Source: an uncultured Chitinophaga sp. | GTDB lineage: Bacteria > Bacteroidota > Bacteroidia > Cytophagales > Cyclobacteriaceae | Assembly: GCA_902168205.1 (NCBI GenBank) | Contig: CABHOK010000002.1 | Location: forward strand, 620,001 to 684,000 | Length of the DNA: 64,000 nt | Direction: 5' to 3' | Shown: positions 1 to 64,000 of the stretch, in pieces | Layout: every line of letters starts with the position of its first letter | Position numbering within the stretch: the first letter of the stretch is position 1 | Translations under genes and position numbers: made by a program | Notes under the pieces: generated by a model | What the model was told of the DNA's origin: nothing | What the model saw: the letters and a program-made list of their open reading frames with translations, nothing else | Databases searched by the model: none

Positions 1-606
1 TTTACTACAGCCAGTGAATTGAAATATTCCAACGAGATAAAAATAGTGTTGACTTCGGAGTTTAAAGAACCAAGCGAAGATTTCGTACGGTTCTTCATCA
101 GTAAAGTATACGATGGCAAGGCTATGCCCAAAGTAGTATCACAGTTTACCGGTATAGTGAAGAAATCGGTTAACCAGTTGATCAGCGATATGATCAACGA
201 CCGATTGAAATCCGCTTTGGCAAAAGAAGCTGAATCAGAAAAAGCACGCGTGACAGAAGAAGCCGCAGCACGCCCGGAAGAAGATAAAGCCATTGAGACA
301 ACGGCACAGGAAATGGAAGGCTTTATGATTGTGAAGTCGATTATACGAAAGAAGATCGATGCCAATCGAATTGTTGCACGCGATACCAAAACGTACTACG
401 GCATTCTGCTGGATGACAACAATCGTAAACCGCTATGCAGACTCTGGTTCAACGGCACGAAAAAATACCTGGGTTTGTTTGATGAAACTAAAAATGAGAC
501 ACGTCATGAGCTGCAAAAGCTGGATGATATCTTTAATTATACCGAGCAGCTTTTGAAGAGTGTTGATCTGTACGAAAAAGAAGAAAAAGTAGCAAACCCT
601 ATATAG
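1..606 (+). CDS. COG4748-like restriction-endonuclease-type protein, C-terminal part
   Basis: The reading frame is open from the first base, so the gene starts upstream of the window; the TTG at 19 is not a believable start. The visible 201 residues have a charged Ala/Glu-rich linker around residues 75-105, followed by a conserved-looking domain with the patterns IVARDTKTYYGILLDDNNRKP, CRLWFN and KYLGLFD and a C-terminal helix DDIFNYTEQLL. From memory this matches the C-terminal part of COG4748 proteins, annotated as type I restriction enzyme R-like or PD-(D/E)XK nucleases. The nuclease core would lie outside the window, so activity cannot be judged. Its last 8 bases overlap the convergent cupin gene. 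No methylase or specificity gene follows. Confidence 0.6.
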   Translation, partial: FTTASELKYSNEIKIVLTSEFKEPSEDFVRFFISKVYDGKAMPKVVSQFTGIVKKSVNQLISDMINDRLKSALAKEAESEKARVTEEAAARPEEDKAIETTAQEMEGFMIVKSIIRKKIDANRIVARDTKTYYGILLDDNNRKPLCRLWFNGTKKYLGLFDETKNETRHELQKLDDIFNYTEQLLKSVDLYEKEEKVANPI

Positions 607-913
607 CTACTTTCGGCCCGAAGAAAATTACCCAGGTAGAAAAGTCATCGGTAAAATTCTGAAAGCGGTGTACAACACCAGCCGGCACAAACAGAAAGTC
701 GCCCGCTTTGAAAGGTATTATTTCCCGCTCGTAGAGAAAGTCACCGGAGCCGGCTATAATGATATAAAGTTCATCCTGGTCGTGTGGATTCTGAAGATCA
801 ACACGATCAGGTTTATATACCTCGACAGACAGTGTATCACGTCTGAAAAATTCTGCAAAAAATTTGTTTGAATTCTTTAATGAACGCAAGGCGTCTTCGG
901 GGGAGATCTTCAT
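599..913 (-). CDS. small cupin-domain protein
   Basis: A 104-residue single-domain cupin. The metal-site signature is visible: PHDQDELYIIIAGSGDF (His44, Asp/Glu around 47-48) and later PAGVVHRFQNF (His82). Such small cupins bind a metal and are often annotated as mannose-6-phosphate-isomerase-like or of unknown substrate. The gene is convergent with the restriction-like gene and its stop lies inside that gene's end. It ends close to the cupin fold with no extra domain, so it could be an enzyme or a ligand sensor; the substrate cannot be told. Confidence 0.75.
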   Translation of the reverse strand: MKISPEDALRSLKNSNKFFAEFFRRDTLSVEVYKPDRVDLQNPHDQDELYIIIAGSGDFLYEREIIPFKAGDFLFVPAGVVHRFQNFTDDFSTWVIFFGPKVAI

Positions 914-1039
914 ATCCGGGATTGAGACATCAAGATATTATATGCAGTATAAAAATGCAAAATACCCTGCAATAGAATAGTTGATATAGCTTATCATATT
1001 CTGCTCGGTCGTGAGATCAGGATATAGCAGGATGAGAAA

Positions 1040-2206
1040 TTACTCCGTTTTTTCTGCCGGAAGCGTAAAGAAAAATGTAGCCCCTTCGTTTACTTTGGCT
1101 TCGGCCCATACGCGTCCTCCGTGGCGGGCGACAATACGTTGTACAATGGCGAGTCCTACACCGGTGCCTTCGAAATCACTGGGTTTGTGCAGCCGCTGAA
1201 ATACACCAAACAGCTTTTCGGCATACTCCATGTTGAAGCCGGCTCCGTTGTCTTTTACGTAGTATACTATATATCCATTGTCGCGATACGACCCGATTTC
1301 GATAGCCGGATTTTCTTTTTTAGCAGAATACTTATAGGCATTCGAGATGAGGTTAATCCATACCTGCGTGAGTAGCGCGCGGTCTGCGTATGCCGGTAGT
1401 AGTTCGTTAACGGTAACTTTTGCGTGATAGTCACTGGCATCGGTAACATCGCTGATCACATCCTTCACCAGGTCCGCTATATTTATCGCTGACTTCTTGA
1501 CTTCTTTTCGACCCATCTTGGAGAACTCCAGCAGGTCATCAATGAGCGAACCCATTTTGATAGCATTTTTGTGGATTACGCCCAGCATACGTTTCGCCTC
1601 ATCATCCAGTGTATCGTTATAGCTTTCTTCCAGCATTTTTGAGAAGCCTACCAGCGCACGGACAGGCGCGCGAAGGTCGTGCGAAACAGAGTATGAAAAC
1701 GATTCGAGTTCTTTATTTACTTCTTCCAGTTGGAAAAGGTTCTTCTGCAGATCAGCGTTCAATTGTTTGATCTGCGCATCGGCTTTTTCAAGCGACTGAT
1801 TTTTTTCGATCAGTTCTTTTTTCTGCAATTGTATCTTTAGCAGAACCGATACCTTGGCCGTGGTAAGTTCCGGGTCGAGAGGTTTGGAGAGATAGTCAAC
1901 AGCACCTTCTTCAAAACCTTTCATCACCGATTGCCGCTCTTTCTTTTCGGCTGAGGCAAAGATGATGGGTATATCTTTTGTTTTTTTATTGAGCTTTAAT
2001 ATCTGCGCTACCTCGAAGCCATCCATCTCCGGCATTTGTACATCGAGAATGATCAGGTCAATATCATTGTTCAGGGCAAGCTTCAGCGCATCATTTCCAT
2101 TGGTCGCATTCAGAAAAGTACGATCGGGTTTATCGAGTAACGTTTCCAGCGCATATATATTGGCTGGTTTGTCGTCAACGATCAATATAGTTACACGTTC
2201 CTGCAT
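1040..2206 (-). CDS. response regulator-histidine kinase (REC-HisKA-HATPase)
   Basis: A 388-residue cytoplasmic protein with no membrane segment. Residues 5-120 form a receiver domain with phospho-acceptor Asp55 (LIILDVQMPE) and the conserved Lys108. A coiled coil (about 125-170) leads to a HisKA box SYSVSHDLRAP with His176. A HATPase follows with an N box (NLISNAYKYS), DNGAGF and GTGVGLAI. It probably receives phosphate from the large hybrid kinase encoded upstream and either relays it or acts as a kinase whose activity depends on its receiver. It is the last gene of a three-gene operon, 2 bp after cheR. No output DNA-binding domain is present. Confidence 0.92.
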   Translation of the reverse strand: MQERVTILIVDDKPANIYALETLLDKPDRTFLNATNGNDALKLALNNDIDLIILDVQMPEMDGFEVAQILKLNKKTKDIPIIFASAEKKERQSVMKGFEEGAVDYLSKPLDPELTTAKVSVLLKIQLQKKELIEKNQSLEKADAQIKQLNADLQKNLFQLEEVNKELESFSYSVSHDLRAPVRALVGFSKMLEESYNDTLDDEAKRMLGVIHKNAIKMGSLIDDLLEFSKMGRKEVKKSAINIADLVKDVISDVTDASDYHAKVTVNELLPAYADRALLTQVWINLISNAYKYSAKKENPAIEIGSYRDNGYIVYYVKDNGAGFNMEYAEKLFGVFQRLHKPSDFEGTGVGLAIVQRIVARHGGRVWAEAKVNEGATFFFTLPAEKTE

Positions 2207-2208
2207 AG

Positions 2209-3030
2209 CTACTTCATCTTCATGAATATCTTTTCTTTCTTGTCCGTTTCTTCAAAGCAATCTTTTTTATCAGCAAACAAAAGCGATTCTTTGTCACCGA
2301 GTCCTAAAAAGCCAAACGAGCATAAACTCTCATGAAAAAGATTGACAACCCGGTTCTGAAGGTCCTGGTTAAAATACATGAGAACATTTCTGCAAATGAT
2401 AAACTGAAACTCATTGAAGGATTTATCGGCTACCAGGTTGTGCGGAGAGAACACCACATTTTCACGCAGCGACTTATCAAACAAAACGGAATTATACTTT
2501 GCTATATAGTATTCGGAGAAAGCTCTTTTCCCTCCGGCTTCCATATAGTTGCTTGTATATAGTTTCATGCTGCCGAGCGGATATACTCCTTCGCGCGCAA
2601 TCTTCAGCGACTTCTGGTTTATATCCGTGGCATAAATGATGGAACGATCCAGCAGGTTTTCTTCTTTCAGTAAAATCGCAATCGAGTATATTTCCTGCCC
2701 CGTAGCGCAGCCGGCTATCCAGATACGAAGCACCGGGTACGTGGCCAATCGTTTCACTACTCTTTCGCGTATACTTTTGTAAAAGGTCGGGTCTCGAAAC
2801 ATTTCCGTTACGGTAACGGAAAGCTCCTGTACAAACTCTTCGAACAAGTGCTCGTCCTTCAACAGCATTTTTCCGAGCTTGTCGAGTGCATATATATCCC
2901 GGTTCTTCATGAAGTGCACGATTCTCCGCTTTACGGATAGTTCAGCATACTCTGTAAAATCGTACCCGTATATAAAGCGGATCGATTCCAGTAGTTCTTT
3001 GAATTCAATATCGTCAATCGTGATCGTCAT
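2209..3030 (-). CDS. CheR-type protein-glutamate methyltransferase
   Basis: A 273-residue CheR homologue using S-adenosylmethionine. The N-terminal helical domain covers roughly residues 1-75. The VTEMFRDP motif follows at about 73-81, the SAM-binding GCATGQEIYS segment at 107-116, an Asp-containing ATDIN, and IICRNVLMYF near 211-220. CheR enzymes methylate chemoreceptor glutamates, but Bacteroidota use them widely beside hybrid kinases, where the target is often a coiled-coil region. The gene lies 7 bp after the CHASE3-GAF hybrid kinase, whose long Glu/Gln-rich coiled coil is a plausible substrate. The usual CheB methylesterase partner is absent from the operon. A chemotaxis role is not supported here. 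Confidence 0.92.
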   Translation of the reverse strand: MTITIDDIEFKELLESIRFIYGYDFTEYAELSVKRRIVHFMKNRDIYALDKLGKMLLKDEHLFEEFVQELSVTVTEMFRDPTFYKSIRERVVKRLATYPVLRIWIAGCATGQEIYSIAILLKEENLLDRSIIYATDINQKSLKIAREGVYPLGSMKLYTSNYMEAGGKRAFSEYYIAKYNSVLFDKSLRENVVFSPHNLVADKSFNEFQFIICRNVLMYFNQDLQNRVVNLFHESLCSFGFLGLGDKESLLFADKKDCFEETDKKEKIFMKMK

Positions 3031-3037
3031 GCATAAC

Positions 3038-6000
3038 TCAACGGTATAGCCATACGCGCATCAGCGAAAGCAGTTGTTCTAGGTTCACCGGTTTGGATAT
3101 ATAGTCAGACATGCCTACGGCGAAACATTTCTCTTTATCTTCCTTCATAGCCTTGGCCGTGAGTGCAATGATGGGCAGTGTCTTCAGCGACTCGATCTTG
3201 CGAATCTCCTGCGTGGCTTCATAGCCATCCATCTCCGGCATCATTACATCCATCAACACCAGGTCGATCGACTTGTCTTCTTTGACAACGTCAAGGGCAA
3301 CTTTTCCATTCTCGGCCGTTACCACCTCCAGTCCTTCGCTCTCCAGTGCGTTGGTGAGCGAGTATATATTTCGCATATCATCATCTACCAGCAGTACTTT
3401 TTTGTTTTGCAAGACTTCATCAGACTTGTGCAGATTGCGAATGATGCGTTGTTTCTCCTTCGGCAATTTGGATTCTACGCGGTGCAGGAATAAAATCGTT
3501 TCATCCAGCAGGCGTTCATGCGAGTCGGCAGTTTTTAGTACCACCGTATTGGCAAGTTTGCTCAGCTGGCTGCTCTCTTCTTTCTTCAGATCTCTGCCGG
3601 TATATACGATGATGGGAATCTGGTTGATGTTGCCGTCCGATTTTATTTTCTCAAGCAATTCAAAGCCCGTCATGTCGGGCAGGCCGAGATCAACAATGAT
3701 ACAATCAAACGATCTTTCCTGAAGTATTTCAAACGCTTCTTCACCGCTATAGGCTGAAGAACATTTCACATCACTGTCAGCAATCAGTTCACGAATCGCA
3801 CCGTTCTGTTGCTCGTTGTCTTCTACGATCAGCAACTTCTTGAGTTTTTTATTCGAGAAACGCTCGATCTTTTCAAAAGCGCCCTGCAAGTCCTGCGTAG
3901 ATACAGGCTTCATAATATAGTCGAAGGCACCCAATTCAAGACCTTCTTTTTTCTGATCGTAAGCTGAAATGATTTGAACCGGTATATGGCGAAGATCGGG
4001 ATTGCTCTTGAGCTGTTTGAGTATTTCAGTACCGTCCAGCCCCGGTAATTTCATGTCGAGTAATATAGCAACAGGTTTATAATGGCGTGCATAGCTGATC
4101 GCGGCATTACCCTGTGTAGCGATAACACCTTTGTACCTCCGATCGTGTATGAAGTCGAGCAGTATCTTGCTGAACTTCTCATCGTCTTCAACGATCAGTA
4201 TCACACGATCGCTTTCGATAATATCATTGCGATCATCGTGGGAAGGAGTAGAGGTCGGCACTTCGGCTGAGATGGGGAGGTGTTTATATTCTATTTTGAG
4301 AGGTTCCTTTTCCTTGATTTCAACTTTCTTATCTATAGAGGAACTATATGAACTATCGAAGTGGAGGGGCAGATATAGTGTAAATGTACTGCCTTGTCCT
4401 TCTTCACTTTCCAAATGTATTTCACCTCCGAGTGCATAGGCAAGTTCGCGACTGATGGACAGTCCCAATCCTGTACCGCCATATTTACGTTTGGTTGACC
4501 CATCGGCTTGTTGAAATGCTTCAAAGATTATATCACGTTTAGCCTTGGGTATACCAATGCCCGTGTCGGAAACAGCAAAGGCAACCATGTTGGGTATATT
4601 GTTTAGATCTTTCTTGCGGAAGGGTATAAATGTATCGGGCTTGTAAATCTTCAATTGCACCTGGCCGCCTTCGTAGGTAAATTTGAACGCATTGGACAAC
4701 AGGTTACGAATGATCTGCTCTACGCGTTGCCGGTCTGTTGTAAAAGCAGGAGGAAGTGAATCTTCTTCATAGTCGATTTTGAATGCAACAGACTTGTTGT
4801 GGGCAAGCTCTGTGAACATAGATGATATATGCGTAATGATATCATGAAACGGAACGTTCTCGATCTCCAGCTGCATTTTGCCAGCTTCGATTTTTGAAAG
4901 GTCCAGGATTTCGTTAATCAGGTTGAGCAGATCGGTACCGGAGTTATATATATTCTTCGAGTATTCAATTTCCTTATCGCCAAGCCGGTTGGTTTTATTT
5001 TCCGATAGCAACTGTGCAAGGATCAGGATGCTATTGAGTGGTGTTCGCAGTTCGTGCGACATGTTTGCCAGAAACTCGGATTTGTACTTACTGGTAACTT
5101 CAACTTCGCGCGCTTTTGTTTCCAGGCTAACTTTGGCGTCTTCCAGTTTTTCATTTTGTTCTTCCAGCAGGTTTGATTTTTCTTCGAGCTCGGTATTGAT
5201 CTGCTGCAATTCCTGTTGCTGCATTTTTAATTCTGTTTCCGATCGGGACAGCAATTCTGTTTTTACATGAAGTTCTTCATTGGCCTGTCTCAATTCTTCC
5301 TGCTGCGCTTCGAGTTCCTCGGCCTGTGTTTGTGTTTCAGTCAGAAGCAATGCTGTTTTTTCGCGCGCCCGTGCCGATACCAAAGCAATCGCTATACTAT
5401 CAGACACCAGTTGCAGATATTGCTGCTGTATATCCGTGAAGTCATATATACTCCCCAGCTCGATCACACCGATTACTTCATTTTCAAAAATAAACGGAAC
5501 GACAATTATATTCTTCGGACGCAGTTGTCCAAATCCCGTTGCAACATTAAAATAGTGCTCCGGTATATCCCGCAACAGTATAGATCGCTTGTCGTTCGCG
5601 GCTTGTCCGGCAGCGCCTTGTCCAAAACGCAGCGACTCAATGGAAGTATTATTTTTATCAACTGAATAAGTAGCGATCGGGTAAAGGGTACGTTGCTCCG
5701 GGTCGGTAAGGTATATTACTCCGGCCTGTGCATTTAAATACGTTACCAGTTGGTTGATGGTGATCTCGGCCAGATCGTTCAGTGGTTTGTTTCCCTGTAT
5801 ACTTCGAATGAGGTTTCGGTTTCCCTCCAGGTTCCAGTTTTTAATTTCGGCTTCTTTCTCGGCACGTTTCAACGCACGCAGGTTCGTGGTGATCAATATG
5901 TATACCACCACCAGCGTAAATCCAATTACAAGGAGTAAGATAATGAAGAGAATGTTGAAATTGCGTGAATCGGTCTCGCTGGCAAGTTTACGCTGATCAA

Positions 6001-6499
6001 GTAATTTTTGCTCTACACCTTTTGCCTTGGCTACCATGTTTCTGATTTGTTGCAGTATTTGCCTGCTTTTACCAGTAGAGAACTCGGCTATAGCTTCATC
6101 ATAGTTGGTCTTTCGTAACCCGATAAATTGTTCCAGCTGTTGTATATGCCGGATTGTTAAACTATCTAACTTCCTGGCGTTGTTTTGTTGTCCCGGATTG
6201 TCAACCGTTAGTTGAAGGATTTTGTTGGTGTGATCGGACAAACTGAGTTTCGAATTATAGAATGGCTGCAGAAAATCTTCTTTACCCATGATGACAAAAC
6301 CGCGGGCGGCATTTTCTGCATCGATGGAATATACCAGCACCTGCTCAAGTTCATAAAGAACCTCTTGCGTGTGGGTTACCCATTGATTCGTGATAACAAG
6401 TTTCTCGCTGTTGTTATACGAGATAACAACCACAAATAACAGCACAACCGAACAGATAGAAAATCCGAGGAGTATTTTTTTATCCAACGTTAACTTCAT
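3038..6499 (-). CDS. hybrid sensor histidine kinase, CHASE3-GAF-HK-3xREC
   Basis: An 1153-residue inner-membrane kinase. TM1 (about 10-28) and TM2 (about 181-203) flank a periplasmic CHASE3 domain. A GAF domain (about 230-375) and a long Gln/Glu-rich coiled coil (about 375-470) follow. The HisKA box is FLANMSHELRTPLN with His482; the HATPase has NLLSNAFKFT, DTGIGI and GTGLGLSI. Three receiver domains carry Asp815, Asp937 and Asp1084. It starts the operon with cheR and the REC-kinase. The architecture resembles multi-receiver phosphorelay kinases of Bacteroidota. The signal sensed is unknown; CHASE3 and GAF suggest separate extracellular and intracellular inputs. Confidence 0.95.
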   Translation of the reverse strand: MKLTLDKKILLGFSICSVVLLFVVVISYNNSEKLVITNQWVTHTQEVLYELEQVLVYSIDAENAARGFVIMGKEDFLQPFYNSKLSLSDHTNKILQLTVDNPGQQNNARKLDSLTIRHIQQLEQFIGLRKTNYDEAIAEFSTGKSRQILQQIRNMVAKAKGVEQKLLDQRKLASETDSRNFNILFIILLLVIGFTLVVVYILITTNLRALKRAEKEAEIKNWNLEGNRNLIRSIQGNKPLNDLAEITINQLVTYLNAQAGVIYLTDPEQRTLYPIATYSVDKNNTSIESLRFGQGAAGQAANDKRSILLRDIPEHYFNVATGFGQLRPKNIIVVPFIFENEVIGVIELGSIYDFTDIQQQYLQLVSDSIAIALVSARAREKTALLLTETQTQAEELEAQQEELRQANEELHVKTELLSRSETELKMQQQELQQINTELEEKSNLLEEQNEKLEDAKVSLETKAREVEVTSKYKSEFLANMSHELRTPLNSILILAQLLSENKTNRLGDKEIEYSKNIYNSGTDLLNLINEILDLSKIEAGKMQLEIENVPFHDIITHISSMFTELAHNKSVAFKIDYEEDSLPPAFTTDRQRVEQIIRNLLSNAFKFTYEGGQVQLKIYKPDTFIPFRKKDLNNIPNMVAFAVSDTGIGIPKAKRDIIFEAFQQADGSTKRKYGGTGLGLSISRELAYALGGEIHLESEEGQGSTFTLYLPLHFDSSYSSSIDKKVEIKEKEPLKIEYKHLPISAEVPTSTPSHDDRNDIIESDRVILIVEDDEKFSKILLDFIHDRRYKGVIATQGNAAISYARHYKPVAILLDMKLPGLDGTEILKQLKSNPDLRHIPVQIISAYDQKKEGLELGAFDYIMKPVSTQDLQGAFEKIERFSNKKLKKLLIVEDNEQQNGAIRELIADSDVKCSSAYSGEEAFEILQERSFDCIIVDLGLPDMTGFELLEKIKSDGNINQIPIIVYTGRDLKKEESSQLSKLANTVVLKTADSHERLLDETILFLHRVESKLPKEKQRIIRNLHKSDEVLQNKKVLLVDDDMRNIYSLTNALESEGLEVVTAENGKVALDVVKEDKSIDLVLMDVMMPEMDGYEATQEIRKIESLKTLPIIALTAKAMKEDKEKCFAVGMSDYISKPVNLEQLLSLMRVWLYR

Positions 6500-7170
6500 A
6501 GTATACGAGAATCGGTTAATAAAAAATCAATCCAACAGGCACACCGATCGGGCAGTGCCATACGGGCGATCCAGGTAATCGACCCGATACTTTTTAATAA
6601 ATCATGCAAAAATCCCTAACCCTTGACTGCGGGCTATTCTCAACGACCTTCTATAAATATAAATGAAAGCTCCTAATCTTCAAAAAATAAAATACATCAA
6701 TACACAAAGAATCATCATGTTGTTTATGCATGGATTTCTTATGCCGGGGCACATACACTATAACGATGAGGCTACACGCATTTGCAAATACTCGTTGTGA
6801 GACTTTGGACAATTGGAAATTGTACTTTTTGCACACTGATGGTAGTATACATAGTAACTCTCATCTGTGTTGAAATGACATTTTAATATCCCGTAAAAGG
6901 AAGGATGAAAACCACCTTGATAGAAAAATAGCGGTACGCGCGGATATGCTGCAATTCATAGGAAAAAATGCTCTATAGTAGCTTATTTAAGCTGCTATCA
7001 CCGAAGAAAAGCACGCGTTCACCTCATTTTACCCGCGGGCGCAAAGAAAAGCACTTACATAATCGTTATAGATATAATAAACCCACGGGCATAGGCATTA
7101 GCTTGGACAAACGAGGGAGATGCGTGCCGCCCAAGTCTGGTTGTAACGATAACCTAATTTATATACCGCT
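6500..7170. other. 671-bp gene-free interval
   Basis: This gap lies between the divergently transcribed hybrid kinase and the intradiol-dioxygenase-like gene. Two short open frames (6651-6836 minus, 6968-7192 plus) look non-coding: skewed composition, no ribosome-binding context and no recognisable domain. The only structured element I can support is a hairpin at 6975-6998 with an 11-bp arm (one G-T pair) and almost no loop, not followed by a T run. The interval must hold promoters for both flanking genes, but I cannot place them with confidence. An sRNA cannot be excluded. Confidence 0.5.
6975..6998. other. near-perfect hairpin in the gene-free interval
   Basis: ATAGTAGCTTA at 6975-6985 pairs with TAAGCTGCTAT at 6988-6998 (11 pairs, one G-T) around a TT centre. 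There is no T tract on either strand, so it is not a standard terminator. It could be a protein-binding palindrome or an RNA hairpin. Confidence 0.4.
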
Positions 7171-7854
7171 ATGGAACGCAAACAATTTTTGAAACGTCTG
7201 GGTATGGGAAGTCTCATCGTACCCTTGTTGCAGGCTTGCAACAGCGATGATGATGATGCAACATCAGGCGCATGCAGCACAACGCCTTCTGAGACTGCGG
7301 GACCTTTCCCGACGAAAAATCCTTCATCCCTGGAGATGGTAGATATACGTTCTGACCGGACGGGATTGCCGCTCACGGTGAAGATTACGATCCAGAATAA
7401 AAATAACAATTGCGCTGTGCTGGCAGATGCTATTGTAGATATATGGCATTGCGATAAAGATGGTTATTACTCCGAGTATGGCGGCACGTCCATGCAGACG
7501 GTTGATTTTACTTCGGTGCACTTCCTGCGCGGAAGACAGGTTACTGACAGCAATGGACTTGTTGGATTTACCTCTATATTTCCCGGCTGGTATTCATCGC
7601 GTGCGCCCCATATACATGTGCATATTTACAACGCCAGCGGAGTGTCATTACTGGTTACGCAGATCGCTTTTCCAAGTGAAGTAACGGACGCAGTATATAC
7701 TACGGCCACACAATATTATACCAAAGGCAAGCAGGATACATACAATTCATCCGACAACATTTTTGCTGATTCGGTTGCGAGCGAGCTGGCTACGTTAACC
7801 GGTAATACAACGGATGGCTATGAGCTTACCCATACCATTGTGGTAAATGCCTGA
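7171..7854 (+). CDS. intradiol ring-cleavage dioxygenase-like lipoprotein
   Basis: A 227-residue exported protein. The N-terminus MERKQFLKRLGMGS is followed by a lipobox LQAC with Cys23 as lipidation site and an acidic linker NSDDDDA. The rest matches the protocatechuate 3,4-dioxygenase beta-like fold: TAGPFPT, LADAIVDIWHCDKDGYYSEY and PGWYSSRAPHIHVHI. Candidate non-haem iron ligands are Tyr100, Tyr141, His147 and His149. Lipid-anchored intradiol-like proteins are common in Bacteroidota and their substrates are mostly unknown, so catechol degradation should not be assumed. No ring-degradation genes lie nearby. It leads a run with the unknown 7891 gene and the pirin-like 8465 gene. Confidence 0.85.
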   Translation: MERKQFLKRLGMGSLIVPLLQACNSDDDDATSGACSTTPSETAGPFPTKNPSSLEMVDIRSDRTGLPLTVKITIQNKNNNCAVLADAIVDIWHCDKDGYYSEYGGTSMQTVDFTSVHFLRGRQVTDSNGLVGFTSIFPGWYSSRAPHIHVHIYNASGVSLLVTQIAFPSEVTDAVYTTATQYYTKGKQDTYNSSDNIFADSVASELATLTGNTTDGYELTHTIVVNA

Positions 7855-7890
7855 TCAATGTATATAATGTAGTATATTCAGAATATAATT

Positions 7891-8460
7891 ATGGCAAAAG
7901 GTCTCATACGGCTGTGTTACGCCAAGGTAATAGATGCTTCGGCATCGGGTACGTGGGAGAAGTATGTATTTGATGATACATACCGTGAGTTTTTTATGCA
8001 GGCGCAATACTATAATCAGCAGCAGAAGTTTTCAAGCTTTCGCGAGATTCTTGAGAACGATCCGAAGGCTGACCGGTTGCATGCCCTGGTGAGTACGGCA
8101 GCTATAGGCTACCTGCGCCAGTTGAACGAACGTATACCGGATGTTACCAATGTTTCAGGCAAGGTGTTTATTCCGTTCAAAAATTTCAGATTTGAAATTA
8201 TGCAGTCGCATGTGAAGGATAAATACCAGCATAAGATTGCCATTCACTTTTATAGCGAGGTATTAACGTGGATTGATACGGTGCAGAATATGTTTCTGCT
8301 GGCTATTGGTGATCAGCGCGATGCCTTACGTAACGGGCAGATGATCGATACGGAGATGGTTGCCTGGCGCCCGAACCTGGGCATCAGTGCATTTCAACTG
8401 GCTGCGGCGGTACAGACTATAGATGCACACGTGCAGGAGGGAAGTGATCTTAAACTATAG
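7891..8460 (+). CDS. unknown conserved-looking protein
   Basis: A 189-residue soluble protein that I do not recognise. It has no signal peptide, membrane segment or known motif. It is a mixed alpha/beta-looking sequence ending in a helix-rich region (FQLAAAVQTIDAHVQE). Codon use is like its neighbours. It lies 36 bp after the dioxygenase-like gene and 4 bp before the pirin-like gene, so the three are probably co-transcribed. A role connected to quinone, phenolic or oxidative chemistry is only a guess from context. Confidence 0.6.
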   Translation: MAKGLIRLCYAKVIDASASGTWEKYVFDDTYREFFMQAQYYNQQQKFSSFREILENDPKADRLHALVSTAAIGYLRQLNERIPDVTNVSGKVFIPFKNFRFEIMQSHVKDKYQHKIAIHFYSEVLTWIDTVQNMFLLAIGDQRDALRNGQMIDTEMVAWRPNLGISAFQLAAAVQTIDAHVQEGSDLKL

Positions 8461-8464
8461 CCTT

Positions 8465-9169
8465 ATGCTGTCGAAAACAAAAGCGATGATATACCTGGCC
8501 GACCAGCGCGGGTGTTCACAGGAAGACTGGTTCCGGAGTTTCCATATTTTCAATGCCGGTAAATATTTTCATGAAAGCAGAAGGCCGTTCGGCAACCTGA
8601 AGGCATTCAATGATACAACGCTGAAAAGTGAACATACGCTGGTGCGATATGCCAGGGAAGACACGGTAATTATGCTGTTGCCGATGGTAGGTGCACTGAA
8701 TGTTCGCATTGACGCTGGTGAATATATACTTGCCGATGTAGGGGAGGCATTTACCGCGGCAGTTCCGAAACACTCGGTAGTTGAGATCACCAATCCGTAC
8801 GAAGATGAACTCATCAATTTCCTGGAGATATGGTATACAGTGCCTTCCGGAAATATAGCGGCTTCCGGTAAAGTTCTATTTGATCTGGACAATCGCAAAG
8901 ATATACTTGTTCCACTGGCATTGGATGCTCAGCTCAGTTCAGGTGCATCGCCCTGTATCGGCAAATTTAACGGCAGGGGAGAAGGTATATTTACTCCGGC
9001 CGACAGCAACAGTGGTGTTTTTGTTTTTGTACTGGAAGGTGCTTTTGAAGTCGCCAACCGGTTGCTACATGCACGCGATGGCCTGGCGCTGTGGGAAGTG
9101 GAAGAAGTGGATTTCGAAGCGCTGTCTAATAACGCGATTATTCTGTTTGTAGAGGTAAAACTCACCTGA
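8465..9169 (+). CDS. pirin-like / quercetinase-type bicupin
   Basis: A 234-residue protein of the pirin family. MIYLADQRG, WFRSFHIFNAGKYF, FGNLKAFNDTTL and the second-half VFVFVLEGAFEVANRLLHARDGLALWEVEEV fit a two-domain cupin (YhaK/YhhW-type). Some members cleave flavonols, others act as redox-responsive regulators. The usual first-domain HxH metal ligands are weak here: the site reads HIFNAGKYFHESRRPFG, and the second domain lacks the His set. Metal-dependent activity is therefore uncertain. I chose ATG 8465, 4 bp after the preceding stop; the in-frame start at 8423 would overlap that gene by 38 bp. Confidence 0.75.
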   Translation: MLSKTKAMIYLADQRGCSQEDWFRSFHIFNAGKYFHESRRPFGNLKAFNDTTLKSEHTLVRYAREDTVIMLLPMVGALNVRIDAGEYILADVGEAFTAAVPKHSVVEITNPYEDELINFLEIWYTVPSGNIAASGKVLFDLDNRKDILVPLALDAQLSSGASPCIGKFNGRGEGIFTPADSNSGVFVFVLEGAFEVANRLLHARDGLALWEVEEVDFEALSNNAIILFVEVKLT

Positions 9170-9175
9170 AGTATA

Positions 9176-9218
9176 AAAGGCATCCCGCAGTATATATAGC
9201 AGGATGCCTTTAGTTTTT
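9176..9218. terminator. bidirectional terminator between convergent genes
   Basis: AAAGGCATCC at 9176-9185 pairs perfectly with GGATGCCTTT at 9202-9211 around a TATATATA-containing loop. T runs follow on the plus side (TTTTTT from 9214) and A runs on the opposite side. It lies between the pirin-like gene and the SDR, so it can stop both. Confidence 0.8.
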
Positions 9219-9234
9219 TAAGTATTGATGATGT

Positions 9235-10104
9235 TTATGTATTGATAACCGAGCCGCCATTCGGGTGCAGTACCTGGCCGGTAAAGAACGATCCTTCCCG
9301 CGAAGCGAGAAATACATATGATGGTGCAATCTCTACCGGTTGAGCCGGCCTGCCGAGAGGTGTATCCTTACCAAACTTTTCAACTTTCTCTTCATCGAAC
9401 GAAGCCGGGATCAGCGGTGTCCAAACCGGGCCGGGAGCTACAGCGTTTACGCGTATACCTTTCTCGACCAGTGATTGGGACAAGCTCCTGGTAAACGCAA
9501 TGATAGCGCCTTTGGTAGACGAGTAATCCATCAGCGTCTGATTACCCTTATACGCGGTTACCGAAGCCGTGTTAATGATACTGCTTCCTTCCTGCAAATG
9601 CGGTACAGTATATTTGATCATATAGAAGTATGCAAAGATGTTTACACGAAATGTATACTCCCATTGCTCCGCACTGATCGATTGTACATCTTTCTGCTCG
9701 TACTGCACGGCTGCGTTGTTTATCAGTATATCTACGCGCTTGAAGCGTTGCAGGGTCTGATCCACGATATTCTTGCAGTTTACTTCCTGCGATATATCCG
9801 TAGGTATCAGCAGTGCTTCCTTTCCATATTTACGAATGGCCTGGGCGGTTTCTTTTGCATCCTCGTGTTCATCGAGGTAAGCAATGGCAACATCAGCTCC
9901 TTCCTTTGCAAATTGTATAGCTACTGCGCGACCTATACCGGAATCACCACCCGTAATGATGGCTACTTTACCTTCCAGTCGTCCATAGCCCGGATCGTCT
10001 GTATCGTAGATCGGACGTGGCGTCATTTCCTTTTCTATACCCGGCTGCCGGTCCTGGTGCTGCGGTTTTATATCAGCCGGTTTATTGATCATTACTGTTT
10101 CCAT
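9235..10104 (-). CDS. SDR-family oxidoreductase, general-stress-protein-39 type
   Basis: A 289-residue short-chain dehydrogenase. It has an N-terminal extension typical of the YdaD/GSP39 group (PQHQDRQPGIEKEMTPRP, about residues 14-31). The NAD(P)-binding TGGDSGIG is at 51-58, with NNAAVQ and the catalytic set NTASVTAYKG and YSSTKGA (Tyr-x3-Lys), then APGPVWTPLI. These enzymes are induced by stress in other bacteria; the substrate is unknown. It follows the baeRF gene by 12 bp on the same strand, so the pair is probably one transcript with a stress-related role. Confidence 0.9.
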   Translation of the reverse strand: METVMINKPADIKPQHQDRQPGIEKEMTPRPIYDTDDPGYGRLEGKVAIITGGDSGIGRAVAIQFAKEGADVAIAYLDEHEDAKETAQAIRKYGKEALLIPTDISQEVNCKNIVDQTLQRFKRVDILINNAAVQYEQKDVQSISAEQWEYTFRVNIFAYFYMIKYTVPHLQEGSSIINTASVTAYKGNQTLMDYSSTKGAIIAFTRSLSQSLVEKGIRVNAVAPGPVWTPLIPASFDEEKVEKFGKDTPLGRPAQPVEIAPSYVFLASREGSFFTGQVLHPNGGSVINT

Positions 10105-10116
10105 ATAATATATAGT

Positions 10117-11613
10117 TTAGTACCGTAACAGCGCAGCTATTTTACCCGAGCCTGGCATTTTTTCTTTTTCAAGAATGTGAATGTCTCCACCGGTGAGTAT
10201 CGTTTTGATAACTGCTGTGTTCAGCAGGCATTCGTCTCCGCTTTGCTGCGTCTCATGTATTTCGAGTTTGTTGGCCACCTCATCAAACGTTCCCCAGATG
10301 CGTTCGCCTTTTTGCACGAACAGGTGCGATACTCTGCCGTAGTAGGCAGCCGGTATAACATCGGCAGGTACGGATGATGTGCGTTCGGTAGCAGACTGGT
10401 TCCCGTAATTATCGAGTGCTTTCTTGTGGCGCTCTTCAAAGTAGGGAGCCATTACGTCCATTGCTTTCTGACGAAGTTTGTTTACATCTTCATGTTCGTA
10501 GCTTCCGGTAAGCGCTTCGTTCCAGATATAGTTATAACCTGTAACCGATTTGAAGATCGGAATCAGGTAATCTACACCCGCCAGCAGCAGCGGTACATTT
10601 TCATTGTGCAGTAATTCTTCCCACAGTGTCTCATCCACCTCTTCCAGGTATAGCGCTATATTTTCTTTTTCGTCCGGTTTACCGGCTCCTATACCATGAT
10701 AGTTAGCACCGCCACCAGCACCGCTGCTTCCGGTTCGCCAAAGTTTTTGGTCGTCTTTTTCTTCGAAGTGGACAACATCATCTATACCATTCGGCATTTC
10801 CGGAATGGGTATATGTTGTATACCGAAGGCATCAACTTTGAAAACTTTGGATTGTTTTTTACTCATCACCAGCAAATAGAAATATTCTCGGTTGGTCATC
10901 ATCGGGATGAGTTGTTTCAGGAAGAATGAACCGCCCGTGAGCACGCCTTCCTCCACCGGTGCTTCGGGCATTTTGATGTACTTGAATATTTTGTCGGATA
11001 TAAATATAGCGAGACCTGCCTGCTGGCTTCTCCAGAATGTATCATCTTTCAGAAGATCATAGCCCGGAGCCAGCATGCGTACTACGGTTGTCTCATCCAC
11101 ACCATTTTGACGGAGCTGCGATGAAACCTGCTGCAATATATTCTTGAATACTACGAGATCCTGCTTCTCATTGACTTCTACACCGGCCTGGTGTGTAGCC
11201 ATGAATGCAGTTATATAGTGACTGGCGCTGTGATTGAAGAGTTCTTCCAATAAAGGCTTGGTGAGAACGCCCGGAAGTTCCAGCCCCTCCGTTGTATTGC
11301 GTCTGCCATTCTGCGCAAGTCCGTTTTCAGAAATTGAAGACGAACGCGATGCCTTGGACGCTGTTTTCCTATACCCCTTATTCGGTTTGCCGTCTGCGGC
11401 ATATTCGGTGTGCTTATCGGCATTACGATTGGGATGCCGCACTTTTACATTAGCCGGCATTTCTTCCTGACCATCGGTATACTTCTCGGCTGTTTCGAGG
11501 TATAAATCCAAGGCACCCTCTTCTTTCAGATGCAGCTCAATGTTATTGTCTTTGCCCTGTCCGGTTGGTTTTCCTTTTGACGGATGGAATTTCCCTTCTC
11601 TGTCCTTTCCCAT
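10117..11613 (-). CDS. bacterial archaeo-eukaryotic release-factor-like (baeRF family 3-like) protein
   Basis: A 498-residue soluble protein starting at ATG 11613; the TTG two codons upstream is less likely. The C-terminal 370 residues match baeRF-type proteins: REYFYLLVMSKKQSKVFKVD, HIPIPEMPNGIDDV, NYHGIGAGKPDEKENIALYLEEV and VPLLLAGVDYLIPIFK, a region related to archaeal and eukaryotic eRF1 domains. The N-terminal 110 residues are odd: highly charged, disordered-looking and Lys/Asn/Gly rich. Whether the family releases peptides or rescues ribosomes is not established. Close coupling to a stress-type SDR points to a stress or ribosome-hibernation setting, which is inference. Confidence 0.75.
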   Translation of the reverse strand: MGKDREGKFHPSKGKPTGQGKDNNIELHLKEEGALDLYLETAEKYTDGQEEMPANVKVRHPNRNADKHTEYAADGKPNKGYRKTASKASRSSSISENGLAQNGRRNTTEGLELPGVLTKPLLEELFNHSASHYITAFMATHQAGVEVNEKQDLVVFKNILQQVSSQLRQNGVDETTVVRMLAPGYDLLKDDTFWRSQQAGLAIFISDKIFKYIKMPEAPVEEGVLTGGSFFLKQLIPMMTNREYFYLLVMSKKQSKVFKVDAFGIQHIPIPEMPNGIDDVVHFEEKDDQKLWRTGSSGAGGGANYHGIGAGKPDEKENIALYLEEVDETLWEELLHNENVPLLLAGVDYLIPIFKSVTGYNYIWNEALTGSYEHEDVNKLRQKAMDVMAPYFEERHKKALDNYGNQSATERTSSVPADVIPAAYYGRVSHLFVQKGERIWGTFDEVANKLEIHETQQSGDECLLNTAVIKTILTGGDIHILEKEKMPGSGKIAALLRY

Positions 11614-11796
11614 AATCAAACGTGTTTAAATTCAACAGAAATGGGTAAATTATTATACCGCGACTCTGCCTTCAGACACGTTTCAACACAGGTTCCTCAC
11701 CTTCATTTTCGAAATGAGGGCTGCTTTTCTACACTTCTCCGAAAGTGAAGAATTTTATAACCGAAGCGATGCAATTATAGGACAATATAGATTGCG

Positions 11797-14280
11797 TCAG
11801 GGGACGCTGGCAAGTTTTCCTTCCAGGTATTTCAAATGATACACGGTCATGGCATCTTTCGTTTTGGGGATTGCTTTCTTCAGCCGCGCTTTGATCTCCG
11901 TGAGTTTATTTTTGATGATTGCATCAGCATCGGAAAATGCAGATGTATTCTTGGAGAGATCCAGCAACTTGTCGACATAATATCGCTGCAGGTTTCTCCT
12001 GTAGATACCAATGGTGCTATAGTTAGCCAGCTCTGTCCACATGTATTGATCGAGATCGTCCATATAGTTTATCAGCCGGTATGCCCGTGTCTCATTCAGC
12101 GCTTCGGCCTCGGCAATGCGTGTAAGCGTAGTATAGCTCAATAAAGAATTCAATACACGCTCCTGCGATTGGGCTATAATTTGTGTAGCGTTCTGCCCGA
12201 TGCGCGCTAGTATTACGGTGTCCAATAACCACACGGGTGGTTGAAAGATATGTTTGTTCAGAAAGCTAAGTGCATCCTTTTGCAACGAAGCAGGAACTAC
12301 ACTATATACCGGACCGATTTGCTCAGATGATTTTATAGTCTCATAGGTACCACCGATATAGGTTGTTACGTGATTGAGGTAATAATCATATTGGTTGGTG
12401 ACACCGTTGTAAAGCTGGTTGAGGTTTTTATAGCCTTCATTGGGAACGTACGTCCACGCGTTAAGTCGCGGTATAATGCGTTTCAGATTTTTTATACCGT
12501 ATTCACCGGCCTTCATCGCATTGTCGCCTATATCTTCGGTTTGTACACGCGGATCGTCTGTTGAAAATTCAGAGGCAAACCAGAACTGCTGATCTTTCAT
12601 TTTCTCGATGATGGCTCCATTTAAAAACGGAATTTCTTTTTCAGAAGAAGGTATATCCGGGTAGTATCGATATCCATACTCAATTGCCCACAGATCATAT
12701 TTACCAATCCGTGCAATCAGTCCGCGTTCGCTTATACTGTCTTCGGGTTGTGCTACATAATTAAAACGGGCATAGTCCATTATAGAAGGTGTGTGTCCGT
12801 TTGCTTCCAGCCAGGCACGGTCGCGCAATTTTTCAACGGGAACAGTGGAGCTTGCTCCAAAATTATGAGTGAGTCCAAGGGAGTGCCCCACTTCGTGCGC
12901 AGCAACCGAGCGAATGAGTTCGCCCATGAGGTCATCATCAAATTTCATTTTCTGTGCACGCGGATCACTCGCGCCACATTGCACCATATACCAGTCGTGC
13001 AATATCGACATGAGGTTGTGATACCAGTTGATGTGACTCTCCAGAATTTCTCCGCTGCGTGGATCGGTAATGATCGGCCCTGCAGCGTTGGCGATAGACG
13101 ATGGTTTATATACGATGGCAGAGTGTCGTGAATCTTCCAGGCTCCAGTCCGGGTATACTTCCGGATCGGGAGCTTCGCGTGCCTGTATGGCATTTTTAAA
13201 TCCGGCTCTTTCAAACGCTACCTGCCAGTCTTCTATACCTTGCTTCAGGTAGGGCACCCACTTTTTAGGAGTTGCCGGATCGATATAGTATATAATAGGT
13301 TTCTGCGGTTCCACCAGTTCGCCATTCCGATAGCGCGCCATATCTTCCGGCTTGGGTTCGAGTCGCCAGCGCTTGATATAGCTTACAACTTTTACACCCT
13401 GTGGGTTCACATCATAATCGGTATAGCGTTCCGTAAAATAGCCTACGCGCCTGTCTGCAAAACGTTTTCGCATAGGTGTCTTTGGCAGCAATACAATGGA
13501 TGTGTTCAACTCCAATGTAAATGTATTATCACTTGAAGATTCATCGTAGGTTTTGATGGTGCGTATCTCCAGGTTTAGCGGATAGGATTTCACATCTTTA
13601 ATATAGCTCATGTTGGGAATGATGCCCCCGATGTGCATTGTTTTCCGTGACGATGCACTGAAGAAGAGTACATCGTTGGTACCATTGATATAGTCGGTGA
13701 TATCGATAACACTTCCTTTACCCCGGGGTGAGTATGCGCCAATTCCAAATGCTGCCACCAAGGGTTGCAAGTTTGAACGAACAACAGCATTGTACATAGC
13801 CGTTGTACTATCGCCAGCATTATCCTGGTAAGAAATTCTGCGGAGGAAAATTTTATGAGAGGGGCCTTTTTCAAATCGGACAATCGTATTGCCGATCTGG
13901 TCGCCTGCATACCCTATATATTCCTGTCGCACACCGGCAGCACCTTGTGCTATACGGCTTACAATGAGCAGATCGCGGCCCAGTAAACTATCGGGTATTT
14001 CGAAGTAATACTGATCGTCTACTTTATGCACCGTGAAAAGCCCTTTGCGTGTAATGGCATTGGGTTTAATGAGACTATAATATTTACTCGGTGCGGTAAG
14101 CTGTGCATTACCGGCAGGAACCGATGACGGAGTCTCGGTTGTGTCGCGCCTGATCGTGTCCTGCAGCAGTTGGTTAAAAATAAGAGCGGTAGTGTCAGGA
14201 GGCGTTGTTACAATCGGGTTCTGACCATGCGATTGCTGCCATGCCGTAAAAACAAGTATAAGAATAATAATACTTCGCAT
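11797..14280 (-). CDS. secreted zinc metalloprotease, DUF5117/DUF4953 type
   Basis: An 827-residue exported protein with signal peptide MRSIIILILVFTAWQQSHGQ. The family pattern is clear: an N-terminal DUF5118-like SKYYSLI segment, a DUF5117-like middle, and a metzincin-type zinc site HEVGHSLGLTH (His462, Glu463, His466, His472) followed by SIMDYARFN. The HExxHxxGxxH signature gives three His ligands, the Glu is the general base and the Met is the Met-turn. The length agrees with the family. It is transcribed alone, divergent from the small secreted protein at 14541. Substrates of the family are largely unknown; periplasmic or outer-membrane location is expected. Confidence 0.9.
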   Translation of the reverse strand: MRSIIILILVFTAWQQSHGQNPIVTTPPDTTALIFNQLLQDTIRRDTTETPSSVPAGNAQLTAPSKYYSLIKPNAITRKGLFTVHKVDDQYYFEIPDSLLGRDLLIVSRIAQGAAGVRQEYIGYAGDQIGNTIVRFEKGPSHKIFLRRISYQDNAGDSTTAMYNAVVRSNLQPLVAAFGIGAYSPRGKGSVIDITDYINGTNDVLFFSASSRKTMHIGGIIPNMSYIKDVKSYPLNLEIRTIKTYDESSSDNTFTLELNTSIVLLPKTPMRKRFADRRVGYFTERYTDYDVNPQGVKVVSYIKRWRLEPKPEDMARYRNGELVEPQKPIIYYIDPATPKKWVPYLKQGIEDWQVAFERAGFKNAIQAREAPDPEVYPDWSLEDSRHSAIVYKPSSIANAAGPIITDPRSGEILESHINWYHNLMSILHDWYMVQCGASDPRAQKMKFDDDLMGELIRSVAAHEVGHSLGLTHNFGASSTVPVEKLRDRAWLEANGHTPSIMDYARFNYVAQPEDSISERGLIARIGKYDLWAIEYGYRYYPDIPSSEKEIPFLNGAIIEKMKDQQFWFASEFSTDDPRVQTEDIGDNAMKAGEYGIKNLKRIIPRLNAWTYVPNEGYKNLNQLYNGVTNQYDYYLNHVTTYIGGTYETIKSSEQIGPVYSVVPASLQKDALSFLNKHIFQPPVWLLDTVILARIGQNATQIIAQSQERVLNSLLSYTTLTRIAEAEALNETRAYRLINYMDDLDQYMWTELANYSTIGIYRRNLQRYYVDKLLDLSKNTSAFSDADAIIKNKLTEIKARLKKAIPKTKDAMTVYHLKYLEGKLASVP

Positions 14281-14475
14281 ACGTACTCACATTTTCAAAG
14301 TAAAGTTAACTGCTTCCCGGGTAAAGAGGTTCGTGCGGTCATCCGCTTTATACGTGCTATATCGAAAATAATATGAACTGTCCGTTTTTACCACAGTCAA
14401 GTCTGTAACATGTCCACACCATTCCTCAACAACTTTGCCTTTTTAAATGCTTTTATCGCGCTGTATTGCCGGGCA

Positions 14476-14483
14476 TAGTTTTG
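14476..14483 (+). promoter_or_regulatory. possible Bacteroidota -7 element
   Basis: TAGTTTTG matches the TAnnTTTG consensus known for the Bacteroidota primary sigma factor and lies 58 bp upstream of the 14541 start. I do not see a well spaced TTTG -33 box; the nearest, at 14434-14437, is too far away. Confidence 0.3.
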
Positions 14484-14540
14484 TTAACAACAGACTGTAT
14501 AAAAGTTAATTATTCTTAAAACAAAAATCATTACAGTGCT

Positions 14541-14909
14541 ATGAAAAAGCTTATGTTATTATTTGCCGGAATGCTTATGTTAGGCATTGTGGCAGTGAAT
14601 GCGCAACAGGTTGATACAACAGGTGTAACACCATCACCACAACAGGAACAACCTTCTGCAACTCAGCAGCCTTCTGATCAATACATTCAGAAAGATTATG
14701 ATGTAGTAAAATCAGCAGATGTACCAGCATCCCTGAGAACTACATTAAAAGGTTCTGAATATACGGGTTGGGAAAGCGGCTCAGTATACCGTAACAAAAC
14801 TACAAATGGTTACATGGTTCGCATCGGTTCCGGCGATCAGACTAAAAACTATTATTTCGATAAAGGCGGTAAACGCATACAGGACCCAGGTTCAAGCAGC
14901 AGACCATAA
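14541..14909 (+). CDS. small secreted protein, PepSY-like
   Basis: A 122-residue exported protein with a clear signal peptide (MKKLMLLFAGMLMLGIVAVNAQ, cleavage after AVNA). A Gln/Pro/Thr/Ser-rich linker (about 22-45) follows, then one compact domain. SADVPASLRTTLKGSEYTGWESGSVYRNKTTNGYMVRIG resembles the predictive half of PepSY-like or BLIP-like folds, but the match is weak. It is a single-gene unit with its own terminator at 14941. No partner protease or sensor is adjacent apart from the divergent metalloprotease. The function is unknown. Confidence 0.65.
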   Translation: MKKLMLLFAGMLMLGIVAVNAQQVDTTGVTPSPQQEQPSATQQPSDQYIQKDYDVVKSADVPASLRTTLKGSEYTGWESGSVYRNKTTNGYMVRIGSGDQTKNYYFDKGGKRIQDPGSSSRP

Positions 14910-14940
14910 GTTCTGAACGCGTAGGTTTTCTGATAAATGA

Positions 14941-14968
14941 AAAAACCGGCTGATAGTGCCGGTTTTTT
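14941..14968. terminator. strong hairpin terminator
   Basis: AAAAACCGGC at 14941-14950 pairs with GCCGGTTTTT at 14958-14967 around a 7-nt loop, with A and T runs on either side. It can serve both the plus-strand small secreted gene and the convergent DUF4349 gene. Confidence 0.85.
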
Positions 14969-14995
14969 ATTGACTATATATTTCTGCTTATGAAC

Positions 14996-15859
14996 CTATG
15001 CCTGTTTATAGGGTAATGGTTTTCTTCTGAAAAATTTCAGGTATATAACAATAGATCCGGCAGCGATCAGTATGGGCCATATATATACCAATGCTATGAC
15101 AAGAGTAAATAGTCCTTCCCAACCGGTTTTCATGGCATCGGTAAATTTGTCTTTCGAGGTTGTGGCATCTGCAGCGGCTACTTCCTGTGATATAGTCTGG
15201 TAGAATTCCAGATTGATCGTGCTATAGCTGATCTGCTCTTTCAGATAATTCATGCGGCTGATGGTGGCTTCAATCTCCTCGTGAAGCGCTCCGATCTGTT
15301 TTTCAGCTTCTAAAAGTTCTTCTATACTGCCCGCTTTTTTCCGCAATATATCCATGTAACGCTCTTCCACTTCACGTTTGGTTTTAAGGCGTGACTCCAG
15401 GTCTACAAATTCTTTCGATGCATCGGTGGTGTTCACATCACGGAAATTTACGAAGCGCGCTTCCTTATCGATATCTTTCAACAGGTCATAAAAGAATTCA
15501 CTTTGTACACGAATGCTGAGTTTGTTTTCGAGGATAGGATTGTCAAGACGCAGGTTGGATCCAGAAATATAGGCTGGATATTTCTTTATAGCGGCCTCTA
15601 TATTTTCGGTGGCACGTTTTACATTCTCCACCTCAAAACGATAGTTAACCGTTTTGATGAGTTTTGTTTTGCCATCGGAGTACAGATCGCGCTGTGGCTG
15701 AGGTGTAGCTGCCAGTTGATTTTGCGTGAGCTTGTTTTCGGCAGTAACCAGTTGTTCGTCCGTAATGGTATCTGCGGTCGATAGTTCTGCTTCCTGTTTA
15801 GCAGCACAGGCAGAAAAAAGACAAAGCGATACCAGGAAAATATACCATGTATTTTTCAT
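14996..15859 (-). CDS. DUF4349 domain lipoprotein
   Basis: A 287-residue lipoprotein. The lipobox LFSAC places lipidated Cys18. A low-complexity linker is followed by the DUF4349 domain: KLIKTVNYRFEVENVKRATENIEAAIKKYPAYISGSNLR, a central coiled coil (LESRLKTKREVEERYMDILRKKAGSIEELLEAEKQIGALHEEIE) and a C-terminal TM helix (about 253-275, LFTLVIALVYIWPILIAAGSIVIYL) with a basic tail. The length fits the family. Such proteins are widespread envelope proteins of unknown function. It is monocistronic, with an intergenic gap to the next minus-strand gene. Confidence 0.85.
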   Translation of the reverse strand: MKNTWYIFLVSLCLFSACAAKQEAELSTADTITDEQLVTAENKLTQNQLAATPQPQRDLYSDGKTKLIKTVNYRFEVENVKRATENIEAAIKKYPAYISGSNLRLDNPILENKLSIRVQSEFFYDLLKDIDKEARFVNFRDVNTTDASKEFVDLESRLKTKREVEERYMDILRKKAGSIEELLEAEKQIGALHEEIEATISRMNYLKEQISYSTINLEFYQTISQEVAAADATTSKDKFTDAMKTGWEGLFTLVIALVYIWPILIAAGSIVIYLKFFRRKPLPYKQA

Positions 15860-16041
15860 AAGTGTTGTTGTTAAAATGGTAGAGAGAAAGAAATCAGTGT
15901 GGGCAATATCCTATCGGCAACACATCGTGTTGTTCAGGTATATTGGCAGCATGTGAAATTTGAAGGAAGTGTGCGCGTTGTAGAAAGAAACGCAAGTAAT
16001 GGAAAATTTTCCCTGTGGCCGGTCGGGAAAATAGCGAAAAG

Positions 16042-16074
16042 AAAAAAGCTGACCGTATTTTTCAACGATCAGCT
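16042..16074 (-). terminator. terminator of the small lipoprotein gene
   Basis: On the minus strand AGCTGATCG pairs with CGGTCAGCT (16066-16074 with 16047-16055; one G-T pair) and is followed by a run of T (A run at 16042-16047 on the plus strand). It sits just downstream of the 16083 stop. Confidence 0.75.
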
Positions 16075-16082
16075 CTTATGGA

Positions 16083-16271
16083 TTAATGAGGTGTTGTTGC
16101 AGTAGTATCTGCAGGAGCTTCTACCTGGGTAGTGTCTGGAGCAGCAACCTCAGTTGAAGTTGTGTCAGCAGCAGGAGTAGTTTCTTGCTCAGATGCAGTT
16201 TTTTTAGGTTCGCAAGATGCGAGAACAACCAGGCAAAGTATGCCGAAAGCGAATTTCAATGTGTTTTTCAT
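16083..16271 (-). CDS. tiny Thr/Ala/Pro-rich lipoprotein
   Basis: A 62-residue lipoprotein. The signal peptide MKNTLKFAFGILCLVVLASC gives lipidated Cys20. The mature part is a low-complexity acidic tail made of repeated APDTT and ADTT-like elements with no fold of its own. A hairpin terminator follows at 16042-16074, which supports it being a real transcribed gene. It is divergent from the ECF sigma gene. Similar short DTT-rich lipoproteins occur in Bacteroidota and have no assigned role. Confidence 0.7.
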   Translation of the reverse strand: MKNTLKFAFGILCLVVLASCEPKKTASEQETTPAADTTSTEVAAPDTTQVEAPADTTATTPH

Positions 16272-16385
16272 GACTTATTGGTTTAAAAATTTCCTTTCAT
16301 ACCAAAACCTTTGAAAGGTCACCCAACACAAAAGATATTTTTCTTTGGGTTACCTTCGCAGCACTTTTGTATAAAATCGACTTCA

Positions 16386-16955
16386 TTGAACGTGTATTAC
16401 TTTGACGAGCTGATTGTTTCAGAGATCAAGAAGAAAAATGAGGTAGCGCTCCGGGAGCTCTACAAAACGCATTATCCGATGATTGTGAACCTGATTCGTT
16501 CCAACAATGGCACGGAGGAGGAGGCTAAGGATATTTACCAGGAGGCTGTAATTGCTTTTTATGAAAAAGTGCAGCAGCCTGAATTTATACTTACCTGCAA
16601 AATTAAAACATACCTCTATGCTGTGTGCCGCAGGCTGTGGTTAAAACGCCTCGCCGAGAAAAAGCGTTATCATGGTAATATACAGGAAACGGAAACTTTT
16701 CTGGGTATTGAAGAAGAGATGAATGCCATCGAAGACAACGAGCAACGATTTATCCGGATGCGCGAATCGCTGGCGAGCCTGGGTGAACCTTGCCGGGGAA
16801 TCCTCGAAGATTTTTATATGCATGATCTTTCGATGGAAGCAATTCGCGACAAGTTTGGCTATACCAATGCAGACAACGCCAAGAACCAGAAGTATAAATG
16901 TCTGCAACGACTGAAGAAATTATTTTTTGCAACGTATAAAGAAGACCTTCCATGA
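16386..16955 (+). CDS. ECF-type sigma-70 factor
   Basis: A 189-residue sigma factor if translated from TTG 16386 (LNVYYFDELIVSEIKKKN); the upstream frame from 16311 encodes an unlikely leader. Region 2 includes LRELYKTHYPMIVNLIRSNNGTEEEAKDIYQEAVIAFYEKV, region 4 SLGEPCRGILEDFYMHDLSMEAIRDKFGYTNADNAKNQKYKCLQRLKKLFF. Its last 4 bases (ATGA) overlap the start of the anti-sigma-protease fusion gene, so the two are translationally coupled and are almost surely a sigma/anti-sigma pair. It would recruit core polymerase to envelope-response promoters; no target promoter could be identified. Confidence 0.88.
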   Translation: MNVYYFDELIVSEIKKKNEVALRELYKTHYPMIVNLIRSNNGTEEEAKDIYQEAVIAFYEKVQQPEFILTCKIKTYLYAVCRRLWLKRLAEKKRYHGNIQETETFLGIEEEMNAIEDNEQRFIRMRESLASLGEPCRGILEDFYMHDLSMEAIRDKFGYTNADNAKNQKYKCLQRLKKLFFATYKEDLP

Positions 16956-18043
16956 ACGCTGACCAGGCACTCTACGAATTACTGGACGATTACTTTTCCG
17001 GAAAGCTTACTGCCGAAGAAGCTGAGGCCGTAGAGAATAAATTAAAAAGTGATCCGGCTCTTAACGCCAAGGCACAGCAGCATAAAACCATGCGCGATGC
17101 CATGAAGTTCTACAACAACCGTGTAGAGCTTAAACACATGCTGGACAGTGCACACCTTGAAGTGGAAGAAACAAAACCGGTTGTGCTGCTTCCGGCCACG
17201 ATAGGAGGATGGAAAAAATACTGGCCCATGACAGCTGTAGCTGCTTCGGTAGCGATGGTAAGTATACTGGGTACACTGTGGATGACGCAGTCGCTTGAGA
17301 CCAAACAGACTGCTATTTATAAGGAGTTGCGCAGAAATGTAGATCAGATCAAGCATTCGCAGAAAATGCTGATGAAAGATATAGCGCAGTCCATGGACAA
17401 AGGCAAACAGCCGATACCGAGTAAATATGCAGGTTCAGGTTTTCTCATTTCATCCAACGGTTATGTGGCCACCAGCTACCACGTTGTAAAAGAAGCAGAC
17501 TCTGTATTTATTGAGAACGAAAAATTCGGCAGGCAGAAAGTAACGATTGTATTGCGCGATCCGGCCAATGATATAGCCGTGTTGAAACTGATGAATGATT
17601 CCATTGCCTATACAACACGTTCATTACCGTATGCTATAGCAAAAGATGAAGCGAGTTTAGGTGAACATGTTTTTACCCTGGGCTTTCCACGTGAGGATAT
17701 AGTTTTTGGTGAAGGCTCCATCAGTGCTTCTACAGGCTTTAGCCAGAATCCGAATTCATACCAGGTATCGGTTCCGGTAAATCCGGGTAACAGTGGCGGA
17801 CCACTTTTCAACGAAAGTGGTGACCTTGTAGGTATCATCAGCGGTATACAAACAGAGACATTGGGTGCTGCATTCGCGATCAAATCAACTGTTATCATGG
17901 ATGCCATCTCCAAAGCATCACTAGATACACTAGCCAGACCGTTGGTTCTACCTAAATATAGCACCCTGAAAAACTCTAGCCGCGTACAGCAAGTAAAACG
18001 CTGGAAAGACTACGTGTTTGTGGTGCAGGTCTATAAAAACTAG
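16952..18043 (+). CDS. anti-sigma-like protein fused to a trypsin-type serine protease
   Basis: A 363-residue protein with an unusual layout. Residues 1-75 are a helical cytoplasmic segment resembling the start of Bacteroidota anti-sigma factors (LYELLDDYFSGKLTAEEAEAVENKL). One TM helix lies at about 91-112, then a coiled coil (115-150), then a trypsin/DegP-like domain. The catalytic triad is visible: His177 (VATSYHVV), Asp207 (DPANDIAVLK) and Ser281 (PGNSGGP). No PDZ domain follows. The N-terminus should hold the sigma factor encoded immediately upstream (4-base overlap) and the protease should sit in the periplasm. Whether the protease cuts its own protein, a partner or damaged proteins is not known. 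Confidence 0.88.
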   Translation: MNADQALYELLDDYFSGKLTAEEAEAVENKLKSDPALNAKAQQHKTMRDAMKFYNNRVELKHMLDSAHLEVEETKPVVLLPATIGGWKKYWPMTAVAASVAMVSILGTLWMTQSLETKQTAIYKELRRNVDQIKHSQKMLMKDIAQSMDKGKQPIPSKYAGSGFLISSNGYVATSYHVVKEADSVFIENEKFGRQKVTIVLRDPANDIAVLKLMNDSIAYTTRSLPYAIAKDEASLGEHVFTLGFPREDIVFGEGSISASTGFSQNPNSYQVSVPVNPGNSGGPLFNESGDLVGIISGIQTETLGAAFAIKSTVIMDAISKASLDTLARPLVLPKYSTLKNSSRVQQVKRWKDYVFVVQVYKN

Positions 18044-18181
18044 CTTCGGGCTGCGAGAAAGGAAGAGGACGCTTGGAGGAAAAGGCGGCTGCCTTCTGGC
18101 TTGTTTTCGTTCGGTATAGGATTAATCTTTATAGCTATATATAGTAAGTATATAGCAATCCTGTATTTTCCAGTAGCTTGA

Positions 18182-18211
18182 AGCCAGCAGCCACTCAAGC
18201 TCGCAGCTAAT
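18182..18211. repeat. AGCTNNN heptad array, left of the esterase remnant
   Basis: Consecutive units AGCCAGC, AGCCACTC, A, AGCTCGC and AGCTAAT end exactly one base before the remnant's stop codon. The preceding stretch (18131-18178, AGCTATATATAG ... ATTTTCCAG ... CTTGAAGC) is matched imperfectly by 18643-18687 on the other side of the remnant. Confidence 0.6.
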
Positions 18212-18568
18212 TCATTCTTTCCAGTCTTTATAGATAAATCGCAGCGCATCGTAATAGCCGACCATCGGGGATTTTTGTATTGGTAATACCAACAACAATC
18301 ATTTAGGTATAACATTTACATCCCAGCGGCTCAGGTAATCGGTATATTGAGAGAGCATCTCAAAGTGACTTTCACCGTCCAGTAAATATAGCACCGGGAA
18401 CCTTCTGTCCAGGTGAGCCGAATCCAATGCCGGGTAATGAATATAGATCTTGCGATATTCTTTTAATACTTTCGAATAAAGCGTTATAGCCACACTCGAA
18501 ACTGGCTTATACGACTCAACCTGCTGTGCCCTCACTTGAAAAACACAAAACAACAACATGATGAACAA
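18212..18568 (-). pseudogene. remnant of an alpha/beta-hydrolase esterase (COG2819-like)
   Basis: The N-terminal 89 residues look like a secreted putative esterase: hydrophobic leader, FQVRAQQV, VLKEYRKIYIHYPAL, RRFPVLYLLDGESHF. The frame ends at a TGA after VIPK. One base more would restore the continuation MIVVGITNT typical of the family, so a one-base deletion is likely. After a few codons the sequence jumps to SPMVGYYDALRFIYKDWKE and a stop (18212), which resembles the C-terminal end after the catalytic His. The nucleophile-elbow core is missing. The start is also damaged: only TTG 18568 or an internal ATG is available. The remnant is flanked on both sides by AGCT-type heptad arrays. Confidence 0.7.
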
Positions 18569-18620
18569 CTTGCATCATTTCATAGTGTAGGGTTAAAGAG
18601 TCTGGTAATTAGCACAATAT

Positions 18621-18843
18621 AGCTAAATAGCTGCGAGCTTCTAGCTATATAGCGAGACCTGAAATTTTCCAGCAACAACTTGAAGCTAATTGTATTATTT
18701 GTAGTTAGTAGCCGTTCCTCATTCATATTACCGCCCACAGGGCCCGCAATGGAAAGCTAGTAGTCAGCAGCTAATTGTATTTTCATAGTTAATACCTGTT
18801 TCCATTCACATCACCGTTCACAAGCTCGCAGCCAGCAGCTCCC
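18621..18843. repeat. AGCTNNN heptad arrays, right of the esterase remnant
   Basis: Several short arrays with a 7-nt (sometimes 8-nt) step lie here: 18621-18657 (AGCTAAAT, AGCTGCG, AGCTTCT, AGCTATAT, AGCGAGA), 18755-18775 (AGCTAGT, AGTCAGC, AGCTAAT) and 18823-18843 (AGCTCGC, AGCCAGC, AGCTCCC). Between them an imperfect repeat of about 85 bp starts at 18684 and again at 18769 (both AGCTAATTGTATT, then TAGTTA, ATTCA and ACC patterns). There is no coding potential. Confidence 0.65.
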
Positions 18844-18849
18844 AACAGA

Positions 18850-19878
18850 TTACGTTGCCTTACTACGAGTTGCTCGTTTTGCAATAATGCTCACCACGAT
18901 AAGTTGCAGCGCGTGGTACATCATGAGTGGAAGGAGCAGTAATCCAGTCGCGGTGTTGTTGGTGAAGAGTACGCGCGACATGACGGTGCCGTGGACAAGG
19001 GATTTTTTTGATCCACAGAAAACAACGGTAATTCGGTCTTTTCGATTGAAGTGAAGTATACTGCAGAGCATGTTTGTTATTCCGTATACAATAAAAAATA
19101 GCAGGAGCATGGCAACACCGAGTAATAGTAACTCGGGCAACGTGAGGTTGTCGAACATCTTTTTTTCGAACGATTCGCAGAAGGCAGTATATATAATAAT
19201 AAGAATGATGGTCTGATCAAAATACTTCAGCTGTTTTTTATACTTCTCTGCGATATGTCCCCACTTCGGGTTCAGTAAAATCCCTACTACTACCGGCAGC
19301 AATACCTGCAATACAAGTTTCCCCATAATACTACCGAGCTCTATATTTTGTGATGAGCCTGAGAGTATAAGTTCCATCCACAACGGAGTAATAAATACAC
19401 CGATGATGCTGGATATACTGGCATTAAATATAGCAGCCGGTATATTTCCTTCTGCCATCGACACCATCACTACCGATGATGATACCGTTGATGGTAAACT
19501 GGCCAGAAAAAAAGTACCGATCCACAACACGTGCCATTGTTCATCGGGCACCAACATCTGCAACGGAAAAACAAGTAACGGAAAGAGTATAAATGTACTG
19601 GCCTGCACGAGTATGTGAAGCTTCCAGTTACCAAGTCCTTGCTGCAGTTTTTGTTTGCTCAGGCGTAAGCCGTAGAAAAAGAAAATGAGTGAGACACCAT
19701 AATTCGCGAGCGATGATAACGAGAATGTTCCTTCTGTTATGCCGCCTTGTGGCCACAGGTATGCCAGCAGAATCATACCCAGCAGTGCCAGCACAAAACC
19801 ATCAAGTCCAAATCGTTGTAGCAGTCGCAGCGGATCGAATCGTAAGGACGTTTCGTTTTTTATCTCGTGATCGTTCAT
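18850..19878 (-). CDS. bile acid:sodium symporter-like transporter (SBF-like, YfeH type)
   Basis: A 342-residue integral membrane protein with about nine or ten hydrophobic helices. It shows the family pattern: an N-terminal LLRFGLDGFVLALLGMILLAYLWP, a SLPSTVSSSVVMVSMAEGN segment in the first core, and VFCGSKKSLVHGTVMSRVLF in the second inverted half. Members of the SBF-like/CPA group move organic anions or related solutes with sodium; the substrate is not predictable from sequence alone. The gene stands alone on the minus strand, divergent from the GH95 gene, and its stop lies 6 bp from the AGCT heptad region. Confidence 0.85.
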   Translation of the reverse strand: MNDHEIKNETSLRFDPLRLLQRFGLDGFVLALLGMILLAYLWPQGGITEGTFSLSSLANYGVSLIFFFYGLRLSKQKLQQGLGNWKLHILVQASTFILFPLLVFPLQMLVPDEQWHVLWIGTFFLASLPSTVSSSVVMVSMAEGNIPAAIFNASISSIIGVFITPLWMELILSGSSQNIELGSIMGKLVLQVLLPVVVGILLNPKWGHIAEKYKKQLKYFDQTIILIIIYTAFCESFEKKMFDNLTLPELLLLGVAMLLLFFIVYGITNMLCSILHFNRKDRITVVFCGSKKSLVHGTVMSRVLFTNNTATGLLLLPLMMYHALQLIVVSIIAKRATRSKAT

Positions 19879-20011
19879 GAACGCAATAAATAGCGAAGAA
19901 AATATTTTTCAAAAATCACACCGATAAAAGAAAAGTTTGCCGGTCTGTTTTATCTTCACGGCCCGAGTTACCCGGATTTTGTAATAATTTATAGTTAATA
20001 TTCTTCCCTTT

Positions 20012-22492
20012 ATGAAAAAAAATGATTACGCCTGGTATAGTGTTGTGCTGATGGTAAGCATGTTGGTGTGCCTGCCGGCTGTTGCACAGCAAGATACTTC
20101 CCTCAAACTTTGGTATGATAAACCTGCTGTTAAGTGGGAGGAGGCATTGCCACTTGGTAACGGACGTTTGGGCACCATGCTCTACGGTAATCCTCAAAAA
20201 GAAGAGCTGCAGTTAAATGAAGGTACAATATGGGCGGGCGGTCCTAACAACAACATCAACCCGGCTATAGGGCAATATATACCACAGATACGCCAGTTAC
20301 TGGCCGAGGGTAAATATGCCGAAGCACAGGCACTGGCCGATAAGAATGTAAAATCACTGAACGAAGGTATGCCGTATCAACCGGCCGGCAGTTTGTTCAT
20401 GGAGTTCGCTCCTTATAAAAATATATCCGAGTACTACCGCGATCTGAACATTGAGGATGCCGTAGCTACGGTATCGTATCGTGCGGATGGTGTAAAATAT
20501 AAGCGTGAAGTGTTTGCTTCCTTTACCGACCAGGTAATTATAGTTCGCCTTACAGCCGATAAACCTGGAAGCATTACGTGCAAACTTTCATTGAAGAGTC
20601 CGCAGAAGCATGCCGTGAGTTACGAGAAGAATACACTGCTGTTAACCGGTGTTACCAGCGATCACGAAGGTGTAAAAGGTGCTGTTGAATTTGAAGGACA
20701 GTTTCATGTATTGAACGAGGGTGGTAAAGTTACCGTTGATACATCGGGTATCGTCCTTACCAAAGCCAACGCAGCCACGGTATATATATCCATCGCCACG
20801 AACTTTAAAAACTACCACGACATCAGTGCAGATGAACACGCACGTGCCTCCCAGTATTTGCAACCTGCTCTGCGCAAGAAATATGTAAACGCGTTAACGG
20901 ACCACAAGAACTTCTATAAAAAATATTTTAACCGCGTAACACTGAACCTGGGCGCTACGGCATCGGTACAGAAAACAACCGATCAGCGACTCGCTGCATT
21001 TGCAACGTCTAATGACCCACATATGGCAGCGCTATATTTTCAATATGGACGTTACCTGCTGATATGCGGTTCACAACCCGGTGGACAACCTACGACATTG
21101 CAAGGTATATGGAATCACCACATGATGCCTCCGTGGGACAGTAAATATACCATCAACATTAACACCGAGATGAACTACTGGCCAGCGGAAGTAACCAACC
21201 TCAGCGAACTGCATGATCCGTTGTTCAAGATGCTCGATGATCTTTCGCATACCGGGCAGGAAAGTGCCACCAAAACGTATGGCGCACGCGGCTGGGTATG
21301 TCACCATAATACAGACCTGTGGCGTGTAACCGATCCGGTGGATGGTGCACATTCATGGGGTATGTGGCCGATGGGCGGTGCATGGTTATCGCAGCATCTG
21401 TGGGAACACTATATGTTTACCGGTGATGCTGATTTCCTGGAGCAATATTACCACGTGTTAAAAGGCGCGAGTCGTTTCTTTGCCGATGTGCTGCAGGAAG
21501 ATAAAGAACACCATTGGTTGATTGTGAGTCCTTCCGTATCACCGGAGAATACGTATCACTATAGCAGTACACAAGAGGCATCGATCACGGCTGGTGCTAC
21601 AATGGATAATCAGTTACTCTTCGATCTGTTTGGTCGTACTATAAAAGCAGCAGATATACTCAAGGTTGATAAAGCTTTTGCTGATTCACTGAGGGAGATT
21701 CGCTCGAAGCTTGCACCGATGCAGATCGGTAAGCACGGTCAGCTGCAGGAGTGGCTTCACGATTGGGACAATCCGGAAGACAAGCATCGTCACGTGTCAC
21801 ACCTCTACGGACTTTATCCAAGCAACCAGATATCACCGTATAGAAATCCTGAATTATTCCGTGCGGCTAAAAATACATTGATACAACGCGGAGATGTTTC
21901 TACCGGATGGTCGATGGGCTGGAAAGTAAATTTCTGGGCGCGTCTGCAAGATGGTAATCATGCTTTCAAACTGATTACTGATCAGCTTAAACCGGTCGGT
22001 ACCAATCCCGGTGGTGGTGGTACATATCCGAACTTGTTCGATGCGCATCCTCCGTTCCAGATCGATGGTAACTATGGATGTACTTCCGGTATAGCAGAAA
22101 TGTTGGTGCAGTCGCACGATGGTGCATTGCATATACTGCCGGCATTGCCTGATGAATGGAGGGATGGTGAAGTGAAGGGCCTTGTGGCGCGCGGTGGTTT
22201 TGAAGTGGACATTGTATGGAAAGAGAAGCAAATCACCAGTTTAAAAGTGCGCTCAAAGCTCGGTGGTGTTTGCAGAATTCGCGTGCATCAACCTTTAAAG
22301 GCCAATGGTAATTTTACCCTGAAGGAAGCAACCGGAGAGAATGTCAATCCTTTCTATGCTGTAGAAAGTGTAAAAACTCCGATTGTGTCGCCACAGGCGC
22401 AAGCACAACTTGGCAAAATAGAATTGCAGGCAAGTCTTCTGTATGATGTTGCAACAGAAGCTGGTACGGTGTATACCTTTATTCCGTTCTAG
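20012..22492 (+). CDS. glycoside hydrolase family 95 alpha-L-fucosidase-like enzyme
   Basis: An 826-residue exported enzyme with signal peptide ending at AVAQ (residues 1-26). GH95 hallmarks are present. The two Asn of [13 protein letters not shown] (Asn382, Asn384) activate the catalytic water, Glu512 in [10 protein letters not shown] is the probable acid, and Asp685 lies in PFQIDGNYG. The length and domain order (N-terminal beta domain, alpha/alpha barrel, C-terminal beta domain) agree with the family, which cleaves alpha-1,2-fucose or alpha-L-galactose. It sits outside the large polysaccharide locus and has no SusCD pair nearby. The next gene, an M3 peptidase, is 62 bp away and probably separate. 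Confidence 0.93.
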
Positions 22493-22494
22493 AA

Positions 22495-22520
22495 ACGGGA
22501 ATTTTCTTTCCGTATTTTTG
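22495..22520 (+). terminator. weak hairpin after GH95 overlapping a -7-like box
   Basis: ACGGGAA (22495-22501) pairs with TTTCCGT (22507-22513, one G-T) and is followed by ATTTTTG. The same bases TATTTTTG at 22513-22520 match the TAnnTTTG -7 consensus and could be the promoter of the M3 peptidase, whose start is 35 bp downstream. No clear -33 box is seen. Confidence 0.4.
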
Positions 22521-22554
22521 ATTTACTATTTTATCAAAACGAATTGAGACAACC

Positions 22555-24276
22555 ATGACAGCGATATCAATACCCACACGACCACAACGTAATTTTTTAC
22601 CCGAATCATTTACGGTTACAACTTGGGAAGCATTAAAACCTTATTTTGATGCTTTGCTGGACCGTAACCTGAATTCACAAGGCGATCTCAAACAATGGTT
22701 CCGCGATCGCAGTGAACTGGAGTCGGTGATATCGGAAGATCTCGCGTGGCGCTATATCCGCATGACGTGCTATACGGAGAACGAAGACTATAACAAAGCT
22801 TACCAGGATTTCATTCAGAACATTCAGCCGCAGGTTGCACCTGTGGCAGACCAACTGAACAAGAAAGCGGCTGCATCATCGTACCTCGATACACTCGCGA
22901 AGGAAGAAGGGTATGATATCATGATCCGTACATTGAAAAAAGAGATCGAAATTTTTCGCGAAGAGAACGTACCACTATATACCGAGATCAGCACCGAAGC
23001 ACAAAAGTATGCACAGTTGTCCGGTGCCATGACGATCGAGTGGGAGGGAAAAGAAGTTACGCTTCAACAGGCTTCGGTTGTGTTGATGGATACCGATCGT
23101 AGGAAACGTGAAGAAGTATATAGAAAGATTAACAGCCGCAGGTTACAGGATAAAGATACACTCGATGCGTTGTTCTCAAAGTTGATAACGTTGCGTCACC
23201 AGGTATCGGTAAATGCAGGCTTCGCGAACTTCAGAGACTATATGTTCAAGTCGCTTGGACGATTTGACTATACTCCGCAGGACTGCTTCAACTTTCACAA
23301 TGCTATACAAGGTGAAGTGGTGCCGTTGTTAAACGACTTTGCTCGCGAGCGTCAAAATGCCATGAAGGTTGATACGCTACGTCCGTGGGACAAAGCGGTT
23401 GATCCGGAAGGACGTGCTGCATTAAAACCATTTACCAACGGACGGGAGCTGACGGAAAAAACAATCGAGGTATTCAAGCGACTTGATCCGTTCTTAGGGC
23501 AATGCCTCTCTATCATGAAAGAGATGGGACATCTTGATCTAGAATCGCGAAAAGGTAAAGCACCGGGTGGTTATAATTATCCATTGTCGGAGATTGGTGT
23601 GCCGTTCATTTTTATGAATGCTACATCAACATTGCGCGATATGGTAACGATCATGCACGAAGGAGGACATGCTATTCATAACTTTTTGACGCGCGATCTT
23701 GAGTTGAATGACTTCAAGTCAACCCCATCGGAAGTAGCGGAACTTGCTTCCATGTCTATGGAATTGATCTCGATGGATCACTGGGATGTATTCTTTACTA
23801 ACCCGGAAGAATTGAAGCGCGCGAAACGCGATCACCTCGAAGACCTGATTGAGACACTGCCGTGGGTTGCTACCATTGATAAGTATCAGCATTGGCTATA
23901 CGAAAATGCAAATCACTCCACCGCCGATCGCAAGCGTGAGTGGAATAAAATATTCGATCAGTTTGCCGACACCATTACCGACTGGAATGGCCTGGAAGAA
24001 GCGAAAGATTACCTGTGGCAAAAACAGCTACACCTCTTTGAAGTGCCATTCTACTACATCGAATATGGTATGGCACAACTTGGGGCAATTGCTGTATGGA
24101 GAAATTTCCGGAATGATCCGGTGAAAGGCCTGCAGGGATATCAGAATGCATTGAAGCTTGGCTACCTGCGTTCTATACCGGAGATATACAAGGCGGCCGG
24201 TATAAAATTTGATTTCAGCAAAGCCTATATAAAAGAGCTGATGGACTTTGTAAAAGCAGAGCTGGCGAAGATATAG
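22555..24276 (+). CDS. M3-family oligoendopeptidase
   Basis: A 573-residue cytoplasmic metallopeptidase. The zinc site is HEGGH at His368-His372 (TIMHEGGHAIHNF), followed by the third-ligand region TPSEVAELASMSMEL about 24 residues later. The C-terminal FEVPFYYIEYGMAQLGAIAVWRNF is typical of the M3 oligoendopeptidase group in Bacteroidota. It cleaves short peptides inside the cell as part of peptide recycling. No signal peptide is present. The stop codon abuts the stop of the convergent MarR gene with no spacer, so any terminator must lie inside coding sequence. Confidence 0.94.
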   Translation: MTAISIPTRPQRNFLPESFTVTTWEALKPYFDALLDRNLNSQGDLKQWFRDRSELESVISEDLAWRYIRMTCYTENEDYNKAYQDFIQNIQPQVAPVADQLNKKAAASSYLDTLAKEEGYDIMIRTLKKEIEIFREENVPLYTEISTEAQKYAQLSGAMTIEWEGKEVTLQQASVVLMDTDRRKREEVYRKINSRRLQDKDTLDALFSKLITLRHQVSVNAGFANFRDYMFKSLGRFDYTPQDCFNFHNAIQGEVVPLLNDFARERQNAMKVDTLRPWDKAVDPEGRAALKPFTNGRELTEKTIEVFKRLDPFLGQCLSIMKEMGHLDLESRKGKAPGGYNYPLSEIGVPFIFMNATSTLRDMVTIMHEGGHAIHNFLTRDLELNDFKSTPSEVAELASMSMELISMDHWDVFFTNPEELKRAKRDHLEDLIETLPWVATIDKYQHWLYENANHSTADRKREWNKIFDQFADTITDWNGLEEAKDYLWQKQLHLFEVPFYYIEYGMAQLGAIAVWRNFRNDPVKGLQGYQNALKLGYLRSIPEIYKAAGIKFDFSKAYIKELMDFVKAELAKI

Positions 24277-24723
24277 TCAGCTCCTTGCTTTATCGAGCAA
24301 CTCACTCAGCAGGGCAGCATCTTCATCTGAAAGTGCGAGTATAGCATCGAACTCTTCCTGTCTGGTATCGAGTTCGGCCAGCATATCCAGGCCGCTTTGT
24401 GATATGAATATATTGGTCGCACGCTTGTCTTGCGGACTGGGTCTTTTTTCGATCAGGTTCTTCAGTTCAAGCCGGTCGAGCAGACGCGATACATCCGAAT
24501 TTTTGTCCATCATACGGGCTTTAATGGTAGTGCCTGATATACCATTCGGATACTGTCCTTTCAGGATGCGCAGTATATTAAACTGCTGCAGGGTAATTCC
24601 ATACGGTTTGAAAAAATTCTGGTATCGATCTACGATCCAGTGCGATGTAAAGATCACGTTGATGATGGCGCGTTGCATCGCGTTACGGAATTTGGGTTGA
24701 CTGATTTCTTCCTCGATTTTCAT
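24277..24723 (-). CDS. MarR-family transcriptional regulator
   Basis: A 148-residue winged-helix regulator. The N-terminal dimer helices are followed by the HTH around ILRILKGQYPNGISGTTIKARMMDKNSDVSRLLDRLELKNLIEKRPSPQDKRATNIFIS, the canonical MarR wing with the basic DKRA tip. It lies 39 bp downstream of the yceI-like gene on the same strand, suggesting an operon and likely self-regulation. MarR-YceI pairs recur in Bacteroidota. The ligand, probably a phenolic or oxidant signal, is not known. Confidence 0.9.
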   Translation of the reverse strand: MKIEEEISQPKFRNAMQRAIINVIFTSHWIVDRYQNFFKPYGITLQQFNILRILKGQYPNGISGTTIKARMMDKNSDVSRLLDRLELKNLIEKRPSPQDKRATNIFISQSGLDMLAELDTRQEEFDAILALSDEDAALLSELLDKARS

Positions 24724-24762
24724 AGTACTGCTGATTTACTTTTTTGAAGAATGCCTTTTGCG

Positions 24763-25338
24763 TTACTGCGTTTTGTTTAACTCAATTTTACAGTTGATAG
24801 TTACTTCATTGCCAACCACGAGTCCGCCAGACTCAACTGTTTTGCTCCACTTCAAACCATAATCCTGCCGGTTAATTTTACCACTTAGTTTGAAGCCTGC
24901 CTTTTCGGTGCCGAATGCTTTTACGGTGCCGCCATATACTACCTGAAATGTTACGGGCTGGGTAACATCGCGCAAGGTGAGGTTGCCCTTCAGCATATAG
25001 TGCGTTCCTTCTTTTACCAGGTCGCCTTCAAATTTTATCTCGGGGAATTTCTCTGCATCGAAAAACTCATCGCCCTTTAGATGCATGTCACGTTTTTCAT
25101 CACCGGTATACACCGAGGCGCTGCGCGCAGTGAATTCCACGTTGGCCCCGTTGAAGTCGGCAGCCTTGCTCGTTACTTTTCCATCAAAGTCTGTAAAATT
25201 ACCTTCGGTTTCAGAAACAACCATGTGCGCCACACTAAAGCCAATGCGCGTGTGAGGTTTGTCGATCGTCCACACGGTTTGTGCCAAAGCAACTGCCGGC
25301 AATACCAGCAGGGCCAGTAAAATATGTATACTTCTCAT
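24763..25338 (-). CDS. YceI-family periplasmic lipid-binding protein
   Basis: A 191-residue secreted protein with signal peptide MRSIHILLALLVLPAVALAQ. The YceI beta-barrel is recognised by WTIDKPHTRIGFSVAHMVVSETEGNFTDFDGKV, KGDEFFDAEKFPEIKFEG and the C-terminal INRQDYGLKWSKTVESGGLVVGNEVTINCKIEL. The fold binds polyisoprenoids or fatty-acid amides in characterised members, and expression often responds to base or osmotic stress. It is co-oriented with the downstream marR gene. The length and conserved segments are intact. Confidence 0.93.
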   Translation of the reverse strand: MRSIHILLALLVLPAVALAQTVWTIDKPHTRIGFSVAHMVVSETEGNFTDFDGKVTSKAADFNGANVEFTARSASVYTGDEKRDMHLKGDEFFDAEKFPEIKFEGDLVKEGTHYMLKGNLTLRDVTQPVTFQVVYGGTVKAFGTEKAGFKLSGKINRQDYGLKWSKTVESGGLVVGNEVTINCKIELNKTQ

Positions 25339-25375
25339 AGAGGGTCTTCTATAGTACGTATATAAATGAAAACGG

Positions 25376-25407
25376 ATACTGTTTTGTCTTAAACGATGAA
25401 ACAGTAT
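25376..25407. other. inverted repeat between trmN6 and yceI
   Basis: ATACTGTTT (25376-25384) pairs perfectly with AAACAGTAT (25399-25407) across a 14-nt loop. It lies downstream of the trmN6 stop and just upstream of yceI. It may act as an extended terminator (an A run at 25420-25427 reads as T on the minus strand) or as an operator. Confidence 0.4.
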
Positions 25408-25443
25408 GGTAAGATAGAGAAAAAAAATCGGGCCCTGTGCCGG

Positions 25444-26163
25444 CTACATATTCAGGTAAAAATCGCGCGTCAGGTTTGTGTATGAATCATCCCACACGGT
25501 ATTATGGCTGTATAAGAGAACTTCACCAGTGTCGCGGTCAGTGGCCGGTATACGGGAAAATGCCAGCAGCCAGCGTTCAATGGGTTTGGTGGCACGTGTG
25601 CGAAAACTCCATTGGCGGGTGCAATGTAAACCGTGTTGCGAAGCCAGTTCAATAAACTGCAGGCCCTCGGTATAGGGCAGTATAACCTGGAACGTTCCGT
25701 CCGGTTTGAGCAGACGCGTTACAGCGCCCAGTAATTCTGCAAAGCTCAGCATCACGGTATGCCGGGTTTGCAGTCGTCTTTTATCTGGAGGTTCCTGGCT
25801 GTTGATGAAGTAAGGCGGGTTTGATACGATGAGATCATAGCGGGCTTCACCGGCAAATTGCTGAATGGCTGAAGGAAATATCTTTACTTTATCAGGCCAC
25901 GGTGAGTGCGCTACATTTTCATGCGCCTGCTGTGCATCGTTTTGTTCGAGTTCAACGGCATGGATAAGCGCATCGGGTGGTGTACGCTGTGCGAGCATCA
26001 ACGCGATAACACCGGAACCTGTGCCGATGTCAAGAATAGTTTTGGCATTGCCGATAGCAGCCCAGGCTCCGAGCAGAACACCATCGGTGCCTACTTTCAT
26101 CGTGCATCGATCATGTGCTACCGAGAATTGTTTGAAGTGAAAATGCGTACCGCTTTTTGCCAT
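25444..26163 (-). CDS. trmN6: tRNA1(Val) (adenine(37)-N6)-methyltransferase
   Basis: A 239-residue SAM-dependent methyltransferase. It begins with the family signature FHFKQFSVAHDRCTMKVGTDGVLLGAWA. The SAM-binding DIGTGSG lies at 45-51 and the N6-adenine catalytic motif NPPY at 115-118. These features define YfiC/TrmN6, which methylates A37 of tRNA-Val. The N-terminal HDRCTMKVGTDGVLLGAW stretch separates it from HemK and RsmC. It is divergent from the oxidoreductase gene; the real spacer is about 50 bp. It is monocistronic. Confidence 0.92.
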   Translation of the reverse strand: MAKSGTHFHFKQFSVAHDRCTMKVGTDGVLLGAWAAIGNAKTILDIGTGSGVIALMLAQRTPPDALIHAVELEQNDAQQAHENVAHSPWPDKVKIFPSAIQQFAGEARYDLIVSNPPYFINSQEPPDKRRLQTRHTVMLSFAELLGAVTRLLKPDGTFQVILPYTEGLQFIELASQHGLHCTRQWSFRTRATKPIERWLLAFSRIPATDRDTGEVLLYSHNTVWDDSYTNLTRDFYLNM

Positions 26164-26213
26164 GCGCCAATATTCTTAATTTACCACGAACAACAAATTT
26201 ACAGGGTAAATAT

Positions 26214-27203
26214 ATGTCTCAAATAATCCGGTGGGGAATTCTGGGCTGCGGAAAGATCGCACACAAATTTGTCAATGATCTGAAACTGGTTGAAGATGCT
26301 ACGCTGACTGCTGTTGCTTCGCGCGATGAAGCGAAAGCCCGCGCGTTTGCCGAACAATATAAAGCCGCTCGGTTTCATACTACATACGAAGCACTGGTGA
26401 ATGACAGCGAAGTAGATGTGATCTATATCGCTACACCGCACGGCATGCATCACGAGCATGCGTTGCTTTGCCTGAAACATGGTAAAGCCGTGCTATGCGA
26501 AAAAGCATTTGCACTTAATAGCAGACAAGCTGCCGAGATGATCGACCTGGCGCGAAAGCAAAAGATATTTATCATGGAAGCCTTCTGGACTAAATTTCTG
26601 CCGCAGTATAAAAAGTTAACAGAGATTATACGATCCGGTATACTCGGACCTATACGCTGGATACAGGCAGACTTTGGTTTTAATCCCGGAGAGCCGATGC
26701 CTCAACGGTTGATCGATCCTGCACTGGGCGGAGGCTCGCTATTGGACATCGGTATATATCCTGTATTTTTAGCGCAATCATTGTTAGGTAAACCGACAGA
26801 TATACAGGCCACTATCACCCAAGGTGTAACCGGTGTAGATGAACAGTGCGGCATGCTGATGAAATTTTCCAACGGTGCTATAGCAGCGCTATCATCAACA
26901 CTACAGGCACATACACCTGTGGAGGCCGTGATTGCCGGTACCGAAGGACGCATACTCATGAAGAATCGTTTTCACAATGCTATCGGTATATTGGAGATAG
27001 CCATGGGTAAAGATGCACCAACACACATAGAAGTACATCGCGAAGAAGGTTACGGCTATCAATTTGAAGCGCGCCATGTAGGCGAATGTCTTCGTAACGG
27101 ACTCACCGAAAGTCCGGTGATGACACATCAGGATACGTTGGAGTTGATGGAAACGCTTGATCGGGTGAGGAGGATTGTCGGGGTTAAATATAGTGTGGAT
27201 TGA
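26214..27203 (+). CDS. Gfo/Idh/MocA-family oxidoreductase
   Basis: A 329-residue NAD(P)-dependent dehydrogenase starting at ATG 26214; the longer frame from 26157 would run into the divergent trmN6 start. The Rossmann motif GILGCGKIAHKF is at residues 8-19, YIATPHGMHHEHALLCLKHGKAVLCEKAFALN carries the conserved Glu-Lys pair, and LGGGSLLDIGIYPVFL fits the substrate-domain signature. The family oxidises sugars, inositols or dihydrodiols; this one resembles the dimeric dihydrodiol dehydrogenase branch (EEGYGYQFEARHVGECLRNGLTESP). The substrate is uncertain. It stands alone. Confidence 0.9.
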   Translation: MSQIIRWGILGCGKIAHKFVNDLKLVEDATLTAVASRDEAKARAFAEQYKAARFHTTYEALVNDSEVDVIYIATPHGMHHEHALLCLKHGKAVLCEKAFALNSRQAAEMIDLARKQKIFIMEAFWTKFLPQYKKLTEIIRSGILGPIRWIQADFGFNPGEPMPQRLIDPALGGGSLLDIGIYPVFLAQSLLGKPTDIQATITQGVTGVDEQCGMLMKFSNGAIAALSSTLQAHTPVEAVIAGTEGRILMKNRFHNAIGILEIAMGKDAPTHIEVHREEGYGYQFEARHVGECLRNGLTESPVMTHQDTLELMETLDRVRRIVGVKYSVD

Positions 27204-27206
27204 TGG

Positions 27207-27764
27207 TTAGTTATCCTGAGTCTCCTCGGTGTACGGTAGCATTACTGCTCTGTAAACTGTGTCAGCATAAATGAGCGCAGAATCATTCTTCAATATAATC
27301 CTGGCTTTTTCAAAATCAACTCCATCCGGAATATGTACCCTCCCTTTAATCTGTTCGAATACATATAGCTTGTCTTGTGAAACATGATAGCGGCAGCATG
27401 GCACAAGAAAACCTTTGGAGTCAGAATAAACCTTTATGTTACCGTCATTGTAATCCGGCAGGATAGGCATAACTGGTGTTAATAATACATAAGACAAAAC
27501 GCCAAATAATACACTCTGCGTAAAATAGAATATGACCCAAACTGTTGGGGTCAGTACGTAGAGAGAATAGTATGTCGCCATTATCTTAAATGGTCTGAGA
27601 TTCATAAAGAATAGAACAATTCCTGTTAGGTAAAGGATACTCTTCAGTAGATCGATCAGATAAATATTAAGTCCGAATCCTGTTACTTGTACAAGTACAT
27701 AATTAAAAATTAATATAACGAGCAGGATAAAATGGATTCGTATAATTTGGGGAAGCTTTAGCAT
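27207..27764 (-). CDS. unknown membrane protein (AT-rich island)
   Basis: A 185-residue protein I do not recognise. Three or four hydrophobic helices occupy residues 10-105; the last 80 residues form a soluble beta-rich tail (KVYSDSKGFLVPCCRYHVSQDKLYVFEQIKGRVHIPDGVDFEKARIILKN). The DNA is visibly more A/T-rich than the flanking genes. It shares its design (N-terminal membrane helices, soluble tail) and strand with the next two genes, which points to a single small acquired island. Its stop is only 3 bp from the end of the convergent oxidoreductase gene. Confidence 0.55.
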   Translation of the reverse strand: MLKLPQIIRIHFILLVILIFNYVLVQVTGFGLNIYLIDLLKSILYLTGIVLFFMNLRPFKIMATYYSLYVLTPTVWVIFYFTQSVLFGVLSYVLLTPVMPILPDYNDGNIKVYSDSKGFLVPCCRYHVSQDKLYVFEQIKGRVHIPDGVDFEKARIILKNDSALIYADTVYRAVMLPYTEETQDN

Positions 27765-27824
27765 ACTGTCGGTTGATTTAACTCACATCTTTGAACGGTG
27801 TTCTATCTTTGAAATATTGGTTAA

Positions 27825-28358
27825 CTATTCATGAGGGAATGTAATTCCTAAAAGTCCGATATCAACCGGTAGTGTTAAGGTGTCTTGAGGCTTAAGTTCA
27901 GGACGATATAATTTTTCTCTCAGTTTATCATCAGAAGCTGCGGCCTGGTTTTCCAGATCAAAAAGGAAAAGGCCGCTTTGTTCTTCTCTAGTAACTTGAA
28001 TTACCGTGTATTTTTTTGGGGTACTGTCTCGTTTGTATAATTTGTTAATGAATAGTATACCACCCAGAAGTACATCTTTGAATATAAAAAGAAGACATGC
28101 CGTGATAAATGAAACATATAATAATGATACAAATGAGGTTTTAATTGATTTCGTGTTTATGCATAACATAATAAGCCATAGTACACAGATAACACCCCAA
28201 ATCCAAAATAAAGCTGATATAAAGTATTCATCTTTGAATTTATGGATGTCGGCTTCCAGGTAATCAGCCCGTTGCATGGGGGCAAAGATTAGAAGTATAC
28301 TGGTAACGACTAACCAATAGATGATAGTATACTTGTATTTAATGATAAATGCTTTCAT
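27825..28358 (-). CDS. unknown membrane protein (AT-rich island)
   Basis: A 177-residue protein of unknown family. TM helices are predicted by eye at about 12-28, 47-67 and 75-105. The C-terminal 65 residues (KKYTVIQVTREEQSGLFLFDLENQAAASDDKLREKLYRPELKPQDTLTLPVDIGLLGITFPHE) are soluble. The layout mirrors the neighbouring 27207 gene, though the sequences are not obviously related. A/T-rich codon use suggests recent acquisition compared with flanking housekeeping genes. No known transporter or toxin motif is seen. Confidence 0.55.
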   Translation of the reverse strand: MKAFIIKYKYTIIYWLVVTSILLIFAPMQRADYLEADIHKFKDEYFISALFWIWGVICVLWLIMLCINTKSIKTSFVSLLYVSFITACLLFIFKDVLLGGILFINKLYKRDSTPKKYTVIQVTREEQSGLFLFDLENQAAASDDKLREKLYRPELKPQDTLTLPVDIGLLGITFPHE

Positions 28359-28450
28359 CGGTGTGTCAGTAATCTAATACACACAAGGTTTATATATATT
28401 CAACGAACCAACAGGCGCAACAACAAGGCCATGGTGGGCATTCGACTTAA

Positions 28451-29119
28451 CTATATCTCGTTAAAAATACCCTCGTATTCTGTTGGGTATACAATTTCGT
28501 AGTTCCACTCATTTTTTGCTGTCGCGATTCGTTTTGTAATCAGTACATGGTCCAGGAGGTTTTCTTCTCTTAAAACTTCCATTACTATTTCCATTGCTGG
28601 GGTCCAGTCGTCAACAAAGAAAAGCATATTTGCACCTGCACCCATGTCACCGGCAAACCATTCTCCGAGATTGTTGGTTTTGAGTCTTGCGTCAATTTCC
28701 TCTTCGATATTGTGTCGTAGGTTTATGAATCCCGAAGCATCCTCTTCATCCATAGCTGAATCAGGGACAATCTGTACAAACATCACATCTCTGTCATCAA
28801 ATAATTTTTCAGCAAACCCATCGGCTTTAAACTGAGTTTTCAGCGAGTCGAAAATATTGGCATTGGTTAGTTGTTGAACGGAACTGAACTTTTGATGTGT
28901 TAAAGTATTATCATCAAGAAAAATATAACCTGATTGAATTTTTGAAGTTGCCCCATCCGTGAGAATTCTTTTAAACTCAATGGTATCATTCGTCTTCTTG
29001 TAGAATGATTCAAGAATCTGGCTGTGTTCATTTTTGAACTTGGTCAGTCGTTTTTCTTTTGGTCGGTACGTGCAGTCGGTCAGCAAGCCGAGTAATAATA
29101 ATAGAAGTAAATTTTTCAT
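28451..29119 (-). CDS. unknown lipoprotein with a small alpha/beta domain
   Basis: A 222-residue lipoprotein. The leader MKNLLLLLLLGLLTDC has an Asp at -1 of the lipobox, an unusual choice, with Cys16 lipidated. The C-terminal part, IEEEIDARLKTNNLGEWFAGDMGAGANMLFFVDDWTPAMEIVMEVLREENLLDHVLITKR, has the look of small ferredoxin-like domains found in standalone proteins whose consensus reads LxxxGLGxxxGxxxGxGxxxLxLxxxD. Those occur in contact-dependent or polymorphic-toxin neighbourhoods, so an immunity-like role is possible but unproven. It is the first gene transcribed in the AT-rich island. Confidence 0.5.
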   Translation of the reverse strand: MKNLLLLLLLGLLTDCTYRPKEKRLTKFKNEHSQILESFYKKTNDTIEFKRILTDGATSKIQSGYIFLDDNTLTHQKFSSVQQLTNANIFDSLKTQFKADGFAEKLFDDRDVMFVQIVPDSAMDEEDASGFINLRHNIEEEIDARLKTNNLGEWFAGDMGAGANMLFFVDDWTPAMEIVMEVLREENLLDHVLITKRIATAKNEWNYEIVYPTEYEGIFNEI

Positions 29120-29203
29120 TTTTAGAATGAGTATAACGTGATTGTCTAATATATGCCAACTTCAAATTGTCTATATAGGTATTGCTGTACCAATTTACTG
29201 AAA

Positions 29204-30586
29204 TCACGGAAGCGCCTCAATCACCCCGTTCACCAAATTAGCCAGACTGAAATTTTTATTATGCGTTACGCCAAGACGCACCACCACAAGTTTCTTCGAA
29301 GGAACAATCACAACGAAATTCCGCTCGAAGCCATCGAATACTATAGCTTCGTTGGGTAAGCCTGGATATTCTACCAATGTCGGGTTATCAATGGCTCCAA
29401 GATTCAACCAGATCTGCGCTCCGTACTGACGCATAGGAGCCGCTGGGGCAGGTGTCGTTGAATACTTCACCCAACCTTGAGGCAGTATACGTTCGCCATT
29501 CCATGTACCATCATTCAGATATAGCATACCGAAACGTGCCCAGTCGCGGGCGGAAGCAAAGGAGTACGAACTGGCTACAAATGTACCCGATGCGTCCGGC
29601 TCTATAATCGCGGTGTTCATACCGATTTTATGAAAGAGCTCTTTATAAGGAAACTGATAGTAATCACGATCACCAACAGTTTGCCGGATCATGCGCGAAA
29701 GTATATTCGTTGTTCCGCTGGAATATTGAAAGTGTGTGCCGGGCTCATGTTTCAGTTTTTGAGAGGCGGCAAACGCAGCTTTATCATCGCTCTTGATAAA
29801 CATCTGGTGGAATGATCCGGTAGGAGAGAAGTATGATTCAGACCAGTCGAGTCCGCTGCTGGCCTGGAGTAAATTGTTCAGTGTGATTTTACTGCGCTCG
29901 TCATTTTTCCATTCGGGTACAGACGCAGGTTCTTCAACGTTCAGTTTGTCTTCTTTTACCAGTATACCGATGAGTGCGTTGGTTATGCTCTTTGTCATCG
30001 ACCAACCCATCATGCGGCTGGTATAGGTATATCCGTCAGCATACTGCTCGGCCAGGATATGTCCGTCATAGACAACCACAACACCGTGGGTATATATAGG
30101 GTTCTCGGGATCAACATCATTAAAGGCAGCTTGTACAGTCTCTTTTACTTTCGCGTAATCAACGCCGCTAAACGTTGTGTCTTGTATAGCATTACCCATC
30201 GGCCACGCGAGTGAATCCTGGTTAAGCGTTGGCACAGGAGGCCGCACGATTGCCTGACTTCTCACAACATCAACATCCTGTTCCGCGATAAGCGTGCATC
30301 CTAACCGCTCACGATATATAGCCTTACTCGTCTTCCATAACATCGATACCGAGACAGAAGAATCGTTACGATCTACGGTATAAGGCAGGGAAGGCATACC
30401 GGGAAATACCTGGAACTCTTCGTGGACGACACTCTCCGGTGTGCGCCCGGTAACATACACGCACGAGCACATGGTTTTAGCCGCCATGCCTGTCATGATC
30501 GGGGGAAAGAAAATTAATATATAGGAGACTGCCAGGATGATGATAACCAGCAAGCTGATACCGAGGTACCGGAAGAATTTTTTCAT
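29204..30586 (-). CDS. membrane-anchored serine hydrolase (beta-lactamase class C / penicillin-binding type)
   Basis: A 460-residue protein from ATG 30586. One N-terminal TM anchor (about 8-30) is followed by a SxxK active site SMTK (Ser196, Lys199) in RMMGWSMTKSITNALIG, the serine-beta-lactamase fold. The second motif is probably the Tyr of SYSFASARDWARFG, with C-terminal PQGWVKYST and KLVVVRLG. Relatives are annotated as serine hydrolases; esterase or D-aminopeptidase activity is as likely as beta-lactam hydrolysis. The catalytic domain would face the periplasm. It is divergent from the TIGR02757 gene with a short spacer. Confidence 0.88.
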   Translation of the reverse strand: MKKFFRYLGISLLVIIILAVSYILIFFPPIMTGMAAKTMCSCVYVTGRTPESVVHEEFQVFPGMPSLPYTVDRNDSSVSVSMLWKTSKAIYRERLGCTLIAEQDVDVVRSQAIVRPPVPTLNQDSLAWPMGNAIQDTTFSGVDYAKVKETVQAAFNDVDPENPIYTHGVVVVYDGHILAEQYADGYTYTSRMMGWSMTKSITNALIGILVKEDKLNVEEPASVPEWKNDERSKITLNNLLQASSGLDWSESYFSPTGSFHQMFIKSDDKAAFAASQKLKHEPGTHFQYSSGTTNILSRMIRQTVGDRDYYQFPYKELFHKIGMNTAIIEPDASGTFVASSYSFASARDWARFGMLYLNDGTWNGERILPQGWVKYSTTPAPAAPMRQYGAQIWLNLGAIDNPTLVEYPGLPNEAIVFDGFERNFVVIVPSKKLVVVRLGVTHNKNFSLANLVNGVIEALP

Positions 30587-30684
30587 GTGCAATAGTTACA
30601 ACGTTAACAAAGCTACTATACCTTTTGAAATCACCTCATGTGTTTCGGTCTAAATCTAGTATTCTTGATAAAAAATTAAAGACG

Positions 30685-31482
30685 TTGAAAAGAAGTAAAC
30701 TGAGTATAGCCGAGTTGAAGGATTTTCTGGACGAAAAGGTAGTGCTGTATAATCAGCCGGGCTTTATCGAGAACGATCCGGTTTCTATTCCACATGCGTT
30801 CAGCAAAAAGCAGGACATAGAAATAGCAGGTCTGTTTGCAGCCGTGCTCGCCTGGGGACAGCGCAAAACCATCATCAATAAATGTAAACAGCTGATGGGG
30901 ATGATGGACAACGACCCGCATCGGTTTATACTGCAGCATCGCGAGAAGGATCTGAAGCCGCTGCTCGCGTTTAAACATCGCACCTTTAACGCAACCGATA
31001 CGTTATACTTTGTAGAGGCGCTGAAATGGTTTTACCAGAACCACACTTCGCTGGAAGATGCCTTTTATGCCGGGGCCGATCATGAAACAGTAGAGCAGGG
31101 GTTGGATCAGTTTCAGAAAATATTCTTCAGCCTCGAACACGCGCCACACCGAACACGCAAACACATTCCATCGCCTGCGCGCAAGTCAACGTGCAAGCGC
31201 TTGGTGATGTACCTGCGGTGGATGGTGCGCGATGATGATAGAGGTGTAGACTTCGGCATCTGGAAAAAGGTAAAGCCAGCCCAACTGGTTTGCCCCTGCG
31301 ACCTGCACGTAGATCGTGTGGCCCGCAGGCTCAAGTTGATCAAACGAAAGCAGACCGACTGGCAGACTGCGCTTGAACTGACGGCACGCCTGCGTGCCCT
31401 GGATCCGGTCGATCCGGTGAAATATGATTTTGCTTTGTTCGGTTTGGGAATCGAAGAGGGATGGTCGAAACGTTCTGCATAA
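30685..31482 (+). CDS. TIGR02757-family protein (DUF2400)
   Basis: A 265-residue protein with the family signature: LKDFLDEKVVLYNQPGFIENDPVSIPHAFSKKQDIEIAGLFAAVLAWGQRKTIINKCKQLM, PSPARKSTCKRLVMYLRWMVRDDDRGVDFGIWKKVKPAQLVCPCDLHVDRVARRL, and C-terminal PVDPVKYDFALFGLGI. The fold is related to helix-hairpin-helix DNA glycosylases, but activity is unknown. The start is uncertain: no ATG exists near the conserved N-terminus. I chose TTG 30685; TTG 30625 would add 20 poorly conserved residues. It is a single gene. Confidence 0.85.
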   Translation: MKRSKLSIAELKDFLDEKVVLYNQPGFIENDPVSIPHAFSKKQDIEIAGLFAAVLAWGQRKTIINKCKQLMGMMDNDPHRFILQHREKDLKPLLAFKHRTFNATDTLYFVEALKWFYQNHTSLEDAFYAGADHETVEQGLDQFQKIFFSLEHAPHRTRKHIPSPARKSTCKRLVMYLRWMVRDDDRGVDFGIWKKVKPAQLVCPCDLHVDRVARRLKLIKRKQTDWQTALELTARLRALDPVDPVKYDFALFGLGIEEGWSKRSA

Positions 31483-31626
31483 TCTTAGTAATTTCCGAAC
31501 AAGAATGGTTACCTTTCGTCCCTTGACATAAAGCTTTAATCGAACAGATTCACTGCTGAAATAAAGGAAGTGGTAAAAAAGTAGTGAGATATCGTAGTTT
31601 GTAAAACTATCAACCAAAGACCGCTT

Positions 31627-32247
31627 ATGAAGATGATGAAAAACTTTGCTGCACTGTGGGTATGTTTGTTGACGTTTCAGTTTTCATTTGCTCAGCAAGC
31701 TGCAGACCAGACGATTCAAACACCACCGGAAAATTACACGTTGCGCGAACGCTATAGTATTATGAAGGCGAAGTCACAGTCCTTCAAAGAATATAAAGTG
31801 GTTAAGGAAAGCGTGATGGATGGAGTGTGGAAGATTACACGCGACTCGCTGATGGCCAAAGATGTTGCCATTCGCGAAGCCCAGAAAAATATCAGTCAGC
31901 TGAAGAACCAGGTAGCCAGCGTTGAGGCTAATCTTAAAAAGAAAGAAGAGTCGATGGCAGCTACCCTGCACGACAGCACACACATATCCGTACTTGGTAT
32001 CGACATCGAGAAGGGGGCATTCCTCACGATCGTAACCATCCTGGTAGCCGCGCTTGCTTTTGTTATTGTAACGCTGGCCGGTCGCATGAAAATGCTTACC
32101 AAAACACTTCAGGAAAAGAAACTTACTATTAACATGCTCACCAACGAGTATGAAGAATACAAGCGCAGAGCGATGGAGAAACAGACCAAGCTTTCGCGTG
32201 AGCTGCAGGATGAACGCAACAAACTCTCGTCCATCCGCAATACATAG
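31627..32247 (+). CDS. exported single-pass protein with coiled coils
   Basis: A 206-residue protein with signal peptide MKMMKNFAALWVCLLTFQFSFAQ. A first coiled coil (about 75-112), a TM helix (about 129-149, GAFLTIVTILVAALAFVIVTLAG) and a second coiled coil (150-203) follow. This gives a periplasmic segment and a cytoplasmic coiled coil across one helix. Homologues in Bacteroidota are sometimes mislabelled as tRNA methyltransferases; no such domain is present here. The function is unknown; a scaffold or membrane-coupling role would suit the architecture. It ends at a strong bidirectional terminator. Confidence 0.7.
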   Translation: MKMMKNFAALWVCLLTFQFSFAQQAADQTIQTPPENYTLRERYSIMKAKSQSFKEYKVVKESVMDGVWKITRDSLMAKDVAIREAQKNISQLKNQVASVEANLKKKEESMAATLHDSTHISVLGIDIEKGAFLTIVTILVAALAFVIVTLAGRMKMLTKTLQEKKLTINMLTNEYEEYKRRAMEKQTKLSRELQDERNKLSSIRNT

Positions 32248-32275
32248 TCTGGAGCGAACAGGTTTTAAAATAGTA

Positions 32276-32310
32276 AAAGTATATATAGCCCGGCTGTATA
32301 TACTTTTTTT
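32276..32310. terminator. strong bidirectional terminator
   Basis: A 12-bp stem pairs AAGTATATATAG with CTGTATATACTT (one G-T) around CCCGG, followed by TTTTTTT. It separates the coiled-coil protein gene from the convergent PAS kinase, whose stop lies at its edge. Confidence 0.85.
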
Positions 32311-34219
32311 ATGCGCTTTCGAAAAGCGGGAGCTCAACGGAAAATATAGTTCCTTTGTTCACTTCACTGGTCACCGATATCTTTCCGTTGAGTGCGGTTA
32401 CGAGTTCTTTTACAATAGATAGTCCCAGTCCCGATGATCCTTCGCCACCGGTAGGCCGTGTACTCAGTTTCTGAAATTTGCGGAACAATAGATTTATTTC
32501 ATTGGGCTGTATACCCAGTCCATGATCCTGCACTTCCATTTTTAAATGATGATCCGTCTGCTCAAGGCGTATGATCACGCGGGTATGCGGAGGCGAGAAC
32601 TTCAGTGCGTTGGATATAAGATTTTCAGCGATACGCTGAAGGGCAGAGCGATCGGTGATAATGCAGCGGTTTGGTGTATAATCTTCCAGTATCAGCGATA
32701 TATGTTTGGTGGCCGCATGATCTTTGAAGTCATCGAGATGCTCTTTCATAAATTCACTCATATTTACCGGCTCCGGTTTAAACTCCATAATACCTCCCTC
32801 AATTTTACCGATGTCCAGCAAGTTGCCGATCAGGTTCTGCATATTACTGCAGAGATGCTGAATGTGCAGTATATATTCTGCCTGCTCGGGCGATATATTT
32901 CCTTTCTGCATATTGATGAGACTGATGAGGCCGAGTATATTATTTACCGGGCTCTTCAAATCGTGTGCTGCTACATTCAGAAAATTATCTTTATCTGTAT
33001 TGAAGCGCGTCAGCTTCTTGTTTACTTCCATTAGTTGATGTTCATATACTTTTCGCTCAGTGATATCGATCACGGTGCCACGGCTCATCATGTACTCGCC
33101 CAATTCATTATATATAGCGGTGGCATTGAGCAGCACTGGAAACGTGCTGCCGTCTTTACGCAGAAATGTATGCTCCTTGTTATGAATGAAGCCTTCACGT
33201 TTGAAGGCTTCAAAATCATTATAGTATGAAGTATGTTCTTCTGGTACGAGGATGGAAGTAACGTGCATCTTGCTCAGCACCTCATCCAGGGTATATCCCA
33301 GCCACTTCAATTCAGTTTGATTCATTCTTATAATAGTACCATCAGAAGCAAGCGAATGATAGCCACAGGGGGCGTTGTTATACAGATCTTCAATCTCCTG
33401 CAAGGCGCTTTCAGTTTTAATGCTTTTCACTTGCAGTGTCTCATAAAACATCTCAAGCTCTTCCATATTTTCCTGTAGTTTTTGATTCAGTTCTTCGGCT
33501 ACATCCGATTGTCGTTTAAGTTCCACGGTACGTTGTTCCACCTTTTTTTCCAACGATGTGTTGACCAGGTTCAGTTCTTTAATGAGCTCTTCATTTCGTT
33601 CCTGCTTCTGCACAATGGTAAACAGAGCGAGTATCGAAACAAAAGCGATCAGTATAAAACTTCCATAACGTATAATGATCTGGCGATTGTGCGTGATGGC
33701 CACCTGTTCCAACTGGTTGGTGAGCAATTCTTTTTCGTGTTTGCTGAATGCAGCGGTATATAGTTGAATGCTATCCATCAGTATTTTTCCCGGTCCCCTC
33801 CTGATAAGAGCAAAAGCACTGTCTTTGCCATTGATATTATACTTGCTGATGGCAGCCTCTATATATGCCAGCTTCCGGGCAACGGTAGGCAATAGTTTAG
33901 TCTGAACCAATGAAGTTTGTGTTGTATTATCCGATACCAGCTTCGAAATGGAATCGCCCGTGGCTAACACCATCTCACGGTTTGCCTTGAAATTCTGCAG
34001 ATAGCTTGAATCACCTGTAATAAGATAGCCTCGCTGACTGGATTCGGTATCTTTCAAATGCGTTAGTAGTGTAGCAGAGTGGTCAATAACCTCGTAAGTA
34101 TGAAAAACCCATTCAACACGATTCCGGCTGTCACGAATCGCATAGTGCGTTATGGCAGCACTGATCCCGGTAAGTATAACAGAACTTACCAGCAGCGTAA
34201 TGATGCTGTTTGTTTTCAT
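32309..34219 (-). CDS. CHASE3-PAS sensor histidine kinase
   Basis: A 636-residue membrane kinase. TM1 (about 7-28) and TM2 (about 184-203) bracket a CHASE3 sensor. A coiled coil (205-275) leads to a PAS domain (about 278-390, NNAPCGYHSLASDGTIIRMNQTELKWLGYT with PAC end GTVIDITERK). The HisKA box is FLNVAAHDLKSPVNN with His419, and the HATPase has NLISNALKFS, DHGLGI and SSGLGLSI. No receiver or DNA-binding domain is attached and no response regulator lies nearby, so it is an orphan kinase. It is the second CHASE3 kinase of the window; the CHASE3 sequences are only distantly similar. Confidence 0.94.
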   Translation of the reverse strand: MKTNSIITLLVSSVILTGISAAITHYAIRDSRNRVEWVFHTYEVIDHSATLLTHLKDTESSQRGYLITGDSSYLQNFKANREMVLATGDSISKLVSDNTTQTSLVQTKLLPTVARKLAYIEAAISKYNINGKDSAFALIRRGPGKILMDSIQLYTAAFSKHEKELLTNQLEQVAITHNRQIIIRYGSFILIAFVSILALFTIVQKQERNEELIKELNLVNTSLEKKVEQRTVELKRQSDVAEELNQKLQENMEELEMFYETLQVKSIKTESALQEIEDLYNNAPCGYHSLASDGTIIRMNQTELKWLGYTLDEVLSKMHVTSILVPEEHTSYYNDFEAFKREGFIHNKEHTFLRKDGSTFPVLLNATAIYNELGEYMMSRGTVIDITERKVYEHQLMEVNKKLTRFNTDKDNFLNVAAHDLKSPVNNILGLISLINMQKGNISPEQAEYILHIQHLCSNMQNLIGNLLDIGKIEGGIMEFKPEPVNMSEFMKEHLDDFKDHAATKHISLILEDYTPNRCIITDRSALQRIAENLISNALKFSPPHTRVIIRLEQTDHHLKMEVQDHGLGIQPNEINLLFRKFQKLSTRPTGGEGSSGLGLSIVKELVTALNGKISVTSEVNKGTIFSVELPLFESA

Positions 34220-34399
34220 TGGATGGGCCAGAGAAGATAGTAAAAAAAAATGTAAGACCGTATAGCATCAAACGGTTTTATGACTGTAGATATTACAATT
34301 ATCACGGTTGAGACAGTCCCCTTGGCTTTGGTCGTACTGAATTTTTAAGAAACTTTACAGAAGCCGTGTAACCAAATTGAAATCCTTAAGTTACCCTTT

Positions 34400-34975
34400 T
34401 TGAAAACTTCACCTTCTGAATTGGACGCACTAACAGACAACGCCCTGATGCTGAAAGTCAGGGATGGCGATCTCGACAAGATGAGCCTGCTCTTCGAGCG
34501 GTACAAGAAACCTTTGTTCGGTTTTTTCTACCACATGAATAAGGATGCAGAATTGAGCGAAGACCTGGTGCAGAATGTTTTCTTACGGATACTGAAGTAT
34601 CGTTACCTCTTCCGCGGAGATGGTGACTTCAGAACGTGGATGTTTCACATCGCGCGCAATGTGAGCCACGATCACTTCCGCAAGAATAAAATAGCAGCAA
34701 AAGATTCGCTCGAGACCTGGCAAGACCGGCTTGGCAGCGATGAGAATCGCTCTTCCGGTATACAACGCGAAGAAGAAATGCACTTACTCTCCATGGCCAT
34801 GGACAGGCTGCCCGAAGACAAACGCGAAATTTTAGTGCTCAGTAAATTTCAGGACAAGAAGTATAAAGAGATCGGTGAGATACTCGGCTGCACCGAAGGT
34901 GCCGTAAAAGTAAAAGTTTTCAGAGCGCTTCAGGAACTAAAAGAAATGTATCAAAAACTCGAAACGCGATATTAA
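34400..34975 (+). CDS. ECF-type sigma-70 factor
   Basis: A 191-residue sigma factor. Region 2 reads LMLKVRDGDLDKMSLLFERYKKPLFGFFYHMNKDAELSEDLVQNVFLRILKYRYLFRGDGDFRTWMFHIARN, region 4 MDRLPEDKREILVLSKFQDKKYKEIGEILGCTEGAVKVKVFRALQELKEMY. The start is TTG 34400; the next ATG would cut into region 2. It heads a run with a HEAT-repeat anti-sigma factor and two DUF4097 proteins, a combination that suggests an envelope-stress or surface-remodelling regulon. The gap to the next gene (41 bp) contains an AGCT heptad array. Confidence 0.92.
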   Translation: MKTSPSELDALTDNALMLKVRDGDLDKMSLLFERYKKPLFGFFYHMNKDAELSEDLVQNVFLRILKYRYLFRGDGDFRTWMFHIARNVSHDHFRKNKIAAKDSLETWQDRLGSDENRSSGIQREEEMHLLSMAMDRLPEDKREILVLSKFQDKKYKEIGEILGCTEGAVKVKVFRALQELKEMYQKLETRY

Positions 34976-34985
34976 AAAAACTCAC

Positions 34986-35013
34986 AGCTCATAGCTCGCA
35001 GCTAAAAGCAAAA
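34986..35013. repeat. AGCTNNN heptad array inside the sigma/anti-sigma operon
   Basis: Four units AGCTCAT, AGCTCGC, AGCTAAA and AGCAAAA run without interruption and end 3 bases before the ATG of the anti-sigma gene. The array therefore covers the region where a ribosome would bind. Confidence 0.7.
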
Positions 35014-35016
35014 GGT

Positions 35017-35814
35017 ATGGAACGAAATGAAATAAAAGCATTGCTGGTAAAGTATAACGCAGGGCAGGCCAGTGCAGAAGAAGTAAATATACTCGAAAAG
35101 TATATCGAAGCAGGTGTAATCGATTTGTCGGAACTGCAGGAACTACAGGTGATAGGAGAGCAGATTATGCAACTCGAAGTGCCGGCCCCTTCGCTGCAAC
35201 TGGACGACAACTTCTACCAGATGCTGGCGCAGGAAAAGAAAAGTCAGTTGAATTCATTTTCATGGAAGAAGTTTTTCGCCTGGCCTGAAATGTTACCACG
35301 CCTGGCCTTTGCTTCGGTTACGTTACTCGCAGGACTCGCGATAGGATATTGGGTTCGTCCGCAGGCTTCAGAAGGTACTGCTAACAACGGACAGATCGCA
35401 GAGCTCAGTCAGCAGGTAACGGATCTGAAAGAGATGATGATGCTTTCGTTGCTGGAGAAAGAATCTGCAACGGACAGGCTGAAGGCCGTAAGCCTTACAC
35501 AGGAAATGGATCAGGTGAGTACCAAAGTTACGCGTGCCCTGTTTGAGACACTGAATAACGACAGCAACGTAAATGTGCGACTCGCTGCCCTCGATGCATT
35601 GAAACCCTATGCCAGGGAAAGCTCGGTGCGCGAAGAGTTGATACGTTCTATCGCCAAACAGGAGTCACCGCTCGTGCAGGTAGAGCTTGCTGAGATGATG
35701 GCTGCTTTGCAGGAGAAATCTTCCGTGAAAGAACTTGAAAAATTACTCCAACAGCAAAACACTGCGAAGGAAGTAAAGCAGAAGATACGCGAAACCATAC
35801 AAGTTCTCATTTAG
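35017..35814 (+). CDS. putative anti-sigma factor with periplasmic HEAT repeats
   Basis: A 265-residue single-pass protein. Residues 1-75 are a cytoplasmic helical segment (LLVKYNAGQASAEEVNILEKYIEAGVIDLSELQEL) like the sigma-binding end of Bacteroidota anti-sigma factors. A TM helix lies at about 91-110 (MLPRLAFASVTLLAGLAIGYWV), then a coiled coil (125-165). The C-terminus has HEAT-like repeats, e.g. NDSNVNVRLAALDALKPYARESSVREELIRSIAKQESPLVQVELAEMMAAL. HEAT repeats bind proteins, so this part may sense an envelope partner. Operon position after the ECF sigma gene supports the assignment; direct binding is not shown. Confidence 0.8.
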   Translation: MERNEIKALLVKYNAGQASAEEVNILEKYIEAGVIDLSELQELQVIGEQIMQLEVPAPSLQLDDNFYQMLAQEKKSQLNSFSWKKFFAWPEMLPRLAFASVTLLAGLAIGYWVRPQASEGTANNGQIAELSQQVTDLKEMMMLSLLEKESATDRLKAVSLTQEMDQVSTKVTRALFETLNNDSNVNVRLAALDALKPYARESSVREELIRSIAKQESPLVQVELAEMMAALQEKSSVKELEKLLQQQNTAKEVKQKIRETIQVLI

Positions 35815-35883
35815 AAAAATTGCAGAAGGTTTAGAGGTTGAAATACGACAGAATACTAGAGTTGGTTTTAAACACAAGAACTT

Positions 35884-36765
35884 ATGAAAACGACATTACT
35901 AAGTATAGGTATAGCGCTGTGTATGGTAAATGTATATGCACAGCTCACGCATACCGAGAAGTCAACAAAGGAATTTACATTCGAAAAGAAAGATGTTAAT
36001 AACACATTGCTCATTGAAAACATCAATGGAAGTGTAGCGGTAACGGGCTATAGCGGTGACAAGATTGTGGTGGAAGTTACCAGGACCGTTCGAGCCAAAA
36101 CGCAGGCGCGGTTTGATAAAGCGAAAGAAGAAGTAAAGATGGGGGTGATCGACCTCGCAGATTCCATTATACTCTATAGCAGCGATGGCTGTACCCGGTT
36201 CGGCAGAGGTACGCCCAACAACAGAGGCCGGAATGGCTGGAGTTATAACTGGAACGAACGCGATGGCTGTCGCACGGAGTATGAATTTGAGTTGGACTTT
36301 GTCGTGAAAGTGCCAGCCGGTATAAATATAGGTGTAAGCACAATCAACAATGGTGATGTTGCCGTGCAGGGTGTAACCGGCATCGTGATCGCGAATAACA
36401 TCAACGGAAGTATAAAATTACAGAACATGGTGCGCGAAGCCGAAGCGAGTACGATCAACGGAAACCTGGATGTAGAGTATACTACCAATCCGAAAAAGAA
36501 ATGCCGCTTCTATACACTCAATGGAGACATCAACGCACTGTTTCAAAAGGGACTCGCGGCCGACCTAAGCTTCGAAAGTTTCAATGGTAGTTTTTATACC
36601 AACATTGAAAAGATAGAAGCACTTCCTGCCAAGATCGAGAAGAGCGACAAAGGCAACGGCATACGCTATAAAGTAATGGACAACCTGTTTAAAACCGGAC
36701 AAGGCGGAGTGATGCTCGACTTTGAGACATTCAATGGAAATGTATACCTGAAGGAGAAGAATTGA
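35884..36765 (+). CDS. DUF4097-family secreted beta-repeat protein
   Basis: A 293-residue exported protein with signal peptide MKTTLLSIGIALCMVNVYA. After the leader comes a run of beta segments with recurring NINGSVAV, INNGDVAVQGVTG, NINGSIKL, TINGNLDV, TLNGDINAL, SFNGSFYT and TFNGNVYLK elements, about 20-25 residues apart. This is the DUF4097 pattern of a right-handed beta-helix-like stack. Such proteins are termed putative auto-transporter adhesin-head-like. It follows the anti-sigma gene by 69 bp and is probably co-regulated with the next DUF4097 gene. Confidence 0.85.
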   Translation: MKTTLLSIGIALCMVNVYAQLTHTEKSTKEFTFEKKDVNNTLLIENINGSVAVTGYSGDKIVVEVTRTVRAKTQARFDKAKEEVKMGVIDLADSIILYSSDGCTRFGRGTPNNRGRNGWSYNWNERDGCRTEYEFELDFVVKVPAGINIGVSTINNGDVAVQGVTGIVIANNINGSIKLQNMVREAEASTINGNLDVEYTTNPKKKCRFYTLNGDINALFQKGLAADLSFESFNGSFYTNIEKIEALPAKIEKSDKGNGIRYKVMDNLFKTGQGGVMLDFETFNGNVYLKEKN

Positions 36766-36771
36766 AGAGCC

Positions 36772-36806
36772 GTTATCCGTTAATGGTTATTCGTTAACCG
36801 TGATCT
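36772..36806. repeat. GTTANNN heptad array, plus orientation
   Basis: Five units with an exact 7-nt period: GTTATCC, GTTAATG, GTTATTC, GTTAACC and GTGATCT. It begins 6 bases after the stop of the first DUF4097 gene and is mirrored by an array in the opposite orientation at 36899-36926. Confidence 0.75.
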
Positions 36807-36898
36807 GAACTTTCATAACGACTGCAAAGATCTATACTACGAATGACCAGCAAATATATACCACACGGATAACGAGCCACAAAAAAACAGTAAACTAC

Positions 36899-36926
36899 TA
36901 ATAACGATTAACTGATAACGAATAAC
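36899..36926. repeat. GTTANNN heptad array, minus orientation
   Basis: Read on the plus strand: TAATAAC, GATTAAC, TGATAAC, GAATAAC, i.e. four GTTANNN units on the minus strand with exact 7-nt period. With 36772-36806 it forms an inverted pair about 90 bp apart; the transcript could fold on itself. Confidence 0.75.
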
Positions 36927-36936
36927 GACTACGGAA

Positions 36937-37845
36937 ATGAAAAATCAAATACTAACAATAGCCCTCGCACTGATCACCTTCGGGTTGATACTCATCTCAT
37001 CATCGATCGCGAATGCTCAGAGCAACAGTGAATTTACCGTGCCCCTGAGTGATCCGGCAAAGCGAGGTAAACTCAAAGCACATCTTAATTTCGGTTCGAT
37101 CACAGTGAAAGGAACTGCGCGTAAGGATGTACTGGTAAAGTATAAATCTGGTGAGGATAATGATTGTGACGGCTGCGATGATGACGGTGAAGAGAAAGAC
37201 AAAGACAAAGATCATTCGCACAACAAAAATCGTAATAACAATAAGGAGAATAACAGCAGCTCAAAATCCGAGGGACTTCGCAAGATTGGCGGTGGCGGTA
37301 TGGATCTTGAAGTTACCGAGAACAACAACTTTGTAAAAGTGCAGTCTGATTCATGGAATCATAAAGTTGACCTGGAGATTGAAGTGCCTTCCGGTTTCGA
37401 TATGGAAGTGCACACCTATAACGATGGCGATCTGATGGTTACCAACGTGCAGGGCGATCTCGAGCTTACCAACTATAACGGGGAGATAACGGCCCTCAAC
37501 ATTTCCGGAGCGATCGTAGCTACAACATTTAATGGTGAAGTAAAGATAACGTTCGATAAAGTAAAAGAAGGAGCACCAATGTCGTTTACAACATTTAATG
37601 GTGATATAGATCTTACGTTCCCGGCATCGCTGAAGGCTTCGTTCAAAATGAAAACCGAGCAAGGCGAGATCTTTACCGGCTTTGATATGAAGATGACCAG
37701 TGCCGGTCCGGTGCAGAAGAAAGATGCAAAATCAGGAGTATACCGTGTTACAGTAGACGACTACAAACGAGGTGACGTGAATGGAGGAGGAGCGGAGATC
37801 ATGCTGAAGAATCACAACGGTGATATTTACGTTCGCAAGAAATAA
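36937..37845 (+). CDS. DUF4097-like secreted protein with Asp/Lys/Asn-rich insert
   Basis: A 302-residue exported protein (signal peptide ending SSSIANA). It shares the NGD/NGE beta-repeat pattern of the preceding gene (YNDGDLMVTNVQGDLELTNYNGEITALNISGA, TFNGEVKI, TFNGDIDL, HNGDIYVRKK). It differs by a low-complexity insert at about 71-111: DNDCDGCDDDGEEKDKDKDHSHNKNRNNNKENNSS, with two Cys, many Asp and two His. That insert could bind divalent metal ions or be flexible spacer; this is inference. It is the last gene of the ECF sigma run and is followed by a terminator. Confidence 0.82.
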   Translation: MKNQILTIALALITFGLILISSSIANAQSNSEFTVPLSDPAKRGKLKAHLNFGSITVKGTARKDVLVKYKSGEDNDCDGCDDDGEEKDKDKDHSHNKNRNNNKENNSSSKSEGLRKIGGGGMDLEVTENNNFVKVQSDSWNHKVDLEIEVPSGFDMEVHTYNDGDLMVTNVQGDLELTNYNGEITALNISGAIVATTFNGEVKITFDKVKEGAPMSFTTFNGDIDLTFPASLKASFKMKTEQGEIFTGFDMKMTSAGPVQKKDAKSGVYRVTVDDYKRGDVNGGGAEIMLKNHNGDIYVRKK

Positions 37846-37892
37846 CTACGCACACACAACCATAATGTGAAACAGGGTTGATTGGTTTATTG

Positions 37893-37925
37893 AAAGCGGT
37901 ATGACTGTAGTCTGCCGCTTTTTTA
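37893..37925 (+). terminator. hairpin terminator of the DUF4097 run
   Basis: AAAGCGG (37893-37899) pairs with CCGCTTT (37915-37921); an inner GACT/AGTC pair extends the stem, and the T run continues to 37925. It lies about 50 bp after the stop of the second DUF4097 gene. Confidence 0.75.
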
Positions 37926-38031
37926 ATGCATTGTATAGCGAGGAGGTTCTGCAAAGTATATTCCGGGTAACCGGTAGTTTTTCGGAATTGTTTTTTCGAC
38001 TTTTGGGTTTCAGGAAGTAAATCAGAATAAT

Positions 38032-38505
38032 ATGCCATTACCGGTTGGAACGAAGGCGCCCGATTTTACATTAGGCTCAACGAGTGGGAGAGATTTTTCG
38101 CTGTATCGCGACATGAAGAACAAGCCTTGTATTTTATACTTCTATCCCAAAGATTTTTCAGTAGGTTGTACCAATGAAGCTTGTAGTTTCAGAGATACCT
38201 TCGAAGTGTTTAAGGAATTGAACATTACAATCATCGGCATCAGCCGTGATTCATTGGAAAGTCACGCCAAGTTCAAGAAGACACTCGCGCTTCCGTTTGA
38301 TTTACTTGCTGATGTGGAGGGAAAAGTTTGTCAACTGTACGATACGCAATTGCCGTTTGTACCTTTATTTACCAAGCGCACTACGTATCTGCTGGATAAA
38401 GACCAGACTATATTAGCGATGTACCAGAATATATTCTCATCGAAGCGGCACATCAAGGCCATGGTAGAGAATGTTACGGCGCCCACGCGGAGGCAAGCCG
38501 TTTAG
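38032..38505 (+). CDS. atypical 2-Cys peroxiredoxin, PrxQ/BCP-like
   Basis: A 157-residue thiol peroxidase that reduces peroxides at the expense of thioredoxin. The active site reads FYPKDFSVGCTNEACSFRD: Pro39, Ser43 (in place of Thr) and peroxidatic Cys46, with a second Cys51 five residues on as in PrxQ. The usual TPGC is SVGC here. Length and N-terminal PLPVGTKAPDFTLGSTSGRDFSL agree with the family. The gene overlaps the end of the convergent HAD phosphatase gene by 4 bp. Cytoplasmic location is likely. Confidence 0.9.
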   Translation: MPLPVGTKAPDFTLGSTSGRDFSLYRDMKNKPCILYFYPKDFSVGCTNEACSFRDTFEVFKELNITIIGISRDSLESHAKFKKTLALPFDLLADVEGKVCQLYDTQLPFVPLFTKRTTYLLDKDQTILAMYQNIFSSKRHIKAMVENVTAPTRRQAV

Positions 38506-39281
38506 GCTTCCCACCACGGTAACGGAAATTTGATCTCGGTTACAGATGTAACAACCATATCCGGTTTGAAAGCATATTTGATCAGGTCTTCCTTCTTGGT
38601 GATACCGCTGAGAGTAAGTATAGTTTTATAGCCCATCTGAACACCGCCTTGTATATCGGTATCCATGGTATCACCGATCACGGTAGTGTCTGCAGTTTCA
38701 AGTCCTAAGGCTTTACGGGCAGAGCGCATCATTACCGGACCAGGTTTTCCAATCACAAACGCTTTTATACCGGAAGCCTCTTCGATCATCGCAGTAGTAG
38801 CGGCTATACCGAGGTTAGCCCATCCTGCTTTTTTAGGAGAAGGATCGCGGTTGGTAGTAATAAATTTGGCACCGGCCAGAATCATATCTACAGCACGCTG
38901 CACCATTTCCAGTGTAAAGTTTCTGCCTTCACCCAACACAACAAAATCAGGATCAGTTTCTACCAGCGATATACCATTTTCATGCAAGCTGGTGAGTAAG
39001 CCTCCTTCACCGAGTACATAGGCAGAACCGTTTGGAATTTGACCGGCCAGAAATTTACCGGTAGCCATCGCACTGGTATAAATATGTTTTTCATCCACGT
39101 TTATACCCAGCTTCTTCAGCTTGCGCACAGCCTCTGTACGTGTACGCTGACTGTTGTTGGTCATAAACATGAAGGGTATATCTTTTTTAAGTAACATGGC
39201 TATAAATTCGTCAGCCCCCGGTATAAGTATATCGCCACCGTATACAACACCATCCATGTCAATGAGTAAGCCTTTTGCCAT
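38502..39281 (-). CDS. HAD-IIA sugar-phosphatase-like hydrolase (NagD type)
   Basis: A 259-residue phosphatase from ATG 39281; the longer frame begins with a TTG and a poorly conserved leader. HAD motifs are visible: LLIDMDGVVY (nucleophile and acid Asp), FMTNNSQRTR, and the late acidic motif VIGDTMDTDIQGG. A C2-type cap follows motif I, as in NagD and AraL. It dephosphorylates small phosphometabolites. It is monocistronic and lies near, but not in, the polysaccharide locus. The exact substrate is unknown. Confidence 0.92.
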   Translation of the reverse strand: MAKGLLIDMDGVVYGGDILIPGADEFIAMLLKKDIPFMFMTNNSQRTRTEAVRKLKKLGINVDEKHIYTSAMATGKFLAGQIPNGSAYVLGEGGLLTSLHENGISLVETDPDFVVLGEGRNFTLEMVQRAVDMILAGAKFITTNRDPSPKKAGWANLGIAATTAMIEEASGIKAFVIGKPGPVMMRSARKALGLETADTTVIGDTMDTDIQGGVQMGYKTILTLSGITKKEDLIKYAFKPDMVVTSVTEIKFPLPWWEA

Positions 39282-39310
39282 TTTAGTAGAGTAAGTTATA
39301 GTCAAATATA

Positions 39311-39352
39311 GTTAACGGTTAATAGTTATCCGTCATTCGTTAACAGTTATCC
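39311..39352. repeat. GTTANNN heptad array, six perfect units
   Basis: GTTAACG, GTTAATA, GTTATCC, GTCATTC, GTTAACA, GTTATCC in an unbroken 7-nt register. It lies 30 bp upstream of the HAD gene start. No inverted partner is present before the AACAC array at 39410. Confidence 0.75.
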
Positions 39353-39409
39353 GAAAAAAAACAATTACACAACGCACACGAAGAAATTATAGTATACTCC
39401 GCTAACATC

Positions 39410-39474
39410 AACACCTGAACACACCAACACCTCAACACAACAAACACACATACTTACGTAAACACCTAAACACG
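39410..39474. repeat. AACACNNN octad array reaching the LacI stop codon
   Basis: AACACCTG, AACACACC, AACACCTC, AACACAAC and AAACACAC follow in an 8-nt register to 39449. After an 11-base interruption, AACACCT and AAACACG continue from 39461 into the 3' end of the LacI gene (stop at 39466). Confidence 0.6.
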
Positions 39475-40485
39475 TCTCGTGCTGTTTCGCACAATCAACT
39501 CCGTAGGCAAGATCTTTGTAATCGGCTTAAACTCCTGTTTGTTCTCCACTTGCTGGATGAAGAGTTTGGCAGCGGTTTGTCCCATCTGGTAAGCGGGTTG
39601 TGCCACCGTGGTAAGTGAAGGTTCGATGAACTGCGATACCGGTTCGTTGGTAAATCCTACGAGCGATATTTCATCGGGTATACGAACGCCTTTTTCTTTT
39701 AGCACCTGCATGGCAAGTATGGCGACCGGATCATTCATGCAAAATATAGCATCGGGTCGCTGCGGTAAATCCAGGAGCTTGTGTGTAGCTGCGGTAGGAT
39801 CGGTATGCAGATCTTTACAATGAATGATCAGCTCTTCATCAAGTTCTACATTGTAGTTACGTATAGCATCGCGGTAGCCACGTAAGCGCTGATCACTTAC
39901 ATAAAGTGTTTCAGGTCCGCCAATGAAAGCGATGCGTTTACAGCCTGTGCGTATCAAATGTTCAGCAGCTTTAAAGCCACCGTTATAATCATCTACTACA
40001 ACTTTGGAAACATCGAGCTCGCTGGTGATACGGTCGAACAACACTATCGGTATTTGCTTGGCCAGTAAATGTTCGAGGTGCTCTACATTTTTAGTCTGAC
40101 TTGACAGCGATATCAGTAATCCGTCCACGCGGTTCGATACCAGCATGTGTATATTTGATTTCTCTGTTCGCAGCGATTCCATCGACTGACAGATCATAAT
40201 GCTATAGTCGTGCTTCGCTGCATACTCCTGTATACCACTGATGGTAGAGGAGAAGAAATGCATGGCAATCTCCGGTACAACCACACCAATGGTGTTTGTC
40301 TTTTTAATGCGGAGACTTTGTGCTACACGATTAGGTTCATAGTGTAATTGTTTGGCAAGTTCGAGTACAGCTTTTTTGGTTTCAGGATTTACATCCGGAG
40401 CATTGCGAAGAGCGCGCGAAACAGTTGAGATGGAAATGTTGAGTTTGATAGCAAGGTCGCGGATGGTAGCCTGAGGGTTCTTCAT
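39466..40485 (-). CDS. LacI/GalR-family transcriptional regulator
   Basis: A 339-residue regulator. The HTH is ATIRDLAIKLNISISTVSRALRNAPDVNPETKKAVLELAKQLHYEPNRVAQSL (about 5-60). A periplasmic-binding-like sensor domain follows, starting TNTIGVVVPEIAMHFFSSTISGIQEYA and including GFTNEPVSQFIEPSLTTVAQPAYQMGQTAAKLF. It is divergent from the ECF sigma gene that opens the polysaccharide locus and shares a 258-bp control region with it. Palindromes found here (40614-40631) and upstream of galK (56653-56670) are candidate operators. It probably represses until a sugar from the glycan binds; the ligand is unknown. Confidence 0.92.
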   Translation of the reverse strand: MKNPQATIRDLAIKLNISISTVSRALRNAPDVNPETKKAVLELAKQLHYEPNRVAQSLRIKKTNTIGVVVPEIAMHFFSSTISGIQEYAAKHDYSIMICQSMESLRTEKSNIHMLVSNRVDGLLISLSSQTKNVEHLEHLLAKQIPIVLFDRITSELDVSKVVVDDYNGGFKAAEHLIRTGCKRIAFIGGPETLYVSDQRLRGYRDAIRNYNVELDEELIIHCKDLHTDPTAATHKLLDLPQRPDAIFCMNDPVAILAMQVLKEKGVRIPDEISLVGFTNEPVSQFIEPSLTTVAQPAYQMGQTAAKLFIQQVENKQEFKPITKILPTELIVRNSTRRV

Positions 40486-40613
40486 TTCAGAAAATCACGG
40501 AAATAGCTCAATAGTACAAGGTCGGTCGATAATATCAAAACGATTTATCGCCCTGAAGTAACAAACGATTTCTGAAATATTATTCTGAAAATAAATATAA
40601 TTTCAGTGTTGAG

Positions 40614-40631
40614 ATCGTTTCCGGAATCGTT
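40614..40631. promoter_or_regulatory. candidate LacI operator upstream of the polysaccharide-locus sigma gene
   Basis: ATCGTTTCCGGAATCGTT is an even palindrome centred on CCGG (7 of 9 pairs match). Together with the next bases it shares CGTT[T/A]CCGGAATCGTTATTT with the galK upstream region (20 of 21 positions). It lies 113 bp before the sigma start and 129 bp from the lacI start. Confidence 0.7.
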
Positions 40632-40743
40632 ATTTTTAAAATAATATTTCGTGAAGGGATGGCAATTGAAACATTTCGATTACTTCGCCTGTGATAAAAG
40701 TTTGTGCAGATATCGAACCCAAACCCTTTGCTGCCACCAAACT

Positions 40744-41313
40744 ATGCATGCGGAAAAAGACGATCAGGTACTTTTTGACTTAATATGCCAGGGCGATCAG
40801 CGCGCTTTCTCCGTCTTGTTCGATCGGCATTGGAAGCGATTATACCACGCTGCCTATCGCGTGCTGGAAGATGAAACCGTTGCTAAAGATGTAGTACAAG
40901 ACGTACTCATCTCGCTGTGGGAGAAAGGTCGCGACCGAAATATACTCAACATACAGGCGTATCTATACCAGGCTGTAAAGCTTCAATGCTTTATGCACCT
41001 GCGCTCCGGGGCTATATCTAAAAAGCACCTCGAACACATTAACCTTGTAGCAACAACCAACGACACGGAAGAAGCACTTCACGCTGCTGAACTGCAGTCC
41101 GTGCTCGAAGAAGGCATGGCTACACTTCCCGAAAAGTGTCGTGAGATTTTTTACCTGAGTCGGTTTGAGTTACTGCCCAATAAAAAAATTGCCGAGCAAC
41201 TTCACATCTCGCCCAAGACGGTCGAGAATCAAATCACCAAAGCCTTGCGTACGCTTCGTCTTTCCATCGACAAGCTGGTGATGCTCACAGCCTTCATGCT
41301 CGACAACTTCTGA
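40744..41313 (+). CDS. ECF sigma factor of the SusCD locus
   Basis: A 189-residue sigma factor (ATG 40744; a TTG/GTG-led extension upstream has no sigma features). It belongs to the Bacteroidota expansion group paired with FecR: FDLICQGDQRAFSVLFDRHWKRLYHAAYRVLEDETVAKDVVQDVLISLWEKGRD, and region 4 LPEKCREIFYLSRFELLPNKKIAEQLHISPKTVENQITKALRTLR. The C-terminal hydrophobic MLTAFML tail is usual in this group. It should drive susC and downstream genes when FecR and a SusC signal domain report substrate. It is followed 74 bp later by fecR. Confidence 0.94.
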   Translation: MHAEKDDQVLFDLICQGDQRAFSVLFDRHWKRLYHAAYRVLEDETVAKDVVQDVLISLWEKGRDRNILNIQAYLYQAVKLQCFMHLRSGAISKKHLEHINLVATTNDTEEALHAAELQSVLEEGMATLPEKCREIFYLSRFELLPNKKIAEQLHISPKTVENQITKALRTLRLSIDKLVMLTAFMLDNF

Positions 41314-41387
41314 TTTTTCATTGTCCGAAAATTTTTTCTGATCGCACGTAGGGGATCACACAATCGTGTGCAACTACCGTTTAGATC

Positions 41388-42401
41388 ATGAAAATAGACG
41401 AACACCAATTCCGGAAACTACTCGATGCCTACATCAACGGCACGGCATCGCCCGCGGACAAACAACTGCTGGACGAATTCTTTGAATCGTATCCGGAAGC
41501 TGAGCAACGCGTGTCTCAACGAGATGAAAGCATCAAGCACGAATTGTGGATGCAGCTTTCCGAAAAACTGCAGGAGCCGCAACGGGCAAGTGCGAAACGC
41601 TATACCTTGTCACCCTGGTATTCAGTGGCAGCGGCACTGGCGTTGTTCATGGTGACTTTCTATTTCCTGATCTACAAAAAACAGGATGATGTGGTGAAAC
41701 CTGAAGTGATTGCCGTGAAGCAGCAGACGGTGCAGACATCACGTGGACAAAAGTTAAAGATCGATCTGCTGGACGGCACACAGGTAATTCTCAACGCCAA
41801 CAGTACACTTACCTTCCCGGAACAATTTACCCCAGCAACCCGCGAAGTATATCTTGAAGGCGAAGCATACTTCCAGGTAGCACATGATACATCCAAACCA
41901 TTTATAGTTCACACAGCTTCTGCGAACACAACTGTACTCGGCACATCGTTCAATGTGCGTACATCGCCTGATAAAATTACCGAGATAACATTGGTGGAAG
42001 GTAAAGTAAATGTAGGCTCGCGCCTGCATACCGCGCAGGTAAAAGATGTTATACTTGAACCGTATCAACAAGCTATTGTTACCAGTGGCAACAAAGCCAT
42101 CAGCAAGAAGAAAGTAGATGTACAGGCTTTTGTAGACTGGAAAGACAACGTTCTGCACTTCGAGAACATTACACTGGCAGAAGCCGTGGAGCAACTGGAG
42201 TCATGGTACAAAGTTGATATAACCTTTCAGAATCCTGCGCTTGGCAACTGCATCATTAATGCTACCTACAAGCAAGAGTCCTTGCCGAATATCCTGAAAA
42301 GTTTAGAGTATATGCTCAAGATAACCTGCACGCAGAAAGGTAACAGCGTGATCATGCAGGGCAAAGGATGCGACATCAAACCCAAACAAAGCAATATATG
42401 A
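41388..42401 (+). CDS. FecR-family anti-sigma factor
   Basis: A 337-residue single-pass regulator. The cytoplasmic head covers residues 1-70, with one TM helix at about 76-95 (WYSVAAALALFMVTFYFLIY). The periplasmic FecR domain follows (about 112-205: TSRGQKLKIDLLDGTQVILNANSTLTFPEQF ... LEGEAYFQVAHDTSKPFIVHTASANTTVLGTSFNVR), then a C-terminal STN-like DUF4974 domain (about 255-330: LHFENITLAEAVEQLESWYKVDITFQNP). It receives the signal from the STN domain of the adjacent SusC and controls the preceding sigma factor. Confidence 0.95.
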   Translation: MKIDEHQFRKLLDAYINGTASPADKQLLDEFFESYPEAEQRVSQRDESIKHELWMQLSEKLQEPQRASAKRYTLSPWYSVAAALALFMVTFYFLIYKKQDDVVKPEVIAVKQQTVQTSRGQKLKIDLLDGTQVILNANSTLTFPEQFTPATREVYLEGEAYFQVAHDTSKPFIVHTASANTTVLGTSFNVRTSPDKITEITLVEGKVNVGSRLHTAQVKDVILEPYQQAIVTSGNKAISKKKVDVQAFVDWKDNVLHFENITLAEAVEQLESWYKVDITFQNPALGNCIINATYKQESLPNILKSLEYMLKITCTQKGNSVIMQGKGCDIKPKQSNI

Positions 42402-42436
42402 CTGAAACAATACGATTGAATCCTCCTTAGGGATAC

Positions 42437-42505
42437 GGACTCTCAATCAACTTGAGAGAAAAGATAGTCCGGGTACTAACATTTTGGCCGATGCTTCCCC
42501 GGACT
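42437..42505 (+). promoter_or_regulatory. susC leader with mutually exclusive hairpins
   Basis: AGTCCGGG (42466-42473) can pair perfectly with CCCGGACT (42498-42505). Its first six bases can instead pair with CGGACT at 42436-42441, enclosing a separate hairpin CTCTCAA/TTGAGAG (42440-42446 with 42452-42458). The two folds compete for the same bases. This lies 45-113 bp before the susC ATG. Confidence 0.55.
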
Positions 42506-42549
42506 ACAGCCTGAGAATTAGTTGATAAAACTCAAACCTTAACAAACCT

Positions 42550-45500
42550 ATGAAATTTTTACGTAAGCTGTTCATGCTTATATCGAAGTACACATTGCGC
42601 CTTTTTATCATACAGGTAATTTGTATGAACCTTGGCTTTGCAGCGTCTACCAACAGCCAGAGCCTGGATAAGATCAAAGTTTCGCTTTCGCTGGAAGATG
42701 CCTCGCTATCGACCATATTCCAGGAGCTGGAAGCGAAAACAAAATTCGTATTTGCTTATTCAGCACAACTGGAGTTAGACAAGTCGTTCGACCTGCACTA
42801 TAAAGACGCATCGCTGCGCCAGGTGCTGGAAGATCTTTCCGGTAAAGCATCCATCGAATTCAAACGCATCAACAAAACTATTTCCGTTACTGCCAAGGCA
42901 GAACGCAAGCCTCAACCAGTCGCGGTAGCGATACAGGTTTCCGGTTCGGTGAAAGATGAAGGAGGTGAAGCGCTGCCAGGGGTAAACGTGATGGAGAAAG
43001 GGACATCCAACGGTACGTCTACTGATTCCAACGGAAGCTTTTCGCTTCAGGTAGCAGGCGAGAACAGCGTGCTCGTCTTTTCATTCATCGGGTATAAATC
43101 ACAGGAAGTCCGCGTAGGTACACAAACAAATATACCGGTGCAATTGCTGCAGGATGTAACAACCATGCAGGAGATTGTGGTGATCGGCTATGGTGAGCAG
43201 GAGAAGAAAGATCTTACCGGTGCGGTGTCTGTTATTGATAACAAAGACATGGCGAAAGTTCAGGCAACAACGGTTGCTGAAGCCATGCAAGGACTTGCTG
43301 CCGGGGTAAATATACGCAACAGCGGTCGTGCCGGAAGTGAATCAACAATCGAGATACGCGGTCTCGGAAACTTTTCGAACAACCAGCCGCTCTATGTTAT
43401 TGACGGAGTGCCTACCATTGCCACACGTGATTTCAACGCGGCCGATGTAGAGTCTATCCAGATTCTGAAAGATGCATCCGCTGCTGCTATATATGGATCA
43501 CGTGCCGCGAACGGTGTGATTATCATCACGACCAAGAAAGGAAAACCAGGACCACTGAAAGTTGATTTCTCCGGACGTTACGGAGTGCAGACTTTGCCGA
43601 AGTATGAATTTATGAGTGCGGCAGATTTCAAGAAATATAACACGATGGCTTATCGCGAAGCCATTGAAGTAGAAAAATTTCCGTGGGTGATCGACCAGGG
43701 CTATCAGCAATTTCCCGAAGGTATAGATACCGATTGGCAGAGTGAGACCTTCCGCACAGCACAAACGCACGACTATAACTTGACTTTCTCCGGAGGTAAT
43801 GAATTCGGTACATATTTAGTATCCGGAAATTACTTTGGTAACACCGGTACAAGTATAGGGTCATCGTTCGATCGCTATAGCTTCCGCGTGAACACCGAAG
43901 GCAAGCGTGGTATATTTAAGATCGGAGAGAACCTTTCTATTTCGCATGGTCAGTCAGATGATCTGATCACCAATCCGTTCTGGGACATGTTACGCATGTT
44001 ACCAACCATACCGGTGCATGACCCCACACACCCGGGAGGTTTCGGTTACGGTGATGAAGCCGCTGCACGTACGTTCGGAGTAAACCCGATTGCACGTGAA
44101 TCGCTGGAAGAAACAACCAACCAGAACCTGCGCCTGCGCGGAAATGCTTACGCAGAACTTAGCTTTCTGAAAGGTGTGTTGAAATATAGGGTTAACGCAG
44201 GTCTTGAAGCCAGCAACGAAAACTATAAATATATCCGCAAGGTCGGTAACTGGACATTGAACCAGCCATTCGATCCATCGGCTGTAAATGAATATCGGGG
44301 AGAATATGTATCAACCTTGATAGAGAATACAGTTCACCTGAACAAAGATATAGGGAAGCATCACATCGATGCCGTAGCCGGTACAACCTTCCAGCGCCAG
44401 AAGTATGATCGCATCTCCGGCACGAAACGCAACCTGGTTGAAGTCGGTGGCAGGTATTATGATGTACTCGATGCAGGAACAACCAATCCGGAAGCAGGTG
44501 GTTTTAACAATGAAGATGCACTCATCTCATACCTCGGCCGGTTTAACTATTCGTACGATGAAAAATATTACCTGACCGGTACCGTGCGCAGAGATGGATC
44601 GTCACGTTTCGCGAAGAATAATCGCTGGGGGAATTTTCCTTCGGCAAGTGCTGCATGGCGTATCAGCGGAGAAGACTTTTTCAATGTTCCGTTTATAGAT
44701 GATCTGAAGATTCGCGCAAACTATGGCGAGCTGGGTAACTCCAGTATAGGACGTACGGTTGGATACGGAGGAAGCTTCTACGGTTCTTCAATCTATAACA
44801 TCGGTAACTGGGATTACCTGGCACTGCTCAATTCTTCCGTTATCGCTACACTAGGTCGCGATCAGCACATTGTGAATGGCGCTACACAGGTAAAACTGGC
44901 AAACGCAGATCTTCGCTGGGAAACCAAAGAAGTTGTAAACATCGGAACAGATATAGCGCTCTTCAACAACAAGCTAGCTTTTACGATGGAGTATTTTGTA
45001 GCAACCACGAGAGATGTACTGACGGCAATGCCTATATTATTATCTACCGGTAATGATGGCGGTGACCCGTTCGTTAACGCAGCCAGTATACGCAACAAAG
45101 GTATAGAGATCTCTACCACCTGGAAAGAACAACGTGCAAGCGGACTCCGCTATAGTGTAACCGCTAATTTTTCTACCGTGCGAAACGAAGTGCTGGAGTT
45201 AGGGTATGGTAACGAGGAGATACTAAGTGGTATAACAAAAACGGAGATCGGTGAACCGATCGGTATGTTCTACCTGCGCAAGACCGATGGTATATTTCGC
45301 AGTGAAGAAGAAGTACTCGCACACGTAAACTCAACTGGTAAAGTTATTCAGCCGAATGCCAAGCCTGGTGATATTCGTTATGTAGACTTTGATGACAACG
45401 GAGAGATCAACGATGCCGATCGCCAGATCGTAGGCAACCCGTGGCCTAAATTTGATCTGGGCCTTGTATTGAATGTAGAGTATAAAAACTTCGATCTGTC

Positions 45501-45942
45501 AACCTTATGGTACGGATCATTCGGACAGAAAGTATATAACGGTTCACGCGCTGCGGTAGAACGCTTCGATGATAACTCAAACTACTTCGTATTTGAAGAA
45601 GGCAGCGAGCCATTCCAGGAAAATCCAAACAGCGATTTCCCAAGATTACTCTACGGTGATGATCGTAACTCGCGCGGAGACACAGACCGCTGGCTGGAGA
45701 ACGGTTCATACTTCCGACTGCGCAATGTTACACTCGGCTATAATTTCCCGAAAGCACTAACGGAGCGCGTTAAACTCAACAGTGCACGCATCTATGTTAC
45801 AGGACAAAACCTGTTAACGTTCACAAAATATACCGGTCTTGATCCTGACTTTACGGCACCGGATATATGGCGCAGAGGTCACGATGAAGTGCGTTACCCG
45901 AATGCAAAAACTTTCCTGGTAGGTCTCCAATTTAATTTCTGA
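42550..45942 (+). CDS. SusC/RagA-type TonB-dependent transporter with STN signalling domain
   Basis: An 1130-residue outer-membrane receptor. The leader (about 1-32) is followed by an STN domain (45-113) for signalling to FecR and a carboxypeptidase-D-like regulatory domain (about 128-205). The TonB-box region is EIVVIGYG (208-215), then the plug with the SusC signature NAADVESIQILKDASAAAIYGSRAANGVIIITTKKG. A 22-strand barrel ends in FLVGLQFNF with a terminal Phe. It imports oligosaccharides together with the SusD encoded 18 bp downstream. The presence of STN plus adjacent sigma/FecR marks it as a transducing transporter. Confidence 0.97.
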   Translation: MKFLRKLFMLISKYTLRLFIIQVICMNLGFAASTNSQSLDKIKVSLSLEDASLSTIFQELEAKTKFVFAYSAQLELDKSFDLHYKDASLRQVLEDLSGKASIEFKRINKTISVTAKAERKPQPVAVAIQVSGSVKDEGGEALPGVNVMEKGTSNGTSTDSNGSFSLQVAGENSVLVFSFIGYKSQEVRVGTQTNIPVQLLQDVTTMQEIVVIGYGEQEKKDLTGAVSVIDNKDMAKVQATTVAEAMQGLAAGVNIRNSGRAGSESTIEIRGLGNFSNNQPLYVIDGVPTIATRDFNAADVESIQILKDASAAAIYGSRAANGVIIITTKKGKPGPLKVDFSGRYGVQTLPKYEFMSAADFKKYNTMAYREAIEVEKFPWVIDQGYQQFPEGIDTDWQSETFRTAQTHDYNLTFSGGNEFGTYLVSGNYFGNTGTSIGSSFDRYSFRVNTEGKRGIFKIGENLSISHGQSDDLITNPFWDMLRMLPTIPVHDPTHPGGFGYGDEAAARTFGVNPIARESLEETTNQNLRLRGNAYAELSFLKGVLKYRVNAGLEASNENYKYIRKVGNWTLNQPFDPSAVNEYRGEYVSTLIENTVHLNKDIGKHHIDAVAGTTFQRQKYDRISGTKRNLVEVGGRYYDVLDAGTTNPEAGGFNNEDALISYLGRFNYSYDEKYYLTGTVRRDGSSRFAKNNRWGNFPSASAAWRISGEDFFNVPFIDDLKIRANYGELGNSSIGRTVGYGGSFYGSSIYNIGNWDYLALLNSSVIATLGRDQHIVNGATQVKLANADLRWETKEVVNIGTDIALFNNKLAFTMEYFVATTRDVLTAMPILLSTGNDGGDPFVNAASIRNKGIEISTTWKEQRASGLRYSVTANFSTVRNEVLELGYGNEEILSGITKTEIGEPIGMFYLRKTDGIFRSEEEVLAHVNSTGKVIQPNAKPGDIRYVDFDDNGEINDADRQIVGNPWPKFDLGLVLNVEYKNFDLSTLWYGSFGQKVYNGSRAAVERFDDNSNYFVFEEGSEPFQENPNSDFPRLLYGDDRNSRGDTDRWLENGSYFRLRNVTLGYNFPKALTERVKLNSARIYVTGQNLLTFTKYTGLDPDFTAPDIWRRGHDEVRYPNAKTFLVGLQFNF

Positions 45943-45960
45943 TTCTAAAGACAATCTGCT

Positions 45961-47523
45961 ATGAAAAGCTTAAAACTATATATACTTCTGATACTGTTCG
46001 TATCCATTACTTTCAGTTGCAGCGAAGATCTGCTGGATATTGACAACCCGAATACACCAACCGTTGAACAAGGCTGGAAAACGGAGAAGGATGCCGAGAT
46101 GGGTATCAATGCCGTATACAACATGTTCTATAAACCTTCTACCTGGACACGCTGGATATACTTCCGGTATGATCTCGCTTCCGATGAAGGTCACAGTACA
46201 AGTCCATGGGTAGAGCTTGCCGATTGGACACGCTTCCGCTATAACAACTATAATTTCTGGGATGGTAACAACTGGCACTGGCGCGATTTCTACAAAGCTA
46301 TATTTCGTGCGAATCAGGTGCTGGCGTATGTACCCGAAATAGAGTTTGCCAACGAAGCGAACAAAGACAGAATACTGGCGCAGGCAAGATTTATCCGTGC
46401 CCTGTATTATTACCAGATCGCTCTACTGTGGGAGAATGCACCGATTGTACTCGAACCATCCAAACCACAGGACGAACCGCTTCAACGCACCGAAGCTGAA
46501 ATATGGGCGCAGGTAGAAGAAGATCTCAACTGGGCTAAAGATAAATTACCGGATCAGTGGGACGATGCCAATGTAGGTCGCGCTACCAAAGGTGCTGCCA
46601 AAGCGTTGCTTGCACGCGCACTGATGCAGCAAGGTAAACTGCCACAGGCAAAGACAGAATTGGACTGGCTCGTTACCGGAGATGGTAAAGGATATTATGG
46701 TCTTGTAGATAATTACCGCGATAACTTTACACACACCAACGAGAACAATAAAGAATCTGTTTTCGAAATTCAGTTCAGTGATGTGAACAAAGGTGGTGAT
46801 GGCGATGATCTGACGGCTTCGATGGGCTTTCAGCGCACACAGTTTTTCGCGCCTGGTGGTATAGGCTGGCAGGATGGTAAAGCACGTGCCTGGCTTATCG
46901 ATGAGTATAAGAAAGAGTTGACAAAAGATGGTGAGTACGATTCACGCTTGCTCTACAACATCTTTTACAAGCAGGCCTATAAAGATTTCCCGGATGCAGC
47001 TAACAACGATACACTGGTATATAACAGACCGTGGAATAACAATGCGTGGGGTAATGAAACGTTTATCAAGAAATACTCAACGTACTACTATCGCGATCGT
47101 GAAGATTACCACGCACCGAACAACTTCCGCTTCATTCGCTATGCCGATGTATTGCTGATGTATGCCGAGTGTCTCAACGCAGCGGGACAAACTGCTGAAG
47201 CTTATACGTATGTGAACATGGTGCGTGAACGGCCAAGCACAAATCTTGAAAAGCTGGAAGTTGCTCATCCGGAGATCGGTATGGATCAGGCTCTCTTCGC
47301 GAAGCGTTTGCAAATGGAACGTTCACTTGAGCTTTGCTTCGAAGCAGTTCGTTGGGGAGACCTGAAACGTTGGGGTTTGCTGACATCACAAGCTGGTATA
47401 GATGAATTGAAAACACGCGATATAGACTTTAATAACTTTGTATTGCAACGCAATCATCGTTTACCACTTCCTCAGATCGAAGTTGATAACAACACGAACC
47501 TTATTCAAAATACTCCTTACTAA
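45961..47523 (+). CDS. SusD/RagB-type surface glycan-binding lipoprotein
   Basis: A 520-residue lipoprotein. The leader MKSLKLYILLILFVSITFSC places Cys20 for lipidation; ITFSCSEDLLDIDNPNTPTVEQ follows. TPR-like helices and the family's C-terminal block (NNFRFIRYADVLLMYAECLNAAGQTAEAYTYVNMVRERP ... LQMERSLELCFEAVRWGDLKRWG) are clear. It forms a lid on SusC and binds the incoming glycan. It is followed at once by a perfect hairpin (47544-47567), which should reduce transcription into the enzyme genes. Confidence 0.97.
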   Translation: MKSLKLYILLILFVSITFSCSEDLLDIDNPNTPTVEQGWKTEKDAEMGINAVYNMFYKPSTWTRWIYFRYDLASDEGHSTSPWVELADWTRFRYNNYNFWDGNNWHWRDFYKAIFRANQVLAYVPEIEFANEANKDRILAQARFIRALYYYQIALLWENAPIVLEPSKPQDEPLQRTEAEIWAQVEEDLNWAKDKLPDQWDDANVGRATKGAAKALLARALMQQGKLPQAKTELDWLVTGDGKGYYGLVDNYRDNFTHTNENNKESVFEIQFSDVNKGGDGDDLTASMGFQRTQFFAPGGIGWQDGKARAWLIDEYKKELTKDGEYDSRLLYNIFYKQAYKDFPDAANNDTLVYNRPWNNNAWGNETFIKKYSTYYYRDREDYHAPNNFRFIRYADVLLMYAECLNAAGQTAEAYTYVNMVRERPSTNLEKLEVAHPEIGMDQALFAKRLQMERSLELCFEAVRWGDLKRWGLLTSQAGIDELKTRDIDFNNFVLQRNHRLPLPQIEVDNNTNLIQNTPY

Positions 47524-47543
47524 GTAAAGGACCCCTTGTGACG

Positions 47544-47573
47544 GGAAGCACTATAACTAGTGCTTCCTTCTTT
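47544..47573 (+). terminator. perfect hairpin after susD
   Basis: GGAAGCACTA (47544-47553) pairs with TAGTGCTTCC (47558-47567) around TAAC, followed by TTCTTT. The T run is interrupted by one C, so read-through is expected; it fits the stoichiometry of transporter over enzymes in such loci. Confidence 0.75.
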
Positions 47574-47600
47574 AATCAGTTATTTTTTAATGATACGCGT

Positions 47601-49340
47601 GTGATCGGATATCATAGCCTTGCTATTTTATTTTTTCTGAACAGCATAGCATCCGGGTATATAGATTCGGATGTTGCCATGCAGCAGGACAGGAAGCCCG
47701 TCGATGGAATCCGCATTGCCTGGGATTTTAGTACCCGGAAGCAGCTGTCTCCTTTGGAGGCAAACTATGCCGGGTATGCCCGCATGATCAGGTTGCACAA
47801 TGGAAAATTGTTTTGCGTGTACGAAAGCGATGGATCAGTATACGCTATAAAAAGTGATGAACGCAGGCAACAATGGAGTGCCCCGGTATTGATCGCAGCG
47901 AAGCAGAATGATATAGCGCGTGCGGTGCCGGAAGTATTGCAACTGCATGATCAAAGTATACTGGTGTCCTATAATCTTCGTCCACGAGGTAACAATACAG
48001 ATTCCACCAAACGATTTGCCATTGAAATGAAACGAACCAATGATGATGGTATACATTGGACGGATGCTGTGGAGGTATACCGCGCAGGACACGAATTTAA
48101 GAATGGATGCTGGGAGCCTGCACAGATACAACTGCCATCAGGAGAGATACAATTGTATGTCGCCAACGAAGGCCCCTATACAAAATCAAATGAGCAGGAG
48201 ATAACACTCTTTCGCTCTATGGACAATGGTGCAACGTGGACAAAAGGAGAACAGGTGAGTTTCAGAAGTGGCTACCGTGATGGTATGCCTGTGCCGGTAC
48301 TGCTGCAAAACAAACGCGAAGTAATTTTTGCCATTGAAGATAACGGTATTGATGGTAAGGAGTTCAAACCCGCTATCATTCGCTCATCCAGTAAATGGAA
48401 GAATGCGCCCGTACTGGCCGCAAGTCCTGATCGTGAATATGCGATGGACAATGATGCACAAATACCCGCCAACAAGTATGCAGGTGCTCCCTATATCCGC
48501 CAGTTGCCATCCGGAGAAATTATACTCTCATACCAAAGCAACGAGTATAGAAAAGATTTTCAGTGGGACAGGAGCGATATGGTGGTAGCGATAGGCTCAC
48601 CGGAAGGACGAAACTTTAATCGCAAGAGTATACCGTTTTATACTGCTGATTCAACCCAAACTACACTCTGGAATTCACTGTGCGTGGAAAACGATAGCAC
48701 TGTGATTGCGCTTGGCTCTACCAATATTTATGGTAAAACAGCGGTATGGATGATAAAAGGATATATACTTCACGGAATTAAATCGCATCAAACCACGCTA
48801 ACACCGGATGGTGAAAGTAAAGAGCCACTGTGGCGAACTGAAGCTCCTGTATTTATAGGCGGCTACGGGCCAACACAAGCGAAAATTCGAACAGGTTGGA
48901 ATATGGATAAACTATTCTTCGCTGTTCAAGTAAAAGACAAGGATATAGTCACCGCTCCAAATGATCTGCAGAAAGGTGATGGTGTGCGTTTGTTACTGGA
49001 TGTTGGTAATCTTTCAGCAGTAAAGAGTGGTGAGGGCGTTTACGTCATGCTTGTTACTTCGGCAGGCAAAGCATTTTTCCAACAGCGCGCGAATGATCAA
49101 TGGACAACATGGAGTCCAAACGGTATCGCTGTAAAATCAAAAAAGCTCGCTGACGGATATCAAGTTGAAGTAAGTATACCGTGGAGGACACTATCAGCTT
49201 CTCCTCTGAAAAATAAACGCATAGGCTTTCATGCCGAAGTGAACGAAAGCAGTAACGGCATGCATCGCTATACTGAACCTCTTTCCGGAAATGTTACGGA
49301 GCAACCCTTTACATGGTTGCCATTAGTATTAACCGATTAG
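47601..49340 (+). CDS. sialidase-fold (BNR) protein with CBM9-like C-terminal domain
   Basis: A 579-residue exported protein if started at GTG 47601. A frame open to 47538 would put the start inside the preceding hairpin. Asp-box motifs are seen (TNDDGIHW, SMDNGATW), and the beta-propeller spans about 60-375. The C-terminal 190 residues (LWRTEAPVFIGGYGPTQAKIRTGWNMDKLFFAVQVKDKDI ... YQVEVSIPWRTLSASPLKNKRIGFHAEVNE) are a CBM9-like carbohydrate-binding domain. The fold is shared by sialidases (GH33) and exo-arabinanases (GH93); which activity applies is unresolved. It is the first enzyme gene after susD. Confidence 0.8.
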   Translation: MIGYHSLAILFFLNSIASGYIDSDVAMQQDRKPVDGIRIAWDFSTRKQLSPLEANYAGYARMIRLHNGKLFCVYESDGSVYAIKSDERRQQWSAPVLIAAKQNDIARAVPEVLQLHDQSILVSYNLRPRGNNTDSTKRFAIEMKRTNDDGIHWTDAVEVYRAGHEFKNGCWEPAQIQLPSGEIQLYVANEGPYTKSNEQEITLFRSMDNGATWTKGEQVSFRSGYRDGMPVPVLLQNKREVIFAIEDNGIDGKEFKPAIIRSSSKWKNAPVLAASPDREYAMDNDAQIPANKYAGAPYIRQLPSGEIILSYQSNEYRKDFQWDRSDMVVAIGSPEGRNFNRKSIPFYTADSTQTTLWNSLCVENDSTVIALGSTNIYGKTAVWMIKGYILHGIKSHQTTLTPDGESKEPLWRTEAPVFIGGYGPTQAKIRTGWNMDKLFFAVQVKDKDIVTAPNDLQKGDGVRLLLDVGNLSAVKSGEGVYVMLVTSAGKAFFQQRANDQWTTWSPNGIAVKSKKLADGYQVEVSIPWRTLSASPLKNKRIGFHAEVNESSNGMHRYTEPLSGNVTEQPFTWLPLVLTD

Positions 49341-49346
49341 CAGCAA

Positions 49347-51089
49347 ATGAAAATGAAGAACATACGATATATAGCTTTTGTAGTATGGATGACCGGCATA
49401 GGGATAGGCAAGGATCTTCATGCACAGACATTCTCGAACCCGATCAGCGAGATGGCCGATCCGCACATTACATACTATAACAACACCTATTACCTCACCG
49501 GTACAACCGGCAATAACATTACACTTCGAAAGGCAGCTGCATTGAACGCACTTAAATATGCTCCGGGTATTGTGGTGTTTACAGCTCCTTCAGGTGGACC
49601 TTGCTGCAACTTCTGGGCTCCCGAGCTTCATCGAATCAACAATGCATGGTATATATACTATACCGCAGGCACAAGCAGTGATTTGAGTGGACAGCGTACC
49701 TGGGTGATCGAGAATACAGCGAATGATCCAACCACCGGCACATGGACAAACCGCGGCCAGATTTACCATCCGACTGAAAATTTCTGGGCAATAGATGGAT
49801 CTATACTTTCCTTGGGTAACAAGAATTACTTTTTATGGTCGGGCTATAGCAGTGGCTCGAATACCGTGCAACGTATTTATATAGCCGAGATGTCCAATCC
49901 GTGGACGTTGACTGGTCCGAGAGTTTTGTTGTCGAGTCCTGAATATAGTTGGGAACGAGACGGAGAAGTAAATGAAGGACCAATCATCCTAAAGAAGAAC
50001 GGGAAAATATTCCTGGTATACTCCGCCAGCGGCTGTTGGACCCCAGACTATGCTTTGGGAATGCTGACGATGAGCGAAAGTGCTGATCCGTTGGTAGCCG
50101 CATCATGGACAAAATCACAGCAACCCATTTTTGTTTCGAACAGCGCAGCGAATGTATATGGTCCCGGGCATAACGGTTTCTTTACCTCGCCCGATGGAAC
50201 TGAACTTTGGAATGTATACCATGCCACAACGGTAGCGGCAGGCGCATGCGACCACACACGTACCACCCGTGCACAAAAAGTAGAGTGGAAAGCTGATGGC
50301 ACTCCGGATTTTGGTATACCAGTAGCAGCAGGGGATACACTCGTTGCTCCGGCCGGGGAGGTAGCATTGCCAGCATCCACTACGTTGCAGAATGGAGTCT
50401 ATAAACTTACTGCGCGCCATAGTGGTAAAGCGCTCGCGTTGAAAGGATGTTCACCCGCATTAGGTGCCGATGTTATTCAGAATAGTTGGCAAGGCACAGC
50501 GTGTCAGCGCTGGAATATACAGTTTACAGGTGATGGCTATTTCGTGCTGACCGCTGCTCGCGGGGGACTCGCGCTGGATGTTGCCGGATGTTCAAATGAT
50601 AATTACGCGAATGTACAAACGTGGGCCCCGAATGGCGCACCGTGCCAGCAATGGAAAATTGAAGATGCAGGCAACGGGTATTATCGTTTACTCGCACGCA
50701 ATAGTAACAAGGCACTTACAGTTATACTTAATTCTGGTGATGAAGGCGCTGACGTAGTTCAACAGGATTGGACAGGTGCCGAAGGACAACAATGGCAGAT
50801 TGAAGTTTCGGAAGAAGTAATCACGGGCAATGAGTCCGGTATAGCTAAACAGTTCACTGTATTTCCCAATCCTGCTAAAGAGAACATCACGATAGCAAGT
50901 ACTTCCTCAGCTTCGATAAAACAGGTTGTGCTAACGGATATATATGCAAGACCTGTTCGCGATGTAAACGCTGTTCAGCGAGGTGACCAGTGGACGCTAT
51001 ATACAGGTAACATGGCATCAGGGCTTTACCTGTTACGCGTGCAGCACGATCAGAAAGAGACAATTGTAAAAGTCGTACTAGAAAAATGA
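49347..51089 (+). CDS. GH43-type enzyme with ricin-like domain and T9SS tail
   Basis: A 580-residue secreted enzyme, the only one here with a type IX secretion domain. The catalytic five-blade propeller (about 27-335) has GH43 residues Asp38 (MADPHIT), Asp150 (WAIDGS) and Glu210 (VNEGP). A ricin-type beta-trefoil follows (about 344-490) with three Gln-x-Trp repeats (QRWNIQ, QQWKIE, QQWQIE). The C-terminal 80 residues (FTVFPNPAKENITI ... GLYLLRVQHDQKETIVKVVLEK) form the T9SS sorting domain. It should be surface-exposed and start attack on the polymer. The next gene overlaps it by 4 bp. Confidence 0.9.
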   Translation: MKMKNIRYIAFVVWMTGIGIGKDLHAQTFSNPISEMADPHITYYNNTYYLTGTTGNNITLRKAAALNALKYAPGIVVFTAPSGGPCCNFWAPELHRINNAWYIYYTAGTSSDLSGQRTWVIENTANDPTTGTWTNRGQIYHPTENFWAIDGSILSLGNKNYFLWSGYSSGSNTVQRIYIAEMSNPWTLTGPRVLLSSPEYSWERDGEVNEGPIILKKNGKIFLVYSASGCWTPDYALGMLTMSESADPLVAASWTKSQQPIFVSNSAANVYGPGHNGFFTSPDGTELWNVYHATTVAAGACDHTRTTRAQKVEWKADGTPDFGIPVAAGDTLVAPAGEVALPASTTLQNGVYKLTARHSGKALALKGCSPALGADVIQNSWQGTACQRWNIQFTGDGYFVLTAARGGLALDVAGCSNDNYANVQTWAPNGAPCQQWKIEDAGNGYYRLLARNSNKALTVILNSGDEGADVVQQDWTGAEGQQWQIEVSEEVITGNESGIAKQFTVFPNPAKENITIASTSSASIKQVVLTDIYARPVRDVNAVQRGDQWTLYTGNMASGLYLLRVQHDQKETIVKVVLEK

Positions 51090-52087
51090 AGTATCTGAGT
51101 ATATATATAGCGATGCTGATTAGTTGGGCAGCACACGCACAAGAAACGTTCATCAATCCAATATTGCCTTCAGGGGCCGATCCGTGGGTAACCTGGAAAG
51201 ATGGTTATTACTATTATACCAATACCGTTGGCAATCGAATCATTCTCTATAAAACCGAGAAGCTTCACGAGTTAAAGAACGTAACACCTAAAACGGTTTG
51301 GACGCCACCTGCAACGGGTCCGAATTCAAAAGCGATCTGGGCGCCCGAATTGCATTACCTCGATGGCAAATGGTATCTATACTATACCGCCACAGATGTA
51401 AACAATGATGGTGATGCCTCCCGGTATATATTCGTGCTTGAGAATACAGCAGCCGATCCGTTGCAAGGCACCTGGACCGATAAGGGTCAGGTAAATATGA
51501 AACATTCTGGTCTGGATGGTTCTGTGTTTGAGCATAAAGGCAAGCACTACTTTGTATATTCTGCATATATAGGCCCGCAAAGTGTACTGGTAATTTCCCT
51601 GATGAAGAACCCATGGACATTGGCGGATATGCAAGTCGTAATTGCCAGTCCGGATAAAGTATGGGAAAAATTTGGCGGAAGAGAAATCCTGGAAGGTCCG
51701 CAGTTCCTTATGAACAATACCGGCAAAGTATTTATTATATACTCGGCCAGTGCGTGCTGGGCAGATGAGTATTCGCTGGGTATGCTTACGGCAAATGACA
51801 AAGCTGATTTGCTGAATCCCGCATCGTGGATAAAATCAGTTGAGCCGGTGTTCAAACAATCTGCCGTTCATCATGTATATGCGCCCGGTCATAATTCATT
51901 CTTCACCTCACCGGATGGAAAAGAGCATTGGATTTTGTATCATGCCAATACAGGTGCCGGTCAGGGATGCGATCATCGCAGATCACCGCGCATGCAGCCA
52001 TTTCATTGGAAGAAAGATGGGACACCTGATTTCGGTGAGCCTGTACGTGCTGACTCCGTGCTGCGTGCACCTTCTACGGTCAAGTAA
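51086..52087 (+). CDS. GH43-type glycosidase (paralogue 2)
   Basis: A 333-residue exported enzyme (leader MKYLSIYIAMLISWAAHA). GH43 catalytic residues are Asp32 (GADPW), Asp144 (GLDGS) and Glu203 (ILEGP). Its start overlaps the preceding gene by 4 bp (ATGA). It closely resembles the 53268 product (shared GADPW, DGYYYYT, GNRI, IWAPE, GKWY, YSAS.CW, APGHNSFF and a CDHRRSPR-like His/Cys/Arg segment), so the two arose by duplication. No binding module is attached. It is probably a periplasmic exo-enzyme that trims oligosaccharides taken up by SusC. Alpha-L-arabinofuranosidase and beta-galactofuranosidase are both reasonable. Confidence 0.9.
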   Translation: MKYLSIYIAMLISWAAHAQETFINPILPSGADPWVTWKDGYYYYTNTVGNRIILYKTEKLHELKNVTPKTVWTPPATGPNSKAIWAPELHYLDGKWYLYYTATDVNNDGDASRYIFVLENTAADPLQGTWTDKGQVNMKHSGLDGSVFEHKGKHYFVYSAYIGPQSVLVISLMKNPWTLADMQVVIASPDKVWEKFGGREILEGPQFLMNNTGKVFIIYSASACWADEYSLGMLTANDKADLLNPASWIKSVEPVFKQSAVHHVYAPGHNSFFTSPDGKEHWILYHANTGAGQGCDHRRSPRMQPFHWKKDGTPDFGEPVRADSVLRAPSTVK

Positions 52088-52097
52088 CTAAACAACC

Positions 52098-53252
52098 ATG
52101 GTCATGAAGCATATAGTTTTTCTTTTTGCGTTGCTAATCGTATCACGGTATGCCTATGCGCAGAGCCCGGCCAAATTCAATGGATTGGACTCTAACCTTG
52201 GAAATTTATACCGCTTGTCGGATGCAAAGACACGCTCCATCAGCCCCGAGAATTTTACAGGCGAACCCGGTAAAGGCGGGATGGCCACACCCGATAAAGG
52301 AAATGCCGGTCGCGAGGCACGCGAGTTAGGACAAGGATGGAAGGTAAATCCGTTCATCATCATTGAACCCGGTCAGACATTTACACTCGCAGAGATAACA
52401 GGTTCCGGAGCGATCCAACACATCTGGATGACACCTACCGGTAACTGGCGTTATTCTATACTTCGTTTTTATTGGGACGATGAAAAGGAACCTTCTGTTG
52501 AAGTTCCGGTAGGAGATTTCTTCGGCATGGGCTGGGGCGAATTTGCTCCGCTCAATTCACTTGCAGTAACGGTTAACCCTGGCAGTGCTTTCAATTGCTA
52601 TTGGACAATGCCCTTCCGTAAGAAATGCAGAATTACCATGGAAAATATAGCAACTGAGAAAATGCGTCTGTATTACCAGGTAGACTATACATTGACCGAT
52701 GTTCCGGGTGATGCTGCTTACTTCCATGCACAGTTCCGAAGAAGCAATCCCACCAAAGGTTCTTTATATACATTGATCGATGATATAAAAGGCAAAGGAC
52801 ATTATGTAGGTACCTATATAGCATGGGGTGTAAACAACAACGGCTGGTGGGGCGAAGGTGAGATCAAATTCTATATGGATGGTGACTCCAAATTTCCAAC
52901 CATCAACGGTACCGGAACGGAAGATTACTTCTGCGGCTCCTATAATTTCGAGAATAAGAAGACACATCAATACCAGGAGTTCTCCACTGCGTACGCAGGG
53001 TTGCATCAGGTAATTCGTCCGGATGGAGTATATACATCACAGCAACGTTTTGGCATGTATCGCTGGCACATAGCAGACCCAATCCGCTTCGACAAAGAAC
53101 TAAAAATTACCATCCAGGATTTAGGATGGCGCAGCGAAGGACGTTACCTGCCCCAGCAGTCTGACATCAGCTCGGTAGTATACTGGTATCAGGCCGAGCC
53201 GCACGCATCTTTCCCGAAACTCCCTGTTAAAAATGATCTTGAAGTAAACTAA
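52098..53252 (+). CDS. GH172 (DUF2961) furanosidase-like enzyme
   Basis: A 384-residue exported protein (leader MVMKHIVFLFALLIVSRYAYA; a second ATG lies two codons in). It has the DUF2961 pattern: GNLYRLSDAKTRSISPENFTGEPGKGG, AEITGSGAIQHIWMT, VPVGDFFGMGWG, GWWGEGEIKFYMDGD and TINGTGTEDYFCGSYNF. Candidate catalytic glutamates are Glu253/255 and Glu275. Characterised GH172 enzymes act on alpha-D-arabinofuranosides or on difructose dianhydride I. It is placed between two GH43 genes in the locus, so a furanose-containing polymer is likely. Oligomeric assembly is known for the family. Confidence 0.9.
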   Translation: MVMKHIVFLFALLIVSRYAYAQSPAKFNGLDSNLGNLYRLSDAKTRSISPENFTGEPGKGGMATPDKGNAGREARELGQGWKVNPFIIIEPGQTFTLAEITGSGAIQHIWMTPTGNWRYSILRFYWDDEKEPSVEVPVGDFFGMGWGEFAPLNSLAVTVNPGSAFNCYWTMPFRKKCRITMENIATEKMRLYYQVDYTLTDVPGDAAYFHAQFRRSNPTKGSLYTLIDDIKGKGHYVGTYIAWGVNNNGWWGEGEIKFYMDGDSKFPTINGTGTEDYFCGSYNFENKKTHQYQEFSTAYAGLHQVIRPDGVYTSQQRFGMYRWHIADPIRFDKELKITIQDLGWRSEGRYLPQQSDISSVVYWYQAEPHASFPKLPVKNDLEVN

Positions 53253-53267
53253 TCGTAATAAGTAAGA

Positions 53268-54302
53268 ATGAAAAGAGTATATATAGCCCTTTGTTTGTTC
53301 ATTGCGAGTATCTCCGCGTTTTCGCAGGCAACGTTTACCAATCCATTGTTACCATCTGGTGCTGACCCGTGGAGTATATATAAAGATGGTTACTATTATT
53401 ATACCCATACACTTGGCAATCGCATCGACATCTGGAAGACAAAGAACCTGGCCGATCTGAAAACAGCCGAACGTAAAACCATCTGGATACCTCCGTCCAA
53501 TACAAAATATTCCAAAGAGATCTGGGCGCCTGAAATTCATTTTCTGCAAGGCAAGTGGTATGTATACTTTGCGGCCGATGATGGCAAGAATGATAACCAC
53601 AGACTATATGTATTAGAGAACGCCTCAGCTGATCCATTTGCAGATACATGGGTATTCAAAGGAAAAATTTCTGATCCTTCTGATAAGTGGGCGATAGATG
53701 GTTCCGTATTCGAATTCAAAAAACAACTATATATGGTTTGGTCAGGATGGGGAGGCGATACCAACGGCCGGCAGGATATATACATAGCCAAGCTGAAAAA
53801 TCCCTGGACGATCGAGGGTAACCGTGTAAAGATTTCGCATCCCGAACATGAATGGGAGCGTCATGGTGATCTCAATGACCCGGGCAATCCACCGCATGTA
53901 GACGTCAATGAAGGTCCGCAGGTGCTGGTATATAAAGATAAAGTGCATATTATATACTCGGCCAGCGGTTGCTGGACAGATTTCTATGCGCTGGGTATGT
54001 TAAGTACATCTGCCAAAAGCGATTTGATGGATGCATCGGCCTGGAAGAAATCGGCAAAGCCTGTATTTCAAAAGTCGGAAGCGAATAAAGTATTTGCTCC
54101 GGGACACAATTCATTCTTTAAATCACCTGATGGAAAAGAAGACTGGATACTATACCACGCCAATGCCGAACCAGGACAAGGTTGTGGTGGACATCGTTCG
54201 CCACGTGCACAGAAATTTACCTGGAATGCTGATGGAGCGCCATTGTTTGGGGAACCGGTGAAGGAGGGGGATGCTCTGGCGATACCGGCTGTTAAGAAGT
54301 AA
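53268..54302 (+). CDS. GH43-type glycosidase (paralogue 3)
   Basis: A 344-residue exported enzyme (leader MKRVYIALCLFIASISAFSQ). Catalytic residues are Asp33 (GADPW), Asp144 (WAIDGS) and Glu215 (VNEGP). A His/Pro-rich loop just before the acid Glu (LNDPGNPPHVDVNEGP) is absent from paralogue 2 and may shape the subsite. It shares the APGHNSFFKSPDGKEDWILYHAN segment with the 51086 product. It lies 16 bp after the GH172 gene. Periplasmic furanosidase activity is likely; the sugar specificity is not determined by eye. Confidence 0.9.
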   Translation: MKRVYIALCLFIASISAFSQATFTNPLLPSGADPWSIYKDGYYYYTHTLGNRIDIWKTKNLADLKTAERKTIWIPPSNTKYSKEIWAPEIHFLQGKWYVYFAADDGKNDNHRLYVLENASADPFADTWVFKGKISDPSDKWAIDGSVFEFKKQLYMVWSGWGGDTNGRQDIYIAKLKNPWTIEGNRVKISHPEHEWERHGDLNDPGNPPHVDVNEGPQVLVYKDKVHIIYSASGCWTDFYALGMLSTSAKSDLMDASAWKKSAKPVFQKSEANKVFAPGHNSFFKSPDGKEDWILYHANAEPGQGCGGHRSPRAQKFTWNADGAPLFGEPVKEGDALAIPAVKK

Positions 54303-54316
54303 GGAGTAAGAAATAA

Positions 54317-55351
54317 ATGATGCGGTATAGTATAGTGATTGTTGTGATGCTGGGGGTAATGATAAGGCTGTCGGCACAGGTGACTTTTACGAACCCGGTA
54401 TATACTTCTGATTTTGCTGATCCGACTATAATTCGCGGTCATGATGGTTGGTTTTATGCCTATGGGACGAACACAGAAATCAACAATATACTGTATCATA
54501 TACAGGTGGCGAAATCGCAAGACCTGGTTCATTGGGAAATTGCAGGGGATGTATTGCCGATAAAACCAACCTGGGCTGATAAAGACTTTTGGGCACCGCA
54601 TGTGCTGTATGATGCAGTGCGAAATCAATACTATTTATACTACTCAGGCGAATCGCCTGATGATAAGATTGGTAAGTGTATAGGCGTTGCTGTCTCAAAG
54701 AATCCTGCGGGGCCTTTTGTAGATATAGGTCAGCCGTTGGTTTGTGGTGAGGAGTTTATAAACATCGACCCGATGGCGTTTGATGATCCGGTTACGGGTA
54801 AGAAATATTTATACTGGGGCTCGGGTTTCAAGCCGATCAAGGTACAGGAACTCAATGATGATCGCGTATCATTCAAAGTGGGAACATCGCCTGTAGGTAT
54901 AGTGCCGCCCGGTAAAGATGTTGATTATAGCAGACTCATCGAAGGTGCATGGGTTCATCATCACGATGGATATTATTACTTATTATACTCCGGTGATAAT
55001 TGCTGTGGTGATAAAGCCAACTATGCGGTAATGGTGGCGCGATCGAAAAAAGCAACCGGTCCTTTTGAACGTTTGGGTGCGGTAAAGAAAGACAACAACA
55101 GTGCTATACTGGTAAAGAACGATGCATGGCTTGCACCCGGACATAACTCGGTTGTTACCGATGATGCCGGTCAGGACTGGATCATATACCATGCTATAGC
55201 ACGCGATGCCGCGTTGAAAGACAAAGGCAGAGTTATGCTGATCGATAAACTGCAGTATAGAAATGGCTGGCCCTTTATTAAGACAGGAACTCCCGGTATC
55301 AAACCTCAGCCGATTCCAACAATCAAGAAATTAATTAATAATCCTAAATAA
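54317..55351 (+). CDS. GH43-type glycosidase (more divergent, paralogue 4)
   Basis: A 344-residue exported enzyme (leader MMRYSIVIVVMLGVMIRLSAQ). GH43 residues are Asp35 (DFADPT), Asp151 (FINIDPM) and Glu209 (LIEGAW). It differs from the other three: it has DFADPTIIRG, WAPHVLYD and SGDNCCGDKANYAVMVARS, typical of the arabinanase-like branch that includes endo-1,5-arabinosidases. It therefore probably cuts another linkage than its neighbours. It lies 15 bp after paralogue 3 and 4 bp before the GH5-like gene. Confidence 0.9.
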   Translation: MMRYSIVIVVMLGVMIRLSAQVTFTNPVYTSDFADPTIIRGHDGWFYAYGTNTEINNILYHIQVAKSQDLVHWEIAGDVLPIKPTWADKDFWAPHVLYDAVRNQYYLYYSGESPDDKIGKCIGVAVSKNPAGPFVDIGQPLVCGEEFINIDPMAFDDPVTGKKYLYWGSGFKPIKVQELNDDRVSFKVGTSPVGIVPPGKDVDYSRLIEGAWVHHHDGYYYLLYSGDNCCGDKANYAVMVARSKKATGPFERLGAVKKDNNSAILVKNDAWLAPGHNSVVTDDAGQDWIIYHAIARDAALKDKGRVMLIDKLQYRNGWPFIKTGTPGIKPQPIPTIKKLINNPK

Positions 55352-55355
55352 ATCT

Positions 55356-56459
55356 ATGAAACAAATCAGTAAACAACTGCTCGCTGTGATTCTTTTGATA
55401 TCGCTGTTCACAGCTTGTCAGAAGAAAGAAACAGCGCAGGAGCAACCAACGGCACAGGTACCCGCAGCACGCGATATCTGGACGAAGGAGCAAGCCAACG
55501 AATGGTATAAACAATGGGGCTGGCTGCGCGGCAGTGATTTTATACCGAGCTCTGCTATCAATCAATTGGAAATGTGGCAGGCTGAGACATTTGATACGGC
55601 CACTATCAATCGTGAGCTGGGTTGGGCTGAAGATATAGGCATGAACTCGATGCGCGTATACTTGCATCACCTCGCTTGGGAGATTGACTCTGTCGGTTTC
55701 AAGAACCGCGTAAATGAATATCTCAACATCGCTGACAAGCATGGTATATCTACGTTGTTTGTGTTGTTCGATGACTGCTGGAATCCAACGTACCAGGCCG
55801 GTAAGCAACCCGATCCAAAGCCGGGCATCCACAACTCGGGTTGGATACGCGACCCAGGCGATAAGCTTCATGAAGACTCAACACTCTATATTGTACTGGA
55901 GCGCTATACCAAGGACGTGCTCTCACACTTTGGAAAAGACAAGCGCATTGTTCTGTGGGATCTGTACAACGAACCCGGTAACTCTGGCTATGGAAACAAA
56001 TCTATGCCATTGCTGAAGAAAGTATTTCAGTGGGGGAGAGAGGTAAATCCATCACAGCCATTATCAGTAGGTGTATGGAACAAAGATCTTGTTGATCTGA
56101 ACCACTATCAATTGGACAACTCCGATGTTACCACCTATCACAACTATATGGAGCCGGAAGTTCACAAGCAGTGGATCGATAGTCTGCGTTCAACCGGTCG
56201 CCCGCTGATCTGTACCGAGTATATGGCCCGTACACGCAACAGCCGTTTCGACAACGTAATGCCTATGCTGAAACAGGAAAATATAGGAGCCTATAACTGG
56301 GGACTAGTAGCCGGTAAAACCAACACTATATATGCCTGGGATACACCAATGCCCGATGGCAAAGAACCGAAAGTATGGTTCCACGATATCTTCCGCAAAG
56401 ACGGCACTCCGTATAGCAAGGAGGAAGTAGCGTTGATTAAGAAGCTGACGGGGAAATAG
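55356..56459 (+). CDS. GH5-like cellulase-family lipoprotein
   Basis: A 367-residue lipoprotein (lipobox LFTAC, Cys21). The TIM-barrel contains the acid/base Glu206 in WDLYNEPGN and nucleophile Glu288 in LICTEYMAR, the clan GH-A pair. The conserved WTKEQANEWYKQWGWLRGSDFIPSSAINQLEMWQ ... FDTATINRELGWAEDIGMNSMRVYLHHLAWE block belongs to a widespread group annotated as cellulase-family or 1,4-beta-xylanase. I suspect GH5 subfamily 13, where furanosidase activity has been reported, but I cannot verify that from the sequence. It is the last enzyme of the cluster and is followed by the AGT/AAGT repeat region. Confidence 0.85.
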   Translation: MKQISKQLLAVILLISLFTACQKKETAQEQPTAQVPAARDIWTKEQANEWYKQWGWLRGSDFIPSSAINQLEMWQAETFDTATINRELGWAEDIGMNSMRVYLHHLAWEIDSVGFKNRVNEYLNIADKHGISTLFVLFDDCWNPTYQAGKQPDPKPGIHNSGWIRDPGDKLHEDSTLYIVLERYTKDVLSHFGKDKRIVLWDLYNEPGNSGYGNKSMPLLKKVFQWGREVNPSQPLSVGVWNKDLVDLNHYQLDNSDVTTYHNYMEPEVHKQWIDSLRSTGRPLICTEYMARTRNSRFDNVMPMLKQENIGAYNWGLVAGKTNTIYAWDTPMPDGKEPKVWFHDIFRKDGTPYSKEEVALIKKLTGK

Positions 56460-56471
56460 CTGTCCGCTTTG

Positions 56472-56640
56472 AGTAAGAAGTGAGAAGTAGGAAGAAGTCG
56501 GGAAGCCGGGAAGACAGGGAAGCGTAAAAGTTTTTTGGTTTTACTTCTTACTCCTGACTTCTTACTTCCGCATTACGATCTGTGCACCAACTCACATTAT
56601 GCCTCAAACTCCACTTCCGGACTTCCCGACTTTCGGACTT
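56472..56640. repeat. AGTNNGA heptads and AGNCGGGA octads in inverted pairs
   Basis: Plus orientation: AGTAAGA, AGTGAGA, AGTAGGA then AGTCGGGA, AGCCGGGA, AGACAGGGA (56472-56520). Minus orientation: TCTTACT, CCTGACT, TCTTACT (56546-56566) and CCGGACTT, CCCGACTT, TCGGACTT (56617-56640). Heptad and octad blocks are each answered by their reverse complement. Confidence 0.75.
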
Positions 56641-56652
56641 CTGCCACTTAAG

Positions 56653-56670
56653 AACGTTACCGGAATCGTT
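56653..56670. promoter_or_regulatory. candidate LacI operator upstream of galK
   Basis: AACGTTACCGGAATCGTT, an even palindrome around CCGG (7 of 9 pairs). It is nearly identical, over 21 bp, to the site in front of the locus sigma gene. Confidence 0.7.
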
Positions 56671-56676
56671 ATTTCA

Positions 56677-56695
56677 CGCTGGAAACAGCGCTTTT
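56677..56695 (+). terminator. short hairpin with GAAA loop just after the operator
   Basis: CGCTG (56677-56681) and CAGCG (56686-56690) close a GAAA tetraloop and are followed by CTTTT. It may terminate the enzyme transcript or act as an attenuator. Confidence 0.5.
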
Positions 56696-56766
56696 ATTCC
56701 TAATGTCAACACGATTCGTGTACTTCGTATCGTCATTAACATTTTGGGTTAATTGATTGGTTAAGT

Positions 56767-56808
56767 ACCGGAGATCGAAAGGAGTTTGATCTCCGGTTAC
56801 TATTTTAT
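56767..56808 (+). promoter_or_regulatory. 10-bp hairpin in the galK leader
   Basis: ACCGGAGATC (56767-56776) pairs perfectly with GATCTCCGGT (56788-56797) around 11 nt, followed by TACTATTTTAT. It ends 39 bp before the galK start, so it could stop or hold back galK transcription. Confidence 0.5.
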
Positions 56809-56835
56809 AGAGGACACCTAAACTTATTTTAAATA

Positions 56836-58020
56836 GTGGAACTGACCGCGCAGGATGTACTGAGCAAGTACAGAGAATTGTATCATGACGAGCCGATGCT
56901 CGTTCGCTCACCGGGCCGAATTAATCTCATTGGTGAGCACACTGACTATAATGACGGGTTTGTAATGCCCGCAGCGATTGACCGCGAAACGGTTTTTGCT
57001 ATAGCAGCTTCACCTGATCAGAAAACAGAAATATACTCTGTCAAGTATAACGAATACTATACCGTTGATTTAAAAAATCCGCAGCGCACACAGGCTCCGG
57101 CATGGGCTAATTACCTGCTCGGTGTTATCCGCCAGTTTGTTGATAAAGGATATAGTCTGAAACCTTTCAAATGTGTATTCGGTGGAAATATACCGATGGG
57201 CGCGGGGCTCTCTTCTTCTGCTTCTGTTGAATGTGGTTTTGCGTATGCACTCAGTGTACTGAACAATCATAACATTGACAAGATTGAACTTATAAAAATA
57301 GCACAGTGGTCGGAGCACAACTTCGTTGGCGTGAAGTGTGGCATCATGGATCAGTTTGCCAGCATGATGGGCTCTGAGAACAACGTGATCTTACTCGACT
57401 GCCGCTCGCTGGAGTATCGCTACTCACCGCTCGAACTGAAAGACTTTACCATTGTATTGTGCGACTCCAAAGTAAAGCACTCGCTGGTAGACTCTGAGTA
57501 TAACACACGCAGAAATGAATGTGAGCAGGGAGTTGCTATTCTCAAGAAATATTATCCTTCTATCAACAGCCTTCGTGATGTAAGCGAAGCGATGGTGCGT
57601 AGACATCAGGATGAACTGAAAGGTAAAGTATTCGATCGTTGCCTTTACGTAGTGCAGGAGATTGCACGCGTGCAGGAAGCGAGTCAGGACCTCGAGCGTC
57701 ATGACCTGAAAGCTTTTGGTAAGAAAATGTTTGAGACACACGAAGGTTTGTCCAGGCTATATGAAGTAAGCTGTCCCGAGCTTGACTTCCTGGTAGATCA
57801 GGCGAAAGCCTCTTCGGGCGTATGGGGTGCTCGTGTTATGGGCGGAGGGTTTGGTGGCTGTACCATCAACCTGGTGAAGAAGGAAGATGTAGGTACGTTT
57901 CTGGCCGCGGTTAAGCAGGCGTATGCCGAGCGATTCGGCATTGCCATGGAAACCTATATCGTGAATATAAAAGATGGTACCAGCGTGAGTAAGTCAATCG
58001 AGAAAATTACTTTACATTAG
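56836..58020 (+). CDS. galK: galactokinase
   Basis: A 394-residue GHMP kinase that phosphorylates galactose at C1. Three motifs are intact: PGRINLIGEHTDYNDG (26-41), the ATP loop GGNIPMGAGLSSSASVE (116-132) and GGGFGGC (336-342). The start is GTG 56836 (VELTAQDVL); no ATG fits. It opens the Leloir cluster galK-galE-galT-galM at the end of the polysaccharide locus. The control region in front has a LacI-like operator and a hairpin, suggesting induction by galactose or a related sugar. Spacing to galE is 3 bp. Confidence 0.96.
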   Translation: MELTAQDVLSKYRELYHDEPMLVRSPGRINLIGEHTDYNDGFVMPAAIDRETVFAIAASPDQKTEIYSVKYNEYYTVDLKNPQRTQAPAWANYLLGVIRQFVDKGYSLKPFKCVFGGNIPMGAGLSSSASVECGFAYALSVLNNHNIDKIELIKIAQWSEHNFVGVKCGIMDQFASMMGSENNVILLDCRSLEYRYSPLELKDFTIVLCDSKVKHSLVDSEYNTRRNECEQGVAILKKYYPSINSLRDVSEAMVRRHQDELKGKVFDRCLYVVQEIARVQEASQDLERHDLKAFGKKMFETHEGLSRLYEVSCPELDFLVDQAKASSGVWGARVMGGGFGGCTINLVKKEDVGTFLAAVKQAYAERFGIAMETYIVNIKDGTSVSKSIEKITLH

Positions 58021-58023
58021 GGC

Positions 58024-59055
58024 ATGAAAAAAAAAGTATTAGTGACCGGTGGAACCGGCTACATTGGCTCTCACACCGCAGTAGAACTCATCAAGGAAGG
58101 TTTTGAAGTTATTATCATCGATGACCTTTCCAACTCACAGGCAGAAGTATTGAACGGTATCGAAAAGATATCCGGAGTGCGCCCTGAGTTTGTACAATTC
58201 AATCTTTGTGAAGAAGACAAGCTTACCGCTTTCTTCGAAAAACATCGTGACATTGATTCGATCATTCACTTTGCAGCAAGCAAGGCTGTAGGAGAATCGG
58301 TAGAGAAACCGTTGCTCTACTATAAGAACAATGTACTCTCGCTTGTGCTGTTACTCGAAGCGATGAAGAAGTATAACATTTCAAACATTGTATTCTCATC
58401 GTCATGTACAGTATACGGCCAGCCGGATAAACTGCCGGTAACCGAAGCAACACCGTTCAAACCCGCTGAATCTCCTTATGGAAATACCAAGCAGATAGGC
58501 GAGGAGATCCTTCGCGATACCTGTAAAGTAAACAAAGATATACAGGCTATATCCTTGCGTTACTTCAACCCGGTAGGGGCGCATGACTCTGCCTTGATCG
58601 GAGAATTGCCGAATGGAGTACCTGCCAACCTCGTTCCGTTCATCACACAAACAGCAGCTGGTATACGCCAGCAACTCATGGTGTTTGGCAATGACTATAG
58701 CACACCGGATGGTTCGGCTATGCGCGACTATATACACGTGGTAGACCTTGCTGTTGCTCACGTGATTGCCTTGAAGAGACTGATCGACAAAAAGCAAAAG
58801 AACAACTACGAGTTCTTCAACCTCGGCACCGGCAAAGGTTTAACGGTATTGCAACTGATACAGGTATTTGAAAAAGTAAACAACCTGAAGCTGAACTATA
58901 AAGTTGTAGACCGCAGAGCAGGCGATGTTGAAAAGATATATGCCGACACAACCTTGGCGAATAAAGAATTAGGCTGGGAAACCAAGTTAGGCGTAGAAGA
59001 AATGATGCGCTCTGCCTGGAAATGGCAACAACAACTTGCTACCAAAAAAGTATAA
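58024..59055 (+). CDS. galE: UDP-glucose 4-epimerase
   Basis: A 343-residue extended SDR enzyme interconverting UDP-galactose and UDP-glucose. The NAD-binding GGTGYIGSHT is at residues 9-18, the catalytic SSSCTVYG region follows, and Tyr152-x3-Lys156 is in SPYGNTKQIGE. The C-terminal block (RAGDVEKIYADTTLANKELGW) is typical. Length agrees with GalE. It lies 3 bp after galK and probably shares its transcript. A CTTNGTG-type repeat occupies the gap before galT. Confidence 0.95.
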   Translation: MKKKVLVTGGTGYIGSHTAVELIKEGFEVIIIDDLSNSQAEVLNGIEKISGVRPEFVQFNLCEEDKLTAFFEKHRDIDSIIHFAASKAVGESVEKPLLYYKNNVLSLVLLLEAMKKYNISNIVFSSSCTVYGQPDKLPVTEATPFKPAESPYGNTKQIGEEILRDTCKVNKDIQAISLRYFNPVGAHDSALIGELPNGVPANLVPFITQTAAGIRQQLMVFGNDYSTPDGSAMRDYIHVVDLAVAHVIALKRLIDKKQKNNYEFFNLGTGKGLTVLQLIQVFEKVNNLKLNYKVVDRRAGDVEKIYADTTLANKELGWETKLGVEEMMRSAWKWQQQLATKKV

Positions 59056-59069
59056 TTTACGCAATGACA

Positions 59070-59106
59070 CTTTGTGCCTCCTTCGTGCCCTTGGTGTAAT
59101 GGATTT
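59070..59106. repeat. CTTNGTG repeat in the galE-galT gap
   Basis: CTTTGTG, CTTCGTG and CTTGGTG at unequal spacing (11 and 9 nt), then TAATGGATTT. A second copy with the same AATGGATTT end is at 63380-63425. Confidence 0.55.
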
Positions 59107-59119
59107 CTGAAGTATATAT

Positions 59120-60190
59120 ATGACGCAGTTCGATTTAAAAGATCACTCCCACAGACGATATAACCCGCTCACCGGAGAGTGGATACAGGTATCACCACAC
59201 CGCTCCAAGCGCCCGTGGCAGGGACAGGTTGAGAAAACCGGTGCACAAACTTTATTGTCATTCGATCCTACCTGTTACTTATGTCCGGGGAATGTGCGCG
59301 CCAATGGAGAAGTAAATCCGAAATATACTTCTACCTATGCGTTCACCAACGACTTTGCAGCGCTGGTAGATGATGTACCGGCAGGGGAGTTCCGCGACAG
59401 CGATCTGCTCATCGCCAAAAGCGAAGCCGGTATATGCCGCGTGATCTGTTTCTCACCGCGTCATGATCTTACCGTTGCCGAGATGGATGTGGCGGGTATC
59501 CGTAGCGTTGTAGACCTGTGGGTAAACGAATATACTGAGCTCGGCAAGAATAAGAACATACAGTATATACAGATATTCGAGAACAAAGGTGCAGTGATGG
59601 GTTGCTCCAACCCGCATCCGCACGGACAGATCTGGGCACAGCAATCCGTTCCCGTAGAGCCTGCAAAGAAGCAACAACACCAGTTAGATTACTTCAATCG
59701 TAAAGGTGCTACGTTACTTTCGGATTACTGGAAGCTTGAACAAAAACACCAGGAGCGCATTGTGTTTGAGAACGATCACTTTGCCGTAGTAGTACCGTTC
59801 TGGGCAACATGGCCTTTCGAAACCATGATCATTCCCAAGCGACCGATGGCGCGCATCACCGAAATGACGGATGTTGAGCGTAATGCTTTCGCGGATGCCT
59901 ATCGCAGAATGGCTGCGCGCTATGATAATCTTTTCGAAGTATCTTTCCCGTATTCAGCTGGTATACACCAGGCACCAAGCGATGGTGAAGCGCATGCCGA
60001 GTGGCACTGGCACATGGTGTTCTATCCACCGTTGCTGCGTTCAGCTACCGTGAAGAAATTTATGGTAGGGTATGAGATGCTGGCTAATCCACAACGCGAT
60101 ATTACACCTGAATTCAGCGCGGACCGTCTGCGTTCGCTTTCCGATATTCATTTCAAAAATCGAGTAGTTTCTGAAATACCAAACCCCTAA
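59120..60190 (+). CDS. galT: galactose-1-phosphate uridylyltransferase
   Basis: A 356-residue HIT-superfamily enzyme that swaps UMP between UDP-glucose and galactose-1-phosphate. The active site HPHGQIW is at 166-172, with His168 as the likely nucleophile. The N-terminal LTGEWIQVSPHRSKRPWQGQ and a CYLCPGN zinc-binding-like pair (Cys52, Cys55) are present. The C-terminal half has SAGIHQAPSDGEAHAEWHWHMVFYPP. It lies 64 bp after galE with a repeat in the gap and 4 bp before galM. Confidence 0.96.
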   Translation: MTQFDLKDHSHRRYNPLTGEWIQVSPHRSKRPWQGQVEKTGAQTLLSFDPTCYLCPGNVRANGEVNPKYTSTYAFTNDFAALVDDVPAGEFRDSDLLIAKSEAGICRVICFSPRHDLTVAEMDVAGIRSVVDLWVNEYTELGKNKNIQYIQIFENKGAVMGCSNPHPHGQIWAQQSVPVEPAKKQQHQLDYFNRKGATLLSDYWKLEQKHQERIVFENDHFAVVVPFWATWPFETMIIPKRPMARITEMTDVERNAFADAYRRMAARYDNLFEVSFPYSAGIHQAPSDGEAHAEWHWHMVFYPPLLRSATVKKFMVGYEMLANPQRDITPEFSADRLRSLSDIHFKNRVVSEIPNP

Positions 60191-60194
60191 GTTT

Positions 60195-61364
60195 ATGCGA
60201 AAGCTTATTGTTTATACCTTATTCGTAAGTGTAATTATGTCACAAGCCTGCAAGAAAAAAGAAGAAGAAACACAACAGCCTGCTGCGGATACAGTAGCCG
60301 TTGCAAAAGCGTCTGTTACAAAAGCTCCTTTCGGAAAATTGCCTGACGGGCAGGAAGTAAGCGTATATACCTTGAAAAATAAAAACGGTGTAGAACTGCA
60401 GGTGATCAACTACGGAGCCATCGTTACATCACTCAAAACTCCGGATAAAAACGGAGTACTTGAAGACATCGTACTCGGGTTCGATTCGCTTCAGGGCTAC
60501 CTTACACCGGCACCATACTTCGGAGCCATTGTAGGTCGCTACGGAAACCGTATCGGTAAAGGTAAATTCAAGCTCGATGGTAAAGAATATACTTTAGCAC
60601 AGAACAACAACGGACAGCACCTGCACGGTGGTTTAAAAGGATTCGACAAAGTATTCTGGAATATAGAAGAAGTTCCTGCATCCGAAGGTGTAGCGCTAAA
60701 ACTTACCTATCAGAGTAAAGATATGGAAGAAGGCTATCCGGGTAACCTGAGCGTTGAAGCCATATATACTCTTACTGACAACAACGAGTGGAAGATCGAT
60801 TACAAAGCAACCACAGACAAGAAGACGATCGTGAATGTTACACAGCATTCGTACTTCAATTTGACTGGTAATGTAAAGCGTGATATACTCGATCATCAAC
60901 TGGTACTGCAGTCTGATAAACTTGTGCCGGTTGATAAAGTGTTGATCCCTACCGGTGAACTGAAAGATGTTACCAACACTCCGTTTGATTTCAGAAATGC
61001 TGCCGCGATTGGTGCGCGCATCAACGATAAAGATCAGCAGATACAATTGGGCGGAGGGTATGATCACTGCTGGGTGCTTTCATCGAAAGACAGCGTGAAG
61101 CTCGCTGCGAGTGTTTATGAGCCCGTGTCAGGCCGCTATATGGAAGTATATACTACCGAACCGGGTATTCAGTTCTACAGTGGAAACTTCCTGGACGGCT
61201 CGCTTACCGGCAAAGGTGGTGTGGTGTACAAGCATCGTTACGGACTTTGCCTCGAAACAGAACATTTCCCGGATTCACCCAATAAACCGGAGTTCCCAAG
61301 CGTGGTGTTGAACCCGGGGGAGACGTATTCAACGCAGACTACCTATAAATTCGCGACCAAGTAG
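60195..61364 (+). CDS. galM: aldose 1-epimerase (galactose mutarotase) lipoprotein
   Basis: A 389-residue mutarotase. It carries a lipoprotein leader MRKLIVYTLFVSVIMSQAC (Cys19), so it acts in the periplasm or outer membrane, as in many Bacteroidota. Catalytic residues: His142 and His144 (QHLHGGLKGFDKVFW), His218 (TQHSYFNLTG) and Glu354 (CLETEHFPDSPN). It converts beta- to alpha-galactose, which GalK needs. It ends the Leloir run and is followed by an 11-bp terminator. Confidence 0.94.
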   Translation: MRKLIVYTLFVSVIMSQACKKKEEETQQPAADTVAVAKASVTKAPFGKLPDGQEVSVYTLKNKNGVELQVINYGAIVTSLKTPDKNGVLEDIVLGFDSLQGYLTPAPYFGAIVGRYGNRIGKGKFKLDGKEYTLAQNNNGQHLHGGLKGFDKVFWNIEEVPASEGVALKLTYQSKDMEEGYPGNLSVEAIYTLTDNNEWKIDYKATTDKKTIVNVTQHSYFNLTGNVKRDILDHQLVLQSDKLVPVDKVLIPTGELKDVTNTPFDFRNAAAIGARINDKDQQIQLGGGYDHCWVLSSKDSVKLAASVYEPVSGRYMEVYTTEPGIQFYSGNFLDGSLTGKGGVVYKHRYGLCLETEHFPDSPNKPEFPSVVLNPGETYSTQTTYKFATK

Positions 61365-61387
61365 TTGATTGTGTATAGCATACAGAA

Positions 61388-61432
61388 GAAGCTGTTTCTG
61401 AGATATACTTTGGAAACAGCTTCTTTTTTTTG
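61388..61432 (+). terminator. terminator of the gal run
   Basis: GAAGCTGTTTC (61388-61398) pairs perfectly with GAAACAGCTTC (61413-61423), followed by TTTTTTTT. It is the strongest terminator in the window and separates galM from the symporter. Confidence 0.9.
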
Positions 61433-61465
61433 ACCATACATTAAAAAATTTGCAAGAAGTGGAAT

Positions 61466-61488
61466 ACGACAAAGAAATATTTTGTCGT
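61466..61488. promoter_or_regulatory. inverted repeat upstream of the symporter
   Basis: ACGACAAA (61466-61473) and TTTGTCGT (61481-61488) flank 7 nt. It lies 100 bp before the symporter start and has no T run, so an operator is more likely than a terminator. It is not related to the CCGG palindromes. Confidence 0.45.
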
Positions 61489-61587
61489 TTCAAAAAGAAC
61501 ATTCATTTTTATCGATTGAACGAACGTGTGAAGTTGTGACTTTACCTATTAATTATTTGCAAAACCAAACCGAATCAAACCTGAACC

Positions 61588-63261
61588 ATGCGACAATTAC
61601 AAGCTGTTGACTACGTAGTCTTCCTGATTTACTTCGTCATCGTGGCCGGCTATGGCTACTGGATTTACCACCGAAAGAAAAAACAGTCAACTGACTCGAA
61701 AGATTTCTTCCTCGCGGAAGGATCGCTCACATGGTGGGCTATCGGTGCATCGCTCATCGCTTCTAACATTTCTGCCGAGCAATTCATCGGTATGTCAGGT
61801 TCAGGCTTCAAGATGGGCCTCGCGATTGCAACCTACGAGTGGATGGCAGCCGCTACACTCATGATCGTAGCGATCTTCTTCATGCCGATCTACCTTAAGA
61901 ATAAGATCTATACCATGCCGCAGTTCCTTACGCAGCGTTATGGTCCAACGGTAAGTACCATCATGGCAATCTTCTGGTTGCTGTTATACGTAGTGGTAAA
62001 CCTTACCTCAATACTATACCTCGGTGCACTGGCCGTTACAACGGTGTCTGGTATACCTTTCTGGACGTGTATGATTGGTCTCGCGGTGTTTGCAATCTTC
62101 ATCACGCTGGGCGGTATGAAAGTGATCGGATATACCGATGTTATCCAGGTGTTCTTCCTGATACTCGGTGGTCTTGCCACAACATACCTGGCGATGGATC
62201 TCGTATCACAACACTTCAACACAGCCGGTGTAGGAGAGGGCTTCAACCTGATGATGTCGAAAGCAGATGATCACTTTCACATGGTGTTCGACAAGAGTAA
62301 TCCTAATTACCTCGATCTCCCCGGACTTACCATTCTCATTGGTGGTATGTGGATTGTGAACCTGAACTATTGGGGATGTAACCAGTATATCACGCAACGT
62401 GCACTCGGTGCTGATCTTCCTACAGCGCGCAACGGTATATTGTTCGCAGCGTTCCTGAAGTTGTTGATGCCGATCATCGTTGTACTTCCGGGTATAGCAG
62501 CGTATGTGTTGTACCAGGATGGTATGTTCCAGCAGGACATGCTTGCCAATGGTGAGCTGAATCCTGACCGCGCTTATCCTGTATTGTTGAACCTGCTCCC
62601 GGTAGGATTGAAAGGACTTGCCTTCGCAGCGCTTACGGCTGCTATCGTAGCATCACTTGCCGGTAAAGCCAACAGTATATCAACGATCTTTACGCTGGAT
62701 ATCTATAAGAAATTCTTCAACACCAATGCTTCTGAAAAACAACTGGTATATATCGGTCGCGTAGCGGTTGTGGTGTCGATGGTGATTGCGATCATTATAT
62801 CGCCATTCCTTGGTATCGATAAGAAAGGTGGTTTCCAGTATATACAGGAATATACCGGCTTCGTGTCGCCTGGTATCTTCGCTATATTTATTTTAGGCTT
62901 TTTCTGGAAGCGCACCAACTCCGCTGCTGCTATGGCGGCAGCGTTGATCACCTTCCCGCTGTCAATCCTGTTGAAGTTCTTACCGAAGATGACGGACCTG
63001 TCTTCGCTCAGCGGTATGGGCTTCTCTGCACTGAACAAAGAAACAGGTTTGTATGAAATTCCATTCCTCGATCGTATGGGCTTCGTGTTCATCATCTGCG
63101 TACTGGTAATGGTGATATTAACTGTAATGGATCCTAACAGCAAGAAGAACCCGAAAGGTCTCGAAGTAGATGCCAACATGTTCAAACCTAAAGGTGCATT
63201 TGCCGTAGGTGCATTGATCGTGCTGGGTATATTGGCTATGCTGTATACGATCTTCTGGTAG
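61588..63261 (+). CDS. sodium/sugar symporter, SSS family (SGLT-like)
   Basis: A 557-residue inner-membrane transporter with about 14 helices. SGLT-type marks are clear: SLTWWAIGASLIASNISAEQFIGMSGSGFKMGLAIATYEWMAAATLMIVAIFF, GGMKVIGYTDVIQVFFL, NLNYWGCNQYITQRALGA and AALTAAIVASLAGKANSISTIFTLDIY. It co-transports sugar with sodium; relatives take galactose or glucose. Its position after the gal run suggests it carries released galactose into the cell. It has its own upstream region behind the galM terminator. Confidence 0.93.
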   Translation: MRQLQAVDYVVFLIYFVIVAGYGYWIYHRKKKQSTDSKDFFLAEGSLTWWAIGASLIASNISAEQFIGMSGSGFKMGLAIATYEWMAAATLMIVAIFFMPIYLKNKIYTMPQFLTQRYGPTVSTIMAIFWLLLYVVVNLTSILYLGALAVTTVSGIPFWTCMIGLAVFAIFITLGGMKVIGYTDVIQVFFLILGGLATTYLAMDLVSQHFNTAGVGEGFNLMMSKADDHFHMVFDKSNPNYLDLPGLTILIGGMWIVNLNYWGCNQYITQRALGADLPTARNGILFAAFLKLLMPIIVVLPGIAAYVLYQDGMFQQDMLANGELNPDRAYPVLLNLLPVGLKGLAFAALTAAIVASLAGKANSISTIFTLDIYKKFFNTNASEKQLVYIGRVAVVVSMVIAIIISPFLGIDKKGGFQYIQEYTGFVSPGIFAIFILGFFWKRTNSAAAMAAALITFPLSILLKFLPKMTDLSSLSGMGFSALNKETGLYEIPFLDRMGFVFIICVLVMVILTVMDPNSKKNPKGLEVDANMFKPKGAFAVGALIVLGILAMLYTIFW

Positions 63262-63279
63262 CCATACCGTTGTGGAGCC

Positions 63280-63314
63280 GTTAATCGTTATCCGTTAATC
63301 GTTAGACGGATAAC
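63280..63314. repeat. GTTANNN heptad array, plus orientation
   Basis: GTTAATC, GTTATCC, GTTAATC and GTTAGAC (63280-63307) followed by one inverted unit GGATAAC (63308-63314). It begins 18 bp after the symporter stop and is paired with the opposite array at 63452-63486. Confidence 0.75.
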
Positions 63315-63350
63315 CGACAACAGTCAAACAACATTTAGATAAATGACAAG

Positions 63351-63379
63351 GGTCTGATACGCAAGTGTCAGACCTTTTT
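63351..63379 (+). terminator. hairpin terminator after the symporter
   Basis: GGTCTGATAC (63351-63360) pairs with GTGTCAGACC (63365-63374; one G-T) around a GCAA tetraloop, then TTTTT. It sits between the two GTTANNN arrays. Confidence 0.85.
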
Positions 63380-63425
63380 CTTTGTGTACCTCTGCGTATT
63401 CTTTGTGCCTTCGTGCAATGGATTT
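63380..63425. repeat. CTTNGTG repeat
   Basis: CTTTGTG, CTCTGCG, CTTTGTG, CTTCGTG separated by 3, 4 and 1 nt, ending in CAATGGATTT. It shares its end with the copy at 59070-59106. Confidence 0.55.
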
Positions 63426-63451
63426 TAATTTCACCGTGAAGCGCAACCCTG

Positions 63452-63486
63452 CGATAACGAATAACGATTAACCGATAACGATTATC
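63452..63486. repeat. GTTANNN heptad array, minus orientation
   Basis: Read on the plus strand: CGATAAC, GAATAAC, GATTAAC, CGATAAC, GATTATC in exact 7-nt register. It lies 24 bp before the start of the YafY-like gene. Confidence 0.75.
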
Positions 63487-63509
63487 GCCCAAATCCGTAT
63501 CTTCACCCT

Positions 63510-64000
63510 ATGAACCGCATTGACCGCCTCACCGCTATACTCATCCACCTTCAAACCAAACGCGTAGTAAAGGCAGAAGAAATGGCTGAGCGATTCGAGA
63601 TCAGCCTGCGCACTGTATACCGCGATGTAAAGGCGCTCATGGAAGCAGGAGTACCGATCGGTTCAGAAGCAGGCAAAGGATATTTCATCGTAGATGGTTT
63701 TCATCTCCCACCGGTGATGTTTACACAGGAAGAAGCAAGCGCCATGCTGGTAGCCTCCAAACTTGTGGAGCGCATGACCGATAAGTCGATTCAGAAGACT
63801 TTTGAGTCCGCACTGATGAAGATCAAGGCGGTATTGAATGATAACGAGAAAGATCACCTGGAGAATTTGCAGACCTATATACAGGTATATAAATCGTCAC
63901 AGACTACGCACGATGATTTTCCGGATAACTTCATGACCGATATTCAGAAGGCGATTGTAACCAAGCACGCACTGCGTATTGACTATAAAAACAATCTCGG
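63510..64000 (+). CDS. HTH-WYL (YafY-type) transcriptional regulator, N-terminal part
   Basis: The gene runs off the right edge; 163 residues are visible from ATG 63510. The first 60 (MNRIDRLTAILIHLQTKRVVKAEEMAERFEISLRTVYRDVKALMEAGVPIGSEAGKGYFI) are an HTH_11-type winged helix. A helical linker follows, and the beginning of a WYL domain (AIVTKHALRIDYKNNLG) is reached at the end. WYL regulators bind nucleic acids or nucleotide-like ligands. There is no visible connection to the gal run, from which it is separated by a terminator and repeats. Confidence 0.88.
   Translation, partial: MNRIDRLTAILIHLQTKRVVKAEEMAERFEISLRTVYRDVKALMEAGVPIGSEAGKGYFIVDGFHLPPVMFTQEEASAMLVASKLVERMTDKSIQKTFESALMKIKAVLNDNEKDHLENLQTYIQVYKSSQTTHDDFPDNFMTDIQKAIVTKHALRIDYKNNL

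Follow-up and report, generated by a model that had tools for sequence, protein, structure and literature searches.

Why do the gaps between genes in this stretch of DNA, a window of 64,000 nucleotides, carry arrays in which only part of each unit recurs? In these arrays a fixed core of four or five letters returns every 7 or 8 nt, the intervening letters are variable, and the whole is sited at the edge of a gene. The host genome, that of an Ohtaekwangia relative, measures 7.3 Mb, and we surveyed 1.658 Mb of it with 1,021 intergenic regions (IGRs), using 50 dinucleotide shuffles of each IGR as the null model. All five families that the original prediction had described in the window were found at or near the places it gave. 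Both an excess over shuffled intergenic sequence and further arrays elsewhere in the genome were also found, as exemplified by (GTTANNN)4, which occurs 43 times in the IGRs and is absent after shuffling. Genome-wide there are 92 matches to this pattern, overlapping ones counted, and none to the reversed control. The families GTTA, AACACNNN (26 three-unit runs versus 0 shuffled) and AGCTNNN (13 three-unit runs versus 0) are well in excess and thus stand as real, whereas AGTNNGA (2 three-unit runs versus 0) and CTTNGTG (3 cases of two cores at a step of 7 to 9, versus 0.06) have few exact arrays and the evidence for them is thin. Two consecutive AGNCGGGA units occur once (0 shuffled), and an additional step-8 family, AAGATTNN/AATCTTNN, which had not been predicted, occurs 6 times versus 0.

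The spacing itself is distinctive. Runs of at least four equal 4-mers in the IGRs number 37 at step 7 and 49 at step 8, and at most 4 at each of the other steps from 5 to 14. Run lengths peak at four units (17 runs of three, 20 of four and 5 of five), and 52 of the 53 step-7 GTTA arrays are intergenic. The elements of the window are collected in Table 1. The long AGCT stretch listed first there is irregular in its steps. No Rfam family matched at gathering score within the window.

Table 1. Array elements and associated features, by position in the window
Feature	Position	Strand	Context or basis
Irregular AGC(T) repeats, varying steps, not a clean array	18182..18850	.	long stretch without a called ORF
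AGCTNNN array, 3 units	34981..35003	.	41-nt gap between sigma-70-type gene and HEAT-repeat gene
GTTANNN array, 4 units, trailer arm	36772..36799	+	6 nt past stop of ORF 35884-36765
NNNTAAC array, 4 units, leader arm	36902..36929	-	shares gap with 36772 array; ATG of ORF 36937-37845 lies 10 nt past last core
GTTANNN array, 5 cores/6 units, leader type on message strand	39311..39352	+	upstream of minus-strand ORF 38502-39305; aligned with sister species
AACACNNN array, 4 units, trailer type	39410..39441	-	adjoins stop of minus-strand ORF 39466-40485
TAAGAAG-type heptamers	54293..54316	+	abut ATG 54317
AGTNNGA array	56472..56494	+	past stop of ORF 55356-56459
AGNCGGGA octamer array	56494..56523	+	directly after AGTNNGA array; sequence
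AGTNNGA array, opposite orientation (TTACTTC on +)	56541..56568	-	sequence
Octamer array, opposite orientation (ACTTCCGG on +)	56613..56641	-	sequence
CTTNGTG element, terminal TAATGGATTT	59070..59106	+	just upstream of ORF 59120-60190; sister-species copy shorter
GTTANNN array, 4 units, trailer arm	63280..63307	+	18 nt past stop of ORF 61588-63261
Terminator-like stem-loop and T run	63348..63379	+	in spacer; identical in sister species
CTTNGTG element, terminal CAATGGATTTT	63380..63426	+	flanked by two GTTA arms; read from sequence
NNNTAAC array, 4 units, leader arm	63455..63482	-	ATG at 63510 lies 30 nt past last core

What is new in this analysis is the polarity of the arrays relative to gene edges. 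With gene starts taken from ATG-first ORF calls, 59 of the 71 intergenic GTTA and GTGTT arrays in the 1.658 Mb point away from the nearest gene edge, as do 45 of 52 when GTTA is considered alone, and the polarity was the same in a first test on 1.26 Mb. In the sequence examined from a sister species (G001), at loci partly chosen for their likeness to the arrays described here, all 40 point away (26 of 26 GTTA and 14 of 14 intergenic GTGTT). The AGT family is without polarity (AAGT at step 7, 2 away and 2 toward; GAAGT at step 8, 1 and 1), and a genome of the same genus (G006) breaks the rule, with 2 GTTA arrays pointing away and 3 toward. Because GTTA and GTGTT read away from gene edges, the message strand carries UAAC or AACAC before gene starts, and gaps with an array at each end hold convergent pairs of one family. 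Indeed, both arms belong to the same family in 20 of the 21 gaps with convergent pairs, the arrays at 39311 and 39410 being the sole mixed pair, and all 10 opposite-strand neighbours no more than 300 bp apart in the whole-genome list are ordered GTTA then TAAC. Single arrays, pooled over three families, lie on the leader strand in 12 of 12 cases where the gap separates same-strand genes by 110 nt or less; in longer same-strand gaps, 7 are of leader and 6 of trailer type.

The leader arrays end close to the start codon. Of the 20 GTTA-family leader arrays that have an ATG at most 45 nt away, 13 stop no more than 17 nt short of it, or 16 if any TAAC is counted. TAAC and AACA also peak 8 to 15 nt before the ATG in leaders that have no array. 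When the 256 tetramers are ordered by how enriched they are close to the ATG in 535 such leaders, TAAC ranks 5th, AACA 6th and AATC 13th, with composition accounting for part of these ranks, as the leaders are generally A-rich; the complements GTTA, TGTT and GATT rank 39th, 218th and 72nd. TAAC is found at 9 to 12 per position 9 to 11 nt from the ATG, compared with 2.6 far away. Two core words fit this pattern poorly (ACAC 62nd, ATCT 28th). In leaders of the array-poor O. koreensis, AACA ranks 1st, TAAC 13th and AATC 115th of 216. Behind stops in array-free gaps, GTTA is not enriched (169th of 256). Given the peak of TAAC and AACA in array-free leaders, leader arrays multiply a word native to leaders; the arrays past stops consist of its complement. 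We tentatively favor a reading, to which we give somewhat less than an even chance, in which these are untranslated-region arrays that work at the RNA level. As such, they may help control which messages get translated.

Several of the same observations could be explained by a role at the level of DNA, wherein a protein that reads the cores would assemble on the arrays flanking a gap, whichever way transcription runs, and bridge or insulate it. The outward polarity of GTTA arrays holds alike behind starts (31 arrays) and stops (21 arrays), and the gap types that hold these arrays match those of the genome (24/10/9/9 versus 472/301/195/188). Stop-to-stop convergent gaps, which contain no leader to hide, also hold array pairs. 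These pairs, together with the genome-like gap types, mean that a direction-blind role also explains the arrays. Weighing against the RNA-level reading, spacers in several paired gaps are 9 to 43 nt long and leave no room for a promoter. Cores change less than triplets: between species, substitutions were found at 5 of 116 core positions and 16 of 87 triplet positions, a comparison biased toward cores that are intact in one species. These totals come from 7 of the 13 intergenic GTTA arrays (of 52) that could be aligned, after exclusion of 2 that were gapped and 4 with N runs. However, the cores are favored in leaders and not in trailers, all 12 singles in short same-strand gaps lie on one message strand, and several unrelated families would require separate readers. 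We consider a DNA-level boundary rather unlikely. Protein arrays in general, one of the roles named in the original prediction, are conceivable.

If the arrays act in RNA, then pairs might fold. The mean folding z of IGRs with array pairs is -4.8 (19 IGRs, both strands averaged) versus -1.7 for control IGRs (60 of 375 eligible, single strand), and the suggestion that the arrays serve transcript folding is therefore possible. The triplets of the two arms, however, are not complementary beyond permutation (2.46 versus 2.78 in 14 pairs), so hairpin strength is not maximized, and a hairpin formed through triplet complementarity is ruled out on average. Runs of matching units were seen in 2 of the 14 pairs (C2:292066 and C2:269554).

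The arrays could instead be scars without function, left when an enzyme extended both 3' ends of a broken gap with core-plus-random units before the ends were joined. Such a process would account for the inward polarity of pairs, for the match in family between the two arms, for the nesting of families and for the four-unit peak. Against this, the intergenic array loci that can be aligned to the sister species have arrays there too, some of them worn, with most cores intact despite triplet turnover, and neither the leader-word match nor the strand bias in short gaps would be explained. A profile search for PF00078 (RVT_1) alone, the reverse transcriptase family, gave no match in this genome (G000) and one in G001. 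PF01797, the REP-type Y1 transposase, gave one match here (E 7.8e-8), and neither enzyme is supported as the array maker. We regard end-repair scars as improbable.

The units also speak to ordinary slippage. There are 36 different triplets among 193 GTTA units, with only 6 of these units being GTTATCA, the equivalent of TAACTGA. Two units taken from one GTTA array resemble each other no more than two from separate arrays do (1.09 versus 1.22 of 3 letters), and direct neighbors are less alike than chance would have them (56 matching letters versus 100.6 +/- 7.5), with 1 of 82 neighbors identical where 7.7 are expected (2 of 133 versus 12.7 in another test). The predicted absence of slippage is thus borne out for GTTA, and a slippage origin of these arrays is ruled out. 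The sister species agrees (GTTA 86 versus 104.1 +/- 7.4; GTGTT 57 versus 68.4 +/- 4.4), and AAGATT arrays are suggestive of the same dissimilarity (6 versus 12.2 +/- 2.7). The GTGTT arrays of this genome lack it (65 versus 66.2 +/- 5.1; 5 of 50 neighbors identical versus 4.1), and its AGCT arrays reverse it (85 versus 58.0 +/- 7.3). Identical neighbors are in excess in G006 (5 arrays) and G055. Identical-unit heptamer arrays are common in the phylum, G006 included, but given the GTTA units it is very unlikely that the arrays as a whole are short tandem repeats that grew by slippage and then decayed.

REP/BIME elements are intergenic inverted repeats able to fold, are copies of one sequence and are accompanied by RAYT transposases. 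The arrays resemble a palindromic mobile family of this or the MITE type in their inverted arms and intergenic siting, and array gaps are a median of 38 nt longer than their O. koreensis counterparts (other gaps, -1), but this reading is highly improbable, as the gain is below the size of most pairs, GTTA arrays have no common unit order (bigrams 208 versus 212 +/- 36), which excludes copies of a master element, and arm triplets are not complementary beyond chance as REP/BIME arms would be; the one Y1 match in the genome is an ambiguous indication. Most unpaired GTTA arrays occupy gaps close in length to their O. koreensis counterparts. With the lack of a common unit order, the one Y1 match and the aligned sister-species loci, this leaves the proposal of mobile cassettes unsupported. 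As to gene gain or loss, length differences from O. koreensis of more than 300 nt affect 2 of 11 mapped array gaps and 3 of 98 others, which are small numbers; mapping failed for 2 of the 13 array gaps and for 48 of the other 151, and 0 and 5, respectively, were broken. Rho-dependent termination, for which GTTANYC looks C-spaced, was dropped; we infer this solely from GTGTTGAN and AAGATTNN, which lack such spacing.

Among known repeats, the cyanobacterial STRR are 7-nt intergenic tandem repeats with identical units. They share the heptamer step with our arrays, but adjacent GTTA units are not identical, and we know of no core-plus-variable rule for STRR. TAACTGA direct repeats occur in Beggiatoaceae, Cyanobacteria and some Bacteroidetes (MacGregor 2015, PMC4679880). 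That report describes fixed TAACTGA heptamer arrays in five Bacteroidetes, so the view that arrays of this kind were not known in Bacteroidota was wrong in part. The unit of these repeats is fixed, with one-base variants seldom repeated, and of the 170 sets counted in the BOGUAY genome, 147 are directed at starts and 12 at stops (PMC4679880). The likeness extends to the 7-nt step, the TAAC word, the intergenic siting, message-strand TAAC near starts and a suggested translational role, and an F. litoralis set behind a stop has the reversed orientation that our polarity rule predicts. The differences are that our triplets are variable and differ between neighbors, that stops here bear mirror arrays (21, with 31 at starts) and same-family convergent pairs are common, and that this genome has octamer families. 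We read the arrays, tentatively, as an RNA-level untranslated-region system akin to the TAACTGA repeats but distinguished by units that vary, by families with an octamer step and by trailers that mirror the leaders. Flavobacterium johnsoniae uses Kozak-like initiation independent of Shine-Dalgarno sequences, helped by adenine at -3, and in this phylum, which lacks such sequences, initiation is adjusted through the nucleotides and the structure of the leader (PMC6847099). In the portion of that report available, the key features are single nucleotides rather than arrays.

At gene starts the message strand bears (UAACNNN)n, (AACACNNN)n or (AAUCUUNN)n, and in many cases the AUG follows the array by about 17 nt or less. 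On the RNA-level reading, because TAAC, AACA and AATC are already favored in leaders, in a phylum without Shine-Dalgarno use, a leader array would offer the signal several times, presenting the favored word to the ribosome as it initiates, or else to a protein that binds single-stranded RNA over a footprint of 7 to 8 nt. Arrays of the complementary words (GUUANNN, GUGUUNNN) stand behind stops, mainly in longer gaps, where the cores of a trailer array could base-pair with those of a leader array from its family and form a gap-wide hairpin. The likely use of this hairpin would be to conceal the leader when RNA reads through. The intervening triplets would not be the signal, and GTTA triplets may be kept unlike their neighbors by selection that removes slippage substrates. 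We reasoned that these parts could make up a complete leader/anti-leader system, in which units open with an iterated start signal and close with an array of its complement, the next leader is sequestered by folding in read-through RNA but stays accessible in transcripts that arise at the proper promoter, the families are interchangeable "alphabets" matched across each gap, and neighbors are kept different against slippage. This full scheme is distinctly unlikely to hold in all its parts.

Start-codon choice without Shine-Dalgarno pairing is unsettled in Bacteroidota, and arrays placed just before the AUG are natural variants of the signal, whose unit, spacing and copy number are made testable by fixed cores and drifting spacers. 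Neighbors that are dissimilar at all three free positions are an unusual repeat statistic, for which models of repeat evolution must account. If it is true that trailers mask leaders in read-through RNA, then the arrays would constitute a simple insulation device between neighboring genes.

Fixed-core arrays with a 7- or 8-nt step occur far more often than shuffled intergenic sequence would yield, as the original prediction anticipated. Across 1,021 intergenic regions (201,749 bases including margins) and 50 dinucleotide shuffles, we observed (GTTANNN)x4 43 times, (AGCTNNN)x3 13 times, (AACACNNN)x3 26 times, (AGTNNGA)x3 twice, (AGNCGGGA)x2 once and, for a family added to the first list, (AAGATTNN)x3 six times, each versus 0 in the shuffled sequence; CTTNGTG pairs numbered 3 versus 0.06. 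Exact GTTA runs of 2, 3, 4, 5, 6 and 7 units were found 48, 17, 20, 5, 3 and 1 times, and shuffled runs 11.8 times at length 2 and 0.2 times at length 3. Steps of 7 and 8 predominate in scans for 4-mers recurring at least four times at a fixed step. The arrays are a real, strongly structured feature of this genome (7.3 Mb in 20 contigs), in which the window occupies C2:620001-684000. The host is an Ohtaekwangia relative, because a HEAT-repeat protein encoded in the window is 75% identical to one from Ohtaekwangia koreensis (76% to a metagenome-assembled relative).

The three variable letters of the GTTANNN units (triplets) are of 36 kinds among 193 units from 47 arrays, with ATC, TCC, TTC and ATG the most common and GTTA-W-Y-C the preferred unit. 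Units share 1.09 of 3 letters within an array versus 1.22 between arrays. Neighboring units are less alike than chance, with 112 matching letters versus 165 ± 9.7 and 2 of 133 neighbors identical versus 12.7 expected. A second set of 33 arrays elsewhere in the genome, one of which is shared with the first set, gave 56 matching letters versus 100.6 ± 7.5 and 1 of 82 versus 7.7. This dissimilarity involves all three free positions (z −5.5, −4.1 and −4.4) and direct neighbors only. It recurs in the GTTA and GTGTT arrays of the sister species (G001), is absent from our host's GTGTT arrays, and is reversed in its AGCT arrays and in a same-genus genome (G006). Once it is allowed for, 85 arrays show no common unit order (bigrams 208 versus 212 ± 36; trigrams 11 versus 8.5 ± 3.8). 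The GTTA arrays are therefore neither decayed identical repeats nor copies of one element, and the proposal that they do not reflect slippage of an identical unit is borne out. Compound heptamer arrays of identical units, e.g., (TAATCAA)n then (TAACTTA)n, were seen in G055, an AT-rich member of the same order (loci L190–L195).

The strongest rival explanation is a direction-blind role of the arrays at the DNA level. In a polarity survey of 1.658 Mb, 52 of the 53 GTTA arrays with at least three cores are intergenic, though gaps make up 10.4% of the DNA; relative to the closest gene edge, 45 point away and 7 point toward it. The edge behind them is a start in 31 cases and a stop in 21, and the gap types (24 ++, 10 −−, 9 −+ and 9 +−) resemble those of all gaps (472, 301, 195 and 188). 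GTGTT arrays point away in 14 cases and toward in 5, with 2 in ORFs; for AAGATT arrays the counts are 11 and 1. In the sister species, at loci partly chosen for likeness to our host's arrays, 26 of 26 GTTA and 14 of 14 GTGTT arrays point away, with 2 further in ORFs; GTTA arrays in G006 (2 away, 3 toward) and GTGTT arrays in another relative (G052; one each way) are mixed. The noted pairing of opposed GTTANNN arrays also stands, as all 10 opposite-strand neighbors within 300 bp in the whole-genome list are ordered GTTA then TAAC, and 14 of the 38 gaps with GTTA arrays hold both arms. The rest of the sequence in the other 24 gaps contains 33 opposite-polarity cores versus 12 of the same polarity, and several one-armed gaps therefore have a worn partner array. 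The two arms share a family in 20 of the 21 gaps with GTTA, GTGTT or AAGATT pairs. The AGT arrays do not show this polarity (AAGT/7: 2 away, 2 toward, 2 in ORFs; GAAGT/8: 1 away, 1 toward).

On the message strand, TAAC, AACAC or AATCTT thus precedes starts (leader arrays) and GTTA, GTGTT or AAGATT follows stops (trailer arrays). Same-strand gaps no longer than 110 nt have all 12 of their single arrays on the leader strand, and 2 more such gaps hold pairs; longer ones hold 7 leader singles, 6 trailer singles and 10 pairs. Most short gaps of the sister species show the same leader bias by eye, with two trailer exceptions (L164 and L175). An ATG lies within 45 nt of 26 leader arrays; 20 of them are of the GTTA family, and 13 of these 20 end at most 17 nt before the ATG (16 if any TAAC counts).

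In 535 array-free leaders, the tetramers most enriched near the ATG (about −4 to −22) versus far from it (−45 to −90) are TTAA, AACC, AAAC, CTAA, TAAC and AACA, with AATC 13th, ATCT 28th and ACAC 62nd of 256; the complements GTTA, TGTT and GATT rank 39th, 218th and 72nd. TAAC occurs 9, 12 and 10 times at 9 to 11 nt from the ATG versus 2.6 per position far upstream, and AACA 12 and 17 times at 8 and 9 nt versus 2.9. Across 123 array-free leaders of O. koreensis, which is poor in arrays, AACA ranks 1st, TAAC 13th and AATC 115th of 216. GTTA shows no enrichment behind stops in array-free gaps (169th of 256). These ranks show that leader arrays repeat a word already favored in the genome's leaders, and that the complement of this word, repeated in trailer arrays, has no native use behind stops. 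In this ranking, the leader rule does not extend to the AGT, CTTNGTG or AGCT families. GAGC is the most enriched tetramer behind stops in array-free gaps and AGCT the sixth. The word of the AGCT family may belong to trailers, and GAGCC precedes several GTTA trailer arrays. Initiation without a Shine–Dalgarno sequence, in which adenine at −3 has a role, is described in Flavobacterium (Baez 2019, PMC6847099).

Transcript folding, suggested as one role, is possible. Gaps with array pairs fold strongly (mean z −4.8, averaged over both strands in 19 gaps) versus control gaps (−1.7, sd 1.85; 60 of 375, one strand). Arm triplets are no more complementary than permuted ones in 14 pairs (2.46 versus 2.78 ± 0.24); arm pairing would be core to core.

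O. koreensis is syntenic at roughly 65 to 85% nucleotide identity and nearly free of called arrays, with 2 of any listed family in 400 kb; our 858-kb contig C2 has 44 GTTA and GTGTT arrays. Among mapped gaps differing by at most 300 nt, array gaps are a median 38 nt longer than in O. koreensis, and others −1; gaps with unpaired arrays are mostly about equal in length. Longer matches to the sister species have about 82 to 91% identity. Alignable intergenic array loci carry arrays in both species, some worn in one; six of the host loci examined had no aligned sister sequence. In seven ungapped arrays, differences fall at 16 of 87 triplet positions, 36 of 323 flank positions and 5 of 116 core positions, the last being too low, perhaps by half, because arrays were selected for intact cores in one species (core versus triplet, p = 0.0018; core versus flank, 0.039; triplet versus flank, 0.10). 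Three of the four CTTNGTG elements in the table lie between GTTA arms, and stretches with such elements have many weaker matches in the sister species.

Array loci and related elements compared with the sister species (G001) and O. koreensis
Location	Feature	Observation
C2:301404	leader array	unchanged to the letter in G001
C2:388810	leader array	unchanged to the letter in G001
C2:394662	leader array	unchanged to the letter in G001; present in O. koreensis too, units partly identical
C2:308212	array	place, step and most cores kept in G001; triplets differ
C2:659311	array	place, step and most cores kept in G001; triplets differ
C2:304670	two arms	both GTGTTTAC flavor here, GTGTTGAN flavor in G001 (by eye)
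C2:353718	two arms	both GTGTTTAC flavor here, GTGTTGAN flavor in G001 (by eye)
C2:556207-556530	array gap	O. koreensis about 1.4-1.7 kb longer between same flanking genes
C2:683262-683509	array gap	O. koreensis about 1.4-1.7 kb longer between same flanking genes
C2:651136-651167	AACAC run within ORF	fewer AACAC in G001 and O. koreensis via point substitutions
window 59070-59106	CTTNGTG element	tail TAATGGATTT/CAATGGATTT or similar
window 63380-63426	CTTNGTG element	tail TAATGGATTT/CAATGGATTT or similar
C2:308270	CTTNGTG element	tail TAATGGATTT/CAATGGATTT or similar
C2:556300	CTTNGTG element	tail TAATGGATTT/CAATGGATTT or similar
C3:1381200-1381345	insert-free locus	G001 counterpart (L214) has ~600 bp inside an inverted CTTNGTG pair, with a small gene of helix-turn-helix look as read from sequence

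Of the 59 genomes in the relatives set, 24 contain (GTTANNN)x4, our host's included, as do 68 of 198 genomes sampled from the phylum; many of the listed places have identical units. Two other species of the genus have 205 and 174 matches, and four have 0 to 9. A reversed control pattern matches in 63 of the 198; heptamer arrays in general are therefore common, and GTTA does not stand out across the phylum. The nearest kin of the variable-triplet arrays are the TAACTGA arrays of Beggiatoaceae, cyanobacteria and five Bacteroidetes (MacGregor 2015, PMC4679880), whose unit, as described there, is fixed. That account places the BOGUAY arrays mostly just before start codons, proposes translational control, and includes sets split by related 7-mers and Microcystis with mixed heptamers. 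The literature searched, mostly at title and abstract level with few subscription papers, held no report of variable-triplet arrays, the octamer families or the edge-polarity rule.

The arrays are best read as a UTR array system. Its leader half iterates a word native to the genome's leaders, and its trailer half, the mirror image of that word, may have a masking role.
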